Origin: Methylobacterium mesophilicum SR1.6/6
GTDB lineage: Bacteria; Pseudomonadota; Alphaproteobacteria; Rhizobiales; Beijerinckiaceae
Assembly (NCBI RefSeq): GCF_000364445.2
Contig: NZ_CP043538.1
Location: 3,231,612-3,295,611, forward strand
Length of the DNA stretch: 64,000 nucleotides
Direction of reading: 5' to 3'
The notes under the pieces were generated by a model. The model did not search any database. It saw only the letters and a program-made list of their open reading frames with translations, and was not told where the DNA came from. The position numbers were made by a program, and so were the translations under genes. Below, piece by piece: positions 1 to 64,000 of the stretch (its first letter is position 1; each line of letters begins with the position of its first letter).

Positions 1-879
1 CTGCTCCGGGCGGCCGCGACGCGCCGCTTCGATCCCTGGCACGACCTCTTCATCTTCGGCACCGTCGCCGATCGCATCGCCGACCGCTTCGGCACGAAGG
101 GGTCGCCGATCTCACTCTCCACCGCCTGCTCGTCGGGGGCGACGGCGATCCAGCTCGGCGTCGAGGCGATCCGCCGCGGTGAGACCGCGGCGGCGCTCTG
201 CATCGGGACGGACGGGTCGGTGAATCCGGAATCGCTGATCCGCTTCTCTCTCCTCTCGGCGCTCTCGACCCGCAACGACGATCCGGCGGCGGCCTCGAAG
301 CCGTTCTCGAAGGACCGGGACGGTTTCGTCATGGGCGAGGGCGCCGCCGCCCTGGTCCTGGAGGACGCGGAGGCCGCGGCTGCCCGGGGGGCGACCATCC
401 TCGGCTACGTGCTCGGCTGCGGGGAGAAGGGTGACGGCTTTCACCGCACCCGCTCCAGCCCGGACGGCGCGCCGATCATCGCGGCGATCCGGGCGAGCCT
501 GGACGATGCCGGGCTCGAGGCCGACGCCATCGACACGGTCAATGCCCACGGCACCTCGACACCGGAGAACGACAAGATGGAGGCCTTGGGACTCGGGGCG
601 GTGTTCGGCGACCGCGCGGCCGTCCTGCCGGTGACCTCCAACAAGTCCATGATCGGTCACACCCTCACGGCCGCTGGCGCCATCGAGGCCGCGGTGTCGC
701 TGCTGACCATTCGCAACGGCCGCATCCCCCCGACGATCAACCACCGGGTGCCGGATCCGACGATCGCCCTCGACGTGGTCGAGACCGCCCGCGACCTGCC
801 GGTGCGTACGGTCCTGTCCAACTCCTTCGGATTCGGCGGTCAGAACACCTGCCTGGTCTTCGGCGCGGAGCCGACGTGA
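1..879 (+). CDS. Beta-ketoacyl-ACP synthase II (FabF1XL-like), 5' end outside window
   Basis: This KAS-II type condensing enzyme is cut by the window edge; only the C-terminal 292 residues are present. Visible catalytic elements are the nucleophile Cys in STACSSG (codon 127-129), the first active-site His in NAHGTSTPEND and the second in NKSMIGHTLTAAGA, and the terminal glycine-rich NSFGFGGQN. It would extend an acyl-ACP with malonyl-ACP in the cytoplasm. Its stop overlaps the next gene by 4 bp (GTGA), so the two are translationally coupled. The genes that follow (SDR, zinc-type dehydrogenase, LpxXL-like acyltransferase) match the rhizobial acpXL-fabZXL-fabF2XL-fabF1XL-adh2XL-lpxXL cluster, which makes the 27-hydroxyoctacosanoate chain of lipid A. 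That specific role is inferred from context; the KAS assignment is secure. Confidence 0.93.
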   Translation: MLRAAATRRFDPWHDLFIFGTVADRIADRFGTKGSPISLSTACSSGATAIQLGVEAIRRGETAAALCIGTDGSVNPESLIRFSLLSALSTRNDDPAAASKPFSKDRDGFVMGEGAAALVLEDAEAAAARGATILGYVLGCGEKGDGFHRTRSSPDGAPIIAAIRASLDDAGLEADAIDTVNAHGTSTPENDKMEALGLGAVFGDRAAVLPVTSNKSMIGHTLTAAGAIEAAVSLLTIRNGRIPPTINHRVPDPTIALDVVETARDLPVRTVLSNSFGFGGQNTCLVFGAEPT

Positions 880-1643
880 GCGCCGGATCCCCACCCCGCC
901 GCGTCCTCGTCACCGGGGGCGCCACCGGCATCGGCGCGGCGACCGTCCGCGCCCTGGCGGAAGCCGGATACGCCGTCGACTTCACCTATCGCGCCTCCGC
1001 CGAGGCCGCGCAGGCACTGCTCGAAGACCTTCGGACGGCCCATCAGGCCCGCACCTTCGAAGCCTATGCGGTGGATCTCGCCGACAAGGCCGCGCTCGAC
1101 GGCTTCTGCGAGACCGCGGAGGCGGCCGGGTATGCCGGGCTCGTCCACAACGCCGGTCAGCCCTGCGACGCCTTGGCGGCGATGCTCGATCAGGACCGCG
1201 CCGAGGCCGCGATGCAGGTGAACTTCTTCTCCCTGACCCGGCTCGCGAAGGCGCTCATGCGCGAGATGATCCGGGCGCGCTCCGGCCGGATCGTCGCGAT
1301 CGGATCGGTCGCGGCGCTCCGGGGCAATGCCGGCAATGCCGCCTACGCGGCCACCAAGGGCGCGCTGATCGCCTATTGCCGCACCCTGGCGATCGAATCG
1401 GCCAAGCGCGGGGTCACCGTCAACGTCATCGCGCCGGGCTTCGTCGACACGGCCATGATGGCGCGCTACGCCGCCTACCGGGACGGTATGGAGCGGCAGA
1501 TCCCCGCCGGACGCTTCGCCCGGCCGGACGACGTGGCCGCGCTCGCCACCTTCCTGATGGGCGAGGGGGCTTCCTACATCACGGGGGCCGTGCTGCCCGT
1601 CGACGGCGGCCTGACGGCGATGATGGGCGTCCATCGGACCTGA
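876..1643 (+). CDS. SDR-family 3-oxoacyl-ACP reductase (FabG-like)
   Basis: A classical short-chain dehydrogenase/reductase of 255 aa, the usual length for FabG. It has the N-terminal cofactor motif TGGATGIG, the NAG motif in LVHNAGQP, and the catalytic Ser-Tyr-Lys set seen as IGSV followed by YAATK. The C-terminal PVDGG loop is also typical. It should reduce a 3-oxoacyl thioester with NAD(P)H. The GTG start overlaps the stop of the upstream KAS gene, consistent with a dedicated partner in very-long-chain fatty acid elongation. As I recall them, the well-known rhizobial clusters lack a reductase at this position. A broader SDR function cannot be excluded. Confidence 0.9.
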   Translation: MSAGSPPRRVLVTGGATGIGAATVRALAEAGYAVDFTYRASAEAAQALLEDLRTAHQARTFEAYAVDLADKAALDGFCETAEAAGYAGLVHNAGQPCDALAAMLDQDRAEAAMQVNFFSLTRLAKALMREMIRARSGRIVAIGSVAALRGNAGNAAYAATKGALIAYCRTLAIESAKRGVTVNVIAPGFVDTAMMARYAAYRDGMERQIPAGRFARPDDVAALATFLMGEGASYITGAVLPVDGGLTAMMGVHRT

Positions 1644-1648
1644 CGGTG

Positions 1649-1960
1649 ATGCAAGCGAACCCGACGATCCTGCCGATGCGCGCCCGCCTCGCCCTCTCCG
1701 CCCTCTGCCTCGGGGCAACCCTCGTCGTGAGCCAGGCCCGGGCCGAGCCCGAGTCCTACCGGATTTCGGGCCTGCCGCCCGGCGAGCCGCTGAGCATCCG
1801 CGCGGAGCCGGATCCGTCCGCCGAGCAGATCGGCGAGATCCGCTCCCGGGCGCTGGTTTTCGGCTGCACCAACGATACGCCGAGCCGCACCACGTGGTGC
1901 CGGGTCAAGGCTGGCCGGGTGCTCGGCTGGGCGCGGCGGCGGTACCTGGCGCCGGACTGA
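1649..1960 (+). CDS. Small secreted SH3-like (SH3b) domain protein
   Basis: About 103 aa from the ATG at 1649; a second in-frame ATG at 1676 gives a cleaner signal peptide (MRARLALSALCLGATLVVS, then ARA before the cleavage point). The mature part reads like a bacterial SH3 domain: LRAEPDPS-type spacing is seen as SIRAEPDPSAEQIGEIR, and the domain ends with WCRVKAGRVLGWARRRYL. It has two Cys that could form a disulfide. It lies 5 bp after the SDR and 12 bp before the dehydrogenase, so it is co-transcribed with the lipid A cluster, but nothing links it to acyl chemistry. A periplasmic cell-wall or envelope role is plausible. Confidence 0.75.
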   Translation: MQANPTILPMRARLALSALCLGATLVVSQARAEPESYRISGLPPGEPLSIRAEPDPSAEQIGEIRSRALVFGCTNDTPSRTTWCRVKAGRVLGWARRRYLAPD

Positions 1961-1972
1961 ACGAGAGACAGG

Positions 1973-2995
1973 ATGCAAGCCCTCCAGCTGTTCGGCGACC
2001 GCGACCTGCGCCTGACCGAGATCGAGCCACCGCCCGCTCCGGGGCCGGGCGAAGTCCGGATCCGCATCCGCGCCGTCGGACTGAACTTCATCGACGTCTG
2101 GGGTTTCCGCGGGATGGCGTTCGCCAAGCGGAAGATGCCCCTGATCGTCGGGGCGGAGGCCGCAGGCGCGGTCGAGGCGATCGGCGACGGCGTCACGGGC
2201 CTCAAACCCGGAGATCGGGTCGTGCCGTACGGCGCGATGACCTGCGGCCGGTGCCGGGCCTGCCGAGACGGCCGCGACAACCTCTGCGAGGACGTCTCGG
2301 GTGTGATGGGCTTCCACCTCGATGGTTTCGCCCGCGAGCTGGTGACCCTGCCGGAACGCCTCGTCGTGAAGGTCCCGGACGGCGTCGGCGATACTGACGC
2401 CGCCTGCGCGGGCATCGCTTTCGGCACCGTCCAGCACATGCTGTTCGACAATGCCCGGCTGGAACCCGGCGAGAGCGTCCTCGTCCATGCCGGCGGCTCG
2501 GGAATCGGGACCGCAGCCATCCGCATGGCCAAGGCCATTTGCTGTACGGTCTACACCACCGTCGGCGACGACGAGAAAGGCCGTAAGGCGGCCGACCTGG
2601 GCGCCGACCATGTGATCAACTACCGCACGGAGCGGTTCGAGGGCGAGGTCCGGCGCCTGACGAAGCGCAAGGGCGTGGACGTCGTCTTCGAACATGTCGG
2701 CGCAGATACATGGAACGGGTCGCTGCTCTGCCTCAAGCGCGGCGGGCGGCTGGTGACCTGCGGATCCACCTCGGGCGTCTCGGCCACCATGAACCTGATG
2801 CAGCTGTTTCAGCAGCAATACCGAATCACCGGATCGTTCGGTTGCTCGCTCGCCAATATCGCCCAGTCGCTCGACAAGATGGCCGCCGGGATCCGGCCGG
2901 TCGTGGACACGGTCTACCCGCTCGCCGACTTCGCCCAGGGTCTGGAACGGCTCGAGTCGCGCCGCGTCTTCGGGAAGATCCTGGTCAGCCTGTAG
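1973..2995 (+). CDS. Zinc-type alcohol dehydrogenase / quinone oxidoreductase (Adh2XL-like)
   Basis: Medium-chain dehydrogenase/reductase of 340 aa. The structural zinc lobe is intact, with four cysteines at about residues 91, 94, 97 and 105 (CGRCRACRDGRDNLC). The usual GHE catalytic zinc motif reads GAEAAG, so the catalytic site is closer to the zinc-independent quinone oxidoreductases. The nucleotide-binding segment is HAGGSGIGTAAI. The start is supported by AGAGACAGG just upstream. It lies between the SDR/SH3 genes and the acyltransferase, the place taken by adh2XL in rhizobial very-long-chain lipid A clusters, where it may act in chain modification. The family is secure; the lipid role is contextual. 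Confidence 0.87.
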   Translation: MQALQLFGDRDLRLTEIEPPPAPGPGEVRIRIRAVGLNFIDVWGFRGMAFAKRKMPLIVGAEAAGAVEAIGDGVTGLKPGDRVVPYGAMTCGRCRACRDGRDNLCEDVSGVMGFHLDGFARELVTLPERLVVKVPDGVGDTDAACAGIAFGTVQHMLFDNARLEPGESVLVHAGGSGIGTAAIRMAKAICCTVYTTVGDDEKGRKAADLGADHVINYRTERFEGEVRRLTKRKGVDVVFEHVGADTWNGSLLCLKRGGRLVTCGSTSGVSATMNLMQLFQQQYRITGSFGCSLANIAQSLDKMAAGIRPVVDTVYPLADFAQGLERLESRRVFGKILVSL

Positions 2996-3081
2996 TCGCA
3001 ATTTCGCGCTGCGAGAGACTTGGCTTAAGCTTCGCTTTACGCGCGCGTCGGGGGCCGCAAGCGAACGCCCGGGAACCGATT

Positions 3082-4098
3082 GTGCTGCGTCTCGCCCTCC
3101 TCCTGAAACGGTCGTACCCGCGCCTCGCGGGTTTCGCGATGGTCCCGCTGATCCGCGCGCTCGTCTGGCTCGCGCGCGCGCTCGGGGCGGCCCGGTCGAC
3201 CGCGCTCGGCGCCGCCATCCTGCGCCGCGTCGGCCCACTGCTGCCGGCGCACCGCACCGCCCTGGCGAACCTGCGCGCGGCGTTTCCGGACATGCCGGAA
3301 GAGCAGCGGAAGCGCGTCGCCCTGGAGGCCTGGGACAATCTCGGCCGGACGGGCGCCGAGTACGCGCATCTCGACACCCTGTTCGACTACGATCCCGCCG
3401 CGAGCGGGCCGTTGCGGACCGAGGTCTCGGGCATCGAGCACTTCTTCGCCCTGCGCGACGACGGGAAGCCGGGCCTGATCTTCTCGGCTCATCTGGCGAA
3501 CTGGGAGCTTCCGGCGATCTGCGCAGCCCGCTTCGGGCTGGAGGCCACCGCGGTGTTCCGGCCGCCCAACAACCCCGCGGCCGCCCGGCTCGTGCAGGAG
3601 GTCCGCCGCAGGTCCATGGGCGGGCTGGCGGCGTCCAAGCCGGGCGCGGTCTTCGCCATGCGTGACGTGGTCGACAACGGCGGACATCTCGGTCAGCTGA
3701 TCGACCAGCACTTCACCCGCGGCGTCGTGGTCGAGTTCCTGGGCCGGCCCTGCCTCGCCAACCCGCTGCTCGCCAAGCTCGCCCGGCACTACGAGTGCCC
3801 GGTCCACGGCGTGCGCGTCGTGCGGCTTCCCGAGGGCCGCTTTCGGCTGGAACTGACGCCGCCCCTGGACCTGCCCCGGGCCGCGGACGGCACCATCGAC
3901 GTGACGGGCGCCATGCAGGCGATGACCGCGGTGGTCGAGGGCTGGGTTCGCGAGCATCCCGGCCAATGGCTCTGGATGCATCGCCGCTGGCGCCCAGACA
4001 TGCTGCCCAAGGCTCGGACGAACTCGGCACCGGCTCAACCGCTGGTGGAAGCCTCTCAAGCCAACGTGATTTCACAGACCGCGTCACAGACGCTCTGA
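3082..4098 (+). CDS. Lipid A lauroyl/VLCFA acyltransferase (LpxXL/HtrB family)
   Basis: The LpxL/HtrB lysophospholipid acyltransferase family is identified by the catalytic His with downstream acidic residue in HLANWE (His at residue 137 from the GTG at 3082), the substrate-binding FRPPNNP segment and the C-terminal WLWMHRRWRP. Length from this start is 338 aa, slightly longer than typical enzymes of about 305 aa. The N-terminal 40 residues contain the hydrophobic anchor. The frame is open further upstream, but that part overlaps the dehydrogenase gene. It should transfer an acyl chain from ACP to a lipid A precursor at the inner membrane. Its position at the end of the KAS/SDR/ADH set argues for the very-long-chain LpxXL type. 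Confidence 0.88.
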   Translation: MLRLALLLKRSYPRLAGFAMVPLIRALVWLARALGAARSTALGAAILRRVGPLLPAHRTALANLRAAFPDMPEEQRKRVALEAWDNLGRTGAEYAHLDTLFDYDPAASGPLRTEVSGIEHFFALRDDGKPGLIFSAHLANWELPAICAARFGLEATAVFRPPNNPAAARLVQEVRRRSMGGLAASKPGAVFAMRDVVDNGGHLGQLIDQHFTRGVVVEFLGRPCLANPLLAKLARHYECPVHGVRVVRLPEGRFRLELTPPLDLPRAADGTIDVTGAMQAMTAVVEGWVREHPGQWLWMHRRWRPDMLPKARTNSAPAQPLVEASQANVISQTASQTL

Positions 4099-4105
4099 TA
4101 CGGCC

Positions 4106-4873
4106 ATGACGCCCCGGCACCGCGCCCGCCTTCGCGACCGCCGCGCGCTCTGCGCAGCCGCTCTGATCTGTGTGTCGGCGTCCGCGGCCCGGGCCGAGCC
4201 GGTCCGCGCCGTCGTCGAGCTGTTCACCAGCCAGGGTTGCGGCGCCTGCCGCGCGGCGGAACCGGTCCTGCGCGATCTCGCCCGGCAGCCGGGCGTGATC
4301 GCCCTGACCCTTCCCGTCACCTACTGGGATTACCTCGGCTGGAAGGACACCCTGGCGCTGCGCCCGCTGACCGAGCGCCAGCGCGCCTACGCCCGCGGCC
4401 GCGGGGCCCGCCAGGTCTTCACGCCGCAGATCGTGGTCGACGGCAGCGGTTTCGCGCTGGGCTCGGACAAGGCGGCCCTCGACCGGCTGCTGCGCGATGC
4501 CGTGCAGCGCGGCGGACTGCCGGTTCCCGTGCGCGGAGAAAATCGAGGCGACCGGATCGTGGTCGAGATCGGCGCCGCGCCGGAGGTCAAGACTGACACA
4601 CGCGGGGAGGTCTGGCTCTTGCCGGTCTTGCGCAGCCGGGCGATCGCGATCCAGTCCGGCGAGAATGGCGGCCGGACGGCGACCTACGTCAACGTCGTGC
4701 GGGGTCTCCAACGCCTCGGCGCCTGGACCGGGCAGGCGCTGCGCTTCGACGTGCCCGTCCTCCAGGCCGAGATGGGTGACGCCGACAGCTGGGTCGTGCT
4801 GGTCCAGGGAGCGGCGGACGGGCGGCCCGGCCGGATTCTCGGTGCGGCCAAGGGACCGGGGCTCGAGCGCTGA
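4106..4873 (+). CDS. DUF1223 domain protein, secreted thioredoxin-like
   Basis: 255 aa with a cleavable signal peptide ending near SAAARAEP. The mature N-terminus has ELFTSQGCGACRAAEP, a CxxC pair at residues 45 and 48 in a thioredoxin-like context typical of DUF1223 proteins. It is followed by YWDYLGWKDT and a segment resembling a target loop (RQVFTPQIVVDG). The C-terminal half is the all-beta extension of the family. The gene begins 7 bp after the acyltransferase stop and is probably on the same transcript. A periplasmic thiol-disulfide or redox role is likely; the substrate is unknown. Confidence 0.85.
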   Translation: MTPRHRARLRDRRALCAAALICVSASAARAEPVRAVVELFTSQGCGACRAAEPVLRDLARQPGVIALTLPVTYWDYLGWKDTLALRPLTERQRAYARGRGARQVFTPQIVVDGSGFALGSDKAALDRLLRDAVQRGGLPVPVRGENRGDRIVVEIGAAPEVKTDTRGEVWLLPVLRSRAIAIQSGENGGRTATYVNVVRGLQRLGAWTGQALRFDVPVLQAEMGDADSWVVLVQGAADGRPGRILGAAKGPGLER

Positions 4874-5274
4874 GCCCGCGCAAGCCGACGATGCTATTTC
4901 AGGTTGGCAAAGTCAGTCCGCCCTCGGTGCGCGCTCGGCTCGCGGGCGAGAACCACCATCCGCCCATCGAGGCGCTCAGTGACGCGTCGGAGCCAGTGAA
5001 CAATACGCCGGCCCTCACGATCGATGGCAGCGCCGGCAGCGTCGTTTGTCGCATCGAGGCGGGGCCAGCCTGAAGCGGCGTGATCGGGCCGGACGCGGTG
5101 TTGCCTTGAGCGGCACGTGCGGACGTTTTCCCCGGCGTCGAGAGGGATCGCGGTGAGGCCGAGCCACGGAATGCCGGCACCGGCTCGCCATAGAACCGCA
5201 GGGACGGCAGGCTCGTTGCATGCAGGTGGCCGTCCGCCGATCGGGGTTGGCGTCCCCCCAAACGAGCCCCGGCC
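4874..5274. other. Intergenic stretch with one weak minus-strand reading frame
   Basis: No well-supported gene lies here. A minus-strand frame from 5289 to 4894 (131 codons) ends in a stretch that reads like protein, for example IVHWLRRVTERLDGRMVVLA, with moderately GC-rich third positions (I estimate about 75 percent over the part I checked by eye, lower than surrounding genes). Its start would overlap the next plus-strand gene by 15 bp and it has no recognisable domain. It could be a small hypothetical gene or the decayed end of one. Confidence 0.3.
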
Positions 5275-6003
5275 ATGCGGCGACGCCACCTCCTATCCGG
5301 GCTCCTCTCCGGCCTTCTCGCGCCGCTGTCACCGGCGCTTCGCAGCGCGAACGCCGCCGATCAGGCCGTCGACGTCCTTCTGGTCCTCGCCGTCGACGTC
5401 TCCTTGAGCATCAGCGAGGCACGGTTCGAGCTGGAGCGGCGCGGTTATGCCGAGGCCTTCAGCGATCCGCGGGTGCTGCGTGCCATCGGCGAGGGCGAGA
5501 CCGGCCGGATCGGTGTCGCCCTGTTCGATTGGGCCGGCCCCGGCGAGCAGCAGGTCGCGGTCGACTGGATGGTCATCGGGTCCAAACAGGATGCCGGTGT
5601 TTTCTCGGCCAGGCTCGAAGCCGCGCCGCGCCCATTCTACGGCCGCACGGCCATCGGGTCGGCCATTGCATTCGCCACGGACTTGCTGGCGCGGGCTCCG
5701 TTCCGGACCGGGCGAAAGGTCATCGACATCTCGGGCGACGGCACCGGCAACAGCGGTCGCTCCATCGCGGAGGCGCGAGATGCCGCCGTAGCGGCCGGCA
5801 TCACCGTCAACGGCATCGTCATCCTCACCGACCCGGAGGGCATGCCGAGTTTCCTGAAGGACCACACAAATCCGGCAGGCGGCCTGGCTGCCTACTACCG
5901 GGCCATCGTGATCGGCGGGGACGGGGCCTTCGTCATGACAGCGGAGAACTTCGAAGCCTTCGGACGCGCCCTGGTCGCCAAACTGGTGCGCGAGATCTCC
6001 TGA
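5275..6003 (+). CDS. DUF1194 protein, exported von Willebrand factor A-like
   Basis: 242 aa beginning with a basic, Tat-like leader (MRRRHLLSGLLSGLL) and a cleavage region near SANA-AD. The mature protein opens with VDVLLVLAVDVSLSIS, a MIDAS DxSxS metal site. A threonine at YGRTAIGSAI and DISGDGTGN complete the metal-ion-dependent adhesion site layout. This matches the DUF1194 family, whose function is not established; VWA folds generally bind protein partners. It is followed by the truncated mlrC-like gene after 33 bp, but shares no obvious function with it. Confidence 0.85.
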   Translation: MRRRHLLSGLLSGLLAPLSPALRSANAADQAVDVLLVLAVDVSLSISEARFELERRGYAEAFSDPRVLRAIGEGETGRIGVALFDWAGPGEQQVAVDWMVIGSKQDAGVFSARLEAAPRPFYGRTAIGSAIAFATDLLARAPFRTGRKVIDISGDGTGNSGRSIAEARDAAVAAGITVNGIVILTDPEGMPSFLKDHTNPAGGLAAYYRAIVIGGDGAFVMTAENFEAFGRALVAKLVREIS

Positions 6004-6036
6004 CCCGCCCTCCCGCTGACCCGAGGAACTCCGCCG

Positions 6037-6399
6037 ATGCGCCTTGCCGTGCTCCAGTTCACGCACGAGACCGTGACGTTCCTGCCCAACGACACGATCC
6101 GGGACGACTTCATCTATCCCGGGTCGCCCGCTTCGGGTCCGGGCCTGCTGGCCACCGATCCGAAGGGTTACATAGGCGGCTTCGTACAAGTCGCGCGCGA
6201 GCAACAGGACGTCGAGCTCGTCGGCATCACGTCACCGCTGTGGCCGCGTACCGGCACCGCCTCGGGCTGGATCACAGCCGACGCCTACGCCCATTTCGTG
6301 GCCCTCATGCTGTCGGATCTACGGGGGCAGGGGCCCTTCGATGGCGTCTACATGGCGCCCTACGGCGACTCGCCCGGACCGCTGGCGCCCGGCCCGTGA
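6037..6399 (+). pseudogene. Truncated M81/MlrC-family metallopeptidase (N-terminal fragment)
   Basis: The 120-residue product aligns by eye with the N-terminus of MlrC-type proteins (M81 family, microcystinase C-like, normally about 480-500 aa). It starts MRLAVLQFTHETVTFLPN, contains GYIGGFVQVAREQ, and reaches FDGVYMAPYGDS, where intact members have the LHGAM region. It then ends abruptly with PGPLAPGP and a stop. The next 127 bp contain no continuation. All C-terminal metal-site residues are therefore missing. It precedes the Ldh2-type dehydrogenase gene, and MlrC genes are often found near sugar-acid or amino-acid catabolic genes, so it is probably the relic of a former cassette member. Confidence 0.7.
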
Positions 6400-6526
6400 G
6401 CGGGAGCCCGACCGCCGAGACGACAGGTGCCGCGCAGCGTCACCCCCGATGCTCGCGCCGCAAGTCCGAGGGCGCTAGGCTCATCCCGAACGCGCCCGGT
6501 GAGGCGCGGCCCAGGGAGGCGAGGCA

Positions 6527-7597
6527 ATGCGGATTTCAGCCGACAGGCTGTCCGATTACGTACGGGACATTTTCATCCGGGAAGGTTGTCCGGAGGCGGA
6601 GGCCGAGCGGATCGGCCGCTTCCTCGTGGCCGCCAACCTCACCGGGCATGACAGTCACGGCGTCGTTCGCGTCACGCGCTACGTCGAGTGGCTGCGCACG
6701 GGCGAGGTCGAGGCTGGCCGCACGCCACAGATCGTCACCGACGCGCCGTCCTTCGCGCTGCTCGATGCCCAGTACGGCTTCGGACAGACCGCGGGACCCT
6801 TCGCCACCGATCTCGGCATCGCCAAGGCTCAGGAGAGTGGTGTGGCCATCGTGGCGCTCCGCCATGCCGGTCATCTCGGACGGATCGGCGAATGGGCCGA
6901 GCGGGCGGCCGCGGCGGGGCTGGTCTCGGTGCACTTCGTCAACGTGGCGGGCAGCCTGCTGGTGGCACCCTTCGGCTCGGTGGAGCGCCGCTTCTCCACG
7001 GCGCCCTTCGCGGCCGGGTTCCCGGTGCCGGGAGCGGAGCCGATCATCCTCGATTTCGCCACCTCGGCAGTGGCCGAGGGCAAGGTGCTGGTCGCCTCCC
7101 GAGGTGGCAAGCCGCTGCCGGAGGGTGCGCTGATCGAGCCGGACGGCCGGCTCAGCGCGGACCCGGCGACTCTGTTCGGTCCCCTGGATGGCGTCGAACG
7201 CGACAACCAGCGCGGCGCGGGCGCGATCCGGGCCTTCGGAGAGCACAAGGGCTCGGGCCTCGCGCTCATGTGCGAGCTCCTGGCCGGCGCGCTCACCGGG
7301 TCCGGCACCGCGGGGCCCGGACGGCGGCGGATCTGCAACGGCATGCTGTCGATCTACGTGACGCCGTCCGCCCTCGGCACCGAGGAAGTTCTGGCGACCG
7401 AGGCGCGCACCTATCTCGATTTCTTCAAGAGCGCCCGACCGATGCCGGGAGCCGAGGTGCTGCTGCCCGGCGAGCCGGAGCGCCGCATGCGCGCCCAGCG
7501 CCTCGCGGAAGGCGTGCCGCTGCCGGAACCCGTCTGGGAGACCCTCCTCGCGGCGGGCCGGCCGCACGGGCTCGACGGAGACGCCTATCGCGTCTGA
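6527..7597 (+). CDS. Ldh2-family malate/L-lactate/ureidoglycolate dehydrogenase
   Basis: 356 aa, the standard length for the Ldh2/YlbC/AllD/DpkA NAD(P)H oxidoreductase superfamily, which has its own fold unrelated to classical LDH. Characteristic motifs are NLTGHDSHGVVR near the N-terminus, VALRHAGHLGRIGEW, and GEHKGSGLALMCELLAGALTG. It oxidises a 2-hydroxy acid, or reduces a 2-keto acid, using NAD(P). It stands 75 bp before an ACS-family transporter and a UxaA/GarD dehydratase, so a hydroxy acid related to a sugar acid is the likely substrate. Substrate specificity cannot be read from the sequence. Confidence 0.88.
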   Translation: MRISADRLSDYVRDIFIREGCPEAEAERIGRFLVAANLTGHDSHGVVRVTRYVEWLRTGEVEAGRTPQIVTDAPSFALLDAQYGFGQTAGPFATDLGIAKAQESGVAIVALRHAGHLGRIGEWAERAAAAGLVSVHFVNVAGSLLVAPFGSVERRFSTAPFAAGFPVPGAEPIILDFATSAVAEGKVLVASRGGKPLPEGALIEPDGRLSADPATLFGPLDGVERDNQRGAGAIRAFGEHKGSGLALMCELLAGALTGSGTAGPGRRRICNGMLSIYVTPSALGTEEVLATEARTYLDFFKSARPMPGAEVLLPGEPERRMRAQRLAEGVPLPEPVWETLLAAGRPHGLDGDAYRV

Positions 7598-7672
7598 GCC
7601 GGCCCGACGTGACGCGCGCGGCGACCCGGGGAAGACCGGGACGCCGCGTCCGGAATTCCGGAGAGTGACAGC

Positions 7673-8986
7673 ATGCCCAGACTGCGCTGGCTGATGATCG
7701 GCCTCTGCATGGCGGCGAACGCCATCAACTACATCGACCGCGCCAACCTTGCGGTCGCCGCGCCGTCGATGTCGAAGGAGCTGGGCCTCGACGCCACCGA
7801 CATGGGCCTGATCCTGTCGGGCTTCTTCTGGACCTACGCGATCATGCAGTTGCCCTTCGGGTACGTCGCCGATCGCGTCGGCCCGCGACTGTCTCTGATG
7901 GTCGCCGTCGTCTGGTGGTCGGCCTGCACGGCGCTCACGGCCGTGGGACGAGGCTTCCTGTCGCTGCTCGGCCTGCGCATGCTCCTCGGTGTCGGGGAGG
8001 CGGGAGCCTATCCCTCCTTCGCCAAGGTGGCGGCCTCGTGGTTCCCGCGCAGCGAGCGGAGCTTCGCCAGCAGCATCTTCGACAGCGGCTCCCGGGTCGG
8101 CTCGGCGCTGGCGATCCCCCTGGTGACCTGGGTGATCGCAACCCTCGGCTGGCGCGAATCCTTCGTGGTGACCGGCCTGCTCGGCTTCGCCTGGGCGGTG
8201 TTCTGGATGTGGCTGTACCGGGAGCCGGAGGACCATCCCGGGGTGTCGCGCGAGGAACTCGCCCGCCTCCGGGCCGGCCAGGAGCGGCCCCAGGTGACCG
8301 AGACGCGGGACGCGCCCCAGGGGGCGGTACCCTGGCTCTCACTGTTCCGCTACCGCACGGTGTGGGGGATGATGGCGGGCTTCTTCTGCCTGAACTTCGT
8401 GATCTACTTCTTCATCACGTGGTTCCCGACCTACCTCGTCAAGGCCCGCGGCTTCTCGCTGGCCGAACTCGGCACCCTCGGCAGCCTCCCGGCGCTCGCT
8501 TCGATCCCGGCGGGCTGGCTCGGCGGCTTCGCGTCGGACGCCCTTTACCGCCGCGGCTGGAGCCTCACGGCCGCCCGGAAGACCTGCCTGGTCGGCGGCA
8601 TGCTGATGTCGTCGGTGATCACCCTGTCGCTGATCGCCCCGAACATCTACGTGGCGCTGCTGTGCTTCGCGGTGGCCTACGGCAGCCTCGCCTTCACGGC
8701 CGCCTCCATCTGGGCGCTGCCCGGGGACGTGGCGCCCACTCCCGCCCACGTGGCGTCGATCGGCGGCATCCAGAACTTCGCCTCCAACGTCGCGGGGATC
8801 GTGACGACCACCTTCACCGGGGTCATGCTCACGATCACGCAGGGCTCGTTTGCGATCCCCCTGATCGTGGCCGGCGGGTTCTGCCTCCTGGGCGCCTTCA
8901 TCTACCTGTTCGTGGTCGGCGAGATCGCGCCGCTGCCGGTGCGTGATGCATCTGCGCCGGCCCTTCAGCCGCGCGCCGCCCGGTGA
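7673..8986 (+). CDS. MFS transporter, anion:cation symporter (ACS) family
   Basis: 437 aa with 12 predicted membrane segments. The N-terminus contains NYIDRANLAVAAPSM, the hallmark of the ACS family (GudP, GarP, ExuT, tartrate and phthalate carriers), and the cytoplasmic loop motif GYVADRVGPR. The central loop is around residues 190-225. It should import an organic anion with protons. It is sandwiched between an Ldh2-type dehydrogenase and a UxaA/GarD dehydratase, suggesting a hexarate, hexonate or related sugar acid. Its stop (TGA at 8984) is followed within 36 bp by the dehydratase start. Confidence 0.9.
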   Translation: MPRLRWLMIGLCMAANAINYIDRANLAVAAPSMSKELGLDATDMGLILSGFFWTYAIMQLPFGYVADRVGPRLSLMVAVVWWSACTALTAVGRGFLSLLGLRMLLGVGEAGAYPSFAKVAASWFPRSERSFASSIFDSGSRVGSALAIPLVTWVIATLGWRESFVVTGLLGFAWAVFWMWLYREPEDHPGVSREELARLRAGQERPQVTETRDAPQGAVPWLSLFRYRTVWGMMAGFFCLNFVIYFFITWFPTYLVKARGFSLAELGTLGSLPALASIPAGWLGGFASDALYRRGWSLTAARKTCLVGGMLMSSVITLSLIAPNIYVALLCFAVAYGSLAFTAASIWALPGDVAPTPAHVASIGGIQNFASNVAGIVTTTFTGVMLTITQGSFAIPLIVAGGFCLLGAFIYLFVVGEIAPLPVRDASAPALQPRAAR

Positions 8987-9021
8987 GCGGTACCGCGCGA
9001 GAGGATCGTGAGGAGAGACCG

Positions 9022-10545
9022 ATGTCCAGCTATCCCGTCATCACCCTGCGTCCGGACGACGGCGTCGTCGTGGCGCGTGGCGCGATCGAGTCCGGCACGG
9101 CGGTCACGGACGGCGTGACGGTGGCGGAGCGCATTCCGGCCGGCCACAAGGTCGCGGTCCGATCCCATCGCGTCGGCGAGCCGGTGACCAAGTATGGCCA
9201 GATCATCGGTTTCGCGAAGGCCGACATCGCCGCCGGGCAGCACGTGCACGTGCACAATCTCGGCATGGGCGACTTCGCACGCGACTACGCCTTCGGTGTC
9301 GACGCGCGGCCGACGCGGCTCGTCGCGCCGCCCGCGACCTTTCAGGGCATCCGCCGGCCGGACGGGCGCGTGGCGACCCGCAACTACGTTGGCATCCTCA
9401 CCTCGGTGAATTGCAGCGCGCACGTCGCGGACCTGATCGCCGACGCGTTCCGCCGCCACCCGATCCTCGGCCTCGATCCCCTCGCCGAATATCCGAACGT
9501 CGACGGCGTCGTGGCACTGACGCACAAGACCGGCTGCGGCATGGCCATGGGCGAGCCCCTGCGGCTCCTGCGCCGGACGCTCGCGGGCTACGCCCGGCAC
9601 GTCAACTTCTCGCATATCGTGATGATCGGACTCGGCTGCGAGGTGAACCAGATCGGCGCGTTCCTGGAGGAGCAGGGGCTCGGCGACCGGATCCGCAGCA
9701 TGAACATCCAGAGCCTCGGCGGCACCCGGAGAACCGTGGAGGCCGGCATTGCGTTCGTGAAGGGCATCCTGGCCGAGGCCAATGTCGTCCATCGGGAGCC
9801 GGTGCCGGCGAGCGAGCTGATCGTCGCCCTGCAGTGCGGCGGCTCGGACGGGTATTCCGGCGTCTCGGCCAATCCGGCGCTCGGCGTCGCCAGCGACCTC
9901 GTGGTCCGGAACGGCGGCACGGTGATCCTGTCGGAGACCACCGAGACCTACGGGGCCGAGCACCTGTTCACCCGCCGCGCCGTGAGCCCGGAGGTGGGCC
10001 AGAAGCTCGTCGACCTGATGCACTGGTGGGAGGAGTACACCCGCAAGGAAGGCTCGGAGATCGACGCCAACCCGTCGCCGGGCAACAAGGCCGGAGGCCT
10101 GACGACGATCCTCGAGAAATCGCTGGGCGCCATGGCGAAAGCCGGCAGCACCAACCTCGTCGACGTCGTGCGCTACGCCGATCCGGTGACGGCCAAGGGC
10201 TTCGTCTTCATGGACACGCCCGGCTACGACCCGGTCTCGGCCACCGGGCAGGTGGCGGGCGGCGCGAACCTCGTCTGCTTCACCACCGGCCGCGGCAGCG
10301 TCTTCGGCTGCAAACCCTCGCCGTCGATCAAGATCGCCACCAACTCGGCCATGTACAAGCGGCTGGAAGAGGACATGGACGTCAATTGCGGCACGATCCT
10401 CGAGGGTGCCGAGACCGTCGAGCAGGCGGGTCAGCGGATCTTCGATCTGATCCTGCGGGTGGCGGGCGGCGAGCGGACGAAGAGCGAGCAGTTCGATTTC
10501 GGATCGTCGGAGTTCGCGCCCTGGCAGATCGGCGCGACGGTGTGA
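9022..10545 (+). CDS. Altronate/galactarate dehydratase family protein (UxaA/GarD)
   Basis: 507 aa from the ATG at 9022, chosen because of the strong AGGAGAG about 5 nt upstream; an upstream GTG at 8983 overlaps the transporter stop. Residues about 1-85 form the SAF domain (LRPDDGVVVA ... VHVHNLGMG). The C-terminal catalytic part has RPDGRVATRNYVGI, THKTGCGMA, LQCGGSDGYSG and GRGSVFGCKPSPSIKIATN, all typical of this family of metal-dependent sugar-acid dehydratases. Length sits between UxaA (about 495) and GarD (about 520), so the substrate is left open. Co-transcribed with the dehydrogenase and transporter, it forms a sugar-acid catabolic cassette. Confidence 0.9.
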   Translation: MSSYPVITLRPDDGVVVARGAIESGTAVTDGVTVAERIPAGHKVAVRSHRVGEPVTKYGQIIGFAKADIAAGQHVHVHNLGMGDFARDYAFGVDARPTRLVAPPATFQGIRRPDGRVATRNYVGILTSVNCSAHVADLIADAFRRHPILGLDPLAEYPNVDGVVALTHKTGCGMAMGEPLRLLRRTLAGYARHVNFSHIVMIGLGCEVNQIGAFLEEQGLGDRIRSMNIQSLGGTRRTVEAGIAFVKGILAEANVVHREPVPASELIVALQCGGSDGYSGVSANPALGVASDLVVRNGGTVILSETTETYGAEHLFTRRAVSPEVGQKLVDLMHWWEEYTRKEGSEIDANPSPGNKAGGLTTILEKSLGAMAKAGSTNLVDVVRYADPVTAKGFVFMDTPGYDPVSATGQVAGGANLVCFTTGRGSVFGCKPSPSIKIATNSAMYKRLEEDMDVNCGTILEGAETVEQAGQRIFDLILRVAGGERTKSEQFDFGSSEFAPWQIGATV

Positions 10546-10594
10546 GCCGGAAGGCTGCCGCCAAGCACGCGTGCGAATGTCCAAACCGGCTTTG

Positions 10595-10670
10595 CGAGCG
10601 AAGCGAAGCAACCCAGTGTCGCGCCACGCCCTTCGATCGCGCGCCGCCCTGGGTCACTTCGCTCCGCTCG
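10595..10670. repeat. Imperfect inverted repeat (REP-like intergenic hairpin)
   Basis: The arm 10595-10616 (CGAGCGAAGCGAAGCAACCC and onward) pairs with 10649-10670 with few mismatches around a 32-bp centre containing CTTCGATCGCGCG. It lies between two convergent genes and has no T-tract. Its GCGAAGCGAAGCAA wording resembles dispersed palindromic elements seen in Methylobacterium and Bradyrhizobium genomes (from memory). It may act as a bidirectional terminator or be a non-autonomous mobile repeat. Confidence 0.6.
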
Positions 10671-10702
10671 TGATGACGGCGCGAGCGGGGACAAATGCGC
10701 GA

Positions 10703-11749
10703 TCAGAGATCCGTCCGCACCACATCCGGGAAGCCCAGGATGAAATCCGCGCCGAAGGCGGTGACCGGCGTGTGGAATCCCGCGGCCACGGCGCCGGCCG
10801 CGAGGCGTCGGGCAACCTCCAAGGCGGTCCGGACCGTCAAGGTGTAGCCCTCGGGCGTCTCCATCCGGCTGGCAACGCGCCGTCCCGTCGCATCCCAGGC
10901 CTCGGCCAGGAACGTGCTGCGGGCCGAGGCCCGCGCGGCGGCGGACGGTCCCTCCGGCAGCCGGTCGATCCCGCGATTGATCAGCCGCTGCGCCGTCTCC
11001 GCGGCGATGATCCGGCGGAGGCCGGCCGGCAGCCCCGCCGCCGCCGCCATGGCGGGGAAAGCCTCGAAGTAGACATCAATATCGGGAACGCCGGTCGAGT
11101 ACCACGCGCTCGACACGTCGCCCAAGCCGAGCCCGACCGTGCGCCGGGATCCGCGGCCGAAATCGGCGCTTCCGCGGGGCGGGCTCGGCAACTCGACGAT
11201 CCGGCCACCGCGCCGCACCCGCGTGCCCCAGGCGATCCCCTCGGCCATGGTCCGGGCGGTCCCGCGGCTGAACCCGCCAAACCCACCGATCGAGATCCGC
11301 AGGCGGTTCGCGCCGGGCAGTCGCGCCGCCACATGCGCGGCGAGGCAGTCGCTCGGCACCACGTCGAAGCCCGCCGCGGGCAGGAGGACGATGCCGGCGG
11401 CCTTCGCGTCCGCGTCCCGTGCGGCCAGAGCCTCCAGGACGCTGATCTCGCCGGTGATGTCGCTGTAATGAGCGCCCACGGCGAGGCAGGCCTCGGCCAT
11501 GGGGCGTGCCGTCTTCGAGAAGGGGCCGGCCGCGTGGATCACCACCGCGACGTCCGCCAGGGCGGCGCGCAGGCCGTCCGGATCGTCGAGGCGGGAGGCG
11601 CGCCACGCGAGCCCGAGCCGCGCGGCGAGGGGACGGAGCTTCTCGGGGTCGCGACCGGCCAGGATCGGTCGCAGTCCCTGTCCGACGGCGTGCTCGGCCA
11701 GGAGCCGGCCGGTGTAGCCTGTGGCGCCGTAGATCATGATCGCGGTCAT
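10703..11749 (-). CDS. Saccharopine dehydrogenase-like NAD(P)-binding protein (trans-acting enoyl reductase family)
   Basis: 348 aa from the ATG at 11749. The N-terminus MTAIMIYGATGYTGRLLA is a Rossmann dinucleotide-binding motif of the saccharopine-dehydrogenase-like family. It is followed by VVIHAAGPFS, LAVGAHYSDITGE and PAAGFDVVPSDCLA, which are characteristic of the trans-acting enoyl reductase/YMR226-like group. The reading frame continues a further 18 codons upstream, but those residues are arginine-rich and lack a ribosome site. The reaction is unknown; members reduce lipid or polyketide enoyl intermediates or have no known substrate. It is isolated, divergent from putA. Confidence 0.8.
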   Translation of the reverse strand: MTAIMIYGATGYTGRLLAEHAVGQGLRPILAGRDPEKLRPLAARLGLAWRASRLDDPDGLRAALADVAVVIHAAGPFSKTARPMAEACLAVGAHYSDITGEISVLEALAARDADAKAAGIVLLPAAGFDVVPSDCLAAHVAARLPGANRLRISIGGFGGFSRGTARTMAEGIAWGTRVRRGGRIVELPSPPRGSADFGRGSRRTVGLGLGDVSSAWYSTGVPDIDVYFEAFPAMAAAAGLPAGLRRIIAAETAQRLINRGIDRLPEGPSAAARASARSTFLAEAWDATGRRVASRMETPEGYTLTVRTALEVARRLAAGAVAAGFHTPVTAFGADFILGFPDVVRTDL

Positions 11750-11897
11750 GTCCGGGCTTCTGCCACCGCGACGGCCGGTATCAAAGCGCGCGGCGCGGGG
11801 CAAACGGGCAGACGCCGCCTGTTAAACTGCGACGCCGGAGGGCGTAGCCTGCGGCAGGCCTGAGGTGCGAAGCTTCGGCCCGCTTCGGGGATGGCTC

Positions 11898-14800
11898 ATG
11901 CGTGACGCCCGTGACTCAGAGCGTGCCGCCGGTCCGTTCAGGGCCTTTGCCGCCGCGCTGCCGTCCCTGTCGCCCCTGCGCGCGGCCGTGGTCGAGGCCT
12001 GTCGGCGGCCGGAGCCCGACTGCGTCGGACCGCTCCTCGACCAAGCGCGCCTGCCGTCCGATGCCGCCCGGCGCGTGGCCGATCAAGCCCGACAACTCGT
12101 CGAATCGCTGCGGCGCCGGATGCCCCGCGGGGGCGTCGAGGGTCTGATCCACGAGTATGCCCTGTCGAGCCAGGAGGGCGTGGCGCTGATGTGCCTCGCT
12201 GAGGCGCTGCTGCGCATCCCCGACACCGCGACGCGCGACGCGCTGATCCGCGACAAGATCGCGGGCGGCGACTGGCGCGCCCATCTCGGGCACAGCCGGT
12301 CGCCCTTCGTGAACGCTGCGACTTGGGGATTGCTCGTCACCGGCCGTCTCACAGCGACCCGGGACGAGGCCGGCCTGTCCGCGGCGCTCACGCGGCTGAT
12401 CGCCCGCGGCGGCGAGCCGGTGATCCGTGGCGGCGTCGATCTCGCCATGCGGATGATGGGTGAGCAATTCGTCGCCGGCCGGACCATCGAGGAGGCTCTC
12501 CGCAACGCCGCGCGGCAGGAGGCGAAGGGTTTCACCTACTCGTACGACATGCTCGGCGAGGCCGCGTTGACCGCGCACGACGCCGAAACCTACTTCCGCG
12601 CCTACGAAGAGGCCATCCGGGCGATCGGGGATGCCGCGGCCGGTCGCGGCGCGCTTCTCGGACCCGGAATTTCGGTCAAGCTGTCGGCGCTGCATCCCCG
12701 CTACTCGCGGATGCAGCGCGCACGCGTCCTGGCGGAGCTGACGCCGCGGGCGCTTGGGCTCGCGCGCCTGGCGAAGGAGCGTGGCATCGGCTTCAACATC
12801 GACGCGGAAGAGGCCGACCGCCTCGATCTGTCGCTGGACGTCCTGGAAGCCCTCGCGACCCATCCGGACCTCGCCGGCTGGGACGGCCTCGGCTTCGTCG
12901 TGCAGGCCTACGGCAAGCGCTGTCCCTTCGTGATCGACGTGCTGATCGACCTCGCCCGGCGCAGCCGGCACCGGCTGATGGTGCGTCTCGTGAAGGGCGC
13001 CTACTGGGACAGCGAGATCAAACGGGCTCAGGTCGACGGGCTCGCGGATTTCCCGGTCTTCACCCGGAAAGTTCACACGGACGTCTCGTACCTCGCCTGC
13101 GCGCGCCGCCTCCTGAACGCGCCGGACGCCGTCTTCCCGCAATTCGCGACCCACAACGCGCAGACACTCGCCACAATCGTGGAGATGGCGGGCCCGGCAT
13201 TCCGGCTCGGCCAGTACGAGTTCCAGTGCCTGCACGGCATGGGCGAGCCCCTCTACGAGGCGGTGGTGTCCGGGGAGATCCTGCAGAGGCCCTGCCGGAT
13301 CTACGCGCCCGTGGGCACGCACGAGACCTTGCTGGCCTATCTGGTCCGGCGCCTGCTGGAGAACGGGGCCAATACCTCCTTCGTCAACCGGGTCGCCGAC
13401 GCCACCGTGCCGGTGGAGACGCTCATCGCCGATCCGGTCGCCGCGGTAGAGGCTGCGGCACATCCGGGCGCGCCGCACCCGCGCATCGCGTTGCCGCGGG
13501 CTCTCTACGGTTCGACCCGTGCCAACGCGGCCGGCCTCGACCTCACCGACGAGGCGGCGCTCAGCTGTCTCGCCGAAGGACTTGCTGTGAGCGGGCAAAT
13601 CGAGTGGCGCGCCGTACCGTCTGGCAGCGATCCCGCTTCGGCCGACGCGGCCGTCATCAATCCGGCGGATCGACGGGACCGGGTGGGCGCGTGGCGGCCG
13701 GCCACGCCGGCCGAGATCGAGCGAGCGATCGCACGCGCCGCTGCCGCCTCTGCAGCCTGGGCTGCGACCCCCTGCAGCGATCGGTCCACCACGCTGCGTC
13801 GCGCGGCCGACACCCTCGAGGCGAGAATGCCGGTCTTGATCGGCCTGATCGTGCGCGAAGCCGGGAAGTCCTACGCCAACGCCGTGGCGGAGATCCGTGA
13901 GGCCATCGACTTCCTGCGCTACTATGCCGTCGAGGCCGAGCGGACGCGCGATGGCGACCACGCACCGCTCGGTCCGGTCGCCTGCATCGCGCCCTGGAAT
14001 TTCCCGCTGGCGATCTTCGTCGGCCAGGTGGCTGCGGCGCTCGCGGCGGGCAACGCGGTCCTCGCCAAGCCCGCCGAGGAGACCCCCCTGATCGCCGCCG
14101 AGGCCGTCCGCTTGCTGCATGCCGCAGGCGTCCCTGAGGAAGCGCTCCAGTTCGTGCCCGGTGACGCCGCGGTCGGGGGCGCTCTGGTCGGCGACGGGCG
14201 GGTGCAGGCCGTGATGTTCACGGGCTCGACGGCGGTCTCGAAAGGCATCCAGCGCGTGCTCTCCGACCGCCTCGATCGTCACGGCGAGCCCGTCGCGCTC
14301 ATCGCCGAGACCGGCGGCCAGAACGCCATGATCGTCGATTCTTCGGCCCTGGCCGAGCAGGTCGTGGCGGATGTCATCGCCTCGGCCTTCGATTCCGCGG
14401 GTCAGCGCTGTTCGGCCCTGCGCATCCTGTGCCTGCAGGAGGACATCGCCGACCGGACGCTCGCGATGCTGCTGGGGGCGCTTCGCGAGATGGCGATCGG
14501 GGATCCCCGCCGCCTCTCCACGGATATCGGCCCAGTCATCACCGTCGCGGCCGCCGAGGCCATTGCCGGCCACGTGGCGATGATGCGCGCCCGCGGCTTC
14601 GCCGTGCACCAGGTCCCCCTTCCGCCGGGCACGGGAGACGGGAGTTTCGTGCCGCCGACGCTGATCGAGATCGAGCGCGTCGCCGACGTCGGGCACGAGG
14701 TGTTCGGACCGGTCCTGCACGTCCTGCGCTACGCCCGGACCGACTTCGACCGGCTGCTCGGGGACATCGATGCCACCGGCTACGGCCTTACCTTCGGGCT

Positions 14801-15572
14801 GCACAGCCGCATCGACGAGACGATCGCGCATGTTCTCGGACAGGTGCGCGCTGGCAACCGTTACGTGAACCGGACCGTGATCGGCGCGGTGGTGGGGGTG
14901 CAGCCTTTCGGCGGTTCAGGCCTGTCCGGCACCGGGCCGAAGGCCGGCGGCCCCCTCTATCTCGGCCGGCTCTCCCGGCGGCCGTCGAGCGCCGCCGTTA
15001 GCGAGTGGGCAGCCGGTGGTGCGGCGATCCGCCCGTTCCTGGACTGGCTGCGCTCGAACGGCCACGGCCGGATCGCCGACCGTCTCGCGGCCGTCCACTT
15101 CCCCACCTTCGCGGAAACGATCCTGGAAGGGCCCGTCGGCGAGCGCAACCTTCACACGGTCCGTCCCCGAGGCCGCGTCGCCGCAATCGCCCTGACCGAG
15201 ACGGGACTCCTCGTGCAACTCGGGACGATTCTAGGCAGCGGGAACAGCGCGATCGTCGTCACCCCGGAGAACGAGCGATTCAGCCTCCCTGGGCTTCCGC
15301 CCGCGTGCGCCGCACGGATTACTTTGGCCGCAGATCTCGAGGCCGCACCGGCGCTCCACGCGGTCCTGTTCGAAGGTGATGCGGCCGGCCTGCTTCGCCT
15401 GAACCAGGCCGTCGCGGCGCGCCCCGGGGCGATCGTGCCTGTCCAGGCGCGCACGTCGGAGGCGCTGAACGCAGGCGACCTCTACGGTGCGGCCGGCCTC
15501 ATTGAGGAGGTCTCGACCGCGATCAACACCGCCGCGGCCGGGGGGAATGCCAGCCTCATGAGCATCGGCTAG
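11898..15572 (+). CDS. putA: Bifunctional proline dehydrogenase / L-glutamate gamma-semialdehyde dehydrogenase
   Basis: About 1224 aa; the ATG at 11898 has GGGGA upstream, and a GTG at 11865 would add 11 residues. The FAD-binding proline dehydrogenase barrel (about residues 100-470) shows TYSYDMLGEAA, GISVKLSALHPRY, RLVKGAYWDSEIK and YEFQCLHGMGE. The aldehyde dehydrogenase part has PWNFPLAIF, MFTGSTAVSK, general base Glu near 804 (ETGGQN) and nucleophile Cys near 838 (GQRCSALR). A C-terminal segment of about 200 residues resembles the extra domain of longer PutAs. There is no N-terminal ribbon-helix-helix domain, so it is not an autogenous repressor like the E. coli protein. It oxidises proline to glutamate at the membrane. 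No PutR regulator is adjacent. Confidence 0.95.
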   Translation: MRDARDSERAAGPFRAFAAALPSLSPLRAAVVEACRRPEPDCVGPLLDQARLPSDAARRVADQARQLVESLRRRMPRGGVEGLIHEYALSSQEGVALMCLAEALLRIPDTATRDALIRDKIAGGDWRAHLGHSRSPFVNAATWGLLVTGRLTATRDEAGLSAALTRLIARGGEPVIRGGVDLAMRMMGEQFVAGRTIEEALRNAARQEAKGFTYSYDMLGEAALTAHDAETYFRAYEEAIRAIGDAAAGRGALLGPGISVKLSALHPRYSRMQRARVLAELTPRALGLARLAKERGIGFNIDAEEADRLDLSLDVLEALATHPDLAGWDGLGFVVQAYGKRCPFVIDVLIDLARRSRHRLMVRLVKGAYWDSEIKRAQVDGLADFPVFTRKVHTDVSYLACARRLLNAPDAVFPQFATHNAQTLATIVEMAGPAFRLGQYEFQCLHGMGEPLYEAVVSGEILQRPCRIYAPVGTHETLLAYLVRRLLENGANTSFVNRVADATVPVETLIADPVAAVEAAAHPGAPHPRIALPRALYGSTRANAAGLDLTDEAALSCLAEGLAVSGQIEWRAVPSGSDPASADAAVINPADRRDRVGAWRPATPAEIERAIARAAAASAAWAATPCSDRSTTLRRAADTLEARMPVLIGLIVREAGKSYANAVAEIREAIDFLRYYAVEAERTRDGDHAPLGPVACIAPWNFPLAIFVGQVAAALAAGNAVLAKPAEETPLIAAEAVRLLHAAGVPEEALQFVPGDAAVGGALVGDGRVQAVMFTGSTAVSKGIQRVLSDRLDRHGEPVALIAETGGQNAMIVDSSALAEQVVADVIASAFDSAGQRCSALRILCLQEDIADRTLAMLLGALREMAIGDPRRLSTDIGPVITVAAAEAIAGHVAMMRARGFAVHQVPLPPGTGDGSFVPPTLIEIERVADVGHEVFGPVLHVLRYARTDFDRLLGDIDATGYGLTFGLHSRIDETIAHVLGQVRAGNRYVNRTVIGAVVGVQPFGGSGLSGTGPKAGGPLYLGRLSRRPSSAAVSEWAAGGAAIRPFLDWLRSNGHGRIADRLAAVHFPTFAETILEGPVGERNLHTVRPRGRVAAIALTETGLLVQLGTILGSGNSAIVVTPENERFSLPGLPPACAARITLAADLEAAPALHAVLFEGDAAGLLRLNQAVAARPGAIVPVQARTSEALNAGDLYGAAGLIEEVSTAINTAAAGGNASLMSIG

Positions 15573-15586
15573 GCGGCCGCCATTCG

Positions 15587-17179
15587 TCAGGCGGCGCGGC
15601 GCAGGTTCCAGAACAGGGGCAGGCCCGTGAGCATGCCGTCGAGGTCGCACCGATACGCGGTTGGCTGGAAGTACTGGCCGCACGGGATGTAGGCGCCGAC
15701 GCCGAGGGCGCGCTCCTGGATCTGCGCGGCCACGACCTTCTGGGCCGCGAGGTCGGGCTCCGCGAACCAAGCCGCGCGCAGGTCCTCGAGGGGCGCGTCG
15801 GTCAGCCAGCTCGGGACCCCGGCGCGACCATTGCCGCGGATCACCAGATGGTAGGCCGGCGACAGGTGGTCGAGTCCGCCGGAGAAGATCCCGAACATCG
15901 ACCAGCCGCCCTGGTCCAGCGGCTTCGGGCTGAGGATCCGCTGATTGACCGTCCCCCAGTCGGTGGCCACGACATCGACGTTCATCCCGAGCTTGCGGCA
16001 GACGTCGGCCATGACCTCGCAGATCGCGTTGATCCGCGGCACGTCGGTGCCCGAGAGCAGCACGACACGCTCACCCTTGTAGCCCGCCTCCGCCAGGGCA
16101 CGCTTGGACGCCGCGAAGTCGCGCGGGCCGGCGAACACGTGAAGTCCGGCGTCCGAGGCCATCGGGCCGCCCGGCGTGAACACGCCTGCCGGGCCGCGCC
16201 GAATGGCCGGGTCGCTGCCCGCGACAGCATCCATCATCTCGCCCTGATCGACGGCCGAGAGCAGGGCGCGGCTGATCGCCGGGTTGTCGAAGGGCGGCAG
16301 CGTGTGGTTGAGCCGGATCTGTCCGATCAGTCCCGCGGTTTCGACCAGCTCGACGCGCACGGCGCTCTGGCGCATCAGATCAGGGACGAGGTCGACAAGG
16401 GGCTGCTCCCACCAGTCGATCTCACCGGAGCGGAGGGCTGCGGCGGCAGTGCCGCCATCGGGGATCGTGCGCCACTCCACCCGGTCGAAATGTGCAATTC
16501 GCGGACCGGCCGTGAAGCTCGGCGTACCGTCCTGGCGGGGCCGATAGGCCTCGAACCGGCGGTAGACGTTGAGTGAACCCGGCACCCGCTCGTCGGCGAC
16601 GTAGCGGTAGGGTCCGCTGCCGACCACTTCTGGCACCGCCTGCGTGGCCGGCACCGTGCTCAGCCGCTCGGGCATGATCACCGGGACGTAGGAGGTCGGC
16701 TTGGCCAGTGCGTCCGGCAGGAGGGGGAATGGCCGCTTGAGCCGAAACTCCACCACCGCATCGGATGGGGCCGTCAGCGCGTCCACTGTCGCGAACAACG
16801 CGCCCCCGTAGGCATCCCGCTGTGACCAGCGCCTGAGGCTCGCCACCACGTCGCGGGCGAGCACCGGTGTGCCGTCGTGGAAGCGCAGGCCGTCGCGGAG
16901 GTTCAGGCGCCACGTCAGGCCGTCCGCCGAAACCGTGTGACCGGCCACCATCTGCGGCTGCGGTCGGTAGGCGGCGTCGAGACTGTAGAGGGTGTCGAAC
17001 ACCATCAGCGCGTGGGTGCGCGTGACGTAGTTGGTCGTGATGATCGGATCGAGCAGGGCCAGATCGGCGTAGGGCACGAAGCGCAGCGTCGTCGCCGAGG
17101 CCGCCCGGACCAGGGCTGGCCGCGCGAGGGCTCCGGCCATCAGCGCTCCCGCGCCTTGCAGCAGGGTGCGTCGCTTCAT
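15587..17179 (-). CDS. ABC transporter substrate-binding protein, peptide/opine type (SBP_bac_5)
   Basis: 530 aa with a Tat-like leader (MKRRTLLQGAGALMAGALA) and a cleavage site near VRA-AS. The mature protein has the family signature region DGLTWRLNLRDGLRFHDGTPV, plus VVGSGPYRYV and LNHTLPPFDNPAISRALL, typical of DppA/OppA-like receptors. It captures peptides, opines, nickel chelates or glycosides in the periplasm. No permease or ATPase gene is adjacent, so it must work with components elsewhere, or it is an orphan receptor. It converges on putA with 14 bp between stops. Confidence 0.9.
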   Translation of the reverse strand: MKRRTLLQGAGALMAGALARPALVRAASATTLRFVPYADLALLDPIITTNYVTRTHALMVFDTLYSLDAAYRPQPQMVAGHTVSADGLTWRLNLRDGLRFHDGTPVLARDVVASLRRWSQRDAYGGALFATVDALTAPSDAVVEFRLKRPFPLLPDALAKPTSYVPVIMPERLSTVPATQAVPEVVGSGPYRYVADERVPGSLNVYRRFEAYRPRQDGTPSFTAGPRIAHFDRVEWRTIPDGGTAAAALRSGEIDWWEQPLVDLVPDLMRQSAVRVELVETAGLIGQIRLNHTLPPFDNPAISRALLSAVDQGEMMDAVAGSDPAIRRGPAGVFTPGGPMASDAGLHVFAGPRDFAASKRALAEAGYKGERVVLLSGTDVPRINAICEVMADVCRKLGMNVDVVATDWGTVNQRILSPKPLDQGGWSMFGIFSGGLDHLSPAYHLVIRGNGRAGVPSWLTDAPLEDLRAAWFAEPDLAAQKVVAAQIQERALGVGAYIPCGQYFQPTAYRCDLDGMLTGLPLFWNLRRAA

Positions 17180-17365
17180 CGATCCATCCCGGTCGCATCT
17201 GCAGGTCGTCGCCCCGGCGGGGGGCGCGTATCGCTCGCAAATGGTACGCCAGAGATGGCTTGCTCCGAAAACGTGCAGGCCCGTCCGGCGTCGCGCCGAA
17301 TGGGCCTACGCGCCCCGCGCGGCGCGTCTTCCTATAGGTCTAGCGGCAAGTCCGGAGGCGGTTGC

Positions 17366-17659
17366 TCACGCGGCGCGAGACCAGCGAATGTCGCCGAGAC
17401 TCTCGCGGAAGGCGAAGCGGGCGAGGTGGTCGGAGACCACGTTCTCCAGCCGGGTGAGGTTGACCGGGTCGGCGCTGTCGATCCGCATCAGCAGCGCGTC
17501 GGGCTCGGCGTCGAAGGTGCAGATACGGTCCTCGCCGAAGGGCACGGTGCCGTGCATGGAGGTCGCCTCGACCTTGAACTTGTGGCTCCAGTGCCGGCAG
17601 AGCTGCTGCAGGTAGCGGCTCGCTTCGGTGGTCTGCACGCGGGCCTGTGAGGTAGGCAT
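17366..17659 (-). CDS. DUF2218 family protein
   Basis: 97 aa from the ATG at 17659, preceded by GGAGA at 8 nt. The frame extends a further 39 codons upstream, but conservation begins with ARVQTTEASRYLQQLCRHW. Features seen are RYLQQLCRHWSHKF and the C-terminal HLARFAFRESL, which together match DUF2218. In other bacteria such genes sometimes sit near siderophore or iron-uptake genes; there are none here. It is a small cytoplasmic protein of unknown function. Confidence 0.8.
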   Translation of the reverse strand: MPTSQARVQTTEASRYLQQLCRHWSHKFKVEATSMHGTVPFGEDRICTFDAEPDALLMRIDSADPVNLTRLENVVSDHLARFAFRESLGDIRWSRAA

Positions 17660-17899
17660 TCCGTCGGTCTCCAGAAGGATCAAGAACTGTCTGTCGGGGA
17701 CGGGTCGTGTCTCGATCTCGCACATGCGAGATAGGAAAGCCTCAGAGCAATTGCCATGCCCAGCGGTGACGGACACGTCGCCGTCGTCTCTCTGCGAAGG
17801 TCGGTCCGAAGCGTTAGCGGCCGCTTAACACCTCAGGCGCCCGCGACGGATCGCGACGACGCGTGGCTCTCCTGCACCCATCTGCGTCCCGAATTATGG

Positions 17900-17923
17900 C
17901 GCGGCGCACAAAATCGCGCCGCG
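17900..17923 (-). terminator. Hairpin after the FAD oxidoreductase gene
   Basis: A perfect 8-bp stem (CGCGGCGC at 17900-17907 with GCGCCGCG at 17916-17923) around an 8-nt A-rich loop, 8 nt beyond the minus-strand stop at 17932. No clear U-run follows, so it is terminator-like rather than canonical. Confidence 0.5.
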
Positions 17924-17931
17924 TGACGCTG

Positions 17932-19368
17932 TCAGCTGTCCGGCCTGAGCGCGATGACCTTGCCGGGATTGAGAAGGTTAAGGGGGTCGATCGCGCCCTT
18001 CAGCCGGCGCATCAGGTCGAGACCCACCGGATCGCCGTAGCGTTCGAGCTCGTCGCGCTTGATCAGGCCGACCCCGTGCTCCGCCGCGATCGAGCCGCCG
18101 AGGCCGTGGACGATGTCGTGGACGATTCGGTTGAACCGACCCCATTCCGCCAGGAAGTCCGCAGGCGGCATCTCCGCGGGCTGCGTCAGGTTGAAGTGGA
18201 TGTTGCCGTCGCCGAAATGCCCGAAGCCGCAGGGTCTGAGACCCGGCATCACGGCGATGCAGGCGTCTTCGGCCTGCTCCAGGAAGTCGGGCAGGCGCGA
18301 GAGCGGCACCGAAACGTCGTGCTTGATCGAAGCGCCTTCCCGCGTCTGGGCCTCGGGAACGCCTTCGCGCAGGCGCCAGAGGGCGTCGTCCTGCGCGCCG
18401 CTCGCGCCGATTGCCGCGTCGGCGATCAGGCCATCCGCCATGGCGTCTGAAAGGGCGGCCTCCAACCCGGCACGCGCATCGGCATCCGGCCGCGCCGAGG
18501 CCGCCTCGATCAGCGCGTAGGCGCCGTGCGGATCCGCCAGCGGACGGACCGTACCCGGAACATGCCGCAGGACGATCTCCAGGGCGAAGGGCGGCAGGTA
18601 CTCGAAGGCCGTGAGGTCCCGGTCCAGCCGGGACCGGAGGAACACGAACAGATCGAGGGCCGCCCGGGCCGAGTCCAGGCCGACGAAGGCGACGCCGGTG
18701 GTCCTGGGCTTCGGGAACAGCTTGAGCACGGCCGCGGTCACGATGCCCAACGTGCCCTCGGACCCGATGAAAAGCTGCTTCAGGTCGTAGCCGGCGTTGT
18801 CCTTGCGCAGGGCCTTAAGCCCGTTCCAGACCCGTCCGTCGGCCAGGACCACTTCGAGACCGAGGACGAGGTCCCGCGCGTTGCCGTAGGCCAGGACCGC
18901 GATACCGCCGGCGTTCGTGCTGATGCCGCCTCCGATCCGGGCTGAGCCGCGCGACGCGTAGGAAAGCGGGAACAGCATGCCGGCCGCGTCGGCCGCCGCC
19001 TGCACCTCCTGCAGGATCATCCCGGCCTCCACGGTGATGGTGGCGTCCACGGGATCGACCGCGCGCAGCCGCGCCAGCCGCTCCAGGGAGAGGACGACAC
19101 CACCGTGCGGCACCCCGGCGCCAGTGAGCCCGGTATTACCGCCGAGGGGAACCACCGCGACGCCCGCCTGCGTGCAGGCGCGGACCGCGAAGGCGACCTC
19201 CTCGGTGCTGCCAGGGCGCAGGACGGCGAGAGCCGAGCCGGTGAACAGCTTCCGGCTCTCGACCAGATAGGGCGCCATGTCCTCCGGATCGGTCACCACG
19301 TGCCGATCGCCCAGGCCATCCCGGAGCGCGGCGAGCAAAGTGTCGAGGGAGGCGGCCATCGGAGTCAT
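17932..19368 (-). CDS. FAD-linked oxidase, GlcD/D-lactate or D-2-hydroxyacid dehydrogenase type
   Basis: 478 aa from the ATG at 19368. The N-terminal FAD-binding (PCMH) domain includes VAVVPLGGNTGLTGAGVP, SYASRGSARIGGGISTNAGG and LFIGSEGTLGIVTAAVLKLF. The C-terminal FAD-oxidase domain has GFGHFGDGNIHFNL and ends SIAAEHGVGLIKRDEL followed by DPLNLLNPGKV, with the conserved metal and substrate-binding histidines. It belongs to the group containing D-lactate, D-2-hydroxyglutarate and glycolate dehydrogenases. It is divergent from an FAH-family gene (136 bp between starts); no Fe-S partner such as GlcF is adjacent, pointing to the single-subunit type. Confidence 0.9.
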   Translation of the reverse strand: MTPMAASLDTLLAALRDGLGDRHVVTDPEDMAPYLVESRKLFTGSALAVLRPGSTEEVAFAVRACTQAGVAVVPLGGNTGLTGAGVPHGGVVLSLERLARLRAVDPVDATITVEAGMILQEVQAAADAAGMLFPLSYASRGSARIGGGISTNAGGIAVLAYGNARDLVLGLEVVLADGRVWNGLKALRKDNAGYDLKQLFIGSEGTLGIVTAAVLKLFPKPRTTGVAFVGLDSARAALDLFVFLRSRLDRDLTAFEYLPPFALEIVLRHVPGTVRPLADPHGAYALIEAASARPDADARAGLEAALSDAMADGLIADAAIGASGAQDDALWRLREGVPEAQTREGASIKHDVSVPLSRLPDFLEQAEDACIAVMPGLRPCGFGHFGDGNIHFNLTQPAEMPPADFLAEWGRFNRIVHDIVHGLGGSIAAEHGVGLIKRDELERYGDPVGLDLMRRLKGAIDPLNLLNPGKVIALRPDS

Positions 19369-19504
19369 CGGTAAAATTTTGTAGGCCACAGCGCCGTCGT
19401 GGCAAGCGCCGGGATGGCGCGGGCCGGCGCGGAGCTTACAACGGTCCGGTAGTTGCCGGGCGGAGCGTCGTCCGGCCGTCGAACGATCCACCGCAGAGGC
19501 AGAG

Positions 19505-20200
19505 ATGCTCTCCGTCATTCAGAACCCGCCCCGCGTCGCGCTTCCGATCGTCGGCAGCAGCGACCTCTTTCCCGTCCGGCGCGTCTACTGCGTCGGCCGC
19601 AACTACGCCGCCCATGCCCGCGAGATGGGTGCGGACCCGGACCGCGAGCCGCCGTTCTTCTTCATGAAGCCCGCCGACGCGCTCCAGATCGTCGGTGCCG
19701 AGCCGACGCCCCATGCGTACCCGCCGAAGACGCGGAGCTACCATTTCGAGGTCGAGATGGTGGCTGCGCTCGCCGGCGGCCGCAGCGACATCCCGGTGGC
19801 GAGCGCCCTGGACCACGTCTACGGCTACGCGGTCGGCCTCGACATGACCCGCCGCGATCTCCAGGACGAGGCCAAGAAGATGGCGCGGCCCTGGGACCTC
19901 GGGAAGGCAGCGGACGGCTCGGGCCCGATCGGCGCTTTGCACCCGGCTTCCGAGATTGGGCACCCGAGGCGCGGTTCGATCACCCTGTCGGTGGACGGCG
20001 AGACGCGCCAGAAGGGTGATCTGGGCGATATGATCTGGTCGGTGGCCGAGCAGATCGCCTACCTGTCGGAGTACTTCATCCTCCAGCCGGGCGACCTGAT
20101 CTTCACCGGCACGCCCTCCGGCGTCGGTCCCGTCGAGCGCGGACAGCGAATGGTGGCGGCCATTGACGGGCTCGGCGCGATCACGCTCGACGTCGCCTGA
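19505..20200 (+). CDS. Fumarylacetoacetate hydrolase family protein (fumarylpyruvate/acylpyruvate hydrolase-like)
   Basis: 231 aa, the short single-domain FAHD1/NagK form. Metal ligands of the family are visible: HFEVEMVAAL provides the Glu pair and GLDMTRRDLQ the Asp. VYCVGRNYAAHAREMG is the conserved N-terminal block, and LIFTGTPSGVGPV the C-terminal block. It cleaves a C-C bond in an acylpyruvate or decarboxylates oxaloacetate using Mg2+/Mn2+. It is followed after 6 bp by a NUDIX gene. Maleylpyruvate isomerase or gentisate dioxygenase genes are not nearby, so the substrate is open. Confidence 0.88.
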   Translation: MLSVIQNPPRVALPIVGSSDLFPVRRVYCVGRNYAAHAREMGADPDREPPFFFMKPADALQIVGAEPTPHAYPPKTRSYHFEVEMVAALAGGRSDIPVASALDHVYGYAVGLDMTRRDLQDEAKKMARPWDLGKAADGSGPIGALHPASEIGHPRRGSITLSVDGETRQKGDLGDMIWSVAEQIAYLSEYFILQPGDLIFTGTPSGVGPVERGQRMVAAIDGLGAITLDVA

Positions 20201-20206
20201 TCCGAC

Positions 20207-20671
20207 ATGATCCTTGATCGGCCGCTGTTCCGGCACCTGTTTCACCTCGGGGCTCTCGCGTCCCGAGGCATGACGCTCGGCGTGCGCGGCATCGCCCTGG
20301 ACGCGCAGGGCTGCGTAGCGCTGGTACGTCACACCTATGTCAGCGGGTGGCACCTGCCGGGCGGCGGCGTGGAGCGGGGCGAGACGGCGCACGACGCGAT
20401 GGTCCGGGAGTTCCGCGAGGAGACGGGGATCGTCGCCGGGGAGCGGCTCCGCCTCCACGGCCTCTACCGCAATGTGGTCGCGGCTCCGCGGGACCACGTC
20501 GCGCTGTTCATCCTTGAGGCCTTCACCATCCCGCAGCCGAAGGTCCCGGACCGCGAGATCGCCGCCTGCGCATTCTTTCCGATCGATGCGCTGCCTGACG
20601 ACACGACACGCGGGACGCGGACCCGCCTCGACGAACTCCGCCTGGGACGTCCGCCCGCCCCGAATTGGTGA
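20207..20671 (+). CDS. NUDIX hydrolase
   Basis: 154 aa containing a complete Nudix box GGGVERGETAHDAMVREFREETGI, here cited by its ends: Gly at GGGVERGE and the REFREETG core at its end. The upstream GWHLPGG is also typical. It hydrolyses a nucleoside diphosphate linked to another moiety with Mg2+. The N-terminal 20 residues (RHLFHLGALASRGMTLGVRG) suggest the ADP-ribose-pyrophosphatase-like subgroup seen in alphaproteobacteria. It is probably co-transcribed with the FAH gene 6 bp upstream; the pairing has no evident metabolic logic. Confidence 0.88.
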   Translation: MILDRPLFRHLFHLGALASRGMTLGVRGIALDAQGCVALVRHTYVSGWHLPGGGVERGETAHDAMVREFREETGIVAGERLRLHGLYRNVVAAPRDHVALFILEAFTIPQPKVPDREIAACAFFPIDALPDDTTRGTRTRLDELRLGRPPAPNW

Positions 20672-20779
20672 ATCGGCGCCCGGGGCAAAAGAGACGCTTG
20701 CGTCGTCCGGCGGAATGGTGTTTAGAGAGCGCCGCCGGGGGCCGCCGGCACGAAAGTTCGGGCGGCGCGGCACTAGTGA

Positions 20780-20854
20780 GCGGGTGTAGCTCAGGGGTAG
20801 AGCACAACCTTGCCAAGGTTGGGGTCGAGGGTTCGAATCCCTTCGCCCGCTCCA
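20780..20854 (+). tRNA. tRNA-Gly (anticodon GCC)
   Basis: A full cloverleaf of 75 nt with encoded CCA. The acceptor GCGGGTG (20780-20786) pairs with CGCCCGC (20844-20850), the D arm is TAGCTCAGGGGTAGAGCA, the anticodon stem CAACC/GGTTG encloses TTGCCAA with GCC at 20812-20814, and the T arm has GGTTCGAATCC. Confidence 0.96.
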
Positions 20855-20882
20855 GTTTTCCCAACCCATCTATTGATTTACG

Positions 20883-20902
20883 AGGCCGCACCTTCGCGGC
20901 CT
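20883..20902 (+). terminator. Rho-independent terminator of tRNA-Gly
   Basis: A perfect 7-bp stem (AGGCCGC with GCGGCCT) around a 6-nt loop ACCTTC, 28 nt after the tRNA end, followed by TTGTCGTTC. Confidence 0.75.
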
Positions 20903-21352
20903 TTGTCGTTCCTGACCGGTTGCGGGATCGTCCTACCCCACCGGGCGGTCTGATCCGAACGTTGGTGCAGGATCACCGAGAACATTGCGCTGAGCGCGGT
21001 CCACTTTGCCGGGTCCGGGGGCACTGCGCGACGGGCCCGAAGCCAGCCCGGCAGCGTTGCGCCCATCACAGCTACCGAGCAGGCCTCCAGAGCATCTTGG
21101 AAGCCGAAATTACGAGAGCCCCCTTTATACGTCCGATCACCGACGATTGCTTGTAATTTATGTACTACCAAAGACGGTCGCGGTGTTAGCTCAAGAATGA
21201 CGCTGATATTGATGCAGCAGCGGCATTATAGGCTTTGCGAGCCCACAACAAGCTCATCCCCGTTAATCGACGACCGGCCGGTCCGGTGATTTCGGCTTGA
21301 ATCTGGCCTGTCTGCTGGGCTCTACTCCCGAAGGCTGAGCCGGGAGTTCGAC
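20903..21352. other. Gene-free spacer after tRNA-Gly
   Basis: About 450 bp without a supported gene. A minus-strand frame between 21171 and 20878 reads partly like protein (GATLPGWLRARRAVPPDP) but has no family match. Toward 21130-21250 the sequence becomes visibly more AT-rich (TTGTAATTTATGTACTACC), unlike the surroundings. I see no copy of the tRNA 3' end here. Confidence 0.4.
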
Positions 21353-22858
21353 ATGGAAAGGCAGGTTCCTGTCGCACCGGAAGTGCAGCGTCAGCGAGCC
21401 AGGTTTATCTTGCAGGAGCCGGTTCCGAGCAAGTCCTTCTCTCGGCTCGGCGTCTATACTTGCCTTGTCGTCTGCGTCACCTGTCTAGGCGCCGCAGCTG
21501 GGCAGATCGATGCCAGCATCGTCCAGCTGGGATTGCCAGCTCTGGAGCAAGCCTTCGATGCGTCGCTCGATCAGGTGAGCTGGGTCGCGGTGGGCTACAG
21601 CCTCGCATTCGCCGCGGTGCTGCCCGTCTACGCTCGGCTGGCCGAAATTGCCGGGCGCAAGCTGATGTACCTTCTCGGCTTCGCGCTGTTCGGGCTGTTC
21701 TCGGCTCTATGCGGATTAGCCCCGAGTCTGCCGTGGCTCATCGCCTTTCGCGTGCTGCAAGGCATGAGCGGAGCTCTACTCGGGGCGAACAGCATCGTCA
21801 TCCTCGTGGCAGCCACAGATCAATCTCAGCGTGGACGTGCGATGGGACTGTTCGCCAGCGCCCAGGCCATCGGTGTGAGTACGGGACCAGCACTCGGTGG
21901 CCTGCTGCTGAGCAACCTCGGCTGGCACTGGATCTTCTGGGTGACCGTGCCGTTCGCTGCTCTCGGAGCGGTGCTGGGCTGGGTGCTCGTGCCGGTGAGC
22001 GCGCGGCTCAGCGAGGCAGTTACGTTCGACTGGTGGGGCGCGCTTTTGCTGATCCCAGCCCTGAGCGCGTTGATGATGACGCTCACCGAGCTGAATGCCT
22101 GGTGGCCATACTCGCCCGCGATGCTCATCTGCGCGACGTCAGCAGCCGTTTTGCTGACAGGGTTTGTCTGGTGGGAGAAGCGTGCCCCTGCACCGCTGAT
22201 CGACTTGCGCTTGTTTCGGTCGCGGGCCTTCACCGGCAAGACGGTCGCCACCTTGCTGTCCTACGCGATGCTGTACGGGATGTTCTTCACCATGTCGTTC
22301 GCGCTGGTGCGCGGCTACCACGACGCGCCGCTTTCGGCGGGACTGCGGCTCGCCATCATACCCGTTGCGCTCGGCGTGGTGGCGCCGTTTAGCGGCAGCC
22401 TCTCAGAGCACTGGCCGCGTCTTACGACAAAGGTCAGCATGGGATTGTGCGCGGCTGCGACTGTCGGTCTGAGCCGAACGCTCACCGGCAATCCCAGCAG
22501 CGAGCCGGCCATGATGATGTTGCTGGCCATGTATGGGGTGGGACTCGGCTTGTTCATCGCCCCGAACAACAGCGCCACTCTAGCGGCGGCACCGGCCGAG
22601 CATGCCGGACAGGCGGGCGGCCTGTTGAACCTCATGCGGGCATTCGGCACGGCAACAGGGGTGGCAACTGCTTCCACGTTGCTCGCATGGCGCTTGGAAT
22701 TAGCGTCTGGCGTTCACGGACGTACAATTGGGGCGAGCGAGCACGCCTTGTTGGGCGCGGCGAGCGACGTGATGATCCTACTGACCGCGCTCGCGGTGGC
22801 GACGATGCTTGCCGCATCATTGGAAGATCGAGGGTGGTCTTGGACGCAGCCTACCTGA
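21353..22858 (+). CDS. DHA2-family MFS drug/multidrug exporter (EmrB/QacA type)
   Basis: 501 aa with about 14 hydrophobic segments, the DHA2 length. Recognisable elements are AAGQIDASIVQLGLPAL in the first segment (the DxxIVxxALP-like motif), ARLAEIAGRKLMYLLG in the loop, and AIGVSTGPALGGLLL, antiporter motif C of drug:H+ exporters. GGGAG lies upstream of the ATG. Codon choice is less GC-biased than in neighbours, including TTA leucine codons, and the gene stands alone after tRNA-Gly with no adaptor (EmrA) or regulator. It is probably acquired horizontally. The substrate is unknown. Confidence 0.87.
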   Translation: MERQVPVAPEVQRQRARFILQEPVPSKSFSRLGVYTCLVVCVTCLGAAAGQIDASIVQLGLPALEQAFDASLDQVSWVAVGYSLAFAAVLPVYARLAEIAGRKLMYLLGFALFGLFSALCGLAPSLPWLIAFRVLQGMSGALLGANSIVILVAATDQSQRGRAMGLFASAQAIGVSTGPALGGLLLSNLGWHWIFWVTVPFAALGAVLGWVLVPVSARLSEAVTFDWWGALLLIPALSALMMTLTELNAWWPYSPAMLICATSAAVLLTGFVWWEKRAPAPLIDLRLFRSRAFTGKTVATLLSYAMLYGMFFTMSFALVRGYHDAPLSAGLRLAIIPVALGVVAPFSGSLSEHWPRLTTKVSMGLCAAATVGLSRTLTGNPSSEPAMMMLLAMYGVGLGLFIAPNNSATLAAAPAEHAGQAGGLLNLMRAFGTATGVATASTLLAWRLELASGVHGRTIGASEHALLGAASDVMILLTALAVATMLAASLEDRGWSWTQPT

Positions 22859-23294
22859 TCCCTTCGCCGATCCGCCTTCGTCGGCTCGCCTGGCAGAGGC
22901 ATGCCGGTCGGAGGGTGTTTCCGGGCGCGCTCCGGCGCCCGAACGCATCGCTTTCAGCGGACGCCGCGTACCGGTGTCGCCGGCATCATGACCACGGCAA
23001 TCTTCGCCGCTCAGCGTGCGGCGCAACGCGCCGTCCCCGTATCACAACGAGCGTCGCTTCTCCGACTTGAGCGCCGCGACTGCCAAGGCCGCGTGCGGCC
23101 AAGCCGAGCCGATTGCATCGCGCCCTCTGCCGCCGACCGGCCGATCGGACTGATGGGATCCGAATGGGGCGTGCCGCTTTCCAGTCGGATCAGGACTGGA
23201 TACCTGTGCCTGCGCGGGATGTCTGCGGGTTCGCCGAACGCTCAAGGGCCGGGACCGGTCCAATGACAGCGATTGGCCGGTCCGCCTGCTCTGT
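22859..23294. other. Gene-free region between convergent exporter and dctA genes
   Basis: No reading frame here has a recognisable protein or convincing start. A plus-strand frame from 22901 to 23266 is arginine-rich with no domain. I see only the dctA hairpin at its right edge. Confidence 0.4.
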
Positions 23295-23325
23295 CCGCAG
23301 TCGGTCGCGCGGCGACCGACTGCGG
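23295..23325 (-). terminator. Perfect hairpin downstream of dctA
   Basis: A 14-bp uninterrupted stem (23295-23308, CCGCAGTCGGTCGC) pairs with 23312-23325 around a 3-nt loop, 6 nt after the dctA stop. No T-run follows on the minus strand, but the stem is strong enough to end or protect the dctA transcript. Confidence 0.7.
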
Positions 23326-23331
23326 CTTCCA

Positions 23332-24675
23332 TTACTCAGCCGGCTGCAGCGCGCCCGTCGGCACAGCTTCACGCACGCTCCGTCCGGCGAGGGCGTCGGC
23401 GAGCTTGGCTTCATCGACCTCGTTCTCCCAGCGCGCAACCACGATGCAGGCGACCGCATTGCCGATGAAGTTGGTCAGAGCCCGGCACTCAGACATGAAC
23501 CGGTCGACCCCAAGGATCAGTGCCATGCCGACCACCGGCACGGACGGCACCACCGCCAGCGTCGCCGCCAGGGTAATGAAGCCCGAGCCCGTGACGCCCG
23601 CCGCCCCCTTCGAGGACAGCATCGCCACGAGCAGCAGCAGCGCCTGCTCGCCGAGGCTCAGCGGTGTGTCGGTCGCCTGGGCGATGAACAGCGCCGCCAT
23701 GGTCATGTAGATGTTGGTGCCATCGAGGTTGAACGAGTAGCCCGTGGGCACCACGAGGCCGACCACCGGCTTCGAGCAGCCGGCCCGCTCCATCTTCTCC
23801 AGCAGCGAGGGCAGCGCCGACTCGGACGAGGACGTGCCGAGCACGAGAAGCAACTCTTCCTTGATGTAGCGGATGAGCTTGATGATCGAGAAGCCGTTGT
23901 AGCGGGCGACCGCTCCCAGCACGACCAGCACGAAGATCGCCGACGTCAGATAGAAGGCGGCGACGAGGTAGGCGAGGTTGGCCAGCGAGCTGATGCCGTA
24001 CTTGCCGATCGTGAATGCCATCGCGCCGAAGGCGCCGATCGGGGCGACCTTCATGATGATGTTGACGACGCCGAAGATCGCCTCGGAGAGCACCTTGATG
24101 ATGTCGAGCACCGGCTTGCCGCGGTCACCCAGGAAGGCGAGGCCGAAGCCGAACAGCACCGAGAAGAACAGCACCTGCAGGATCTCGCCGCCCGCGAAGG
24201 CGCCGACAGCCGTCGTGGGGATGATGTTCATCAGGAAATCGACGATGCTCTGCTCCTTCGCCTTGCCGGCGTAGGTGGCGATCGCCTTCGGATCGAGCGA
24301 CTTCGGGTCGATGTGCAGTCCGTTGCCGGGCTGGAGCACGTTGGCGACGACGAGGCCGACGATCAGCGCCAGCGTCGAGAACGTCAGGAAGTAGATCAGC
24401 GCCTTGCCGCCGACACGGCCGACCTTCTCGAGGTTGGTCATCCCGGCGATGCCGGAGACAACAGTGAGGAAGATCACCGGGGCGATGATCATCTTGACGA
24501 GCTTGATGAAGGCGTCACCGAGCGGCTTCAGCTCGGCGCCGAGCTGCGGATAGAAATGTCCGAGCAAGATGCCGATCGCCACCGCGACCAGGACTTGGAA
24601 GTACAAGGTCCTGTAGATCGGCCTGGGCTTGGCGGGCGGATGGGGTGCTGTGAGCGGGGATGGTACGGCAACCAT
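23332..24675 (-). CDS. dctA: C4-dicarboxylate:cation symporter DctA
   Basis: 447 aa from the ATG at 24675 (GGGAG at 8 nt). It begins with the DctA-type first helix ([21 protein letters not shown]) and contains [19 protein letters not shown], the [10 protein letters not shown] serine-rich re-entrant hairpin, [13 protein letters not shown] and [17 protein letters not shown], which bind the substrate and cations. It imports succinate, malate and fumarate across the inner membrane. The divergent dctBD operon 296 bp away encodes its regulators, and a sigma-54 promoter plus DctD palindrome lie in between. It is an orthodox dctA; aspartate or orotate may also be carried. Confidence 0.96.
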
Positions 24676-24809
24676 GGGGCGTTCTCCCTGTCGTCGGGTT
24701 TCATCGGGGCGGCTGGCGCCGGCGTAGTCCGGCAGGTTCCGCGCTTGGTCTTGGCCTTCCGGAACACAGCTTTGCCTTGAGGACATGGCTGTGTTTCATT
24801 CTGTGAATG

Positions 24810-24824
24810 GCAACGGCCGTGCCA
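24810..24824 (-). promoter_or_regulatory. Sigma-54 promoter (-24/-12) of dctA
   Basis: On the minus strand the sequence is TGGCACG-gccg-TTGC, with GG and GC separated by exactly 10 nt, a near-perfect RpoN element. Transcription would start near 24798, leaving a leader of about 120 nt before the dctA ATG. The adjacent DctD gene encodes the required sigma-54 activator. Confidence 0.88.
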
Positions 24825-24850
24825 CGAGATGGGCGCCGACGATCTTTTGT

Positions 24851-24863
24851 TAAAACGTTGTTC
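24851..24863. promoter_or_regulatory. Possible IHF site between DctD site and dctA promoter
   Basis: TAAAACGTTGTTC fits the inverse IHF consensus YAANNNNTTGATW with one mismatch, in a locally AT-rich segment lying between the upstream activator palindrome and the sigma-54 promoter, where DNA bending is usual. The match is weak on its own. Confidence 0.3.
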
Positions 24864-24909
24864 CGTATGAGATTTTTCAAAACGCTGATCGGCTGCCGGG
24901 TCGCCGGTC

Positions 24910-24925
24910 GTGCGGAAATCCGCAC
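24910..24925. promoter_or_regulatory. DctD-type upstream activator palindrome
   Basis: GTGCGGAAATCCGCAC is a perfect 6+4+6 palindrome closely matching the DctD-binding sites I recall from rhizobial dctA promoters. It lies about 90 bp upstream of the -24 element and 45 bp before the dctB start, so it could also affect dctBD. Confidence 0.75.
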
Positions 24926-24970
24926 CCGCATGGCCGGAACGGTCTGGTTCTCCGCTCCGGTGGATGTTCC

Positions 24971-26845
24971 GTGATCGAGGCCTCGGAAACCACGCGGCAG
25001 CGGGCGGCCCGGATCATGCCGGGTCGCGGCTTGATCGTCCTCGCCTGCCTGTGCGCAATCGTCACCGCGGCCTGGCTCGCGGGACGCGCCGCGGAGCGCT
25101 GGGCGCTCACGGATCTGCGGCGCGGGGCCCGATCGGCGATCGGGCTCCAAGTCGGCTTGCTGCTTGCCGAGATGCAGAAGCAGGCATCCCTGCCGCTGGC
25201 GCTCGCCGCCGACCCGGAGGTCGCTGCGGCGGTCGCATCGGGAGCCGGGCGCGAACTCCTGGACCGGGTCGACCGCCGGCTCTCCGAAGTGGCAGCGGCC
25301 ACCGGCGCGGCGGTGATCTACGTCATCGGTGCCGAAGGGGTAACTGTGGCGGCCAGCAATGCCGGCGGCGACGGAAGCTTCGTCGGGCGCGACTACGCAT
25401 TCCGTCCGTACTTCCGGCAGGCGGTCACCGAGGGCGCGGGTTCGCAATTCGCCCTCGGCACCGTCAGCGGCCGGCCCGGTCTCTACCTGGCCCGGCGCAT
25501 CGGCGCGGCGGTCGGGGTCGTGGTGGTCAAGGTCGAATTCGACGCGGTCGAGGCGGCTTGGCGGGCCGCTCAGGAAGTCACGTTCGTCACCGATGCCCGC
25601 GGCATCGTCCTCGTCACCAGCGAGCCGTCCTGGCGTTTCGGGACGCTCGACGCCCTGGACGCTGCCGAACGCGCCCGGATCAAGGCGGGTCGCGAGTTCG
25701 GAACCGCGGCGCTGGAGCGGTTGCCCCTGCATGCTACCGGCCAGGCCGATGTCAGTCGCATCGGGCGTGGGGCGCTCCCGGCCTGGACGGCGATCACCAC
25801 CCAGGCGCCTGTGCCCGGGACCGGCTGGACCCTGCACACGCTGACCCCGGTCGGAACCACAGTGGAGCGCGAGCGGCTTCAGGCCTGGATCATCGCTGCC
25901 CTGACCACGGCGCTGGCGGGCTTCGGGGCCGTAGCCCTGGCTGACCGGGGCCGCCGGACGCGGGCGCGGCTTGCGGAAGCGGCCTCGCGCCGGGCAGAGC
26001 TGGAGAGCCGCGTCGCTGAGCGAACCCGCGCCCTGCGGGAAGCCAACGCGCAGCTGCGCGCCGAGATCGAGGAGCGGCAGCGCGCTGAGGCCGAGCGCGA
26101 GCGCCTCGGCCGCGAGCTCGCCCAGGCCGGCCGGCTTGCGGCTCTCGGACAGTTCGCCGCCAGCATGGCGCACGAGATCAACCAGCCGCTCGCCGCGATC
26201 CGCTCCTACGCGGACAACACTGCGGTCCTCGTCCGCCGCGGCCGGACGGAGGACGCGGCCGAGAACGCCGCCGCCATCGGCCGGCTCACCGATCGCATCG
26301 CCGGGCTTACGCGACAGCTCAAGGGGTTCGCCCGGCGCGCCTCGCCGCGCCGGGAGCCGGTGCCGCTTGGCGGAGTGCTGGACAACGCACTGGAACTGGT
26401 GCGCGCCCGCGCCGCCGCCCTGGGCGTGCCCCTGGAGGCGGACGCGTCCGATCCGGAGCTGCGCGTCCTCGGGGACGGGCCGCGTCTGGAGCAGGTGCTG
26501 GTCAACCTTCTCCAGAACGCCCTCGACGCGGTGGCCGGACGTCCCGACGCCCGCGTCGGTCTGCGCGTCGATGCCGCGGTTTCCGAGCGCGTGGCGGTGG
26601 AAGTGACTGACTCCGGCCCCGGGATCCCGACGGCGGAGCGCGGCCAAGTCTTCGATGCGTTCTTCACGACCAAAAGCGACGGCCTCGGGCTCGGCCTCGC
26701 CATCGCCCGCGGGATCGTGGAGGATTGCGGTGGGAACCTGACTTTGGTCTGCGAACCGGGGGGCGGCACGGTTTTCCGGATGGAGCTCATCCGGGCGGCG
26801 GGGGCGGATCGGGCATCGGGGCAGCGCGTGGGGGCGGCGCAGTGA
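24971..26845 (+). CDS. dctB: C4-dicarboxylate sensor histidine kinase DctB
   Basis: 624 aa. A first transmembrane helix (about residues 18-38) is followed by a large periplasmic double-PAS region containing [23 protein letters not shown] and the second helix near 295-320. Then come a coiled coil ([21 protein letters not shown]), the phosphoacceptor His401 in [19 protein letters not shown], and N, G1 and G2 boxes ([34 protein letters not shown]). It senses external C4-dicarboxylates and phosphorylates DctD. A GTG start is used. Its stop overlaps dctD by 4 bp. Confidence 0.93.
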
Positions 26846-28191
26846 GTGAAGGCGGAGCGGGAACGCCCGAGCGCGTCGTGTTCATCGACGACGAAGCCGA
26901 GGTGCGCCGGGCCAACGGCCAGAGTCTGGAGCTCGATGGCTTTGCCGTCGAGGCCTTCCCGGCGGCCGAGCCGGCCCTCGCGGCGATCCTGGCCTCTCCG
27001 CCAGGCGTCGTGATCAGCGACGTGCGTCTGCCGGGCCTCGACGGGATCGGCCTTCTGGCACGGCTGCAACGGGTTGATCCGGATCTGCCGGTGATCTTGA
27101 TCACAGGCCACGGCGACATCCGCATGGCCGTGGCGGCCATGCAGGGCGGTGCCTACGATTTCCTGGCCAAGCCCTATCCGGCCGAGGCACTGGTCGCCTC
27201 GGTGCGCCGGGCACTGGAGAGGCGGCGTCTCGTCCTGGAGAACCGGGCGCTGCGTGCCCGGCTCGACGCGGCGGTCAAGGAGGACTCCGCCTTTCTGGGC
27301 GATTCCCCCGCGATGGACCGTCTGCGGACGCTCGTGCGCGAGGTGGCGCGAGCCGATGTCGACGTGCTCGTCTTCGGCGAGACCGGGTCCGGCAAGGAGG
27401 TGGTGGCGGGCGCCCTGCACCGCTGGAGCCGCCGCGCCGGGCGCAATCTTGTGGCGATGAATTGCGGTGCCCTGCCGGACTCCGTGGTGGAGAGCGAGCT
27501 GTTTGGGCACGAGGCGGGCGCCTTCACCGGGGCGGTCAAGCGCCGCGTGGGCCGGATCGAGCATGCCCACGGCGGCACGCTGTTCCTCGACGAGATCGAG
27601 AGCATGCCTTTGCCACTTCAAGTCAAGCTCCTGCGGGTGCTCCAGGAGCGCGCCGTGGAACCGCTCGGCACCAACGAGGTGCGGCCGGTCGACATGCGGG
27701 TCGTGGCAGCCACCAAGGTCGATCTTGGGCAAGCGGCGGCGCAGGGCACGTTCCGCGACGATCTCTACCACCGCCTCAACGTCATAACGGTGGCGATCCC
27801 GCCCCTGCGCGACCGGGGCGATGATGTGATGCTGCTATTCGAGCACTTCCTGCGCCGCGCGGCCGAGCGCTTCGGGAAGGCGGTGCCGGCGATCACCCCG
27901 GCCATTCGCGATCACCTTCGGGAGCACGCCTGGCCCGGCAACGTCCGCGAGCTCGGCCACTTCGCCGAACGCTACGCCCTGGGCTTCGTCGAAGTGCATC
28001 AAGTCGCGCCCGAGGGGTCCGCCGGAACGCTGGCCGAGCAGATGGACCGCTACGAGAGCCGGCTCATTCGGGAGGAGCTGCAGGTCGCGGGCGGGGACGT
28101 CCGCGCGGCCGCTGAATCGCTCGGCCTGCCGCGCAAGACGCTCTACGATAAGATGACGCGCCACCGACTTAACCCGGCCGATTACCGGTAG
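26842..28191 (+). CDS. dctD: Sigma-54-dependent response regulator DctD
   Basis: 449 aa from the GTG at 26842 (GTGA overlap with dctB). The receiver domain carries Asp60 (VISDVRLPG) as phosphoacceptor. The AAA+ domain has Walker A GETGSGKE (about 179-186), the sigma-54 contact loop GAFTGA (226-231), Walker B LFLDEIES and an arginine-finger region. A Fis-type helix-turn-helix ([17 protein letters not shown]) closes the protein. Once phosphorylated by DctB it activates the RpoN promoter of dctA. Confidence 0.95.
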
Positions 28192-28440
28192 CCGCGATCT
28201 TGGGGATCGTTTGATCTCAACGGCTCATTCTGCTGCGCCTCCTCCAGATCAGGTCAGCAGATTACGATCCGACCTGTCTGACGCGCAGTCCACGACCGAC
28301 ACGCCGGATGAGGCGAGGCGGGTTGCGGAAATCGAGCGGCCGCGCTCGCGGAGCAGGGTCGGTTTGGTTGAGGTTCGCCCGCCTCCCCGGCGGAGTTGCT
28401 CGAAGCCCTCATTCTGCTTTGGCCAGCTGCGGCACGCCGG

Positions 28441-30246
28441 TCACGCCGCCGCACAGCCGGTCACGTAGCGGCGCCAGCCGCCGAACCGCGTGATATCGGC
28501 CGCACCCGCGATACCGGCCGCCTCCACCAGGAAGCCCTTCGGCGTGGTCCCGTCGTTGAGCCGTACGGTACCGATGCTGAGCGGGTCCGGTATTCCGGCC
28601 ACGAAAGTCCCGAAGGCGGACGGCGGCAACGCCCAGACCTCCGTCTCGATCCCGCTTCCTTCACCGGCGGCCACCCGCAGCAGGCCGGGACGATGCGGCG
28701 GCCCGCCGGGCAGGGCGTAGAGGCGGTAATCCGGCCGCGTCACCCCCGCGCGGAGGTACCGGGCGCCGCATGCGACCAGCTCGCCGTTCAGGGGCAGGCC
28801 CGACAGATGCGCTCCCACGACCGCCAGCTCGATCTCGCCGGGCCTCGCCGAAGCCGGCCCCGATTTCGCGGTCGGGACCGGTGCCGCACTGGCGCCGATC
28901 CGGCCGGCCGAGGCCGCGTGCAGGCGCGCGCCCAGAGCGGCGAGCAACCCGTCGCACCCGCGCGGCGCCAGCAGGGTGACGCCGGAGGGAAAGCTGTCGG
29001 TCCTGGAGCGTCCCGGGACTGCGAGGGCGCACCAATCGAGCAGGTTGACGAAGTTGGTGTAGGTCCCGAGTTCGCTGTTCGGCCCGATCGGGTCGGCGGC
29101 GACGGACGCACAGGTCCGCGGGCGCGGATAGGTCGGCACGGCGAGGACGTCGATGCGATCCCAGATCGCGTCCGCGTGCCGGCGCAGCTCCGCCAGCCTG
29201 TAGAGGCCCGCGAAGGCGTCCGCGGCGCTGTAGCGCTCGGCCGCGGCGATGACCGCCCGCGTCGTCGGGTGCAGGATCCCGGGCCGTGTCTCCATGACCG
29301 GCCGGACCGCCGCGTAGCGCTCGGCCACCCACGGACCGTCATAGAGCAGGGCCGCCACGGCGAACATGGGGTCCAGGTCGACCGGCACCCCCGCGCCCGT
29401 GATCGCTTCGAGATCCGCGGCCGCCGCCGCGAAGGCCGCCTCCGAGAGGCCGTCGCCGCCAAACCGCCGGCTCGCCGCATCCGGAAGCCCCAGACGCAGA
29501 CCCGGCGGCAGGCCGGCGGGCGCGGGCGGCACGGGCAGCGCCCGTGACCAGGGATCGGTATTGTCCGGACCCAGCATGACCCGGAAGGCCGCGTCGGCGT
29601 CGGCGACGGTGCCGGCGAAGACCGAGAGCGTGTCGAGGGTCCGGCAGGCCGGCAGCATGCCGCGGCTGGAGACCGCCCCGAGGGACGGCTTCAGGCCGAC
29701 GATGTTGTTCAGCGCCGCCGGCACACGGCCCGAGCCCGCGGTGTCGGTCCCGAGGGCGAAGGACACGATCCCGTGCGCCACCGCCACGGCGGAGCCGCTG
29801 CTGGAGCCCCCGGGGACGAAGGCCGGATCGATCGCGTTGCGCGGGGCCGGGTAGGGCGTGCGCAGACCGACGAGCCCGGTGGCGAACTGGTCGAGATTGG
29901 TCTTGCCGATCAGGATCGCTCCGGCCGCCAGGAGGCGCGCCACGGCGGGTGCGGTCTCGGTAGGGCTATAGGCGAAGTCTGGGCAGGCGGCGGTGTTCGG
30001 CAGCCCGGCCACGTCGATGTTGTCCTTGACGGCAAAGGGCACGCCCCAGAGCGGCATCGACACGGGGTCGAAGGGCGGCAGCGCGGCCGCCGCGGCCTGC
30101 GCGTCGGCCTCCGGCACCAGCGCGAGGAAGATGCCGGGATCGTCGACCTCGGCGATCCGGCGATAGGCCGCGGCTACGACGGCGCGCGGGTCGAGGCCGT
30201 CGGCATAGGCCGCGTGCAGAAGCGGGATCGTCGGGAAGGGCGGCAC
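28441..30246 (-). CDS. atzF: Allophanate hydrolase (AtzF type)
   Basis: 601 aa, two domains. Residues 1-450 are an amidase-signature domain with the catalytic Ser-cisSer-Lys triad: Lys74 in FAVKDN, GGSSSGS at 146-152 and the nucleophile near Ser172 in GTDTAGSGR. The C-terminal 120 residues (starting VVGAHLSGLPLNGEL) form the second domain of AtzF-type enzymes, which decarboxylates the N-carboxycarbamate intermediate. It converts allophanate to CO2 and ammonia. No urea carboxylase is adjacent; allophanate would come from a ureide, biuret or similar compound processed by neighbouring enzymes. It is last in a minus-strand operon with a deacetylase and an NMT1-type importer. Confidence 0.92.
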   Translation of the reverse strand: MPPFPTIPLLHAAYADGLDPRAVVAAAYRRIAEVDDPGIFLALVPEADAQAAAAALPPFDPVSMPLWGVPFAVKDNIDVAGLPNTAACPDFAYSPTETAPAVARLLAAGAILIGKTNLDQFATGLVGLRTPYPAPRNAIDPAFVPGGSSSGSAVAVAHGIVSFALGTDTAGSGRVPAALNNIVGLKPSLGAVSSRGMLPACRTLDTLSVFAGTVADADAAFRVMLGPDNTDPWSRALPVPPAPAGLPPGLRLGLPDAASRRFGGDGLSEAAFAAAAADLEAITGAGVPVDLDPMFAVAALLYDGPWVAERYAAVRPVMETRPGILHPTTRAVIAAAERYSAADAFAGLYRLAELRRHADAIWDRIDVLAVPTYPRPRTCASVAADPIGPNSELGTYTNFVNLLDWCALAVPGRSRTDSFPSGVTLLAPRGCDGLLAALGARLHAASAGRIGASAAPVPTAKSGPASARPGEIELAVVGAHLSGLPLNGELVACGARYLRAGVTRPDYRLYALPGGPPHRPGLLRVAAGEGSGIETEVWALPPSAFGTFVAGIPDPLSIGTVRLNDGTTPKGFLVEAAGIAGAADITRFGGWRRYVTGCAAA

Positions 30247-30267
30247 GGCGGCTCCTCGGGTCGCGGC

Positions 30268-31182
30268 TCAGGATGCGTCGCCGGTGGCGCGGTACCAGTC
30301 GAGGATCTCTGTCCCCTGCAAGAAGACCGCGTCGGTGCGCGTTAGCATCGCGTCGAGCAACCGTTCCAGCAGGCCGATCCGGTGCGGGACGCCGGTGATG
30401 TACGGGTGGATCGCGAAACCCATGACCTTGGCGCCGCCGAGCGGGCCGGGACTCGCAGCCTCGAGAGCGAGCCGGTCGAGGTTGGCGAGCGCCCGGTCCA
30501 CGAACTCATCGGCCCGGTGGTGCTGGATGGCCAGCAGCGGGATGTCGTTCAGCTCGACCGAGTAGGGGAGGGCGAAGAGCGGCCCGGTGCGCGTCGCGAC
30601 GCGGCAGGGGCGGTCGTCGACCACGAAGTCGCCGACATATTCGAGGCCGGCCGCGTGCAGGTGGTCGGGCGTGTCGAGGGTCTCGGTGAGACCCGGCCCC
30701 AGCCAGCCGCGCGGCGGGCGCCCTGTGATCTCGGTGATCGCCGCGATGGTGCGGGCGATCATCTCCGGCTGGTCGTCGATCCGGTGGGTCGGCACCTGGT
30801 GGAAGCCGTGGGCCATGAACTCCCAGCCGGCCGCGTGGGCGGCCTCGGCGATGCGCGGATAGGCTCGGCAGACCGAGCCGTTGATCGACAGGGTCGGGCG
30901 GATGCCGCGGCTGGTGAAGGCCTCGAGGAAGCGCCAGAAGCCGACCCGCATACCGTACTCGTGCCACGCCCAGTTCGGGATGTCGGGCAGCAGGCTCGCG
31001 GCGGTCGGCGGCACCAGGATCTGGCGCGGCATGGGGTGGTCGATCAGCCAGTGCTCGACATTGACCACCGGCCAGATCGCGACGTGCTTGCCATCGGGCA
31101 GGGTCAGCCGCGGCCGGTCGATGGCGGCGGTGTAAGCGAGGCGGTTCTCAGGCCGGCGGGGATCGTCGGGGGCCGTGTCCAT
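30268..31182 (-). CDS. Polysaccharide deacetylase-family hydrolase, PuuE/allantoinase-like
   Basis: 304 aa from the ATG at 31182, which overlaps the stop of the ATPase gene. The NodB-like fold is recognised by WPVVNVEHW at the start, TLSINGSVC, GWEFMAHGFHQVPTH (metal-binding histidines) and GFAIHPYITGVPHRI at the end. This pattern matches the metal-independent allantoinase PuuE and relatives that open cyclic ureides, rather than chitin deacetylases; there is no signal peptide, so it is cytoplasmic. With allophanate hydrolase directly downstream and an importer upstream, it probably opens or deacylates an imported ureide. The substrate is inferred only. Confidence 0.8.
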   Translation of the reverse strand: MDTAPDDPRRPENRLAYTAAIDRPRLTLPDGKHVAIWPVVNVEHWLIDHPMPRQILVPPTAASLLPDIPNWAWHEYGMRVGFWRFLEAFTSRGIRPTLSINGSVCRAYPRIAEAAHAAGWEFMAHGFHQVPTHRIDDQPEMIARTIAAITEITGRPPRGWLGPGLTETLDTPDHLHAAGLEYVGDFVVDDRPCRVATRTGPLFALPYSVELNDIPLLAIQHHRADEFVDRALANLDRLALEAASPGPLGGAKVMGFAIHPYITGVPHRIGLLERLLDAMLTRTDAVFLQGTEILDWYRATGDAS

Positions 31183-31964
31183 CAGGCGGCGGCCCGCGGG
31201 GCGTGGTGGCTGTGGAGCTGGGCTGTCAGCATCCGCCGCAGGTCGTTGAAGGCGGGGCTCGACACGTCGCGCCGCCGCGGCAGCTCGACCGGATGGATCG
31301 CCTCGATCCGGCCGGGACCCGGCGACATCATCACGATGCGGTCGGCCAGAAAGATCGCCTCCTCGATGGCGTGGGTGACGAACAGGATCGTCAGCCCGGT
31401 GCGCGACCACAGGTCGAGCAGCTCGTCCTGCAGGCGCTCGCGGGTCATCGCGTCGAGCGCCCCGAAGGGCTCGTCCATCAGGACCACCTCGGCCTCGTTG
31501 GCGAGTACCCGGGCGATGGCGACGCGCTGCTTCATTCCGCCCGAGAGCTGGTGCGGATAGGCGTCGGCGAAGGCCTGGAGGCCGACGAGGGCGATGTAGC
31601 GCTCGGCGGTGTCGCGCACCTCGGCGGCGGAGCGGCCCCGCGCCTTCGGGCCGAAGCCGATATTGTCCCGCACGGTGAGCCACGGGAACAGGCCGTAATC
31701 CTGGAAGACCATGCCGCGGCTCGGCCCCGGGCCGGCGATGGGCTTGCCCCACATCAGGGCCTCCCCGGCGCTCGGCGCCTCGAAGCCGGCGGCGACCCGC
31801 AGCAGCGTCGACTTCCCGCAGCCCGAGGCGCCGAGCAGGCAGACGAACTCGCCCCGCGACACGGTGAGGTTCGCCTCGCGCAGGGCCTCCGTGCGGCGCC
31901 CACCCGCCGTGTAGGTCTTCGAGACTGCGCGCATGTCGAGGATCGGGATCGTGGGATCAGCCAT
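31182..31964 (-). CDS. ABC transporter ATP-binding protein (SsuB/TauB/NrtD family)
   Basis: 260 aa with Walker A LLGASGCGKSTLLR, Q-loop VFQDYGLFPW, signature LSGGMKQRVAIARVLAN, Walker B VVLMDEPFGALD and the H-loop FVTHAIEEAIFLADR. It is the ATPase of the importer encoded with the permease and NMT1-like receptor just upstream, and overlaps the permease by 8 bp. Family members take up sulfonates, nitrate, taurine, pyrimidines or ureides; the context with allophanate hydrolase favours a nitrogen compound. Confidence 0.93.
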   Translation of the reverse strand: MADPTIPILDMRAVSKTYTAGGRRTEALREANLTVSRGEFVCLLGASGCGKSTLLRVAAGFEAPSAGEALMWGKPIAGPGPSRGMVFQDYGLFPWLTVRDNIGFGPKARGRSAAEVRDTAERYIALVGLQAFADAYPHQLSGGMKQRVAIARVLANEAEVVLMDEPFGALDAMTRERLQDELLDLWSRTGLTILFVTHAIEEAIFLADRIVMMSPGPGRIEAIHPVELPRRRDVSSPAFNDLRRMLTAQLHSHHAPRAAA

Positions 31965-32814
31965 GGGTGGGGCTCCAGGCGAGCAGGCGGCGGCCGAGCT
32001 GCATGACCAGCCAGTCGGACACGAAGCCCGCGACCCCGATCACCGCCATGCCGCAGATCACGATCTCGGTGCGCGAGAGCTGGCGCGCCTCCATGATGAT
32101 CGCGCCGAGGCCGGTCTGGACGCCGGTCATCTCGCCGACGACGATCACCACCCAGGCGAAGCCGAGGCCGAGCCGCAGGCCCGTGAAGATCGACGGCAGC
32201 GCCGCCGGCAGCACCACCCGGCCGAACTGGGAAGGCCCGGTGCAGCCCAGCATCGCGGCCGCCTCGAACAGGCGCGGCTCCACCGAGCGGACCCCGAACA
32301 CCGTGTTGACCAGGATCGGGTAGAACGCCCCGAGGAACACGAGGAAGAAGGCCGAGCGCGGCCCGAGGCCGAACAGGATCATGGCGAGCGGCAGCCACGC
32401 CGTAACCGGGACCGGCCGCAGCACCTGCAGCACCGGATCGAGGAGGGCCCGGATCAGCGGGACGCGGCCGATCAGCAGGCCGAGCGGCAGGGCCGCGGCG
32501 GCCGCGAGCGCGAAGCCGCCGTAGACGCGTCCCAGCGAGGCCGCGAGGTGGGTCCACAAGGTGCCGCTGAACGCGTCGTCGTTGACGCCGCCGACCGCGA
32601 GATCCTGCAGCTCGGCCCAGACGTCGGCGGGGGGCGGGATCAGGCTGTAGGGCCGGCCCGCGGTGGTCACCTGCCAGACTGCCAGGAGCAGAGCCGGCAC
32701 CACGCCGGCGAGCGCCAGCCGGCGCAGATGGACGAGCCCGGACCCGGCCCGGCCGGCCCCGCGGGTCGGGGCCGGCGTCACCGGCAGGGCGCCGGCCTCG
32801 ACCCCGGTGGTCAC
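31957..32814 (-). CDS. ABC transporter permease (SsuC/TauC family)
   Basis: 285 aa with about six membrane segments and the EAA-type loop (ARLFEAAAMLGCTGPSQFGR region; here seen as EPRLFEAAAMLGCTGP). The start GTG at 32814 overlaps the receptor stop. The N-terminal 30 residues are proline-rich and cytosolic. It forms the membrane channel of the importer with the ATPase and NMT1-like receptor genes on either side. Confidence 0.92.
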   Translation of the reverse strand: MTTGVEAGALPVTPAPTRGAGRAGSGLVHLRRLALAGVVPALLLAVWQVTTAGRPYSLIPPPADVWAELQDLAVGGVNDDAFSGTLWTHLAASLGRVYGGFALAAAAALPLGLLIGRVPLIRALLDPVLQVLRPVPVTAWLPLAMILFGLGPRSAFFLVFLGAFYPILVNTVFGVRSVEPRLFEAAAMLGCTGPSQFGRVVLPAALPSIFTGLRLGLGFAWVVIVVGEMTGVQTGLGAIIMEARQLSRTEIVICGMAVIGVAGFVSDWLVMQLGRRLLAWSPTHG

Positions 32815-33761
32815 GCCCGCCCCATCGCGTCGACGAAGCGAGTGTCGATGAAGCCCGCCTCGGGAAGGCGCTTGATCTGTTTGAGCGCCAGCATGTGCTG
32901 CGCGTAGGCGCCGGCCTGACGGACCTCGTCCGGCCCGAGGCGCCAGGTCAGCTCGACGTTCGGGGCCGAGAGTTCGAGCGCCTGGCGCTTCTGGCCGAGC
33001 TTGGCCACGGCCATGGCGATCATCGCGTTGCGGTCGCCGGCCGCGAAGTCGGTCGCCTTGCGGTGGATCTCCAGCATGGTCCGGACGAGGTCCGGCCGCT
33101 CGGCCAGCGTGTCGCGATGGGCGCCGAACACCATGTTCAGCGCGCCCATCTCGGTGCCGTACGGGTACTCGACGAGCTGCCCGACCCCCGAGGCGAGGCT
33201 CACGCCGGGGCCCGGCTCGGCGCCGACATAGGCATCGACGTCACCGCGGGCCAGCGCGATGTGCATCTCCGAGAAGGAGACCCGCACGGGGGTGATGTCC
33301 TTCACGGAGAGGCCCTCCATGCGCATCCGCTCCAGGACGAAGACCTCCTGGGTGCTGCCGGGCCAGATCGCGACGCGCTTCCCGCGGAGATCCTTGATGG
33401 CGCGGATGTCGGAATCCTTCTTGGCGATCACCGCCATCCCGCGGTTGCAGGTGGAGGCGATGACGACGATCGGCTCGCCGGCCGCGGCCCCCAGCGTCGC
33501 CGCCGCGATTCCGAAGGTGCCGAAATCGACCGACTTGGTGACGACGGCGTTCTTGCACTCGGTGGGACTCTCGAACGGCACCACCTCCACCGTCACGCCC
33601 GCGGGGGTGAACCGCTCGTAGAAGCTCGGCGCGATCGAGTGGATCAGCTTGAGCGAGCCCATCCGGATGGTAACCGGAGTGCTCTGGGCGCGTGCCCCGG
33701 ACAACGGCCCGGCGACGAGGCCGGCCCCGAAACCGGCCAGGAGGGTACGGCGGCGGATCAT
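32811..33761 (-). CDS. ABC transporter substrate-binding protein (NMT1/SsuA-like)
   Basis: 316 aa from the ATG at 33761 with a twin-arginine-like leader (MIRRRTLLAGFGAGLVAG) ending near ARA-QS. The mature sequence has the NMT1/THI5-like pattern: IRMGSLKLIHSIAP, VDFGTFGIAAATLGAAAGEP, LRGKRVAIWPGSTQEVFV and DVDAYVGAEPGPG. It is the periplasmic receptor that decides the ligand of the three-gene importer. The gene is first in the operon and divergent from a LysR regulator (77 bp between starts). The ligand is unknown; ureide, pyrimidine or amide are the contextual guesses. Confidence 0.9.
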   Translation of the reverse strand: MIRRRTLLAGFGAGLVAGPLSGARAQSTPVTIRMGSLKLIHSIAPSFYERFTPAGVTVEVVPFESPTECKNAVVTKSVDFGTFGIAAATLGAAAGEPIVVIASTCNRGMAVIAKKDSDIRAIKDLRGKRVAIWPGSTQEVFVLERMRMEGLSVKDITPVRVSFSEMHIALARGDVDAYVGAEPGPGVSLASGVGQLVEYPYGTEMGALNMVFGAHRDTLAERPDLVRTMLEIHRKATDFAAGDRNAMIAMAVAKLGQKRQALELSAPNVELTWRLGPDEVRQAGAYAQHMLALKQIKRLPEAGFIDTRFVDAMGRA

Positions 33762-33838
33762 CGCATGGCTCCTGCAGAGTCCCGATGTCCACGACGCTAG
33801 GGGCGCACGATGTTGCAAGGAAGTGCTATTATCTGAGC

Positions 33839-34774
33839 ATGGTGTTGCGTTTCGGGAAACGGACCGGAGCCGATCGTTTGAAGCACCTGCGCAGTGTCAC
33901 GTACATCGCCGAGGTCGCCCGTGCCGGCTCGATCCGGCGCGCTGCGGAGCGGCTGAACCTGACGCCGTCAGCCCTGACCCGCCAGATCCAGGATCTCGAG
34001 CACGAGCTCGGCACGCCGATCTTCGAGCGCCTGCCGCAGGGCATGCGGCTCAACGCGGCCGGCGAACTCTTCGTCCGTCATATCCGCGACCAGGCTGCGG
34101 ACCTCGACCGGGTTCGTTCGCAGATCGCCGACCTCTCCGGGGTCAGGCGGGGCCACGTGGCGCTGGCCTGCAGCCAGGCCTTCATCACGCAGGTCGTGCC
34201 GGAGGAGGTGGAGGCCTATCGCAGCCGATTTCCCCAGGTCGGCTTCACCGTGCAGGTCCGCGATCACGCGCAGGCGGTCACCGCCCTCGCGGCCTTCGAG
34301 GCGGACCTCGCCCTGATCCTGCAGCCGCCGCCCTCGGCGGAGCTGCACCCGCTCTATTCCGGCCACCAGACACTCTGCGCACTGATGCGCCGGGGCCATG
34401 CCCTGGCGGCGGAGAGCGGCCCGGTGCGACTGCGCGACTGCCTCGCCCATGCCCTGGCCCTGCCGGACCGCTCGCTCGCGATCCGCCACCACATCGAGCA
34501 CACGCTCGCCCGCCGCGGCGTCGAACTGCGGCCGGTGGTCGAATCGGGGTCCCTGGAGTTCCTGCGCAATCTCACCCTGCGGGAGGATGTGGTCAGCCTG
34601 CAGATCCCGAGCGGCATCCCGCAGGATCCACGCCTGCACAGCCGGCCCATCGACACCCGCGACCTGACGCCGATGACCCTGGTCCTGGCACAGCTGCGCG
34701 GTCGATCCCTCTCCGTGGCGGCGGCGAAGTTTGCCGATCAGCTCGCCGTCCGGCTCAACCGTGACGATCCCTGA
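33839..34774 (+). CDS. LysR-family transcriptional regulator
   Basis: 311 aa from the ATG at 33839. The N-terminal winged HTH (about residues 15-75) includes AGSIRRAAERLNLTPSALTRQIQDLE and LGTPIFERLPQGMRLN. The effector domain follows (HVALACSQAFITQVVPEEV). It is divergent from the NMT1-importer/deacetylase/allophanate operon with 77 bp between starts, the usual LysR arrangement, so it likely controls that operon. The intergenic space contains GCAC-N14-GTGC (33805-33826), a possible half-site pair. Confidence 0.93.
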   Translation: MVLRFGKRTGADRLKHLRSVTYIAEVARAGSIRRAAERLNLTPSALTRQIQDLEHELGTPIFERLPQGMRLNAAGELFVRHIRDQAADLDRVRSQIADLSGVRRGHVALACSQAFITQVVPEEVEAYRSRFPQVGFTVQVRDHAQAVTALAAFEADLALILQPPPSAELHPLYSGHQTLCALMRRGHALAAESGPVRLRDCLAHALALPDRSLAIRHHIEHTLARRGVELRPVVESGSLEFLRNLTLREDVVSLQIPSGIPQDPRLHSRPIDTRDLTPMTLVLAQLRGRSLSVAAAKFADQLAVRLNRDDP

Positions 34775-34836
34775 CGCGTCGTGCGTGTCGATACCGCGCC
34801 CAGCTCCTCAGAGTCGGAGACGCGTCTCGGAGTTGA

Positions 34837-35179
34837 TCAGGACGTTTGCTTCCGGACGCTGTCTCCCAGCCGGAGCCATAGCCCATCGGATACGGTCTCG
34901 ACCGCGAACAGGCGAAGGGCACGAAACGACCAGCCCGGCGAGACGGAACCGTCCCGAAGGTCGAAGGAGGCGAGATGCCTGGGGCAGAGCAGCCGTCCAC
35001 CCGCGCACCGGCCGAGCGCCAGGTCCGCCCCCTCGTGCGGACAGGCCCGCTCGGCGGCGACGATCCGCGCGCCATCGCGCACGAGCAGCCAGTGATGCCC
35101 GCCCGCGGTGACCGGCATCAGGTCCCGGTCGCCGAGCAGGTCGGCCGGGCCGAGGCGCAGGCGCGTCGGCCGACCGATC

Positions 35180-35187
<8 letters not shown>
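34837..35187 (-). CDS. Rieske [2Fe-2S] ferredoxin-like protein
   Basis: 116 aa from a GTG at 35187 that overlaps the livF stop by 8 bp; the frame is open further upstream but that part lies inside livF. Both Rieske cluster motifs are present: CPHEG (Cys49, His51) and CPRHLASF (Cys68, His71). It is small and has no signal peptide or membrane segment, so it is a soluble electron carrier or an electron-transfer partner of an oxygenase. It is the last gene of the LivKHMGF/molybdenum-hydroxylase operon and may transfer electrons in that pathway; no oxygenase subunit is encoded nearby. Confidence 0.85.
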
Positions 35188-35876
<689 letters not shown>

Positions 35877-35884
<8 letters not shown>

Positions 35885-36692
35885 GGGCCGCCTCCCGAAC
35901 CGCCGCGGCGGCCTGCCGGGCGGCGCTGCCCTGGCCGAGATAGGCCTCGATCACCGCCGGGTCGCTGCGGATCCGGTCCGGCGGCCCCTCGGCGATCAGG
36001 CGGCCGTAATTGAGCACGACGATGCGGTCGGAGACCTCCATCACCATCGGCATGTCGTGCTCGACGAGGAGGATGGTGACGCCGCGCTCCCGGATCTGCC
36101 GGATCAGCCGCACGAAGACCCGCGTCTCGGAGGCGTTCATTCCCGAGACCGGCTCGTCGAGGAGCAGCATGGCGGGCTCGGTGGCCAGCGCCAGCGCCAC
36201 GCCGACGAGGCGCTGCTCCCCGTAGGCGAGGGCGCCGGCCTTCTCCTGCGCCCGTCCGGCGAGCCCGACCCAGTCGAGGAGCGCCGCGGCCCGGACGCGC
36301 AGCTGCCTCTCGCCGGCCCCCGCGCGGCCGAGGAGCGCGTCCAGAATGGGCGCGCGGCCCGCCGCGGCGCCCATCTGGTGCAGGCCGATCATCACGTTGT
36401 CGAACACCGTGTCGTCCGGGAAGACGCTGGTGCGCTGGAAGGTGCGGGCGAGGCCGAGCCGCGTGATCGCGTGCGGCGGCAGGCCCTTCAGGGACGTGCC
36501 GCGGAAGCGGACCGCGCCCTGGCTGGGCTTGAGGAAGCCCGTCATCACGTTGAAGGCCGTCGTCTTGCCGGCCCCGTTCGGGCCGATCAGGCTGACGATC
36601 TCGCCGGCCCGGACGTCGAAATGCAGGTCGGCGATGGCGACCAGGCCCCCGAAGCGGACCCCAACATGCTCGACGGAGAGGATCGCGCTCAT
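35877..36692 (-). CDS. livG: Branched-chain amino acid-type ABC transporter ATPase LivG
   Basis: 271 aa from the ATG at 36692, in ATGA overlap with livM. It carries Walker A GPNGAGKTTAFNVMTG, the modified signature LAYGEQRLVGVALALA that is normal for LivG, Walker B MLLLDEPVSGMN and LVEHDMPMVMEVSDRI. The C-terminal alanine-rich tail (AARQAAAAVREAAHA) extends slightly beyond the family norm. It pairs with LivF in the importer. Confidence 0.93.
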
Positions 36693-37723
36693 CGCTGCAC
36701 CGCCGGGTTGGCCTCGAGGACGGGCGCGGCCGGGGCCGGGCGGCGGCCCAGCAGCGCCGCCAGTCCCGGCACGATGCCCCGCGGCATCACGAACAGGATC
36801 ACGATCAGCACGAGGCCGTAGACGATCCACTGCGCCTCCGGCGCCATGACCGGGCGGAGCGCCACCGGCAGCAGGCCGAAGATCAGGCCGCCGACGACCG
36901 GGCCCATCAGGGTGCCCTTGCCGCCCGCCACCACCATGATGACCATGCTGACCGTGGTGGCGAACAGGAACACGTCGGGATCGATGATCCGCAGGTAATG
37001 GGCGTAGAGGCTGCCGGCCGCGCCGGCCATCGCGGCCGAGATCACCGCCGCCACCGTCAGCGTGCGGGTGGCGTTGATGCCGACCGACAGCGCCAGCGGC
37101 TCGTTCTCTTTGAGGCCCCGCATCGCCCGGCCGAAGCGTCCGCCGACCAGGCGGGCGATCACGGCGTAGCAGAGCGTGCCCACGGCCAGCACGAGGTAGT
37201 AGTTCTGGAGCTTGGTCTTGAGCGTCCACATCCCCAGGCCCGGCAGGCCGAGGGTGATGGCCGGGATGTTGGTGAGCGCGAGCGGCCCCTGCGTCAGCTC
37301 CACCCAGTTGAGTGCCACGAGCCGCACGACCTCGGCGAAGGAGATCGTCACGATCACGAAGTAGGCGCCCCGCACCCGGAAGGAGAGCCGTCCGATCAGG
37401 TAGCCGCAGCCGCCCGCCGCGACCGTCGCCAGCAGGAACCCGACCGCTGCCGGCCACGGCTCGTGGACCGCGCGGATGCCGAACCCGAGATCGACGTCGA
37501 AGCCGAGGCTCGTCAGCGCGCTGACGTAGGCGCCGATGCCGAAGAAGGCGATGTGGCCGAGGCTGAGCTGCCCGGTGAAGCCGAGGAGCAGGTTCAGGCT
37601 CATGGCGCCGATCGTCAGGATGCCCATCACGATCAGCGCGTTGAGGAGATAGGGATTGCCCGTGAGGGCAAGCGGCAGGACGACGAGGCCTGCGAGCAGC
37701 GCCAGGGGGAGGAGCCGGATCAT
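36689..37723 (-). CDS. livM: Branched-chain amino acid-type ABC transporter permease LivM
   Basis: 344 aa starting at the ATG at 37723 (ATGA overlap with livH). About ten hydrophobic segments, with GFTGQLSLGHIAFFGIGAYV and RGLKENEPLALSVGINATR, the hallmark cytoplasmic loop of LivM proteins. The C-terminus after the last helix is a short proline/alanine-rich tail. It forms half of the membrane channel of the Liv-type importer. Confidence 0.93.
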   Translation of the reverse strand: MIRLLPLALLAGLVVLPLALTGNPYLLNALIVMGILTIGAMSLNLLLGFTGQLSLGHIAFFGIGAYVSALTSLGFDVDLGFGIRAVHEPWPAAVGFLLATVAAGGCGYLIGRLSFRVRGAYFVIVTISFAEVVRLVALNWVELTQGPLALTNIPAITLGLPGLGMWTLKTKLQNYYLVLAVGTLCYAVIARLVGGRFGRAMRGLKENEPLALSVGINATRTLTVAAVISAAMAGAAGSLYAHYLRIIDPDVFLFATTVSMVIMVVAGGKGTLMGPVVGGLIFGLLPVALRPVMAPEAQWIVYGLVLIVILFVMPRGIVPGLAALLGRRPAPAAPVLEANPAVQR

Positions 37724-38592
37724 CCGATGCGCTCCGCCTTCGCGAACAGCCCGGTCGGCTTGTAGAGCAGGACCGCGATGATGATCAGGAACCCCATCGC
37801 GTCGCGGTAGCCGGAGGAGACGTAGCCGGCCCCCAGCTCCTCGGCGAGCGCCAGGATGAAGCCGCCGATCGCCGCGCCGGTGACGTTGCCGAGGCCGCCC
37901 AGGATGACGATGGCGAAGGCCTTCAGTTCGGCGAGGCCGCCCATCTGCGGGAACACCACGTAGACGGGCCCGAGCAGGGCGCCGGCGGCCGCGGCCAGCG
38001 ACGAGCCGAGCGCGAAGGTGGCAGTGTAGATCCGCCGGACGTCGACGCCCATCAGCGCCGCCGTGTCGGCATCCTGGAAGGCGGCGCGCATGGCGAGCCC
38101 GAGCTTGGTCCGGTTGATCAGCGCGTAGGTCAGGGCGATCAGGGCCAGCGCCGCGCCGAGCACGAACAGCCGCAGCCACGAGACCGAGACCGGGCCGATC
38201 TGCAGCGGCGCCTCGGGGAAGGGCGCGGGGATCGCCTTGGCGACGCCGCCGAAGGTCCAGAGCGTGCCCGATTGCAGGATGATGCCGGCACCGATCATCA
38301 CCAGCATGGTGGTGTCGATGTCCGAGCCCCGGAACGGGCGCAGCAGCACCAGCTCGATCGCGGCCCCGAGCAGGAGCCCCCCGACGATCGCCACCGGCAG
38401 CGCCAGGAAGAAGTTCAGTCCCAGGGCCGAGACCGCGAGGTACATGACATAGGCGCCGACCGTGTATAGCGCGCCGTGGGTGAAGTTCACGACGTTCATG
38501 ATCCCGAAGATCAGCGTCAGGCCGATCCCTAAGAGCGCGTAGGTGCCGCCGAGGATGAGCGCGTTGACGAGGTGCTGGATCAGTTCGTTCAC
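37720..38592 (-). CDS. livH: Branched-chain amino acid-type ABC transporter permease LivH
   Basis: 290 aa from a GTG at 38592. It contains GTYALLGIGLTLIFGIMNVVN at its start, cited here in part, NFTHGALYTVGAYV, LAMRAAFQDADTAALMGVDV and GAIGGF-type ending helices (GNVTGAAIGGFILALAEELG). It forms the other half of the channel with LivM. Two strong hairpins separate it from livK, probably lowering its expression relative to the receptor. Confidence 0.93.
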   Translation of the reverse strand: MNELIQHLVNALILGGTYALLGIGLTLIFGIMNVVNFTHGALYTVGAYVMYLAVSALGLNFFLALPVAIVGGLLLGAAIELVLLRPFRGSDIDTTMLVMIGAGIILQSGTLWTFGGVAKAIPAPFPEAPLQIGPVSVSWLRLFVLGAALALIALTYALINRTKLGLAMRAAFQDADTAALMGVDVRRIYTATFALGSSLAAAAGALLGPVYVVFPQMGGLAELKAFAIVILGGLGNVTGAAIGGFILALAEELGAGYVSSGYRDAMGFLIIIAVLLYKPTGLFAKAERIG

Positions 38593-38614
38593 GGGCGGCC
38601 TCCGAGAGTGCGCC

Positions 38615-38667
38615 CCGGCCAGGGGGCCGGTGGACGGGCGAGGGGACCGGCGTCGGGCCGCCGGTCC
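38615..38667 (-). promoter_or_regulatory. Two GC-rich hairpins between livK and livH (attenuator-like)
   Basis: The first, directly after the livK stop, is a perfect 9-bp stem (38644-38652 GGACCGGCG with 38659-38667 CGCCGGTCC, 6-nt loop). The second is CCGGCC/GGCCGG at 38615-38630 with a 4-nt loop. Neither has a T-run. Such elements commonly stabilise the receptor mRNA and reduce transcription into permease genes; that role here is inference. Confidence 0.6.
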
Positions 38668-38675
38668 GGAGGCGC

Positions 38676-39824
38676 TCACAGCGTCGGCACGATCACCTTC
38701 CCGTCCTTGATCTCGATGAGGTAGACGTCGGGCTTGCTCTGCCCGCTCTCCTTCCCGGCGGGGCCGGCCTTGGCGAAGCGGATCGGCCCGTTGAGCCCGA
38801 CGAAGTCGACCGACCAGAACGCCTTGGTGATCGCGGCCGGATCGGCCGAGCCCGCCTTCTCGATGGCATGGGCGATCGCGCGGATGCCGTCGTACCCGCG
38901 AAAACTCTCGGTGACGCCGGCGAACTCGAAGCCGCGCTTCTTCCACGCGGCGATGAAGGCCTCGGTGGCCTTCGGGTCCGGCGTCTTGTCGGGCGACCAG
39001 GGCAGGAAGGTCGTCAGGTGCATCGTGCCGTCGGCGGCCGCGCCGGCCTGGGCGATGATCTGGTCCGGGTTCTGGGATCCGCCGGTGGTGATGACCCGCT
39101 TCTTCAGGCCGAGCGCCGCCATCTGCTTGAACAGCAGCACGAGCTGATCGACCGAGCTCGTGATCATGATCGTGTCGGAATCCGACGCCTTCAGCTTGGC
39201 GAGCTGGGCGCTCATGTCCTGCGCGCCCTGGTCCATCGTCTCGACGAGGCCGTCCGTCACGCCCTTGTCCTTGAGCATCTTGCCGAAATCGGTCGCGGCG
39301 CCGCGGCCGAAATCGTTGTTGAGGACCAGGAAGTCGACCTTCTTCAGCCCGAGGCGAGACACCATCGGCGCGAAGGTCTCGGCCTCCAGCGACGAGGGCG
39401 GCGAGATCCGGAACACGTAGGGGTTGCCGGAGGTCGTGATCTTGCCGGACGAGGAGGTCTCGACCAGCATCGGCGTCTCGTAATCCGTGAGCTTGGGCAT
39501 CACGGCGAGCGTCAGACTGGAGCCCCAGGCACCCATCATCACCGGGGTCTTGTCGCTGGTGATCAGCTTCTCGGCGACCGCGGCGGCCTCGGTCGGGTTG
39601 CTCTTGTTGTCCTCGATCACGAGTTCGAGCGTCTTTCCGAGGACGCCACCCTTGGCGTTGATCTCGTCGGCCGCGATCTTGGCGCCGTTCACCACGTAGG
39701 TGCCCGAGGCCGCGAACGGCCCGGTCAGCGGCTCGTTGACGCCGATGCGGATCGCCTCCGCCCGGGCGCCCGTCGTCGTCAGCGCCAGCAGGATCGCGGT
39801 CGTGAGGGTGAACCTGCTGGGCAT
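38676..39824 (-). CDS. livK: ABC transporter substrate-binding protein, LivK/Leu-Ile-Val-binding type
   Basis: 382 aa from the ATG at 39824 with a Sec leader (MPSRFTLTTAILLALTTTGARA). The mature part begins EAIRIGVNEPLTGPFAASGTYV and has the type I periplasmic binding fold: NPTEAAAVAEKLI, MMGAWGSSLTLAVMPKL, FLVLNNDFGRGAA and FRGYDGIRAIAHAIEKAG. It is the ligand-determining receptor of the importer and lies 34 bp downstream of the molybdenum-hydroxylase 2Fe-2S subunit, so uptake and hydroxylation are coordinated. Related receptors bind amides, aromatic acids or urea. Confidence 0.93.
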   Translation of the reverse strand: MPSRFTLTTAILLALTTTGARAEAIRIGVNEPLTGPFAASGTYVVNGAKIAADEINAKGGVLGKTLELVIEDNKSNPTEAAAVAEKLITSDKTPVMMGAWGSSLTLAVMPKLTDYETPMLVETSSSGKITTSGNPYVFRISPPSSLEAETFAPMVSRLGLKKVDFLVLNNDFGRGAATDFGKMLKDKGVTDGLVETMDQGAQDMSAQLAKLKASDSDTIMITSSVDQLVLLFKQMAALGLKKRVITTGGSQNPDQIIAQAGAAADGTMHLTTFLPWSPDKTPDPKATEAFIAAWKKRGFEFAGVTESFRGYDGIRAIAHAIEKAGSADPAAITKAFWSVDFVGLNGPIRFAKAGPAGKESGQSKPDVYLIEIKDGKVIVPTL

Positions 39825-39858
39825 TCGCGTGTCTCCGGTGCGTTGAGGCGGGATGGGA

Positions 39859-41054
<1,196 letters not shown>

Positions 41055-41058
<4 letters not shown>

Positions 41059-41927
41059 GCGGCCTCCGGAAGGGTGTCGGATCGGGGATCGGGCGCAGCC
41101 GCCGCGGCCACCGCGCGGCTCAGGACGGTGACGTGGACGTGCCGCTCGACCGCGTCGGCCATGCCGGCATCCCGCAGCGCGAGGTCGGCGGCCCCGGCGT
41201 CGAAGCGCGCGGCGAAGTCGGCGCCGATGCGGCCGCCGAAGAGCGGGCGGGCATCGGCCAGGAGCACGGGCGGCCCCTCGACCGCGCCGATCACGGCCCG
41301 GCCGCGGCCCGCCCCGGGTTCGAGGCGCACGGCCCCGATGGCGTGGGCGAACTCGCCGATCTTCGCGCAGTGCTTGACGTAGCCCCAGGCCGCGCCCGCC
41401 GGCAGCGCCGGGACGCGCACCGCGACCAGAATCTCGTCCGCGCCGAGCGCCACTTCGAGGGCGCTGGTCACGAAACGCTCCACCGGCAGGGTGCGGCGGC
41501 CGCTCCGCCCGGCGATCTCGACCTCGGCGCCGAGGGCGGTCAGAGCGCTCACCCAGTCGGCGGCCGGGTCGGCGTGGACGAGGCTGCCGCCGATCGTGCC
41601 GCGGTTGCGCACCGGCCGGTAGGCGATGGCGGCCGCGACCCGCCGCAGCGCGCCGCCGGTGAGGTCCGGGACGCGCCCGTCCTCGACGTCGGCGTGGGTC
41701 ACGCAGGCCCCGAGGACGAGCGTGTCGCCCTCGACCCGCGCGTCCCGGAGTTCGGGGATGCCAGTGATGTCGAGGATCAGGGTGGGCTCGACGAGGCGCA
41801 GGTTCAGCATCGGCCCGAAGGACTGGCCCCCCGCGATCAGCTTCACGCCCGCGGGGGCTTCGGCGAGGCGCGCCAGCAGCGCGGGCAGGCTGTCGGGGCG
41901 CTCCCAGGCGAAGGCGGCGGGCTTCAT
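41055..41927 (-). CDS. Molybdenum hydroxylase FAD-binding subunit (CoxM type)
   Basis: 290 aa from the ATG at 41927. FAD-binding motifs of the CoxM/XdhB family are visible: LIAGGQSFGPMLNLRL (the AGGQS pyrophosphate loop), ITGIPEL, GACVTHADVE and the TIGGSLVHADPAADW loop. It passes electrons from the 2Fe-2S clusters to the acceptor. Coupled by 4-bp overlaps to the large subunit upstream and the 2Fe-2S subunit downstream; the gene order L-M-S is that of many CoxLMS-like hydroxylases. Confidence 0.93.
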
Positions 41928-44224
41928 GCGGCCTCCCGCGCGGTCTCGGCGGGCGCGCGGGTGGCGAGCACCGCCTCCACGATCCGTCGGGGGGTGAGGG
42001 GCGAATGCAGCATCTCGACGCCGAGCGGCGCCAGCGCATCGTTGATGGCGTTGGCGAGCGCCGCCGGGGGCGCGATGGCGCCGCCCTCGCCGATGCCCTT
42101 CTGGCCGAAGCGCGTGTAGGGCGAGGGCGTCTCCATGTGGTCGATGCGCGCCATCGGCACGTCGGCGGCGCCGGGCAGGAGGTAGTCGGCCAACGTCGAG
42201 GCCAGCGGCTGGCCGCGGGCGTCGAAGCGCATCTCCTCGAACAGGGCCGTGCCGATCCCCTGGGCGAGGCCGCCGTAGATCTGGCCGTCGACCACGAGGG
42301 GGTTCACCAGCGTGCCGCCATCCTCGACGATGACGTAGTCGAGGATCTCGACCGCCCCGAGATCGGGATCGACCGCCACCACGGCCGCGTGCGCCGCGTA
42401 CGAGAAGGTGCCAGAATCGCGCACCGGCTTGTAGCCGGCGGTGACTTCGAGGCCGCCCGGATCGGTGTCGGGGGCGAGGTCCTGCGGGCGCCGGTACCAG
42501 GTGCGGGCGATCGCCTCGAGCGGGACGTCGCCGGAGGGGCCGACGACGTGGCCGCCCTCGAACCGGCATTCCTCGGGCCTCGCCTGGAGCAGGTGGGCGC
42601 CGATCCGGACGGCGCGGTCGCGCAACGCCTCGCAGGCCGCCGCCACGGCGCCGCCCGCCATCACCATGACGCGGGAGCCCCAGGAGCCCGTGGAGTAGGG
42701 GGTCATGGCAGTGTCGCCGTGGACGAGGCGGGTGCGCGCCACCGGAACGCCGAGGATCTCGTGGGCGACCTGAGCCAGCGTCGTCTCCAGGCCCTGGCCG
42801 TGGGAATGGGCGCCGATCCGCAGCTCCAGGCCGCCATCCGGGGTCAGGCGGGCGCTCGCCTGCTCGTGGCCCGGCACCATCGGGATGCCCCAGCCGGAAT
42901 AGACCGAGGTGCCGTGCGCGGCCTGCTCGCAGTAGATCGCGAGGCCGAGGCCGATCCGGCGCCCGTCCGGCTCGCCCTGCCGCTGGCGGGCGCGGATTGC
43001 CTCCACGTCGATGGCCTTCAGCGCCCGGGCGAGCGCCTCCGGGTAGTCGCCGCTGTCGAAGTGCTTCTTCGTGATGTTCTCGAACGGCATCTGGTCGGGC
43101 CGTACGAGGTTCTTCTCGCGCACGGTCTCGGGCGCGACCCCCGCCGCGCGGGCGACGGCGTCGAGCACCAGTTCCAGGGCGAAGCAGACGCCGGTGCGGG
43201 CGACGCCCCGGTAGGGCAGGATCGGGCACTTGTTGGTTGCCACCGACCACGTCCGGCAGCGATAGGCCGGGAAATCGTAGGGGCCGGGCAGGATGCTGGC
43301 GACCTGCGCGGCCTCCAGGCAGGCCGAGAACGGGTAGGCCGAGTAGGCGCCGGAATCGACGGTGGCCTCGCAATCGATGCCGCGCAGGGTCCCGTCCCGC
43401 TCCGCGTAGGCGGTGATCCGGTAATGGTGCTCGCGACAATTGGCGTTGGCGGTCAGGTGCTCGCGCCGGTCCTCCAGCCAGCGGACCGGGTGGCCGCAGC
43501 GGAGCGCGAGCCACGCCAGCGCCACGTCCTCGGCGAGCAGGATCGCCTTGTAGCCGAAGCCGCCGCCGACATCCGGCGAGACGATGCGGATGCGGCCCTG
43601 CTCGATCCCGAGGCATTCCGAGAGGCCGTTGCGCACGATGTGCGGCATCTGGCTCGCGGTGTGGACGACGAGCTGGTCGAGGCGGTGATCGAGGCTCACC
43701 AGGGTGCCGCGGCCCTCGATCGGCGCCATGCACTGGCGGCCCGTCGAGATGGTGCGGCTGACCTTGATCGGCGCGTCGAGGGCACTCTCGATGCCGACAT
43801 CGACCAGGGTCTCCAGGAAGACGTTGTCGCCCCAGTGCTCGTGGACCAGGGCGGAGCCCGGCGCGCGCGCGGCCAGCATGTCGTGGATTGCGGGCAGCTC
43901 CTCCAGGTCGAGGACGACGGCCGCGGCGATGTCCTCGGCCTCCGCGCGGGTCGGGGCGACGCACATCGCCACCAATTCGCCGACCTGCCGGACCTTGCCG
44001 GTGGCGAGCACCGGCTGCTCGGAGACCTTGAAGCCGGGCAGTCCCGAGACCGCCCGGATTGGCAGCACGCCGTTGAGGTCGGCCGCGGTGAAGACGCGGT
44101 CGCGGTAGGCCTCCGGCACGTGGATGCCGCGGATCCGGGCATGGGCCAGCGGGCTGCGCACGAAGGCGACGTCCTGCATCCCCGGCAGCCGGAGGTCGCC
44201 GACATACTGGCCGCGCCCGCGCAT
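41924..44224 (-). CDS. Molybdenum hydroxylase large (molybdopterin) subunit, CoxL/XdhA-like, probable N-terminal frameshift
   Basis: 766 aa from the first in-frame ATG at 44224. The xanthine-dehydrogenase/CoxL fold is clear: GRGQYVGDL, SPDVGGGFGYKAILLAEDV (Moco-binding GGGFG), PYRGVARTGVCFALE, GAHSHGQGLETTLAQVAHE and catalytic Glu near 713 in GQKGIGEGGAIAPP. It lacks the CO-dehydrogenase CSFR loop, so it hydroxylates an organic, probably N-heterocyclic or aldehyde substrate. In the 18 codons upstream the frame reads GAPLPRKEDDRLM, the expected family N-terminus, but without a start. The ATG at 44279, in ATGA overlap with the upstream hydrolase, is in another frame; removing one G from the G5 run at 44257-44261 would join the two. 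Confidence 0.92.
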   Translation of the reverse strand: MRGRGQYVGDLRLPGMQDVAFVRSPLAHARIRGIHVPEAYRDRVFTAADLNGVLPIRAVSGLPGFKVSEQPVLATGKVRQVGELVAMCVAPTRAEAEDIAAAVVLDLEELPAIHDMLAARAPGSALVHEHWGDNVFLETLVDVGIESALDAPIKVSRTISTGRQCMAPIEGRGTLVSLDHRLDQLVVHTASQMPHIVRNGLSECLGIEQGRIRIVSPDVGGGFGYKAILLAEDVALAWLALRCGHPVRWLEDRREHLTANANCREHHYRITAYAERDGTLRGIDCEATVDSGAYSAYPFSACLEAAQVASILPGPYDFPAYRCRTWSVATNKCPILPYRGVARTGVCFALELVLDAVARAAGVAPETVREKNLVRPDQMPFENITKKHFDSGDYPEALARALKAIDVEAIRARQRQGEPDGRRIGLGLAIYCEQAAHGTSVYSGWGIPMVPGHEQASARLTPDGGLELRIGAHSHGQGLETTLAQVAHEILGVPVARTRLVHGDTAMTPYSTGSWGSRVMVMAGGAVAAACEALRDRAVRIGAHLLQARPEECRFEGGHVVGPSGDVPLEAIARTWYRRPQDLAPDTDPGGLEVTAGYKPVRDSGTFSYAAHAAVVAVDPDLGAVEILDYVIVEDGGTLVNPLVVDGQIYGGLAQGIGTALFEEMRFDARGQPLASTLADYLLPGAADVPMARIDHMETPSPYTRFGQKGIGEGGAIAPPAALANAINDALAPLGVEMLHSPLTPRRIVEAVLATRAPAETAREAA

Positions 44225-44275
44225 CAGGCGGTCGTCCTCCTTGCGGGGCAGGGGAGCCCCCGACGCCCTCGCGGC

Positions 44276-45154
44276 TCATCGGGCGCCTCCGAGAACATCC
44301 TGCGCGGCGCGGACCAGAAGGCCGTCGGGCCGGCGGAATTCGTCGAGGATCGAGAAGTGGTCGGCGCCCGGCACCGGCAGCAGGATGCCCGGCGCGTGGG
44401 CGGCGCTGCGCAGGGCGTGGAGGTTGCGCGCGTCGCGGACGAGGGCGGGCAGCTCCCGGCTGCCGTAGGCGACCGTCATGGGCTTGGGCACGACGGCCAG
44501 CCGCGGGGGCGACAGGGTCTCGATCTCCCCGTCGGTCAGGCCGAGCTTCTCGTTCAGGTAGGTCTCGCGGATCGGCGCGAGGTCGTAGACGCCGGAGATC
44601 GCCAAACCCGCGGACACGGCGGGATGCCCGAGATGGAGCGCGGCGAGCTGCGCCCCCGCGGACCAGCCGGCGAGGACGATCGGGCCGCCGATCCCGCGCG
44701 CCGTCCCGTGCGCGGCGAGCCAGTCGAGGGCGGCCCCGATCTCGGCGACGATCCCGGTAAGGCTCGCCTCGGGTGCCAGGGTGTAGCCCGGCATCGCCAC
44801 CGACCAGCCGGCGGCGTTCAGCCCTTCCGCGAAGCAGGCGAAATCGGCCCGGGCGTTGCGCTGCCAGTAGCCGCCGTGGACGAAGACGAGGCAGGGCGCC
44901 CCCGTCTCCGCCGCCGGGTAGAGGTCGAAGCCGGTGCGCGCGCCGGCGGCGTAGGGGATGTCGAGCCCGGCCGGGTGCGCCGCGCGGTAGGCCGCGGAGG
45001 CCGCGTTGCGGGCCGCGACCTGCGCGGCGCTGTCGGGCACGCCCGCGTTGTTGTCGTAGCAGGCGCCCCGGGCCGCGAAGTCCAGGCTGTCCCAGCGGCG
45101 GCGCGGGTCCGGCGGGGTCGGGTCGTCGAGGACGAAGGCGGGCACCGGCGCCAC
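44276..45154 (-). CDS. Alpha/beta hydrolase, kynurenine-formamidase-like
   Basis: 292 aa from a GTG at 45154, one base after the amidohydrolase stop. The oxyanion-hole motif HGGYW (93-97) and the nucleophile elbow GWSAGAQ (Ser165) are those of arylformamidase/BNA7-like hydrolases. The acid and His are probably in the C-terminal part (LPVPGADHFSILDEF). It could hydrolyse an N-formyl or ester/amide bond generated when a heterocycle is opened. Its stop overlaps the ATG at 44279 that appears to be the original start of the molybdenum hydroxylase large subunit. Confidence 0.85.
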   Translation of the reverse strand: MAPVPAFVLDDPTPPDPRRRWDSLDFAARGACYDNNAGVPDSAAQVAARNAASAAYRAAHPAGLDIPYAAGARTGFDLYPAAETGAPCLVFVHGGYWQRNARADFACFAEGLNAAGWSVAMPGYTLAPEASLTGIVAEIGAALDWLAAHGTARGIGGPIVLAGWSAGAQLAALHLGHPAVSAGLAISGVYDLAPIRETYLNEKLGLTDGEIETLSPPRLAVVPKPMTVAYGSRELPALVRDARNLHALRSAAHAPGILLPVPGADHFSILDEFRRPDGLLVRAAQDVLGGAR

Positions 45155-45155
45155 C

Positions 45156-46439
45156 TCAGGCCGCGATCGCCTGGGGCAGGATCGGCGAGTCGGCCTCGAA
45201 GCGCTTCCCTGCCCGCAGGCAGAAGGCCGGTCGCAGCAGGCGGTCGGCGATCACCCGCGTGTCCTCGTTGTCGCGCAGCAGGAAGCGGCCGCGATCGTCG
45301 TGCAGCACCGAGACATCGGCCGTGTAGCCGATCTTGAGGGCGCCGATCCGGTCGCCCATGCGCAGCATCTCGGCCGGGTGCGACGTCACCATCGGCACCA
45401 CCTCCTCCAGCGGGATGCCCAGCGCCATCATCGAGCTCATCGCCTGGGTGAGGCTGAACCGGGCCTGCCCGAGGAACGGGTGGTTCTCGTCGTCGTGGTG
45501 CTCGTCCGGGGTGCCGGCGGGCTTCTTCACCTCGGGGACCTCGGTGTTGTAGCCGTGCATGTCGGCGCCGAGCGTGTAGGGGATCACGCCCGCCGGCAGG
45601 GACGCGCGGGCCACGCGGTAGGAGAAGTGGCTCCCGTGGCCGACATCGACCTTGAGCCCGGCCTCCATCGCCCGGCGGATGATGTGGTGGACCTCGCCCT
45701 GCTCGTTGATGAAGCCGCCCGGGTGGCGGGTGAAGGGGTGGGCCAGCACGTCGCCCGGCCGCAGCAGGGGGATCACCCGCTCGACGATGGTGTCGGCATC
45801 CTCGCCGTTGGCGCCCGATTCCGGCAGGCCCCAGAGCTGACCGAAATGCACGTAGAGCGGCAGGTCGGCGCGCCGGCTGATCTCGGCCGCCATCTCCATG
45901 ACCTTGATGCCCCAGCGGGCGAAGCCGCCGATCTCGGCGTGGCCCTTGATGCCACGTACGAGGTCGCGGTTCTCGGTGGCGGACTTCACCGTCGCGTCGA
46001 TGTCGACGCCGTCCGGGCTGTAGAGGTTCGGATAGAAATGCCCTTCCAAGCCGCCGACGAGATAAGCCGACAGAAAGGCGAGCACCTGCGTCTCGGAGCG
46101 CTCGGCAATGAAATGGCGAAATCCCGGAAGGGTCATGCAGGAGGGACCGCCCTGGTCCACCACCGTGGTGACGCCGGAGCGCACGCCGACCATGTCGGGA
46201 TTCAGGCCGAAGCGGCCGGTGACGTACTGGTAGACGTGGGCGTGCGTGTCGATCATGCCGGGCAGAACGAGCTTGCCCGAGACGTCGACCACCTCGATTG
46301 CGGCCGACGGCAGGATGGTCTCCTCCACGGCCGCGATGCGCCCGTCGCGCACCGCCACGTCGCGGATGCCATCCACGCCGGAGGCGGGGCAGATCACCCG
46401 CCCGCCCCGCAAAACCAGATCGTAGCGGTGTTTGTCCAT
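45156..46439 (-). CDS. Amidohydrolase-superfamily cyclic amidase/deacetylase-like enzyme
   Basis: 427 aa from the ATG at 46439 (GAGGTCGAG upstream). Metallo-dependent hydrolase features: GKLVLPGMIDTHAHVYQY (His66 and His68), GIKGHAEIGGFARWG, PLYVHFGQLWGLPE, DVLAHPFTRHPGGF and the late Asp in TLGADMHGYN. The composite beta sandwich is formed by the N- and C-terminal strands. This is the group annotated as amidohydrolase/deacetylase or dihydroorotase-like. It is first in the long minus-strand operon and divergent from a MarR gene with a palindrome between them. It likely opens a cyclic amide or removes an acyl group; the substrate is not known. Confidence 0.88.
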   Translation of the reverse strand: MDKHRYDLVLRGGRVICPASGVDGIRDVAVRDGRIAAVEETILPSAAIEVVDVSGKLVLPGMIDTHAHVYQYVTGRFGLNPDMVGVRSGVTTVVDQGGPSCMTLPGFRHFIAERSETQVLAFLSAYLVGGLEGHFYPNLYSPDGVDIDATVKSATENRDLVRGIKGHAEIGGFARWGIKVMEMAAEISRRADLPLYVHFGQLWGLPESGANGEDADTIVERVIPLLRPGDVLAHPFTRHPGGFINEQGEVHHIIRRAMEAGLKVDVGHGSHFSYRVARASLPAGVIPYTLGADMHGYNTEVPEVKKPAGTPDEHHDDENHPFLGQARFSLTQAMSSMMALGIPLEEVVPMVTSHPAEMLRMGDRIGALKIGYTADVSVLHDDRGRFLLRDNEDTRVIADRLLRPAFCLRAGKRFEADSPILPQAIAA

Positions 46440-46487
46440 CTCGACCTCGTGATCCTGACCGACCGACGCCGGCCCCGTTCTTGCCGG

Positions 46488-46507
46488 ATGCGAAGCACGC
46501 TTCGTAT
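46488..46507. promoter_or_regulatory. Palindromic operator between amidohydrolase and marR
   Basis: ATGCGAAGC-AC-GCTTCGTAT: 9-bp arms with one mismatch, flanked by CCGG on both sides. It is centred about 60 bp from each divergent start. Its size and placement fit a MarR dimer site controlling both transcripts. Confidence 0.72.
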
Positions 46508-46559
46508 TCCGGCGACGCATAGGGCGTGCCAAGACCGGAACTGATCTGGGGAGCGATAG

Positions 46560-47078
46560 ATGGACGAGCGTTTACCGACCGGAATCGCGGAGGAGCCGAC
46601 GGAAGCAGAGGCGACTGCGGGTCCGCATCAGTGGCCGCTGGCCGAGCGCCCCGGTTTCCTCGCCCGCCGCATACATCAGATCCACGTCAGCCTCTTTGCC
46701 GAGCGATGTGCCGCTTTCCACATCACTCCGCTGCAGTACAGTCTGCTCTCTGTTCTGCGTGACCTCGAGGAAGCGGATCAGACGACGCTCGCGGGCGCAG
46801 TCGCCCTCGACCGAACGACGACAACCGGCGCCCTGAAACGGCTTGCGGCGCGCGGCCTCGTCACTCGCTCGAAGTCACTCATGGATCGTCGCGCCCAGCT
46901 CTGTCGCCTCACAGCAGAGGGCGTGGCCCTCCACAGCGCAATGGAGCCGGCAGCGCGGCTGGCGCATGCTCTGACCATCGAAGCGCTCACGCCGAAAGAA
47001 CAAGAGCACCTGACCGAACTCCTGAGACGCGTCATAAGTGGGCACGAACACCGGCGAGGACAGGCCATCATCGAGTGA
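46560..47078 (+). CDS. MarR-family transcriptional regulator
   Basis: 172 aa; the ATG at 46560 has GGGAG at 8 nt. After a 30-residue acidic N-terminal extension come the winged-helix elements: HITPLQYSLLSVLRDLEEAD, TTLAGAVALDRTTTTGALKRL (recognition helix) and the wing SKSLMDRRAQLCRLT with the conserved DxR. MarR proteins are usually repressors released by aromatic or phenolic ligands. Divergent from the amidohydrolase/hydroxylase/Liv operon with a strong palindrome between, it is the probable local repressor. Confidence 0.93.
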   Translation: MDERLPTGIAEEPTEAEATAGPHQWPLAERPGFLARRIHQIHVSLFAERCAAFHITPLQYSLLSVLRDLEEADQTTLAGAVALDRTTTTGALKRLAARGLVTRSKSLMDRRAQLCRLTAEGVALHSAMEPAARLAHALTIEALTPKEQEHLTELLRRVISGHEHRRGQAIIE

Positions 47079-47210
47079 GATGTGCCTATGCCTACGGCGC
47101 GATCAGGCTTGGGCCTCTTCCGCTACCTCGACTGACCTTTTTGTAATAGAATACGCATTTTCAGCCAGACTACATCGCGATGGACCCTTCTGCGCAAGAA
47201 CCTGGAAGAG

Positions 47211-47388
47211 TTACTTGCTATCCGGCGCATCGATCCCGTGCGGTCAGAGCCGCGTGTCGTAGACCATTTGCGTGTCGCCATCGGTGACAAAGGCGTGCCC
47301 GGTGATCTGTCCTGGCGCGAGAACGGGTTCGACGAAGAGTGCAATCCCGATCAGGCTCGGACTTTGCTCTGAAGCGAGAAATTGAGCA
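47211..47388 (-). pseudogene. Remnant of a staphylococcal-type thermonuclease-like gene
   Basis: In one minus-strand frame the sequence reads APGQITGHAFVTDGDTQMVY then DTRL, a stop, and HGIDAPDSK before another stop. The DGDT and HGIDAPDS blocks are diagnostic of SNase-fold nucleases. In-frame stops and the missing remainder show decay. No start codon is evident. It lies just downstream, in the same frame, of a small secreted-protein gene. Confidence 0.5.
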
Positions 47389-47393
47389 TCGAG

Positions 47394-47657
47394 CTATCTG
47401 CACTGCCGATCGAGCATCCTCGCTATGTCGAGGCCTCCGAACGACATGCCGCGCTTGAATGGCGGACCCGGAGAGATCCGGACACGACCGTTGTCGCTTA
47501 AGAGTTCGAGGGGCTGCTGCACACTCCAAGATCCGTCTGGGTTGCGCGTAAATCGGGAGCAGTCCAATTCCATCTGACCGGTCGGCTGCTGCGCGTGAGC
47601 CGAACTTGCGACGAGCGCCAATGCGGACAGACCTAACTTGGTAGATCGCGACAGCAT
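47394..47657 (-). CDS. Small secreted protein of unknown function
   Basis: 87 aa beginning MLSRSTKLGLSALALVASSA with a clear Sec signal peptide cleaved after AHA. The mature part (about 65 aa) includes LDCSRFTRNPDGSWSVQQPL and ends with MLDRQCR, so it has two cysteines likely to form a disulfide. I recognise no family. It is isolated in a decayed region between the marR locus and the copper operon, which lowers certainty that it is still expressed. Confidence 0.65.
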   Translation of the reverse strand: MLSRSTKLGLSALALVASSAHAQQPTGQMELDCSRFTRNPDGSWSVQQPLELLSDNGRVRISPGPPFKRGMSFGGLDIARMLDRQCR

Positions 47658-48323
47658 GCACGGTCCCTCGTCGAATTGCGAAGCGCATCTAGGCGTTCGA
47701 GTTGAAAAAGCCAGTCGGACTATTCAGTGCGTGGCTACTACGGACTGGACGTTGGCGAGGCATATCGCCCCCCGGGAGACGCGCACGCACCGATCTTCGC
47801 CTGTGGCGCGCACGCTGCGGGATTCGGTTCGACGCTGACCGTCTTGCGCCCGTGGCCGAGCTTGACGTGCGGCATCCGCTGGAAGGTCGTGACCGGGGGT
47901 CGTGAGGAAGGAGCCATGTGTCGCCGACGGTAAGACAGGACACCGAAGGCAGTTCAATTGAACACTCCCGTCGAAGGTACTGGACCGACCGCGGAATGCT
48001 GACTCGGAGGCGGATCACCGCGATCGAGATGCTTCATGAGCGGCCAACACGTTAGTGGTCGGTTCACAGGAATGCCTGCTTCTCTGGACAGATCTGCTCA
48101 AGAGCCGATCAATCGCTCACAGTCAGCTTCCGTCTCGCTGTTCGGTGTCTGTGACGGTTGAACATAGTCGGATCTGCCAATCTGCTCGCAGGCGCAAAAA
48201 CATCTGATGGGCGTCCGACGCCGGTTGGACGGCGGCCTAAAGCCGAAAAGCCCTCATCGAGCCGGACGGGCAGAAGGGCAGATCTCAGCATGATGATTGC
48301 AAAAGAAGATCTGGCGACGCCTT
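47658..48323. other. Decayed, gene-poor region
   Basis: About 670 bp with no supported gene. Some minus-strand stretches look formerly coding, for example TFQRMPHVKLGHGRKTVSVE near 47800-47890, but they lack starts and known motifs. Base composition is more mixed than in neighbouring operons. I see no transposase, inverted repeat or tRNA. Confidence 0.4.
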
Positions 48324-48503
48324 TCACATCTTCTCTTCGATGCTGGCTCCCACGCGCGGTCATTTACCGGGAAGCTGGCGAGGAAGCCTGCCACCATGGC
48401 GGCCTGCACTGCGGATGGAAATTCCCCCACCAGACGGCCCGAGCAGCAGGGATGCGACGGAAAGGTCATGGAGCCAGCCCGAGGTGGCGAAGGCGGCGCT
48501 CAA
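48324..48503 (-). pseudogene. Internally deleted DUF4396-like membrane protein remnant
   Basis: A TTG at 48503 overlaps the stop of the glutaredoxin-MauE gene and starts LSAAFATSGWLHDLSVASLLLG, resembling the N-terminus of DUF4396 proteins. Two other frames then give AAMVAGFLASFPVN and finally GASIEEKM before a TGA at 48324, resembling the C-terminal helix and tail of the same family. About 60 codons remain of a normal 150 or more, in three frames. The identification rests on remembered family sequence and is moderate. Confidence 0.45.
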
Positions 48504-49246
48504 TGGTGCGCCGCCAGCATCCAGAGGGCCATGGCGACCATCATCACGTTCTCGGTCAGCGAGACGAAGCCGAGCGGCACCTTGCTCGACCCGCCCACGC
48601 AGGCGCACTTGATGTCGCGCTTGTCGACGTAAACCGCCTTGAAGACCGATAAGGACCCGACCGTGCCGATGAACAGCGCCACGGGGATCGAGATCCAGTT
48701 GAGGGCGCCCGCCACCATCAGCACGCCGGCGATACCCTCCAGGAACGGGTTGGCGTAGGCGTAGCGAACCCAGCGCCGCCCGAGCAGGTCGTAGCCAAGG
48801 AACATCGAGGAGAAGCTCTCGACATCTTGAAGCTTGAGCAGCGCGAGCACGCACATGCTGAAGGCGATGAACCACTCCGCGGCGCGCATCGTGAGCGGCG
48901 TCCCGTAGGCGGCGAAGCTCGCCGCCAGGGCCATGAGCGCCGTCATCGAGAACACCACCATGACAGGCACGTAGGTCGGCTCGTTCGGGTCATTGGCGGC
49001 CGTGCCGAAGCGGCGCTTCAGGTCGTCGAAGCCGCCGACGCGCTCGCCGTTAATGAAGGTCTGCGGCGTCGACTTGACCTGATGTTCGGCCTTGAACCGG
49101 TCGGTTTCCGCCCGGTCCGTCAGCAGGTGGTCCTCGACCTCGAAGCCCTTGCGTTCGAGGAGGTCCTTGGCCTTCAGTCCGTAGGGACAGGTGTGCTCGG
49201 GGGTGACCATCCGGTACAGGACGGCCTTACGGGCAGGCGACAACAT
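48500..49246 (-). CDS. Glutaredoxin-like domain fused to MauE/DoxX-type membrane domain
   Basis: 248 aa from the ATG at 49246 (AAAGGAG upstream). Residues 1-85 are glutaredoxin-like with a monothiol-type CPYG (Cys20), VKSTPQTFINGERVGGFDDL supplying the cis-Pro TP and GG. Residues about 95-245 hold four or five hydrophobic segments of the MauE type (methylamine-utilization redox membrane protein), with a late CACVGGSS cysteine pair. It would shuttle electrons or reduce disulfides in the membrane. It is the last intact gene of the copper efflux operon, 41 bp after cusA, suggesting a role in thiol redox under metal stress. Confidence 0.85.
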   Translation of the reverse strand: MLSPARKAVLYRMVTPEHTCPYGLKAKDLLERKGFEVEDHLLTDRAETDRFKAEHQVKSTPQTFINGERVGGFDDLKRRFGTAANDPNEPTYVPVMVVFSMTALMALAASFAAYGTPLTMRAAEWFIAFSMCVLALLKLQDVESFSSMFLGYDLLGRRWVRYAYANPFLEGIAGVLMVAGALNWISIPVALFIGTVGSLSVFKAVYVDKRDIKCACVGGSSKVPLGFVSLTENVMMVAMALWMLAAHH

Positions 49247-49287
49247 GAGCGGCTCCTTTCCGATGTGGGGCGGGGGGCGCGCCGGCG

Positions 49288-52200
49288 CTACTCGGCGGCG
49301 GCCCGGTGAGGTGTCGACTCCTCGACGCCGTTCGCCTGAGCCTGATTGCCGGACGGCAGCCTCCAGCCCTTCACGAGCGCGTAGACGGCGGGGATCACCA
49401 CGAGGGTCAGCACGGTGGAGGAGACCATCCCGCCGATCATCGGCACGGCGATGCGCTGCATGACCTCTGAGCCCGAGCCGCTGCTCCACAGGATCGGGAC
49501 GAGCCCGGCCATGATGGCCACGACCGTCATCATCTTCGGACGCACCCGCTCGACCGCGCCGACCATGATCGCGCGGCGCAGGTCAGCCCGCGTCTGGGGG
49601 CGGCCCTCCCGCGCGCATCCGGACCGGATCTCGTCCCAGGCGTGGTCGAGGTAGACCAGCATGATCACGCCGGTCTCTGCGGCGACGCCGGCCAGCGCGA
49701 TGAAGCCGACCGCCACCGCAACCGATAGGTTGAAGTCCATGAACCAGAGCAGCCACACCCCGCCGACCAGGGCGAAGGGCAGCGACAGCATGACGATCAA
49801 CGTCTCGGTCAGGCGGCGGAAGTTCAGATAGAGGAGCAGGAACACGACGAGCAAGGTCAGCGGCACCACGATCCGCAGGCGTGCCTCGGCCCGCTCAAGG
49901 TACTCGTACTGCCCGCTCCACTGGAGGGTCGTGCCCGGGGGCAGCTGGACTTCCTTCGCCACTGCCGCGCGCGCCTCGGCGACGTAGCCGCCCAGGTCCC
50001 GGCCGGTGATGTCGACGAAGATGTAGACCGCGAGCTGACCATTCTCGGTCCGGATCGAGGTCGGCCCCCGGGCGAGCTCGACCTTCGCGACCTCTCGAAG
50101 CGGAACCGTTCCCCCTGCCGGAAGGGGCACCTGCACCTCGTCGGCGATGGCGCGGGGGTCCGAGCGGAAGGCGCGCGGGTAGCGCACGTTCACGGTGTAG
50201 CGTTCGCGGCCCTCGACCGTGGTCGTCACGGCCTGGCCGCCGAGCGCCGTGGCGATCACTTCCTGCACGTCGCCGATCATCAGGCCGTAGCGGCCCAGCG
50301 CCTCCCGGTCGGGGGTGATGTCGAGGAAGTAGCCGCCGATGACCCGCTCGGCATAGGCGCTCGACGTGCCCGGCACAGCGCGCACCACCGCCTCGACCTG
50401 CCGGGCAACGCCCTCCATCTGCTTCAGGTCGGTCCCGAGCACCTTGATGCCGACCGGCGTGCGGATGCCGGTCGAGAGCATGTCGATGCGGGCCCGGATC
50501 GGCTGCGTCCAGGCGTTCGAGACACCCGGGAACTGCAAAGCGTCGTCCATCTCCGCCTTGAGGCTGGCGCGGGTGACGCCGGGGCGCCACTCCGTCTTGG
50601 GTTTCAGGGTGATGACGGTCTCGAACATCTCCATCGGAGCCGGGTCGGTCGCCGTGTTGGCGCGGCCCGCCTTGCCGTAAACCGAGGCGACCTCCGGGAA
50701 GCTCTTGATGATGCGGTCCTGGGTCGCGAGGAGCTCGCCCGCCTTGGTGACGGAGATCCCGGGCAGGGTCGTCGGCATGTAGAGCAGGCTGCCCTCGTCG
50801 AGGTCCGGCATGAACTCGGAGCCGAGTTGCCGGGCCGGCCACACGGTTGCCGCCAGCACGCCCACGGCGATCAGAATGGTCAGCATTCGCGCCCGCAGCA
50901 CCCTGGCGATGAGCGGCCGGTACAGCCAGATCAGAAGGCGGTTGAGCGGGTTGCGGTGCTCCGGGACGATCCGCCCGCGCACGAACAGCACCATCAGCGC
51001 CGGCACCAGCGTGACCGAGAGGAGCGCTGCCGCCGCCATGGCGAAGGTCTTGGTGTAGGCGAGCGGCCCGAACAGCCGTCCCTCCTGGCTCTCCAGGGTG
51101 AAGATCGGCAGGAAGCTCACGGTGATGACGAGGAGCGAGAAGAACAGCGACGGGCCGACCTCGGACGCGGCCTCAACCAGGATCAGGACCCGCGGCTTGC
51201 CCGGGGGCGCGCGCTCCAAGTGCTTGTGGGCGTTCTCGATCATCACGATGGCAGCGTCGATCATGGCGCCGACCGCGATGGCAATGCCCCCAAGGCTCAT
51301 GATGTTGGCGCCAATTCCGAGCGCCTTCATGCCGGCGAGGGCCATCAGGATGCCGACCGGCAGCATCAGAACCGCCACGAGCGCGCTGCGTAGGTGGAGC
51401 AGGAACACGACGCAGACCAGAGAGACGACGACGCTCTCCTCAACCAGCGTGTGCCGCAAGGTGTCGATGGCCGCGTCGATGAGTTGCGAGCGATCGTAGA
51501 CCGGTAGGATCTCGGTGCCGGCCGGCAGACTCTTCGCGACCTCGGCGAGCTTCGCCTTCACCCCCTCGACGACGCTGAGGGCGTTGGCACCGAAGCGCTG
51601 CAGGACGATGCCGCCGGCAACCTCGCCGTCGCCGTTCATCTCGGTGATGCCGCGCCGCTCGTCCGGCCCGAGCTCGACGCGGGCGACGTCCCGCACCCGC
51701 AGCGCCGTGCCGCCGGAGGTCTTGAGAACGATGTTCTCGATGTCGGCGACGCCCTTAAGGTAGCCGCGCCCGCGCACCATGAACTCGAACTCCGAAAGCT
51801 CGACGGTGCGTCCGCCGACGTCGGCGTTGCTCGCGCGGATCGCGTCGCGGAGCTTGTTGAGGGGGATGCCCTGGGCCCGCAGGCGATTCGGATCGACGAC
51901 GACGGTGTACTGCTTCACGAAGCCACCGACGCCAGCGACCTCGGCCACACCCTCGGCCCGAGAGGCAGCGAAGCGGATCACCCAATCCTGGATCGAGCGC
52001 AGTTCGGCGAGCGTCCGCTCCTTGGCTACCACGACGTACTGGTAGACCCAGCCAACGCCGGTGGCGTCGGGACCGAGCGTCGGATTTACCCCGGCCGGGA
52101 GCTTGCTCCCGGCTGCGTTGAGGTACTCCAGAACCCGTGAGCGGCCCCAATATGGGTCGGTGCCGTCCTCGAAGATGACGTAGACGAAGCTGACCCCGAA

Positions 52201-52461
52201 GAACGAGAAGCCGCGCACGACCTTGGCCCTCGGCACCGTCAGCATGGCGGTGGTGAGCGGGTAGGTGACTTGGTCCTCCACCACCTGGGGGGCCTGACCC
52301 GGATACTCGGTGTAGACGATGGCCTGCACGTCCGAGAGGTCGGGGATGGCGTCCAGCGGCAGCGTCCGGAGCGCCAGCAAGCCGGCCGCGACGGCGAAGA
52401 TCGTACCGACCAGCACCAGGACGAGGTTGCGGGCCGACCAGCCGATGAGGCATGCGATCAC
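49288..52461 (-). CDS. cusA: Copper/silver efflux RND pump CusA (heavy-metal RND, HME family)
   Basis: 1057 aa, full length for heavy-metal RND pumps. It begins MIACLIGWSARNLVLVLVG, and contains LDAIPDLSDVQAIVYTEYPG and the TM4 signature IAIAVGAMIDAAIVMIENAH, whose form matches the monovalent Cu+/Ag+ HME4 subgroup. Twelve membrane helices and two large periplasmic loops are apparent. It exports Cu+ or Ag+ from periplasm or cytoplasm through a tripartite complex driven by protons. cusB lies upstream with a 4-bp overlap; the outer-membrane channel CusC is not encoded in the window. Confidence 0.94.
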   Translation of the reverse strand: MIACLIGWSARNLVLVLVGTIFAVAAGLLALRTLPLDAIPDLSDVQAIVYTEYPGQAPQVVEDQVTYPLTTAMLTVPRAKVVRGFSFFGVSFVYVIFEDGTDPYWGRSRVLEYLNAAGSKLPAGVNPTLGPDATGVGWVYQYVVVAKERTLAELRSIQDWVIRFAASRAEGVAEVAGVGGFVKQYTVVVDPNRLRAQGIPLNKLRDAIRASNADVGGRTVELSEFEFMVRGRGYLKGVADIENIVLKTSGGTALRVRDVARVELGPDERRGITEMNGDGEVAGGIVLQRFGANALSVVEGVKAKLAEVAKSLPAGTEILPVYDRSQLIDAAIDTLRHTLVEESVVVSLVCVVFLLHLRSALVAVLMLPVGILMALAGMKALGIGANIMSLGGIAIAVGAMIDAAIVMIENAHKHLERAPPGKPRVLILVEAASEVGPSLFFSLLVITVSFLPIFTLESQEGRLFGPLAYTKTFAMAAAALLSVTLVPALMVLFVRGRIVPEHRNPLNRLLIWLYRPLIARVLRARMLTILIAVGVLAATVWPARQLGSEFMPDLDEGSLLYMPTTLPGISVTKAGELLATQDRIIKSFPEVASVYGKAGRANTATDPAPMEMFETVITLKPKTEWRPGVTRASLKAEMDDALQFPGVSNAWTQPIRARIDMLSTGIRTPVGIKVLGTDLKQMEGVARQVEAVVRAVPGTSSAYAERVIGGYFLDITPDREALGRYGLMIGDVQEVIATALGGQAVTTTVEGRERYTVNVRYPRAFRSDPRAIADEVQVPLPAGGTVPLREVAKVELARGPTSIRTENGQLAVYIFVDITGRDLGGYVAEARAAVAKEVQLPPGTTLQWSGQYEYLERAEARLRIVVPLTLLVVFLLLYLNFRRLTETLIVMLSLPFALVGGVWLLWFMDFNLSVAVAVGFIALAGVAAETGVIMLVYLDHAWDEIRSGCAREGRPQTRADLRRAIMVGAVERVRPKMMTVVAIMAGLVPILWSSGSGSEVMQRIAVPMIGGMVSSTVLTLVVIPAVYALVKGWRLPSGNQAQANGVEESTPHRAAAE

Positions 52462-54008
52462 GGATTGCCTCCCGCGTTCGCCGCCTGCCGGTCGTCCTTC
52501 GGGGTGGCCAGGGACTGGAGCGCTGTCTTCAGGTTGCTTTCGGCGTCGATGAGGAAATTCGCAGCCGTCACCACCCGCTCGCCCGCCGCTACGCCGTGGC
52601 GGATCTCGGTGTAGCCTCCTCCGCTGACGCCGACCGTCACTACCCTCGGCTCGAAGCGGCCCTCGCCGCGGTCGAGGAGCACGACCTGGCGCTCGCCGGT
52701 GTCGATGACCGCGTCGTCCGGAACTGTCGCCACCGGCTTGGCATCGCCGGTGGCGATCTCGACGTCGGCGTACATGTCGGGCAGGAGCACACCGTCCGGG
52801 TTCGGCAGCTCGATCCGGACCCGGGTGGCCCGAGTGTCGGCGTTCACCTGCGGGTAGACGACCGCGACCTTGCCCAAGAAGCTACGGCTGGGGGCCGAGC
52901 GGAGCCGCACGGTGGCGGGCTGGCCGACCCGTACCCCGGCGAGGTCGCGCTCGGGCACGTCGGCCAGCACCCACATCGTCGAGATGTCGCCGATTCGGAA
53001 CAGGGTGTCGCCGGCCGCCGCCTTCATACCCTCGACTGCGTTCCGCTGCAGGACGACGCCGTCGCGGGGCGAAGCCCACGTGATGGCCATGGGCACCTTC
53101 CGGGTGCGCTCCATCTCGTCGATGACGGGTTCGGATACGTTCAGGTTCTGCAGGCGTCGCCGGGCGCCGTCGAAGCCAGGGTTGGCGATGAGCTGGGCGG
53201 CCGCCGCGTTGATATCGGGGGAGTAGACGTGCACCAGCGCCTGGCCCTTCCGGACCCGGTCGCCGGTCGTGACGTTCTCGACGTGGTCGACGAAGGCGTC
53301 GGAGCGGGTTGCCACGACGGTGACGCGCCGCTCGTCGAGCGCCACGGTGCCGGGCACGCGCACCGGGTGCGCCACCACGCGCTGCTCGACGGTCTCGGTG
53401 CGCACGCCGGTGCGCTGTACCTTGCCGGGCGAGATGGTCACGGTGGTCCCGCCGTCGCCCTCACGGGCGTAGACGGGGATATAGTCCATCCCCATCGAGT
53501 CCTTCTTCGGCACCGGCGAGGTGTCCGGCAGCCCCATCGGGTTGCGGTAGTAGAGAACTCTGCGGTCGCCGCCCGCGGATTTGGCTGCCTCGCTCGCCGC
53601 CATGCCGTGCTTGAACATGTCGTGGCCGGACGTCCCGGATAGCTTGGCATCGCCGTCCTCGGCACCGTCGAAGCTGACGTCCTCGCCGGCCCGGACAGAC
53701 CGGAATTCCCGGCCGTCGTCGGTCACCATCTGCGAGGCCGAGTAGACCGGCTTCCCGTCCGGGTCCTGGTAGTAGACCACCGGCCCGGTCGCCTTTGCGG
53801 GCTGCGCAGCCGCGTTCGGGCGGCCCGCGATGATCGGAAGCCAGTCGGCGATCCGCACCTGCACCACTCCGGGCAGCGCGGCCGCCAGCTCGGAACGGGC
53901 CCGTTCAACAAGGGCCGGTACGGAGCCACTCTCGTGCCCGGCGATGTAGCCGGCGCCCCCCGCCGCGAGTGCGACGAGGGTCCCGGCGAGCCATGCAGAC
54001 CGGCTCAC
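52458..54008 (-). CDS. cusB: Efflux RND membrane fusion protein CusB with two heavy-metal-binding repeats
   Basis: 516 aa with an N-terminal membrane anchor (MSRSAWLAGTLVALAAGGAG). Two related metal-binding motifs precede the adaptor core: VVYYQDPDGKPVYSASQ at about residues 76-92 (degenerate) and VLYYRNPMGLPDTSPVPKKD with DSMGMDYIPVY at about 150-180, the HMBD repeat with its methionines. The core has the barrel and lipoyl half-motifs (GTVALDERRVTVVATRSD, ITWASPRDGVVLQRNAVEGM). It links CusA to an outer-membrane channel and hands over Cu+/Ag+. Stop overlaps cusA start. Confidence 0.92.
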   Translation of the reverse strand: MSRSAWLAGTLVALAAGGAGYIAGHESGSVPALVERARSELAAALPGVVQVRIADWLPIIAGRPNAAAQPAKATGPVVYYQDPDGKPVYSASQMVTDDGREFRSVRAGEDVSFDGAEDGDAKLSGTSGHDMFKHGMAASEAAKSAGGDRRVLYYRNPMGLPDTSPVPKKDSMGMDYIPVYAREGDGGTTVTISPGKVQRTGVRTETVEQRVVAHPVRVPGTVALDERRVTVVATRSDAFVDHVENVTTGDRVRKGQALVHVYSPDINAAAAQLIANPGFDGARRRLQNLNVSEPVIDEMERTRKVPMAITWASPRDGVVLQRNAVEGMKAAAGDTLFRIGDISTMWVLADVPERDLAGVRVGQPATVRLRSAPSRSFLGKVAVVYPQVNADTRATRVRIELPNPDGVLLPDMYADVEIATGDAKPVATVPDDAVIDTGERQVVLLDRGEGRFEPRVVTVGVSGGGYTEIRHGVAAGERVVTAANFLIDAESNLKTALQSLATPKDDRQAANAGGNP

Positions 54009-54415
54009 TTGACGGCCTGGAAGATCAGCTTGTCCTCGACCGTACCGGTCTCGCCCTGGACCTTGGCCCCAAGGGACAGGCGCCAGCCGCCGGCCATCGA
54101 GAGCTTCGCCTTGAAGCGGTAGATGCCGGGCTCGGTGGAGGGTAGTTGATCAAGCTTGGTGACCATCTCCTCCATGCCGTCGGGAGCCATGTCGAGCCGT
54201 TTGGCGAAGATCACGGCGTCGGGCACCGGCTTGCCGCTGCGTCTGTCGACGATGCGCACGGCGACAACGGTCTCGCCGACCTTCGCCTCCTGCTGCACGA
54301 GCTGGAACTGGTAGTCCTTGATGTCGGCCTGGGCGGGCAGGGTCATCGCCGACGCGGACAGGCCGGCGCCGAGCAGTGCGGCCGGTAGGGCGCACGCGAA
54401 TGGGTTCTTTGTCAC
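54005..54415 (-). CDS. YtkA-like/FixH-like periplasmic domain protein
   Basis: 136 aa with a Sec leader (ACALPAALLGAGLSASAM) and cleavage near PAQA-DI. The mature beta-sandwich domain has QFQLVQQEAKVGETVVAVRI and TEPGIYRFKAKLSMAGGWRL, matching YtkA-like domains found near CusAB systems. It probably handles copper delivery in the periplasm. ATGA overlap with cusB. A CusF chaperone function is possible, but the CusF metal-site residues are not evident. Confidence 0.8.
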   Translation of the reverse strand: MTKNPFACALPAALLGAGLSASAMTLPAQADIKDYQFQLVQQEAKVGETVVAVRIVDRRSGKPVPDAVIFAKRLDMAPDGMEEMVTKLDQLPSTEPGIYRFKAKLSMAGGWRLSLGAKVQGETGTVEDKLIFQAVK

Positions 54416-54496
54416 AGGTGCTATCTCCTGAACGCGATGGATGGCGTTGCGCGGGCGCGCGTCACCGTGCCGGCGCAGGCGCCGGCGGCATCGGGT

Positions 54497-54952
54497 TCAG
54501 GCTCGAGGGGGCTCCGGTAACGGCGACCCGTGCACACTGGCGAAGGCCGCGGGGTCAGGCCAAGTCACGTCCGCGTGGACTGCGACGGGCACCGGGACGG
54601 GCTCCGTGCCCGGCAGCAGCGAGGCCACGCTCGCCAGGCACAGGGCCATCAGCGGGCACCCTTTCGCGCAGTCCGGCTTGGCGGCATCGGACTTCGGGCA
54701 GCAGGGCATGTCGTCCATGTCCATGCCGGCCATGTCCATGCCGGCCATGTCGACCGACGCGGCCGCATGGTGGCCCGTCGCGGCATGGTCCATCCCGGCC
54801 TTGCCGTGGTGATCCGTGGTGGCCGCGTGACCGCTCCACGCCATCGACGCGTGCATGCCGGCGGTTGCCGCGGGTGCGGTCACCGGTGTCAGGGCGAGGC
54901 TGAGGACCGCCAGGAGCGGCAACAGTCGCCGAAGGGCGAGCCAGAGGGTCAC
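54497..54952 (-). CDS. Met/His-rich periplasmic copper-binding protein (DUF2946-like)
   Basis: 151 aa with an N-terminal hydrophobic leader (LLPLLAVLSLALTPVTAPA). The middle is rich in metal ligands: HAATTDHHGKAGMDHAATGH, then repeats of DMAGM (SVDMAGMDMAGMDMDDM), then CCPKSDAAKPDCAKGCPLMA with four cysteines. The DMAGM repeat comes from two copies of a 15-bp unit near 54712-54755. Such proteins bind Cu+ with Met and Cys. First in the cus operon. It may sequester copper before CusBA removes it. Confidence 0.75.
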   Translation of the reverse strand: MTLWLALRRLLPLLAVLSLALTPVTAPAATAGMHASMAWSGHAATTDHHGKAGMDHAATGHHAAASVDMAGMDMAGMDMDDMPCCPKSDAAKPDCAKGCPLMALCLASVASLLPGTEPVPVPVAVHADVTWPDPAAFASVHGSPLPEPPRA

Positions 54953-55542
54953 GGGTCTAGGATGCCAAATTCTGGGCCGGTGTGGAAGTCCGTCCGGCAG
55001 CAGCGGGAACGTCGGACTCGCCGCGTCGCGCCGACCCTCAATCAGGCTCGACCGGGTAGCCAGCCCAGCTCATGGCCTGCGCGGTCCGGTCGGCCGGCCT
55101 CACCGCACCGGACATGTCATCGAAGCAAACATTGCCGCTGCGAGAGCGCACAACCCGACCCATTCACGCTGATCGCCACGGAAAAAACCTGAGAACGGCC
55201 CTTCCTCGGGCCGCCGGCGGATCATGGAGTTGGTCCAATCTCGGGTCGCCGCTTGCCGCGCTCATCGACCAATTCGACGACGGTATCTCGGCCAGCGATG
55301 CCCTGTTGCTCGTCTGCCGTTCCGGAGCGCAGGCGGCGACGCTGGCCGGGGGCGGGCCCGCCGGCTACCGGTATAATCTTCGGTGATCATCAAGGCGCGA
55401 TGTCGCCGAAACCTTGCAGCTTGACTATGGTGAGATCTACGCTCCAACGCGGCGCCGTCGAGCAACGAGCGCCGTGCAACTGGGCCAGAAGGCCGAAGCG
55501 CCGACCAACGGCACGCGGCCGCGCCCCGAGGGAGGTTGGACC
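54953..55542. other. Intergenic region upstream of the cus operon and the exported amidohydrolase
   Basis: 590 bp with no supported gene. It holds the divergent promoters of the cus operon (left) and the amidohydrolase (right). A plus frame reading LIDQFDDGISASDALLLVC near 55260-55330 might be residual coding, but it has no start or partner motif. No CueR-type operator was recognised by eye. Confidence 0.4.
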
Positions 55543-56805
55543 ATGTCCGATTTGTCGCGTCGTAGCTGGCTCGGCCTCGCTGGCGCCCTGGCGGCCGTGG
55601 GGCCCGCTGCCGCCGTGCCCGACCGGTTCGACCTGCTGATCAAGGGCGGGGAGGTCATCGACCCGAGCCAGTCGCTGCGGGCGAAGCGCGACGTCGGGAT
55701 CCGCTTCGGTGTGGTGGCCGCCCTCGAGCCAGATATTCCCGCTGAACGCGCCAAGCAGACGATTGATGCCTCTGGCAAGCTCGTGCTGCCGGGACTCGTC
55801 GATCTGCACGCTCACACCTATCCCTACGGCTCGGCGATCGGCATCCCAGCCGACGAGACCGTCCCGTTCTCGGGGGTGACCACGGTGGTCTCGGCAGGCG
55901 ACGCGGGAGCCAACAACATCGCGGCGCTCCGGCGCCACATCGCGGCCCAGACACGCACGCGGATGTTCGCCTTCATCCACATCGCCAACAACGGCCTGTC
56001 GGCCTTTCCGGTGGCCGAGCTGTACAACCTCGACAATGCGCAGGTGGAGGCCTGCGCCCTGGCGATCGCCGAGAACCCGGACTTCGCCATCGGCGCCAAG
56101 GTCCGGATGTCCGAAAATGTCATCTTCAAGCATGGGGCCGAACCGCTGAAGCGCGCCATCCAGGCCTGCGAGATGTCGGGGCGGCCGGCGAAGGTGATGG
56201 TCCATATCGGCGGCGTCGAGACGCCGGCGCTGATGAGCCAGATCCTCGATCTGCTGCGGCCGGGCGATATCCTCACGCATTGCTACTCGGGTGCGCCCAA
56301 CAGCGCCGGTCAGTTCACGAACATCGTCCAGGACGGCAAGTTGCTGCCGGCTGCCCTGGAGGCCAAGCGGCGGGGCGTCGTGTTCGACATCGGCCACGGC
56401 GGCGGTTCGTTCGACTTCACCGTCGCCGAAGCTGCGATCGCGCAGGGTGCGCCGCCCGACACGATCTCCTCGGATCTGCATGTCTTCTCCGGCAACACCC
56501 CCGGCATGCCCTTCCTTCCGGTGGTGATGAGCAAGTTCCTGCCGCTGGGCTTCAGCCTGGAGCAGGTGATCGCGATGGCGACCCACAAGCCCGCCGGCAT
56601 CATCGACAGGGTGCCGAAGCTCGGAACTCTGCAAGTGGGCGCGCCCGGCGATGTCTCGGTGATGGAGTGGGTCGAGCGCCCGCTCTCGATGGTGGACACG
56701 CGCAACAACCGACGCGACGGCAAGGGCTTTCTGGCGCCGGTGCAGACAGTCAACAACGGTGTGCCGTTCGGCCGTCCCTATCAGTCACCCTTCTCCGTCC
56801 GCTGA
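55543..56805 (+). CDS. Tat-exported amidohydrolase/deacetylase-family metallohydrolase
   Basis: 420 aa from the ATG at 55543 (GAGGGAGG upstream). The leader SRRSWLGLAGALAAVGPAAA is a Tat-type signal, so the folded metalloenzyme is exported. The catalytic part has GKLVLPGLVDLHAHTYPYG (His89, His91), KVMVHIGGVETPALMSQILD, LTHCYSGAPNS, VFDIGHGGGSFDF and the late Asp in DTISSDLHVFSG. The family covers deacetylases, dihydroorotase-like and D-aminoacylase-like enzymes. It is monocistronic. It is a distant relative of the cytoplasmic amidohydrolase at 45156-46439; the substrate is unknown. Confidence 0.88.
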   Translation: MSDLSRRSWLGLAGALAAVGPAAAVPDRFDLLIKGGEVIDPSQSLRAKRDVGIRFGVVAALEPDIPAERAKQTIDASGKLVLPGLVDLHAHTYPYGSAIGIPADETVPFSGVTTVVSAGDAGANNIAALRRHIAAQTRTRMFAFIHIANNGLSAFPVAELYNLDNAQVEACALAIAENPDFAIGAKVRMSENVIFKHGAEPLKRAIQACEMSGRPAKVMVHIGGVETPALMSQILDLLRPGDILTHCYSGAPNSAGQFTNIVQDGKLLPAALEAKRRGVVFDIGHGGGSFDFTVAEAAIAQGAPPDTISSDLHVFSGNTPGMPFLPVVMSKFLPLGFSLEQVIAMATHKPAGIIDRVPKLGTLQVGAPGDVSVMEWVERPLSMVDTRNNRRDGKGFLAPVQTVNNGVPFGRPYQSPFSVR

Positions 56806-56897
56806 ACGCTGCGCGAGGTGAAGGCGATTGCCCTCGGCGGCGGAAAAGGCGGTGCGACGCTTCCGGATCGTCGGGATCTTTAGGATCAGGCGGCCTC

Positions 56898-57232
56898 AGC
56901 CCGGGAATCGGGCAAGCCGGCCCAGTGCGAAGGCGACGTCGAAGACGGCGCGTAGCGTCGAGGTGCGGTTTGCGTCGGTGTGACGGATCGGGCGGCAGCC
57001 GTGGGTGCTCACCCGGTGGCGGGCTTCCTCGGCGTAGTGCCGTCCGTCGTCGATCAGGTGGTCGGCGCGGATCCGGACCCCGTGAGACAGGGCACCTCCG
57101 TCCTCGACGCAGTTCTCGGCGCGGCCGCGGGCCCGGCCGTGAGCGTGCTGCGCGCGCCCCGGCCACCGCGTTCGACGCCCCGCGGACCTGACGGCTCGGA
57201 TCGCCGGTCAGGCCGCCCAGCGCGATCCGCGT
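56898..57232 (-). pseudogene. Decayed coding remnant, family not determined
   Basis: Two minus-strand frames read like protein with GC-rich third positions: LNGGTRIALGGLTGDPSRQV, slightly like the end of a CoxM-type FAD subunit, then, in a different frame, ENCVEDGGALSHGVRIRADH continuing to GRLARFPG and a stop at 56898. There is no start codon for the second part. A frameshifted remnant is the simplest reading; the family is uncertain. Confidence 0.3.
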
Positions 57233-57461
57233 GCCGCCGTTCAGGTGGCGGGACGCGCTTTGCGCGCTTCGCGAAGCTGATCAAGAGAGTTCAAAGGCAG
57301 GTTCGATGCACTGCTGTGCCAATCGCGTCGCCGAGCAGCCTACGCAGAGTTGCAACGTACTGTAATACCACACTCGGTATTGCAGCGTGTTGCGAGCCGT
57401 GTCGGACACGTTACGGGCAATGAAAAACCCGCCAAGTCATTGACAGGGCGGGCAGAACCGA

Positions 57462-57506
57462 TGGTAGCGAGGGAGGGATTTGAACCCCCGACACAAGGAT
57501 TATGAT
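57462..57506 (-). other. tRNA 3' fragment forming the attachment-site end (att) of an integrated element
   Basis: Read on the minus strand this is the 3' half of a tRNA: anticodon CAT at 57504-57502, variable GTGTC, T arm GGGGG-TTCAAAT-CCCTC, acceptor CCTCGCT, A, CCA. Similarity stops just upstream of the anticodon loop; no D arm or 5' acceptor follows. It is therefore not a functional tRNA, but the host-side 3' part left when an element inserted into a CAT-anticodon tRNA (Met or Ile2). The integrase gene lies on the element side, 170 bp away. Confidence 0.8.
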
Positions 57507-57524
57507 TTCTATTGTTCCCGCCCC

Positions 57525-57670
57525 GCAGCCCGAGATCGAGACGTAGACGGTTAACGGCGGGAGCCCGGAAATGCTTGAGAATGCTGGGGATTGCCTTAAC
57601 GGCGCGGTGACGCGCGGGGGTGTACAGGGCACGGAGGATCTCGGGCTGCGCAGCCCGAGAGCAGCCCGAG
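57525..57670. repeat. Repeated GCAGCCCGAG sites between att and integrase gene
   Basis: The 10-mer GCAGCCCGAG occurs at 57525-57534, 57650-57659 and 57661-57670, and inverted at 57640-57649; the inverted copy and the second direct copy make a perfect 20-bp palindrome with no spacer. The spacing between the att core and the int start fits arm-type integrase sites or an autoregulatory operator. Confidence 0.65.
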
Positions 57671-57678
57671 TTGGTCCA

Positions 57679-59232
57679 ATGGCCGTCCGTCTGAGCAAGA
57701 CACACGTCGACAAAGCCCTTAAGGACGTCGCTGGTGGCGCGCTGACATACGATCTCATCGACGCCCAGCAGCCCGGCTTGTTGCTGCGTGTCGGCCCCCG
57801 CGGGGCGCGATGGGCGTTCAAGATCGTCCGTTCGAAGACCACATACCGGCTTACGCTCGGGTCCCCTCCCGGCCTGACGCTGGACGAGGCTCGCGAGATC
57901 GTCGCGGCCGCACAACGGCACGTTGCCAACCGGACCGCGATCCCCGACGACAGGTTCCTGGAGGGCGAGTTTATCAGGCTCGGGAAGGTCGCGCCGAAGC
58001 CGGCCCCGCCGCCCCGTGACCCAGCCCTCGTCGCCGAGCGCGAGCGCAGCATCGCGGACATCCCGTTCTGGACCTGGGAGACCGCGAGGGCCGAGTACCT
58101 AGCCGAGGTGAAGCGGACCCTCCGCGAGGCGACCTGGAAGGACTACTCGGCGAAGCTCGGATCCCCGGAGTTGGCAATCGTCTCCGGCAAGGCCGTCCGA
58201 CGCATCAGCCTGGAGGACCTTGCCGGCGTCGTCTACGAGGTCCACCGCTCCGGCCGGGAGACGCACGCTGTCAACCTGGCTTCGGCGTTGAGGCCCATGT
58301 GGCGATGGATGTGGCAGCCGCACATCAGGACCCGCAGCGGCATCGGCATCGAGGGCGTGGGCGCCGACATGTCGAAGCTAGCCGCGCCCCCGAAGTCGTC
58401 GGCCCGCAAGGTCCGCTCTAACGGGAAGATCGCCGGGCGCTACGTCGCGACCGCCGGCGAGATCGGCACGGTCATCGGCGTGGCCCGGGTCGGAATCCTC
58501 GACCCGACCGTCAGCCTCGCCCTTGAGCTGCTGGTCCTGACGGCGCAGCGCCGGCGCCCGGTCGTCGATGCGCGCGTCGAGGACTTCGTGCCGTGGTCGG
58601 AGGTTCCGGGCTGGGGCGTCTGGTCGATGGGTCCTGCGCACCGGAAGACCGCGGACAAGCGCGACGACCAGTCCCGGCACGCGCTGCCGCTCCCGCCGGC
58701 GCTGTGGCTGCGGATCGCCCAGCAGCTGAAGGCCTGCAGCGAGCGCGGCCTTGAGCACCTCTTCCCTCAGATCCGCGCATGGAAGCTCGGGGACACCGTC
58801 GGTGGCCACATGAACGAGGCCGGGTTGAACCACCGCTTGCTCGACCTCGGCGTGAAGGCCTCCCCGCACGACATCCGCCGCGGGTTCTCCACGCACGCGC
58901 AGAAGACCCTCCGGCTGCCTCGCGACAGCGTGAAGTTGGTCATGGACCACAACGAGGGGATCAGCTCGGACGACGTCCTCGAAGGGCACTACACTCAGGA
59001 CGACCGCCTCGACTTGAAGCGACCCGTGATGGAGCGGTGGCTCGCCTGGTGCGACGAGCAGGCCGCGGCGGCGGCCGCGGGATTCCCGCCGCTGCCCGAG
59101 CTCGCGGCTGAGATTTCAGCCCGCCGGCGCGCCCGGGAGAAGGATGGCAAGGCCAAGAGCGCGGCGAAGGCGGCGGCGAAGAAGGCTGCCGAGGCCGCGG
59201 CCGCCGATGACGATAAAGATCTTGCAGCATAG
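57679..59232 (+). CDS. int: Site-specific tyrosine recombinase (integrase)
   Basis: 517 aa from the ATG at 57679. The N-terminal arm-binding part includes GALTYDLIDAQQPGLLLRVG and TTYRLTLGSPPGLTLDEA, typical of P4/Sfi-type integrases. The catalytic residues fit Arg291 (LTAQRRRPV), HDIRR (His397, Arg400), His424 and nucleophile Tyr438 in GHYTQD. The C-terminal 60 residues are alanine/lysine-rich (GKAKSAAKAAAKKAAEAAAA). It should integrate and excise the element at the tRNA site next to it. The gene lies at the left end of the element and reads inward. Confidence 0.9.
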   Translation: MAVRLSKTHVDKALKDVAGGALTYDLIDAQQPGLLLRVGPRGARWAFKIVRSKTTYRLTLGSPPGLTLDEAREIVAAAQRHVANRTAIPDDRFLEGEFIRLGKVAPKPAPPPRDPALVAERERSIADIPFWTWETARAEYLAEVKRTLREATWKDYSAKLGSPELAIVSGKAVRRISLEDLAGVVYEVHRSGRETHAVNLASALRPMWRWMWQPHIRTRSGIGIEGVGADMSKLAAPPKSSARKVRSNGKIAGRYVATAGEIGTVIGVARVGILDPTVSLALELLVLTAQRRRPVVDARVEDFVPWSEVPGWGVWSMGPAHRKTADKRDDQSRHALPLPPALWLRIAQQLKACSERGLEHLFPQIRAWKLGDTVGGHMNEAGLNHRLLDLGVKASPHDIRRGFSTHAQKTLRLPRDSVKLVMDHNEGISSDDVLEGHYTQDDRLDLKRPVMERWLAWCDEQAAAAAAGFPPLPELAAEISARRRAREKDGKAKSAAKAAAKKAAEAAAADDDKDLAA

Positions 59233-59404
59233 CCCAGGGATACGTCAACCACCCCGCTGGCCTATCCTTGCGGGCTGCCCCGGCTTGAGCCATCCTGCAC
59301 CCATGAGCACCGCCTTCCTCCTAGCGAAACGCCTGTTGGCCTGAGCCAACCCATCGTCCGGAAATCCGGACACGCGCGTTCGACTATGAGAGGGGGGCTT
59401 CCCC

Positions 59405-59983
59405 ATGACGACCTTTTTCACCGCGGACAGCCACGTTGGGCATGCCGGCATGCTGAGCGATCGCATGGGCAGGCCGAGGCCGTTCCGGACAGTCGAGGAG
59501 ATGGACGAGCACCTTGTGTCTGCATGGAACAACCGTGTGAAGCGGAACGACACGGTCTGGCATCTCGGTGACTTCAGCTACGGGGCGAGCCGTGCGCATG
59601 CCCGTGCCATCTTCGACCGCCTCAACGGGCGGAAGCTCCTGATCCGGGGCAACCACGACGCGCGGTCGGAGGCCCTCCCGTGGGCCGAACCGGTCCGGGA
59701 CGTGGCCCGCATCACCGTGCAGGATGCCGGCATGCCGAAGGCGGTCGACCTGTGGCTCAGCCACTACGCACACATCACGTGGGAGGGCCGACATCGCGGC
59801 CGCATCCATCTCTTCGGGCACAGCCACGGGGCGATCCCACCGACCGCGCAGTCATGCGACGTCGGCGTGGATTGCTGGGTCTTCCGGCCGGTGACGATCC
59901 CCGAGATCCTCGAACTGCTCGCCGACGTGGCGGCGCGGGAGGCCGGGGCCGCCGCCGTCGTCCAGATGGCGGAGGCGGCCTGA
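59405..59983 (+). CDS. Calcineurin-like metallophosphoesterase (phage type)
   Basis: 192 aa with the five-block dimetal motif in order: TADSHVGH (Asp8, His10), HLGDFSYG, IRGNHDAR, LSHYAHITW and LFGHSHGAIP. The alphaproteobacterial phages I know often carry such short metallophosphatases. It hydrolyses phosphomonoesters or cyclic phosphodiesters; the substrate is unknown. It begins 173 bp after int on the same strand. The intervening segment holds no gene. Confidence 0.88.
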   Translation: MTTFFTADSHVGHAGMLSDRMGRPRPFRTVEEMDEHLVSAWNNRVKRNDTVWHLGDFSYGASRAHARAIFDRLNGRKLLIRGNHDARSEALPWAEPVRDVARITVQDAGMPKAVDLWLSHYAHITWEGRHRGRIHLFGHSHGAIPPTAQSCDVGVDCWVFRPVTIPEILELLADVAAREAGAAAVVQMAEAA

Positions 59984-59984
59984 C

Positions 59985-60242
59985 ATGTGGGGCGACCACT
60001 CATACTCCGAGCCCCCGGCCGGCGCGGTGACTTGCCTGTCGTGCGGCCTCGTCTCGATCGGGATGACCAGGGCCGAGACGGAGGCACGCGTCGCACGCGT
60101 GAATTCCCGGTTGCTGCCGGGCGAGGAGCCTATCGGGCTCGACTATTTCACGTGCTGCCGCGCCCCCCGGTACCGGCCCGCCCGGATCGGGGACGTGCCG
60201 GACGGGGCGACGATGGGCTACGTGCTGGCCGAGGGCGTTTAG
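59985..60242 (+). CDS. Small cysteine-containing protein, unknown
   Basis: 85 aa beginning MWGDHSYSEPPAGAVTCLSCG; the CxxC pair and a later CC suggest a small zinc-binding or thiol protein. The ATG is 1 bp after the phosphoesterase stop, so it is co-translated. It overlaps the convergent minus-strand gene by 4 bp. No known family recognised; typical of small accessory genes in phages. Confidence 0.65.
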   Translation: MWGDHSYSEPPAGAVTCLSCGLVSIGMTRAETEARVARVNSRLLPGEEPIGLDYFTCCRAPRYRPARIGDVPDGATMGYVLAEGV

Positions 60243-61321
60243 CAGCGTGCAGCCTTCCTGGCGGCCTTGAGCTCATCGGGCGTCGGGGGGACATTCCCGA
60301 CGCTGCGCCACCCGGCGTCCGTGACCCGGGCGTACGTGTTCCGCTTCGGGATCCCAGGCACGATCAGGCGGTCCTCGACGGCGTAGACCGCCTCCCATCC
60401 GCCGAGAGAGGTCACCAGACTTCCGTCAGGGTTCGGTTTTAGGTTCGGGCACACCCGGTGCTCCGGCTCCTGCACGCCCACAGCCATCAGCAACCGGGAT
60501 GCGTTACCAACGGTCAGGCTGCCGTTGACGACATGCATACCGACCGCACGGTCAACCATGTGCTCCTCGGTATGCTCCATCGAGGAGGCCAGCCGCTCCC
60601 AGTCCACGTCGGTGGCGAGGTCGACTGCGTGGTGCCATTGGCCCAGTGCGCCGCTGATCCACTGAGCCTTGAGGCCGGTGACCTCCTCGACTTTGCGGAC
60701 AAAGGGCAGGTCAGCACAGGCCGGCGTGCTGAGATGGAGCTCCCAGATCCTCGGTGAAGTCTGCGGCTGGAAGCGACCGCCGACACGGTTGAGCGTCACC
60801 GGGAACGCGATTGAGCGAGGCTTGTACGGGGCATCCGGATCCTGCAGCGCGCCGAGGCCCGCCAGGTACTCGTTCGAGATGCCGGATGCGACCAGGCGCT
60901 CCATCGCGTCGGGTTCAGTCGACGGCGCCTCCTCGGCCTTGGCCTTGGCAGCGGCCTTGGCCTCCCGCGCGGCGGCCTTGGCTTCCCGCGCCTCCGCCTT
61001 CGCCACGGCGGCACGCTCCTCCCTGCGCTCGCGCCTCTTCACGGCCAGCGGGCTCGGCGGCGAGAGGGCGCCCTCGAAGATCCCGGACACCACGACATGC
61101 AGCGGCGTGCCCGGCGGCGGGGGCGCCGGACGCTGGCGCTCGCCCTTCCGCTGGACGGGCAGCCTGTCGAACAGGCTGTCCATCGGCGGGGGCGGTTCGG
61201 CCTTGGGGCGCCGCACGATCGGGAGCTCGATCTCGCCGACGTAGCGGGCGGCCTGCGCCTCGGCGATCCAGGCGGACAGGACCTCGGGCGGCGTGCCGAC
61301 TTTGAAGACCTCGCGGGCCAT
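60239..61321 (-). CDS. Phage hypothetical protein with Ala/Lys-rich central coiled coil
   Basis: 360 aa from the ATG at 61321. Residues 1-100 are globular with proline-rich breaks (RRPKAEPPPPMDSLFDRL), 105-150 form a strongly charged Ala/Arg/Glu coiled coil (KAEAREAKAAAREAKAAAKA), and the C-terminal 200 residues are globular (SIAFPVTLNRVGGRFQPQT, ISGALGQWHHAVDLATDVDW). It overlaps the next upstream gene at its start. No known fold recognised. It belongs to the minus-strand early-type block of the element. Confidence 0.7.
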   Translation of the reverse strand: MAREVFKVGTPPEVLSAWIAEAQAARYVGEIELPIVRRPKAEPPPPMDSLFDRLPVQRKGERQRPAPPPPGTPLHVVVSGIFEGALSPPSPLAVKRRERREERAAVAKAEAREAKAAAREAKAAAKAKAEEAPSTEPDAMERLVASGISNEYLAGLGALQDPDAPYKPRSIAFPVTLNRVGGRFQPQTSPRIWELHLSTPACADLPFVRKVEEVTGLKAQWISGALGQWHHAVDLATDVDWERLASSMEHTEEHMVDRAVGMHVVNGSLTVGNASRLLMAVGVQEPEHRVCPNLKPNPDGSLVTSLGGWEAVYAVEDRLIVPGIPKRNTYARVTDAGWRSVGNVPPTPDELKAARKAARC

Positions 61322-61680
61322 CAGCGCTTCCTCCCGGCTTCGTACAGCAGGACGCCTAGGTCCCCGTAGAGCCGCTGAGCCTCGCGGGACTGCGAGGCCA
61401 GATCGAGGGCACGCTGGTGCAGCAGCTCCCTCAACACAGGCCAGACCCAATCGGGGATCGGGCGACCGTTGAACTTCGCCGTGCTGTCTTCAGGCGGCTC
61501 CATCATCCACCTGAACGGGAGCCGGGGATCGATGCTCGCGACGGGGCCGTCTGGGTGGTGGGGGCCCAGCATCTTGGCTAGGGGGCGCTTCCACTCGGCG
61601 CCGAGGAGCAGGCGCGCGGCCTGCTCCAGCGTGCGGCGGTCCAGCGCCTCGGGTGGCAGGAGGCGGGTGCGGCGGGCCAT
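61321..61680 (-). CDS. Phage hypothetical protein, small
   Basis: 119 aa from the ATG at 61680, coupled at both ends to neighbours (start shares a base with the upstream stop, stop with the downstream ATG). It contains ARLLLGAEWKRPLAKMLGPH and WVWPVLRELLHQRALDLASQ with many Trp and Leu residues, suggesting a helical globular protein. No family recognised. The tight overlaps indicate it is real and translated with its neighbours. Confidence 0.65.
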   Translation of the reverse strand: MARRTRLLPPEALDRRTLEQAARLLLGAEWKRPLAKMLGPHHPDGPVASIDPRLPFRWMMEPPEDSTAKFNGRPIPDWVWPVLRELLHQRALDLASQSREAQRLYGDLGVLLYEAGRKR

Positions 61681-62363
61681 CAGTTGGACCTTGCCCGGGT
61701 GATGGCTTCCTCGCGCGTGAGTACCCCTACCGAGGAGAACCCCGCGAACTTGCCGTCCTTGACGCGCAGCTGGTCCCACGTCCCGCTGGAGTCCCTGTAG
61801 ACGACGGGTACGCCGGGCCGGATCAGGCCCGCCTTGCGGAGGTCATCGATGACCCCCGATGCGTCGTTGCTGACCGAGCGGCCGCCGCGGTCGAGATCGA
61901 CGACGAGGACGACGTCGAGCAGGTCCTCGACGGTGTAGTCGCTGCGGGTCGTGAACAAGTCACGGGGCCGCGCCGCGCCGTTCGCCCGGCAGATCGGTCC
62001 TATGCCGTGGCGGACGCTGATGTGGTCGGTGAGCCGGCGGCCGCAGCACGAGCAGTGCGTCGGCGGGGTCGGGTTCGTGACAACGGTGAGCCGCGCGCCG
62101 GCGTTCGCCTGCTGCTGTTGGGCGACCTGCTGGACCATCGGCACCGGCACCGGCATCGCGGCCAGCTGCCGGCGCAGGTCGACGGCGTGCAGCCGGAGCG
62201 CCTCGACGCTGTCCTGCGTGGCCTTCGTCGCCCCGATGCCGGCCGCGGCGCGGTCGACTTCACGCTGGATGAGGCCCTGAAGGTGCTCCGTGCCCTCGAT
62301 CATGTCGAGCAGGTCAGCACGGTCCTGCTCCAAATCCGAAGCGGGCTGGTTTTTGTTGAGCAT
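61680..62363 (-). CDS. Phage protein with DUF6011-like zinc finger
   Basis: 227 aa. Residues 1-90 are helical with a glutamine-rich turn (MVQQVAQQQQANAG). A zinc-ribbon-like motif follows, CSCCGRRLTDHISVRHGIGP with ICR, which matches my recollection of the DUF6011 pattern (CxxCGRxLxDxxSxxxGxGPxC). The C-terminus resembles a small alpha/beta domain (YTVEDLLDVVLVVDLDRGG). DUF6011 occurs in phage and plasmid proteins linked to DNA metabolism. It is 96 bp after the gene upstream. Confidence 0.7.
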   Translation of the reverse strand: MLNKNQPASDLEQDRADLLDMIEGTEHLQGLIQREVDRAAAGIGATKATQDSVEALRLHAVDLRRQLAAMPVPVPMVQQVAQQQQANAGARLTVVTNPTPPTHCSCCGRRLTDHISVRHGIGPICRANGAARPRDLFTTRSDYTVEDLLDVVLVVDLDRGGRSVSNDASGVIDDLRKAGLIRPGVPVVYRDSSGTWDQLRVKDGKFAGFSSVGVLTREEAITRARSN

Positions 62364-62459
62364 GGTGATTGGGGTCCCTTCGCTGGGGGTAGGCCGGCAG
62401 CGCCAGCCGATTGCGCGGGTGAGTGAGGAGGCCGGGGGTCGGACCCGGCTGGTATCGGC

Positions 62460-63221
62460 TCACTCGGCGGCGAGCAGCTCTCCGACGGGGAGCCCGGCGC
62501 GGATCGCCGCGAGCATGCGGACCATCCCAGCGATGTCGCCCGCCCCCTTGAGGATCTCGACCGGCAAGTCGATCCGGCCGTGACGGATCGCGGCCTTGAT
62601 GGCGGCCTTCCGCTCCGCGGTGGGCTTCATCGTGACGAGCTCGCCCGTCGCCGGGTTGCGGACATGCAGCCAGTACGTCCAGCCGCGCGATCGCCTATGG
62701 TGGTTCTCCTCGCCCTGCATCACGGCATCGAGGCCGAAGAGCTCCTCCTCGCCGCGGTCCGGGGCATATGCGCCGGGCAGGTCACCCGCGCCGTTGACGT
62801 CCTCTGGCGCCGGCAGGGAGACGCTCTCGCGGATCACGCGCTCCCAACCCCGGCACCGCTTGTCGAGGCGGCCAAGCTTGTAGCTGTAGCTGAGGTCGAT
62901 CTCGGGGACCTGCTCCGTGACGGGCTCCTGCTCGACCTCAGCCTGCTCGGCAGCGGCCGCCTTCGCGGCGGCAAGCCGGCGCCGCATCATGGCGCGGTCC
63001 GTGCGGCCGTAGCGGTCGTCGTACTCCCGGGTCAGCGTGCAGCGGAGCTCGCCCTCGGCGATGCACTCGCGCCAGTCGGCCCAGGCCGAGCGCATGGCGG
63101 CCGACAGGTGCTCGCGGACGGACGTGCCAGCCGACAGGGCGGCCTCGTAGGCCCGGGTCCACGTGACCTTCAGCAGCAGCGATTTGTCGATCGTGATGGG
63201 GGTGGCGGTAGCGGTGTTCAT
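62460..63221 (-). CDS. Phage hypothetical protein under a palindromic operator
   Basis: 253 aa from the ATG at 63221. The N-terminal half is helical and charged (MRSAWADWRECIAEGELRCT, RLAAAKAAAAEQAEVEQEPV), and the C-terminal half has KPTAERKAAIKAAIRHGRID. No known family recognised. It is the first gene after a 24-bp palindrome and a TTGACA element, so it probably heads the minus-strand operon 62460-60239. Confidence 0.65.
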   Translation of the reverse strand: MNTATATPITIDKSLLLKVTWTRAYEAALSAGTSVREHLSAAMRSAWADWRECIAEGELRCTLTREYDDRYGRTDRAMMRRRLAAAKAAAAEQAEVEQEPVTEQVPEIDLSYSYKLGRLDKRCRGWERVIRESVSLPAPEDVNGAGDLPGAYAPDRGEEELFGLDAVMQGEENHHRRSRGWTYWLHVRNPATGELVTMKPTAERKAAIKAAIRHGRIDLPVEILKGAGDIAGMVRMLAAIRAGLPVGELLAAE

Positions 63222-63264
63222 TATCGCGGTTTCCCTTCGATATGTGAGCCTGCAAGGCCTGCTC

Positions 63265-63288
63265 AACGTGCGTCGATGTACGCACGTT
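63265..63288. promoter_or_regulatory. 24-bp operator palindrome of the phage block
   Basis: AACGTGCGT-CGATGT-ACGCACGTT: perfect 9-bp arms around 6 bp. On the minus strand a TTGACA (63302-63297) lies 8 nt upstream, so the palindrome covers the expected -10 region. It probably binds a dimeric repressor of the operon starting at 63221. Confidence 0.7.
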
Positions 63289-63298
63289 TAAGGAGTTG

Positions 63299-63994
63299 TC
63301 AAGCTTCTCTGGCAATCTCCGCCAGCGCCCCATTCCGCGCCTTGGCCAGCCTCTTGGTCAGAGCGGCCGCTTCGCTGCGCAGGGGGTGCCGCGCGTATTG
63401 GGCGCGCTCCATGATGCTGAGGTTGCTCTTGGCGATGGCGGCCTGCTCGGCCCGCCACTCCAGGGCCGCCTGACGTGGGCTCGCCCCCGCGTGGCCGAGG
63501 CCTGGCACGAGGGGGCGCTCGACCTCGGCGACGACCCTTCGCGCTTCGATCACGAAGGGTGTGAGGTGGTCCACGGGCAGGCGGTCCGGCAGGGGGCGGC
63601 CGAGGAAGTCGTGCGTGCCGGCCTCGAAGCCGGAACGCACAAGCGAGACCTCGGCGGGCGAGTCGGTGATGGGCGGATCCGCAGGCCGGGCCTGCGCAGC
63701 GGCGAGGTCAGCCTCGGTTGGTAGGGCCTGCAGTAGGTCCTGCGCGGTCGTCCCGATCTGGGCGACGCCACCGTGCATCACGCAGAATGCACGAACCGCC
63801 TCGACGGGCATGCCGCCGTACAGGGCGGTTCCATTCCCGGGGGACACCTCCCGCCGGTAGGGCCCGATGGCGGAGTTTGCGGTCATCTCCGTATTGGGCG
63901 CCGTGACGATCGTCAGCCTGGGGCCGGGAGCGTGCACGGAGAACGTGACGCCGTCCTTGCACTTGACTTCGGTTGCGTGGAGCTCGCTGTCCAT
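63299..63994 (-). CDS. Phage hypothetical protein
   Basis: 231 aa complete inside the window (ATG at 63994, stop near 63299). The N-terminus reads MDSELHATEVKCKDGVTFSV; later segments include AFCVMHGGVAQIGTTAQDLL and a charged C-terminal helix (AALTKRLAKARNGALAEIAR). No recognised domain. It is separated from the next gene by the operator palindrome and ends within the TTGACA element, so it may belong to another transcript that also reads through. Confidence 0.6.
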   Translation of the reverse strand: MDSELHATEVKCKDGVTFSVHAPGPRLTIVTAPNTEMTANSAIGPYRREVSPGNGTALYGGMPVEAVRAFCVMHGGVAQIGTTAQDLLQALPTEADLAAAQARPADPPITDSPAEVSLVRSGFEAGTHDFLGRPLPDRLPVDHLTPFVIEARRVVAEVERPLVPGLGHAGASPRQAALEWRAEQAAIAKSNLSIMERAQYARHPLRSEAAALTKRLAKARNGALAEIAREA

Positions 63995-64000
63995 GGTGCG

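Follow-up and report, generated by a model that had tools for sequence, protein, structure and literature searches.

Two modules of catabolic genes adjoin one another in the window (the whole 64,000-nucleotide stretch analysed here): module A at 28441-34774 and module B at 34837-47078. On the minus strand of module A lie a predicted allophanate hydrolase, AtzF (28441..30246), a PuuE-like hydrolase with a polysaccharide-deacetylase (NodB) fold (30268..31182), and the ATPase (31182..31964), permease (31957..32814) and NMT1/SsuA-type substrate-binding protein (32811..33761) of an ABC importer of the nitrate/sulfonate/taurine type; a divergent LysR regulator occupies the plus strand (33839..34774; the frame is open from 33692, and the start is that of the sequence-only reading). 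Module B comprises, on the minus strand, a Rieske [2Fe-2S] protein (34837..35187), the importer components LivF (ATPase, 35180..35884), LivG (ATPase, 35877..36692), LivM (permease, 36689..37723), LivH (permease, 37720..38592) and LivK (substrate-binding protein, 38676..39824), the Fe-S (39859..41058), FAD (41055..41927) and large, molybdopterin (41924..44224) subunits of a Mo hydroxylase, an alpha/beta hydrolase (44276..45154) and an amidohydrolase (45156..46439), with a divergent MarR regulator on the plus strand (46560..47078). Profile matches recovered every gene type named in the sequence-only reading, close to where it had placed them. That reading counted 14 minus-strand genes, where we count 16 (atzF, the puuE-like gene, three for the NMT1-type importer, the Rieske gene, five liv genes, three for the Mo hydroxylase, the alpha/beta hydrolase and the amidohydrolase), which form two runs with lysR on the plus strand between them. 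It was right that urea carboxylase, barbiturase and cyanuric acid hydrolase are absent, within the 16 genes scanned. Insertion of the region at the tRNA-Gly gene at 20780 was considered and rejected, because a search of the rest of the window for 14-base repeats of the tRNA, or of its 3' side, found none; at gathering thresholds, the window contains no known RNA element besides this tRNA.

AtzF has Amidase and AH_C domains, exceeds both curated model cut-offs (770.4 bits against 511.05, and 826.2 against 487), and is the sole match over cut-off in the window genome. It matches PDB 4gyr at 529 bits, and K74, S148, S172, Y302 and R310 align to identical residues of that structure; we take the first three to be the Ser-cisSer-Lys site, and Y302 and R310 to be the substrate-binding Tyr and Arg. 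The PuuE-like protein lies far under the curated PuuE allantoinase cut-off (80.7 bits against 424.6) and is 24% identical to PuuE allantoinase (PDB 3cl6); its fold is closer to PuuE than to carbohydrate deacetylases, placing it in the PuuE-type subclass of the NodB fold. A guess at ligands from the importers was dropped, because in the PDB the two binding proteins, NMT1-type and LivK, match nothing more specific than generic binding proteins of the LivK, nitrate and sulfonate kinds and the like. Terminal AtzF is common to module A and the cyanuric acid operon of Pseudomonas ADP (AtzD-G-E-H-F), which reportedly also has the divergent LysR and importer seen here; unlike that operon, modules A and B lack AtzD, AtzE and AtzH, and a PuuE-like hydrolase is present instead. 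Operons of other Methylobacterium that encode a DUF1989 protein, a large ORF and AtzF (L237, L238, L242) likewise end in AtzF, 51-73% identical to ours, whereas module A has neither the DUF1989 protein nor a carboxylase-sized gene; the large ORF of those operons is, by inference, a guanidine or urea carboxylase. Some A operons contain an alpha/beta hydrolase of the module B kind (51-53% identity), and in three genomes of the genus an alpha/beta hydrolase gene comes after puuE and no atzF was seen, the contig of one (G001) ending about 0.8 kb further on. In a tree of AtzF, copies beside module B relatives group apart from the rest with long branch lengths, a pattern compatible with descent from module A copies or without it.

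The Mo hydroxylase of module B has all the parts expected of the xanthine oxidase family, namely molybdopterin, FAD (FAD_binding_5, 149.9 bits) and two-[2Fe-2S] components. The Fe-S subunit, aligned with ten homologues, fuses Fer2 and Fer2_2 domains to a CoxG domain at its C-terminus (38 bits against a cut-off of 22.2) that the sequence-only reading had not picked out. The large subunit aligns over almost its whole length with quinoline 2-oxidoreductase (Qor, PDB 1t3q; 459 bits), with which it shares a YRGV loop; the loop reads PYRGVAR, and is not the Cys loop which we take to mark form I CO dehydrogenase. Matches fall under the curated cut-offs both for aerobic CO dehydrogenase (501.8 against 950 and 432.8 against 991.15 bits) and for xanthine dehydrogenase (352.7 against 780 and 327.9 against 916), and we therefore reject oxidation of CO and of xanthine. 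Qor and other Mo hydroxylases of N-heterocycles are also built of molybdopterin, FAD and Fe-S subunits but, unlike Qor, the enzyme of module B has its Fe-S subunit fused to CoxG, and is encoded alongside an amidohydrolase and a Liv importer. HpdA, the 3-hydroxypyridine dehydrogenase of Ensifer adhaerens HP1, is said to be a Mo hydroxylase with a separate CoxG-like fourth part, in a route that reportedly includes dihydroxypyridine genes; in module B the CoxG-like part is fused, and those genes are missing. Among the 16 genes scanned, no oxygenase subunit of a Rieske dioxygenase system accompanies the Rieske ferredoxin (43.9 bits, cut-off 20.3). Riboflavin catabolism, in the available portion of its description (PMC12746152), combines Mo-hydroxylase and Rieske parts as module B does, but there the Rieske proteins constitute a dioxygenase.

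The amidohydrolase exceeds the cut-off of the PRK09237 amidohydrolase/deacetylase family (445.1 bits against 371). This family is presumably COG3964, and H66, H68, K165, H198, H234 and D293, invariant in 12 aligned rows (two of them near-identical), are presumably the full set of expected metal ligands. Models for dihydroorotase, hydantoinase and the allantoinase AllB all scored far under their curated cut-offs for this protein, and enamidase is a distant relative (25 bits). The gene first labelled a formamidase-like hydrolase does encode an alpha/beta hydrolase, but the formamidase label is weak: kynurenine formamidase (4e11) matches at 50 bits, well behind a lipase-type alpha/beta hydrolase (9n8r) that leads the PDB matches with 187 bits, and the HaHSL model scores 171.6 bits against a cut-off of 320.

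The region had been read as a single catabolic island; it is not conserved as one, and in relatives the halves are found apart. Across 37 Methylobacterium genomes module A occurs in 10, module B in 15 and both in 7, leaving eight with B but without A and three with A but without B, and the two adjoin in the window genome only. In relatives they lie on different replicons or contigs, or at least ~0.9 Mb apart, and in the seven relatives searched the outer flanks of the window, where present, likewise sit elsewhere. Module A was scored as present in G007, although its puuE spans two reading frames, and the puuE matches of G012 (43-52% identity) were left out. The overlap in the genus is modest (one-sided Fisher p = 0.033, which ignores kinship). 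Of 297 genomes sampled from the order, 11 hold close A orthologues (at least 63% identity over most of their length, leaving out a partial match in G137, 65% over 195 residues, and everything below 63%), 21 hold module B, and two hold both, each a Methylobacterium; outside this genus the two never occur together. A looser definition, any PuuE-family match at E <= 1e-80, keeps those matches and finds A in 44 genomes and both in eight (p = 0.006), six of them outside the genus (p = 0.031); these additional matches are less closely related and, where mapped, occur in other gene neighbourhoods. Weak PuuE-family matches (25-32%) lie near module B in L087 and L124, and AtzF adjoins it, with an Opp-type transporter, in two further relatives (L183 and L184). 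A puuE screen of 94 B loci (threshold 150 bits) gave a count of 0, but does not count as evidence: the 80 named loci stop short of the Rieske end or just at it, not one of them reaching 11.6 kb past the amidohydrolase (amdh) start, and so provide no test of A lying beyond. The apparent island is best read as two modules that, in the window strain, happen to lie side by side. A weak statistical tie between them persists, and a functional one may exist, because AtzF stands beside B in L183 and L184 and the overlap is somewhat above chance.

Module B recurs across Hyphomicrobiales as a compact, strongly conserved block of 11 genes, in many plant- and soil-associated members. In a tally of 94 loci, for which we chose the bit threshold of each family, the alpha/beta hydrolase was found in just 54. 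AllG occurs in nine, all among the 11 relatives with divergent amidohydrolases (<65% identity to that of the window), and in none of the other 83; AllG-bearing relatives may therefore act on other substrates. Rarer than AllG in the divergent relatives are a phosphoribosyltransferase (6/94 loci), DUF1989, AtzH/HpxZ with an amidase (AtzH/amidase genes are present in two relatives) and AtzF. These accessory genes are tied to acylureas and acylguanidines, and the window's module B has none of them. Because the locus maps drop ORFs without a cross-locus match and thin overlapping ones, single genes can be missing, such as abcA in L195. One Azospirillum locus carries dihydroxypyridine dioxygenase, maleamate amidase and maleate isomerase-type genes further along.

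On balance, we favour two independently conserved catabolic operons, back to back in the window strain, each with its own route of import and breakdown. Catabolism of an N-heterocycle or ureide, as originally suggested, is the best reading of both halves, and there are probably two substrates, one per module. From the observed gene content, domain make-up and metal ligands, and from the conservation and separate occurrence of the modules, we infer what follows on the substrates, the order of reactions, tethering to the membrane, the path of electrons and the roles of the regulators. In module A, under putative control by LysR, a small nitrogen compound would enter through the NMT1/SsuA-type transporter and be hydrolysed by the PuuE-type enzyme, probably by opening of a cyclic ureide or imide, and AtzF, by its predicted activity, would free ammonia from allophanate. 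In module B, which MarR may control, LivKHMGF would take in an N-heterocycle and the quinoline-oxidoreductase-like Mo hydroxylase would convert a ring C-H beside nitrogen to a carbonyl. The fused CoxG domain may tether this enzyme to the membrane, with electrons passing to quinone and/or the Rieske protein. The ring product, a lactam, imide or cyclic acylurea, would then be opened by the amidohydrolase, leaving an open-chain amide or acylurea for the alpha/beta hydrolase to cleave. More tentatively, module B is possibly the core of an undescribed pathway family, mainly of Alphaproteobacteria, in which membrane-tethered Mo hydroxylases would turn nucleobase-like rings into cyclic acylureas, PRK09237-family enzymes would open these, and the route would end with one or another of several exchangeable enzymes for acylureas or acylguanidines (alpha/beta hydrolase, amidase with AtzH, AllG, DUF1989 or AtzF).

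As first proposed, one pathway would run through both halves, from uptake by way of hydroxylation, ring opening and deformylation to the cleavage of a ureide and allophanate hydrolysis. This reading would be consistent with their adjacency in the window, with the overlaps in the genus (7/37) and in the order (8/297, with distant PuuE relatives), with AtzF beside B in L183 and L184, and with the alpha/beta hydrolase shared by some A operons. It is not our leading reading, since relatives carry the two halves in separate places, as they do the outer flanks in the seven searched, and each half is found without the other in the genus; each also has its own regulator and importer, and outside Methylobacterium close A orthologues and B do not coincide in the 297 genomes sampled, so that a common pathway is unlikely. 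Quite unlikely, too, is an oxidative nucleobase route for module B modelled on the conversion of uracil to barbiturate and on to malonylurea, in which the amidohydrolase would stand in for barbiturase, and N-malonylurea hydrolase would be replaced by the alpha/beta hydrolase (in relatives, by amidase with AtzH, or by AllG). Malonylurea and oxalurate are homologues one carbon apart, which fits such a route, as do the phosphoribosyltransferase and AllG genes of some B loci. Acylureas are substrates of AtzH and of oxalurate enzymes, according to the accessible parts of PMC6219798 and PMC12625717. However, RutA is over cut-off in 18 of 23 genus genomes searched, and uracil as the sole role of module B is weakened because the window genome is among them; module B has no uracil transporter or malonate gene, and the substrate of a Mo hydroxylase cannot be read from its sequence.

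A somewhat better case, though still a doubtful one, can be made for degradation by module B of a pyridine- or quinoline-type azaarene, with the amidohydrolase acting on a lactam or enamide rather than a ureide. Qor is the best match of the large subunit, enamidase is distantly related to the amidohydrolase, and PMC11962113 mentions a reported 3-hydroxypyridine dehydrogenase of four components that includes a CoxG homologue. Against this, the conserved block is without dihydroxypyridine dioxygenase, maleamate amidase and maleate isomerase, and an azaarene route leaves the ureide-type genes of the divergent relatives unexplained.

We read module B as an uncharacterised, widespread variant of N-heterocycle catabolism initiated by a Mo hydroxylase. 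Neither gene set is described in titles or abstracts among the matches listed from open PMC papers, and PMC4016543, in the portion available, ties dehydrogenases, cyclic amidohydrolases and carbamoyltransferases together in general terms. Taking the two modules as one pathway would lead experimenters to chase a single substrate where two probably exist. Once named, the substrate of module B would give a function to a generically annotated amidohydrolase family, a CoxG-fused Mo hydroxylase and an importer, and if the tentative reading of an undescribed pathway family is true, PRK09237-family amidohydrolases would gain a defined pathway role.

Gene calling and family searches recovered every gene type named in the sequence-only reading, which had described a single catabolic island for an N-heterocycle or ureide; its 14 minus-strand genes proved to be 16, in two runs with a plus-strand lysR between them. 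Within each run, adjacent genes overlap by a few bases or sit no more than about 90 bases apart, in an operon-like manner. The host genome (genus Methylobacterium, 6.56 Mb, single contig) carries the window at 3,231,612-3,295,611. Across 30 stretches on which the window genes were mapped, module A (28441-34774 in the window) recurs as lysR / nmt1-abcP-abcA-puuE-atzF, and module B (34837-47078) as marR / amdh-abh-coxL-coxM-coxSG-livKHMGF-rieske, where amdh and abh encode an amidohydrolase and an alpha/beta hydrolase, and the Fe-S subunit of the Mo hydroxylase bears a C-terminal CoxG domain in family searches.

To follow the modules separately, the amidohydrolase gene (B) and the PuuE-like gene (A) were used as markers in the window genome and 60 relatives (numbered G), 61 in all, and flanks of up to 20 kb round the matches were extracted. 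Among the 37 genomes of the genus, A occurs in 10 and B in 15, with both in seven, A only in three, B only in eight and neither in 19. The overlap of the two modules in the genus is modest (7/37; one-sided Fisher p = 0.033, kinship ignored). The two halves adjoin in the window genome alone among the seven with both. Elsewhere B lies on a plasmid-sized contig and A on a chromosome-sized one (G002), the two are separated by about 0.92 Mb (G010), lie far apart on one contig (G035), or occupy different contigs (G001, G011, G036). No module-A gene was found beyond the Rieske end in the 12 of 14 other module-B stretches of the genus showing at least 2 kb there.

Across 297 genomes of the order, B occurs in 21 and close A orthologues (identity of at least 63% over most of the length) in 11, with both in two, each a Methylobacterium. 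When any PuuE-family match at E <= 1e-80 is accepted as A, the counts rise to 44/297 for A and eight for both (p = 0.006), six of them outside the genus (p = 0.031). This looser co-occurrence speaks for some tie between A and B, or for large catabolic genomes simply holding both; in the three of those six genomes that were mapped (G136, G206, G259), the PuuE-family loci sit among different genes and lack the NMT1 importer and AtzF set. Because the outer flanks of the window, where present, are also located elsewhere in the seven relatives searched, its neighbourhood looks, from sequence comparison, like a mosaic. DNA resembling 48500-54415 likewise lies elsewhere in these relatives, in G017 as a short part only; this segment is a probable efflux set, its genes, all on one strand, encoding a MauE/glutaredoxin-domain protein, an AcrB-family pump, an adaptor of CusB/HlyD type and a YtkA-like protein. 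The integrase-like protein encoded at 57571-59232 contains an Arm DNA-binding domain; Pfam searches (E <= 0.001) found no catalytic integrase domain in it. At 23332-28191, a sodium:dicarboxylate symporter gene adjoins genes for a dCache sensor kinase and for a sigma-54 response regulator, a group that resembles a DctABD-like set for uptake and sensing of C4-dicarboxylates.

Module A varies in order and content among other bacteria. In another family, six genomes, all of one genus, show atzF-nmt1-abcP-abcA-puuE (abcA is not listed separately in L195, one of these loci), with a regulator gene ahead of the set, of GntR type in the one case examined. In G118, of the same family, an alpha/beta hydrolase gene comes after puuE, as in G001, G035 and G251, where atzF was not seen (the G001 contig ends soon after); G041 has both genes, plus an asparaginase-like gene. 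Contig C34 of G041 also holds four tandem RutA homologues (about 29794-34320), all above the curated cut-off, and in G007 the PuuE-like gene spans two abutting frames (L060, 9471-10374), possibly through a frameshift or sequencing error. Distant puuE relatives adjoin a luciferase-type monooxygenase and another Mo hydroxylase (L205, 4454-10370; L206, 9674-15614), possibly a third kind of N-heterocycle cluster, or, in Variovorax and Streptomyces plasmids, fumarylacetoacetate hydrolase-family genes. The AtzF of other Methylobacterium belongs either to operons that carry two DUF1989 genes plus a large ORF (L237, L238, L242) or to ones in which an AtzH-like gene and an amidase-like stretch accompany it (L240, L243); it is a terminal enzyme common to several kinds of operon, and its presence alone therefore cannot link them.

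Module B is widespread: scanning 84,980 species confirmed at least 438 relatives, and in the best 80 of these, which end before or at the Rieske end and so do not reach any adjacent module A, the coxL match adjoins amdh in 77. Among these 80, the block was seen in Methylobacterium, Bradyrhizobium, Xanthobacter, Azorhizobium, Hansschlegelia, Methylopila, Aquabacter, Tardiphaga and Rhodopseudomonas; two Jiella loci show amdh, abh and a Rieske gene, with coxL not in view. With four plasmid loci and ten further loci, 94 were compared, and as contig ends or flank length cut some of them, counts are lower bounds: at least 89 have marR, 87 coxL, 54 abh and 52 the Rieske gene, and accessory genes comprise AllG (at least 9), phosphoribosyltransferase (at least 6), DUF1989 (at least 3), AtzH/HpxZ, amidase and AtzF (at least 2 each) and a gamma-glutamyltransferase-like gene (at least 1). 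All nine AllG loci fall among the 11 whose amidohydrolase is less than 65% identical to the window's; AllG is absent from the other 83, and is otherwise rare, being found in 0/61 genomes of relatives. For each accessory group, family models support one or two assignments, and the remainder rest on similarity or record annotation; the members with model support are AllG (124 bits) and phosphoribosyltransferase (316 bits, cut-off 175) in L183, HpxZ in L068 and L184 (185 and 188 bits, cut-off 135), and DUF1989 in L153 and L148 (204 and 165 bits). The DUF1989 gene lies within the block in L153 only, and several kb upstream on the opposite strand in L143 and L148. In L183 and L184, from two other families of the same class, AtzF (identity to the window's copy 61% and 52%, respectively) neighbours B, separated from it by an Opp-type importer; L184 also has an amidase and an AtzH-like gene, with coxL not in view.

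We propose that a substrate of module B would enter through the Liv-type importer and be hydroxylated by the Mo hydroxylase next to a ring nitrogen, giving a carbonyl; the amidohydrolase would then open a lactam, imide or acylurea, and the alpha/beta hydrolase may cleave the ring-opened product. Module A would couple uptake to PuuE-type and then allophanate hydrolysis. DUF1989 proteins have a part in carboxyguanidine deimination, and AtzF cleaves allophanate. Methylobacterium strains use urea and allantoin, an ability attributed to other genes (PMC5017803). AllG takes part in oxalurate breakdown (PMC12625717), and AtzH probably converts dicarboxyurea to allophanate (PMC6219798). As AllG, AtzH, DUF1989 and AtzF all concern acylureas or acylguanidines, the accessory genes of the divergent relatives, to which this argument applies since the window's own module B has none of the four, fit the route proposed for module B.
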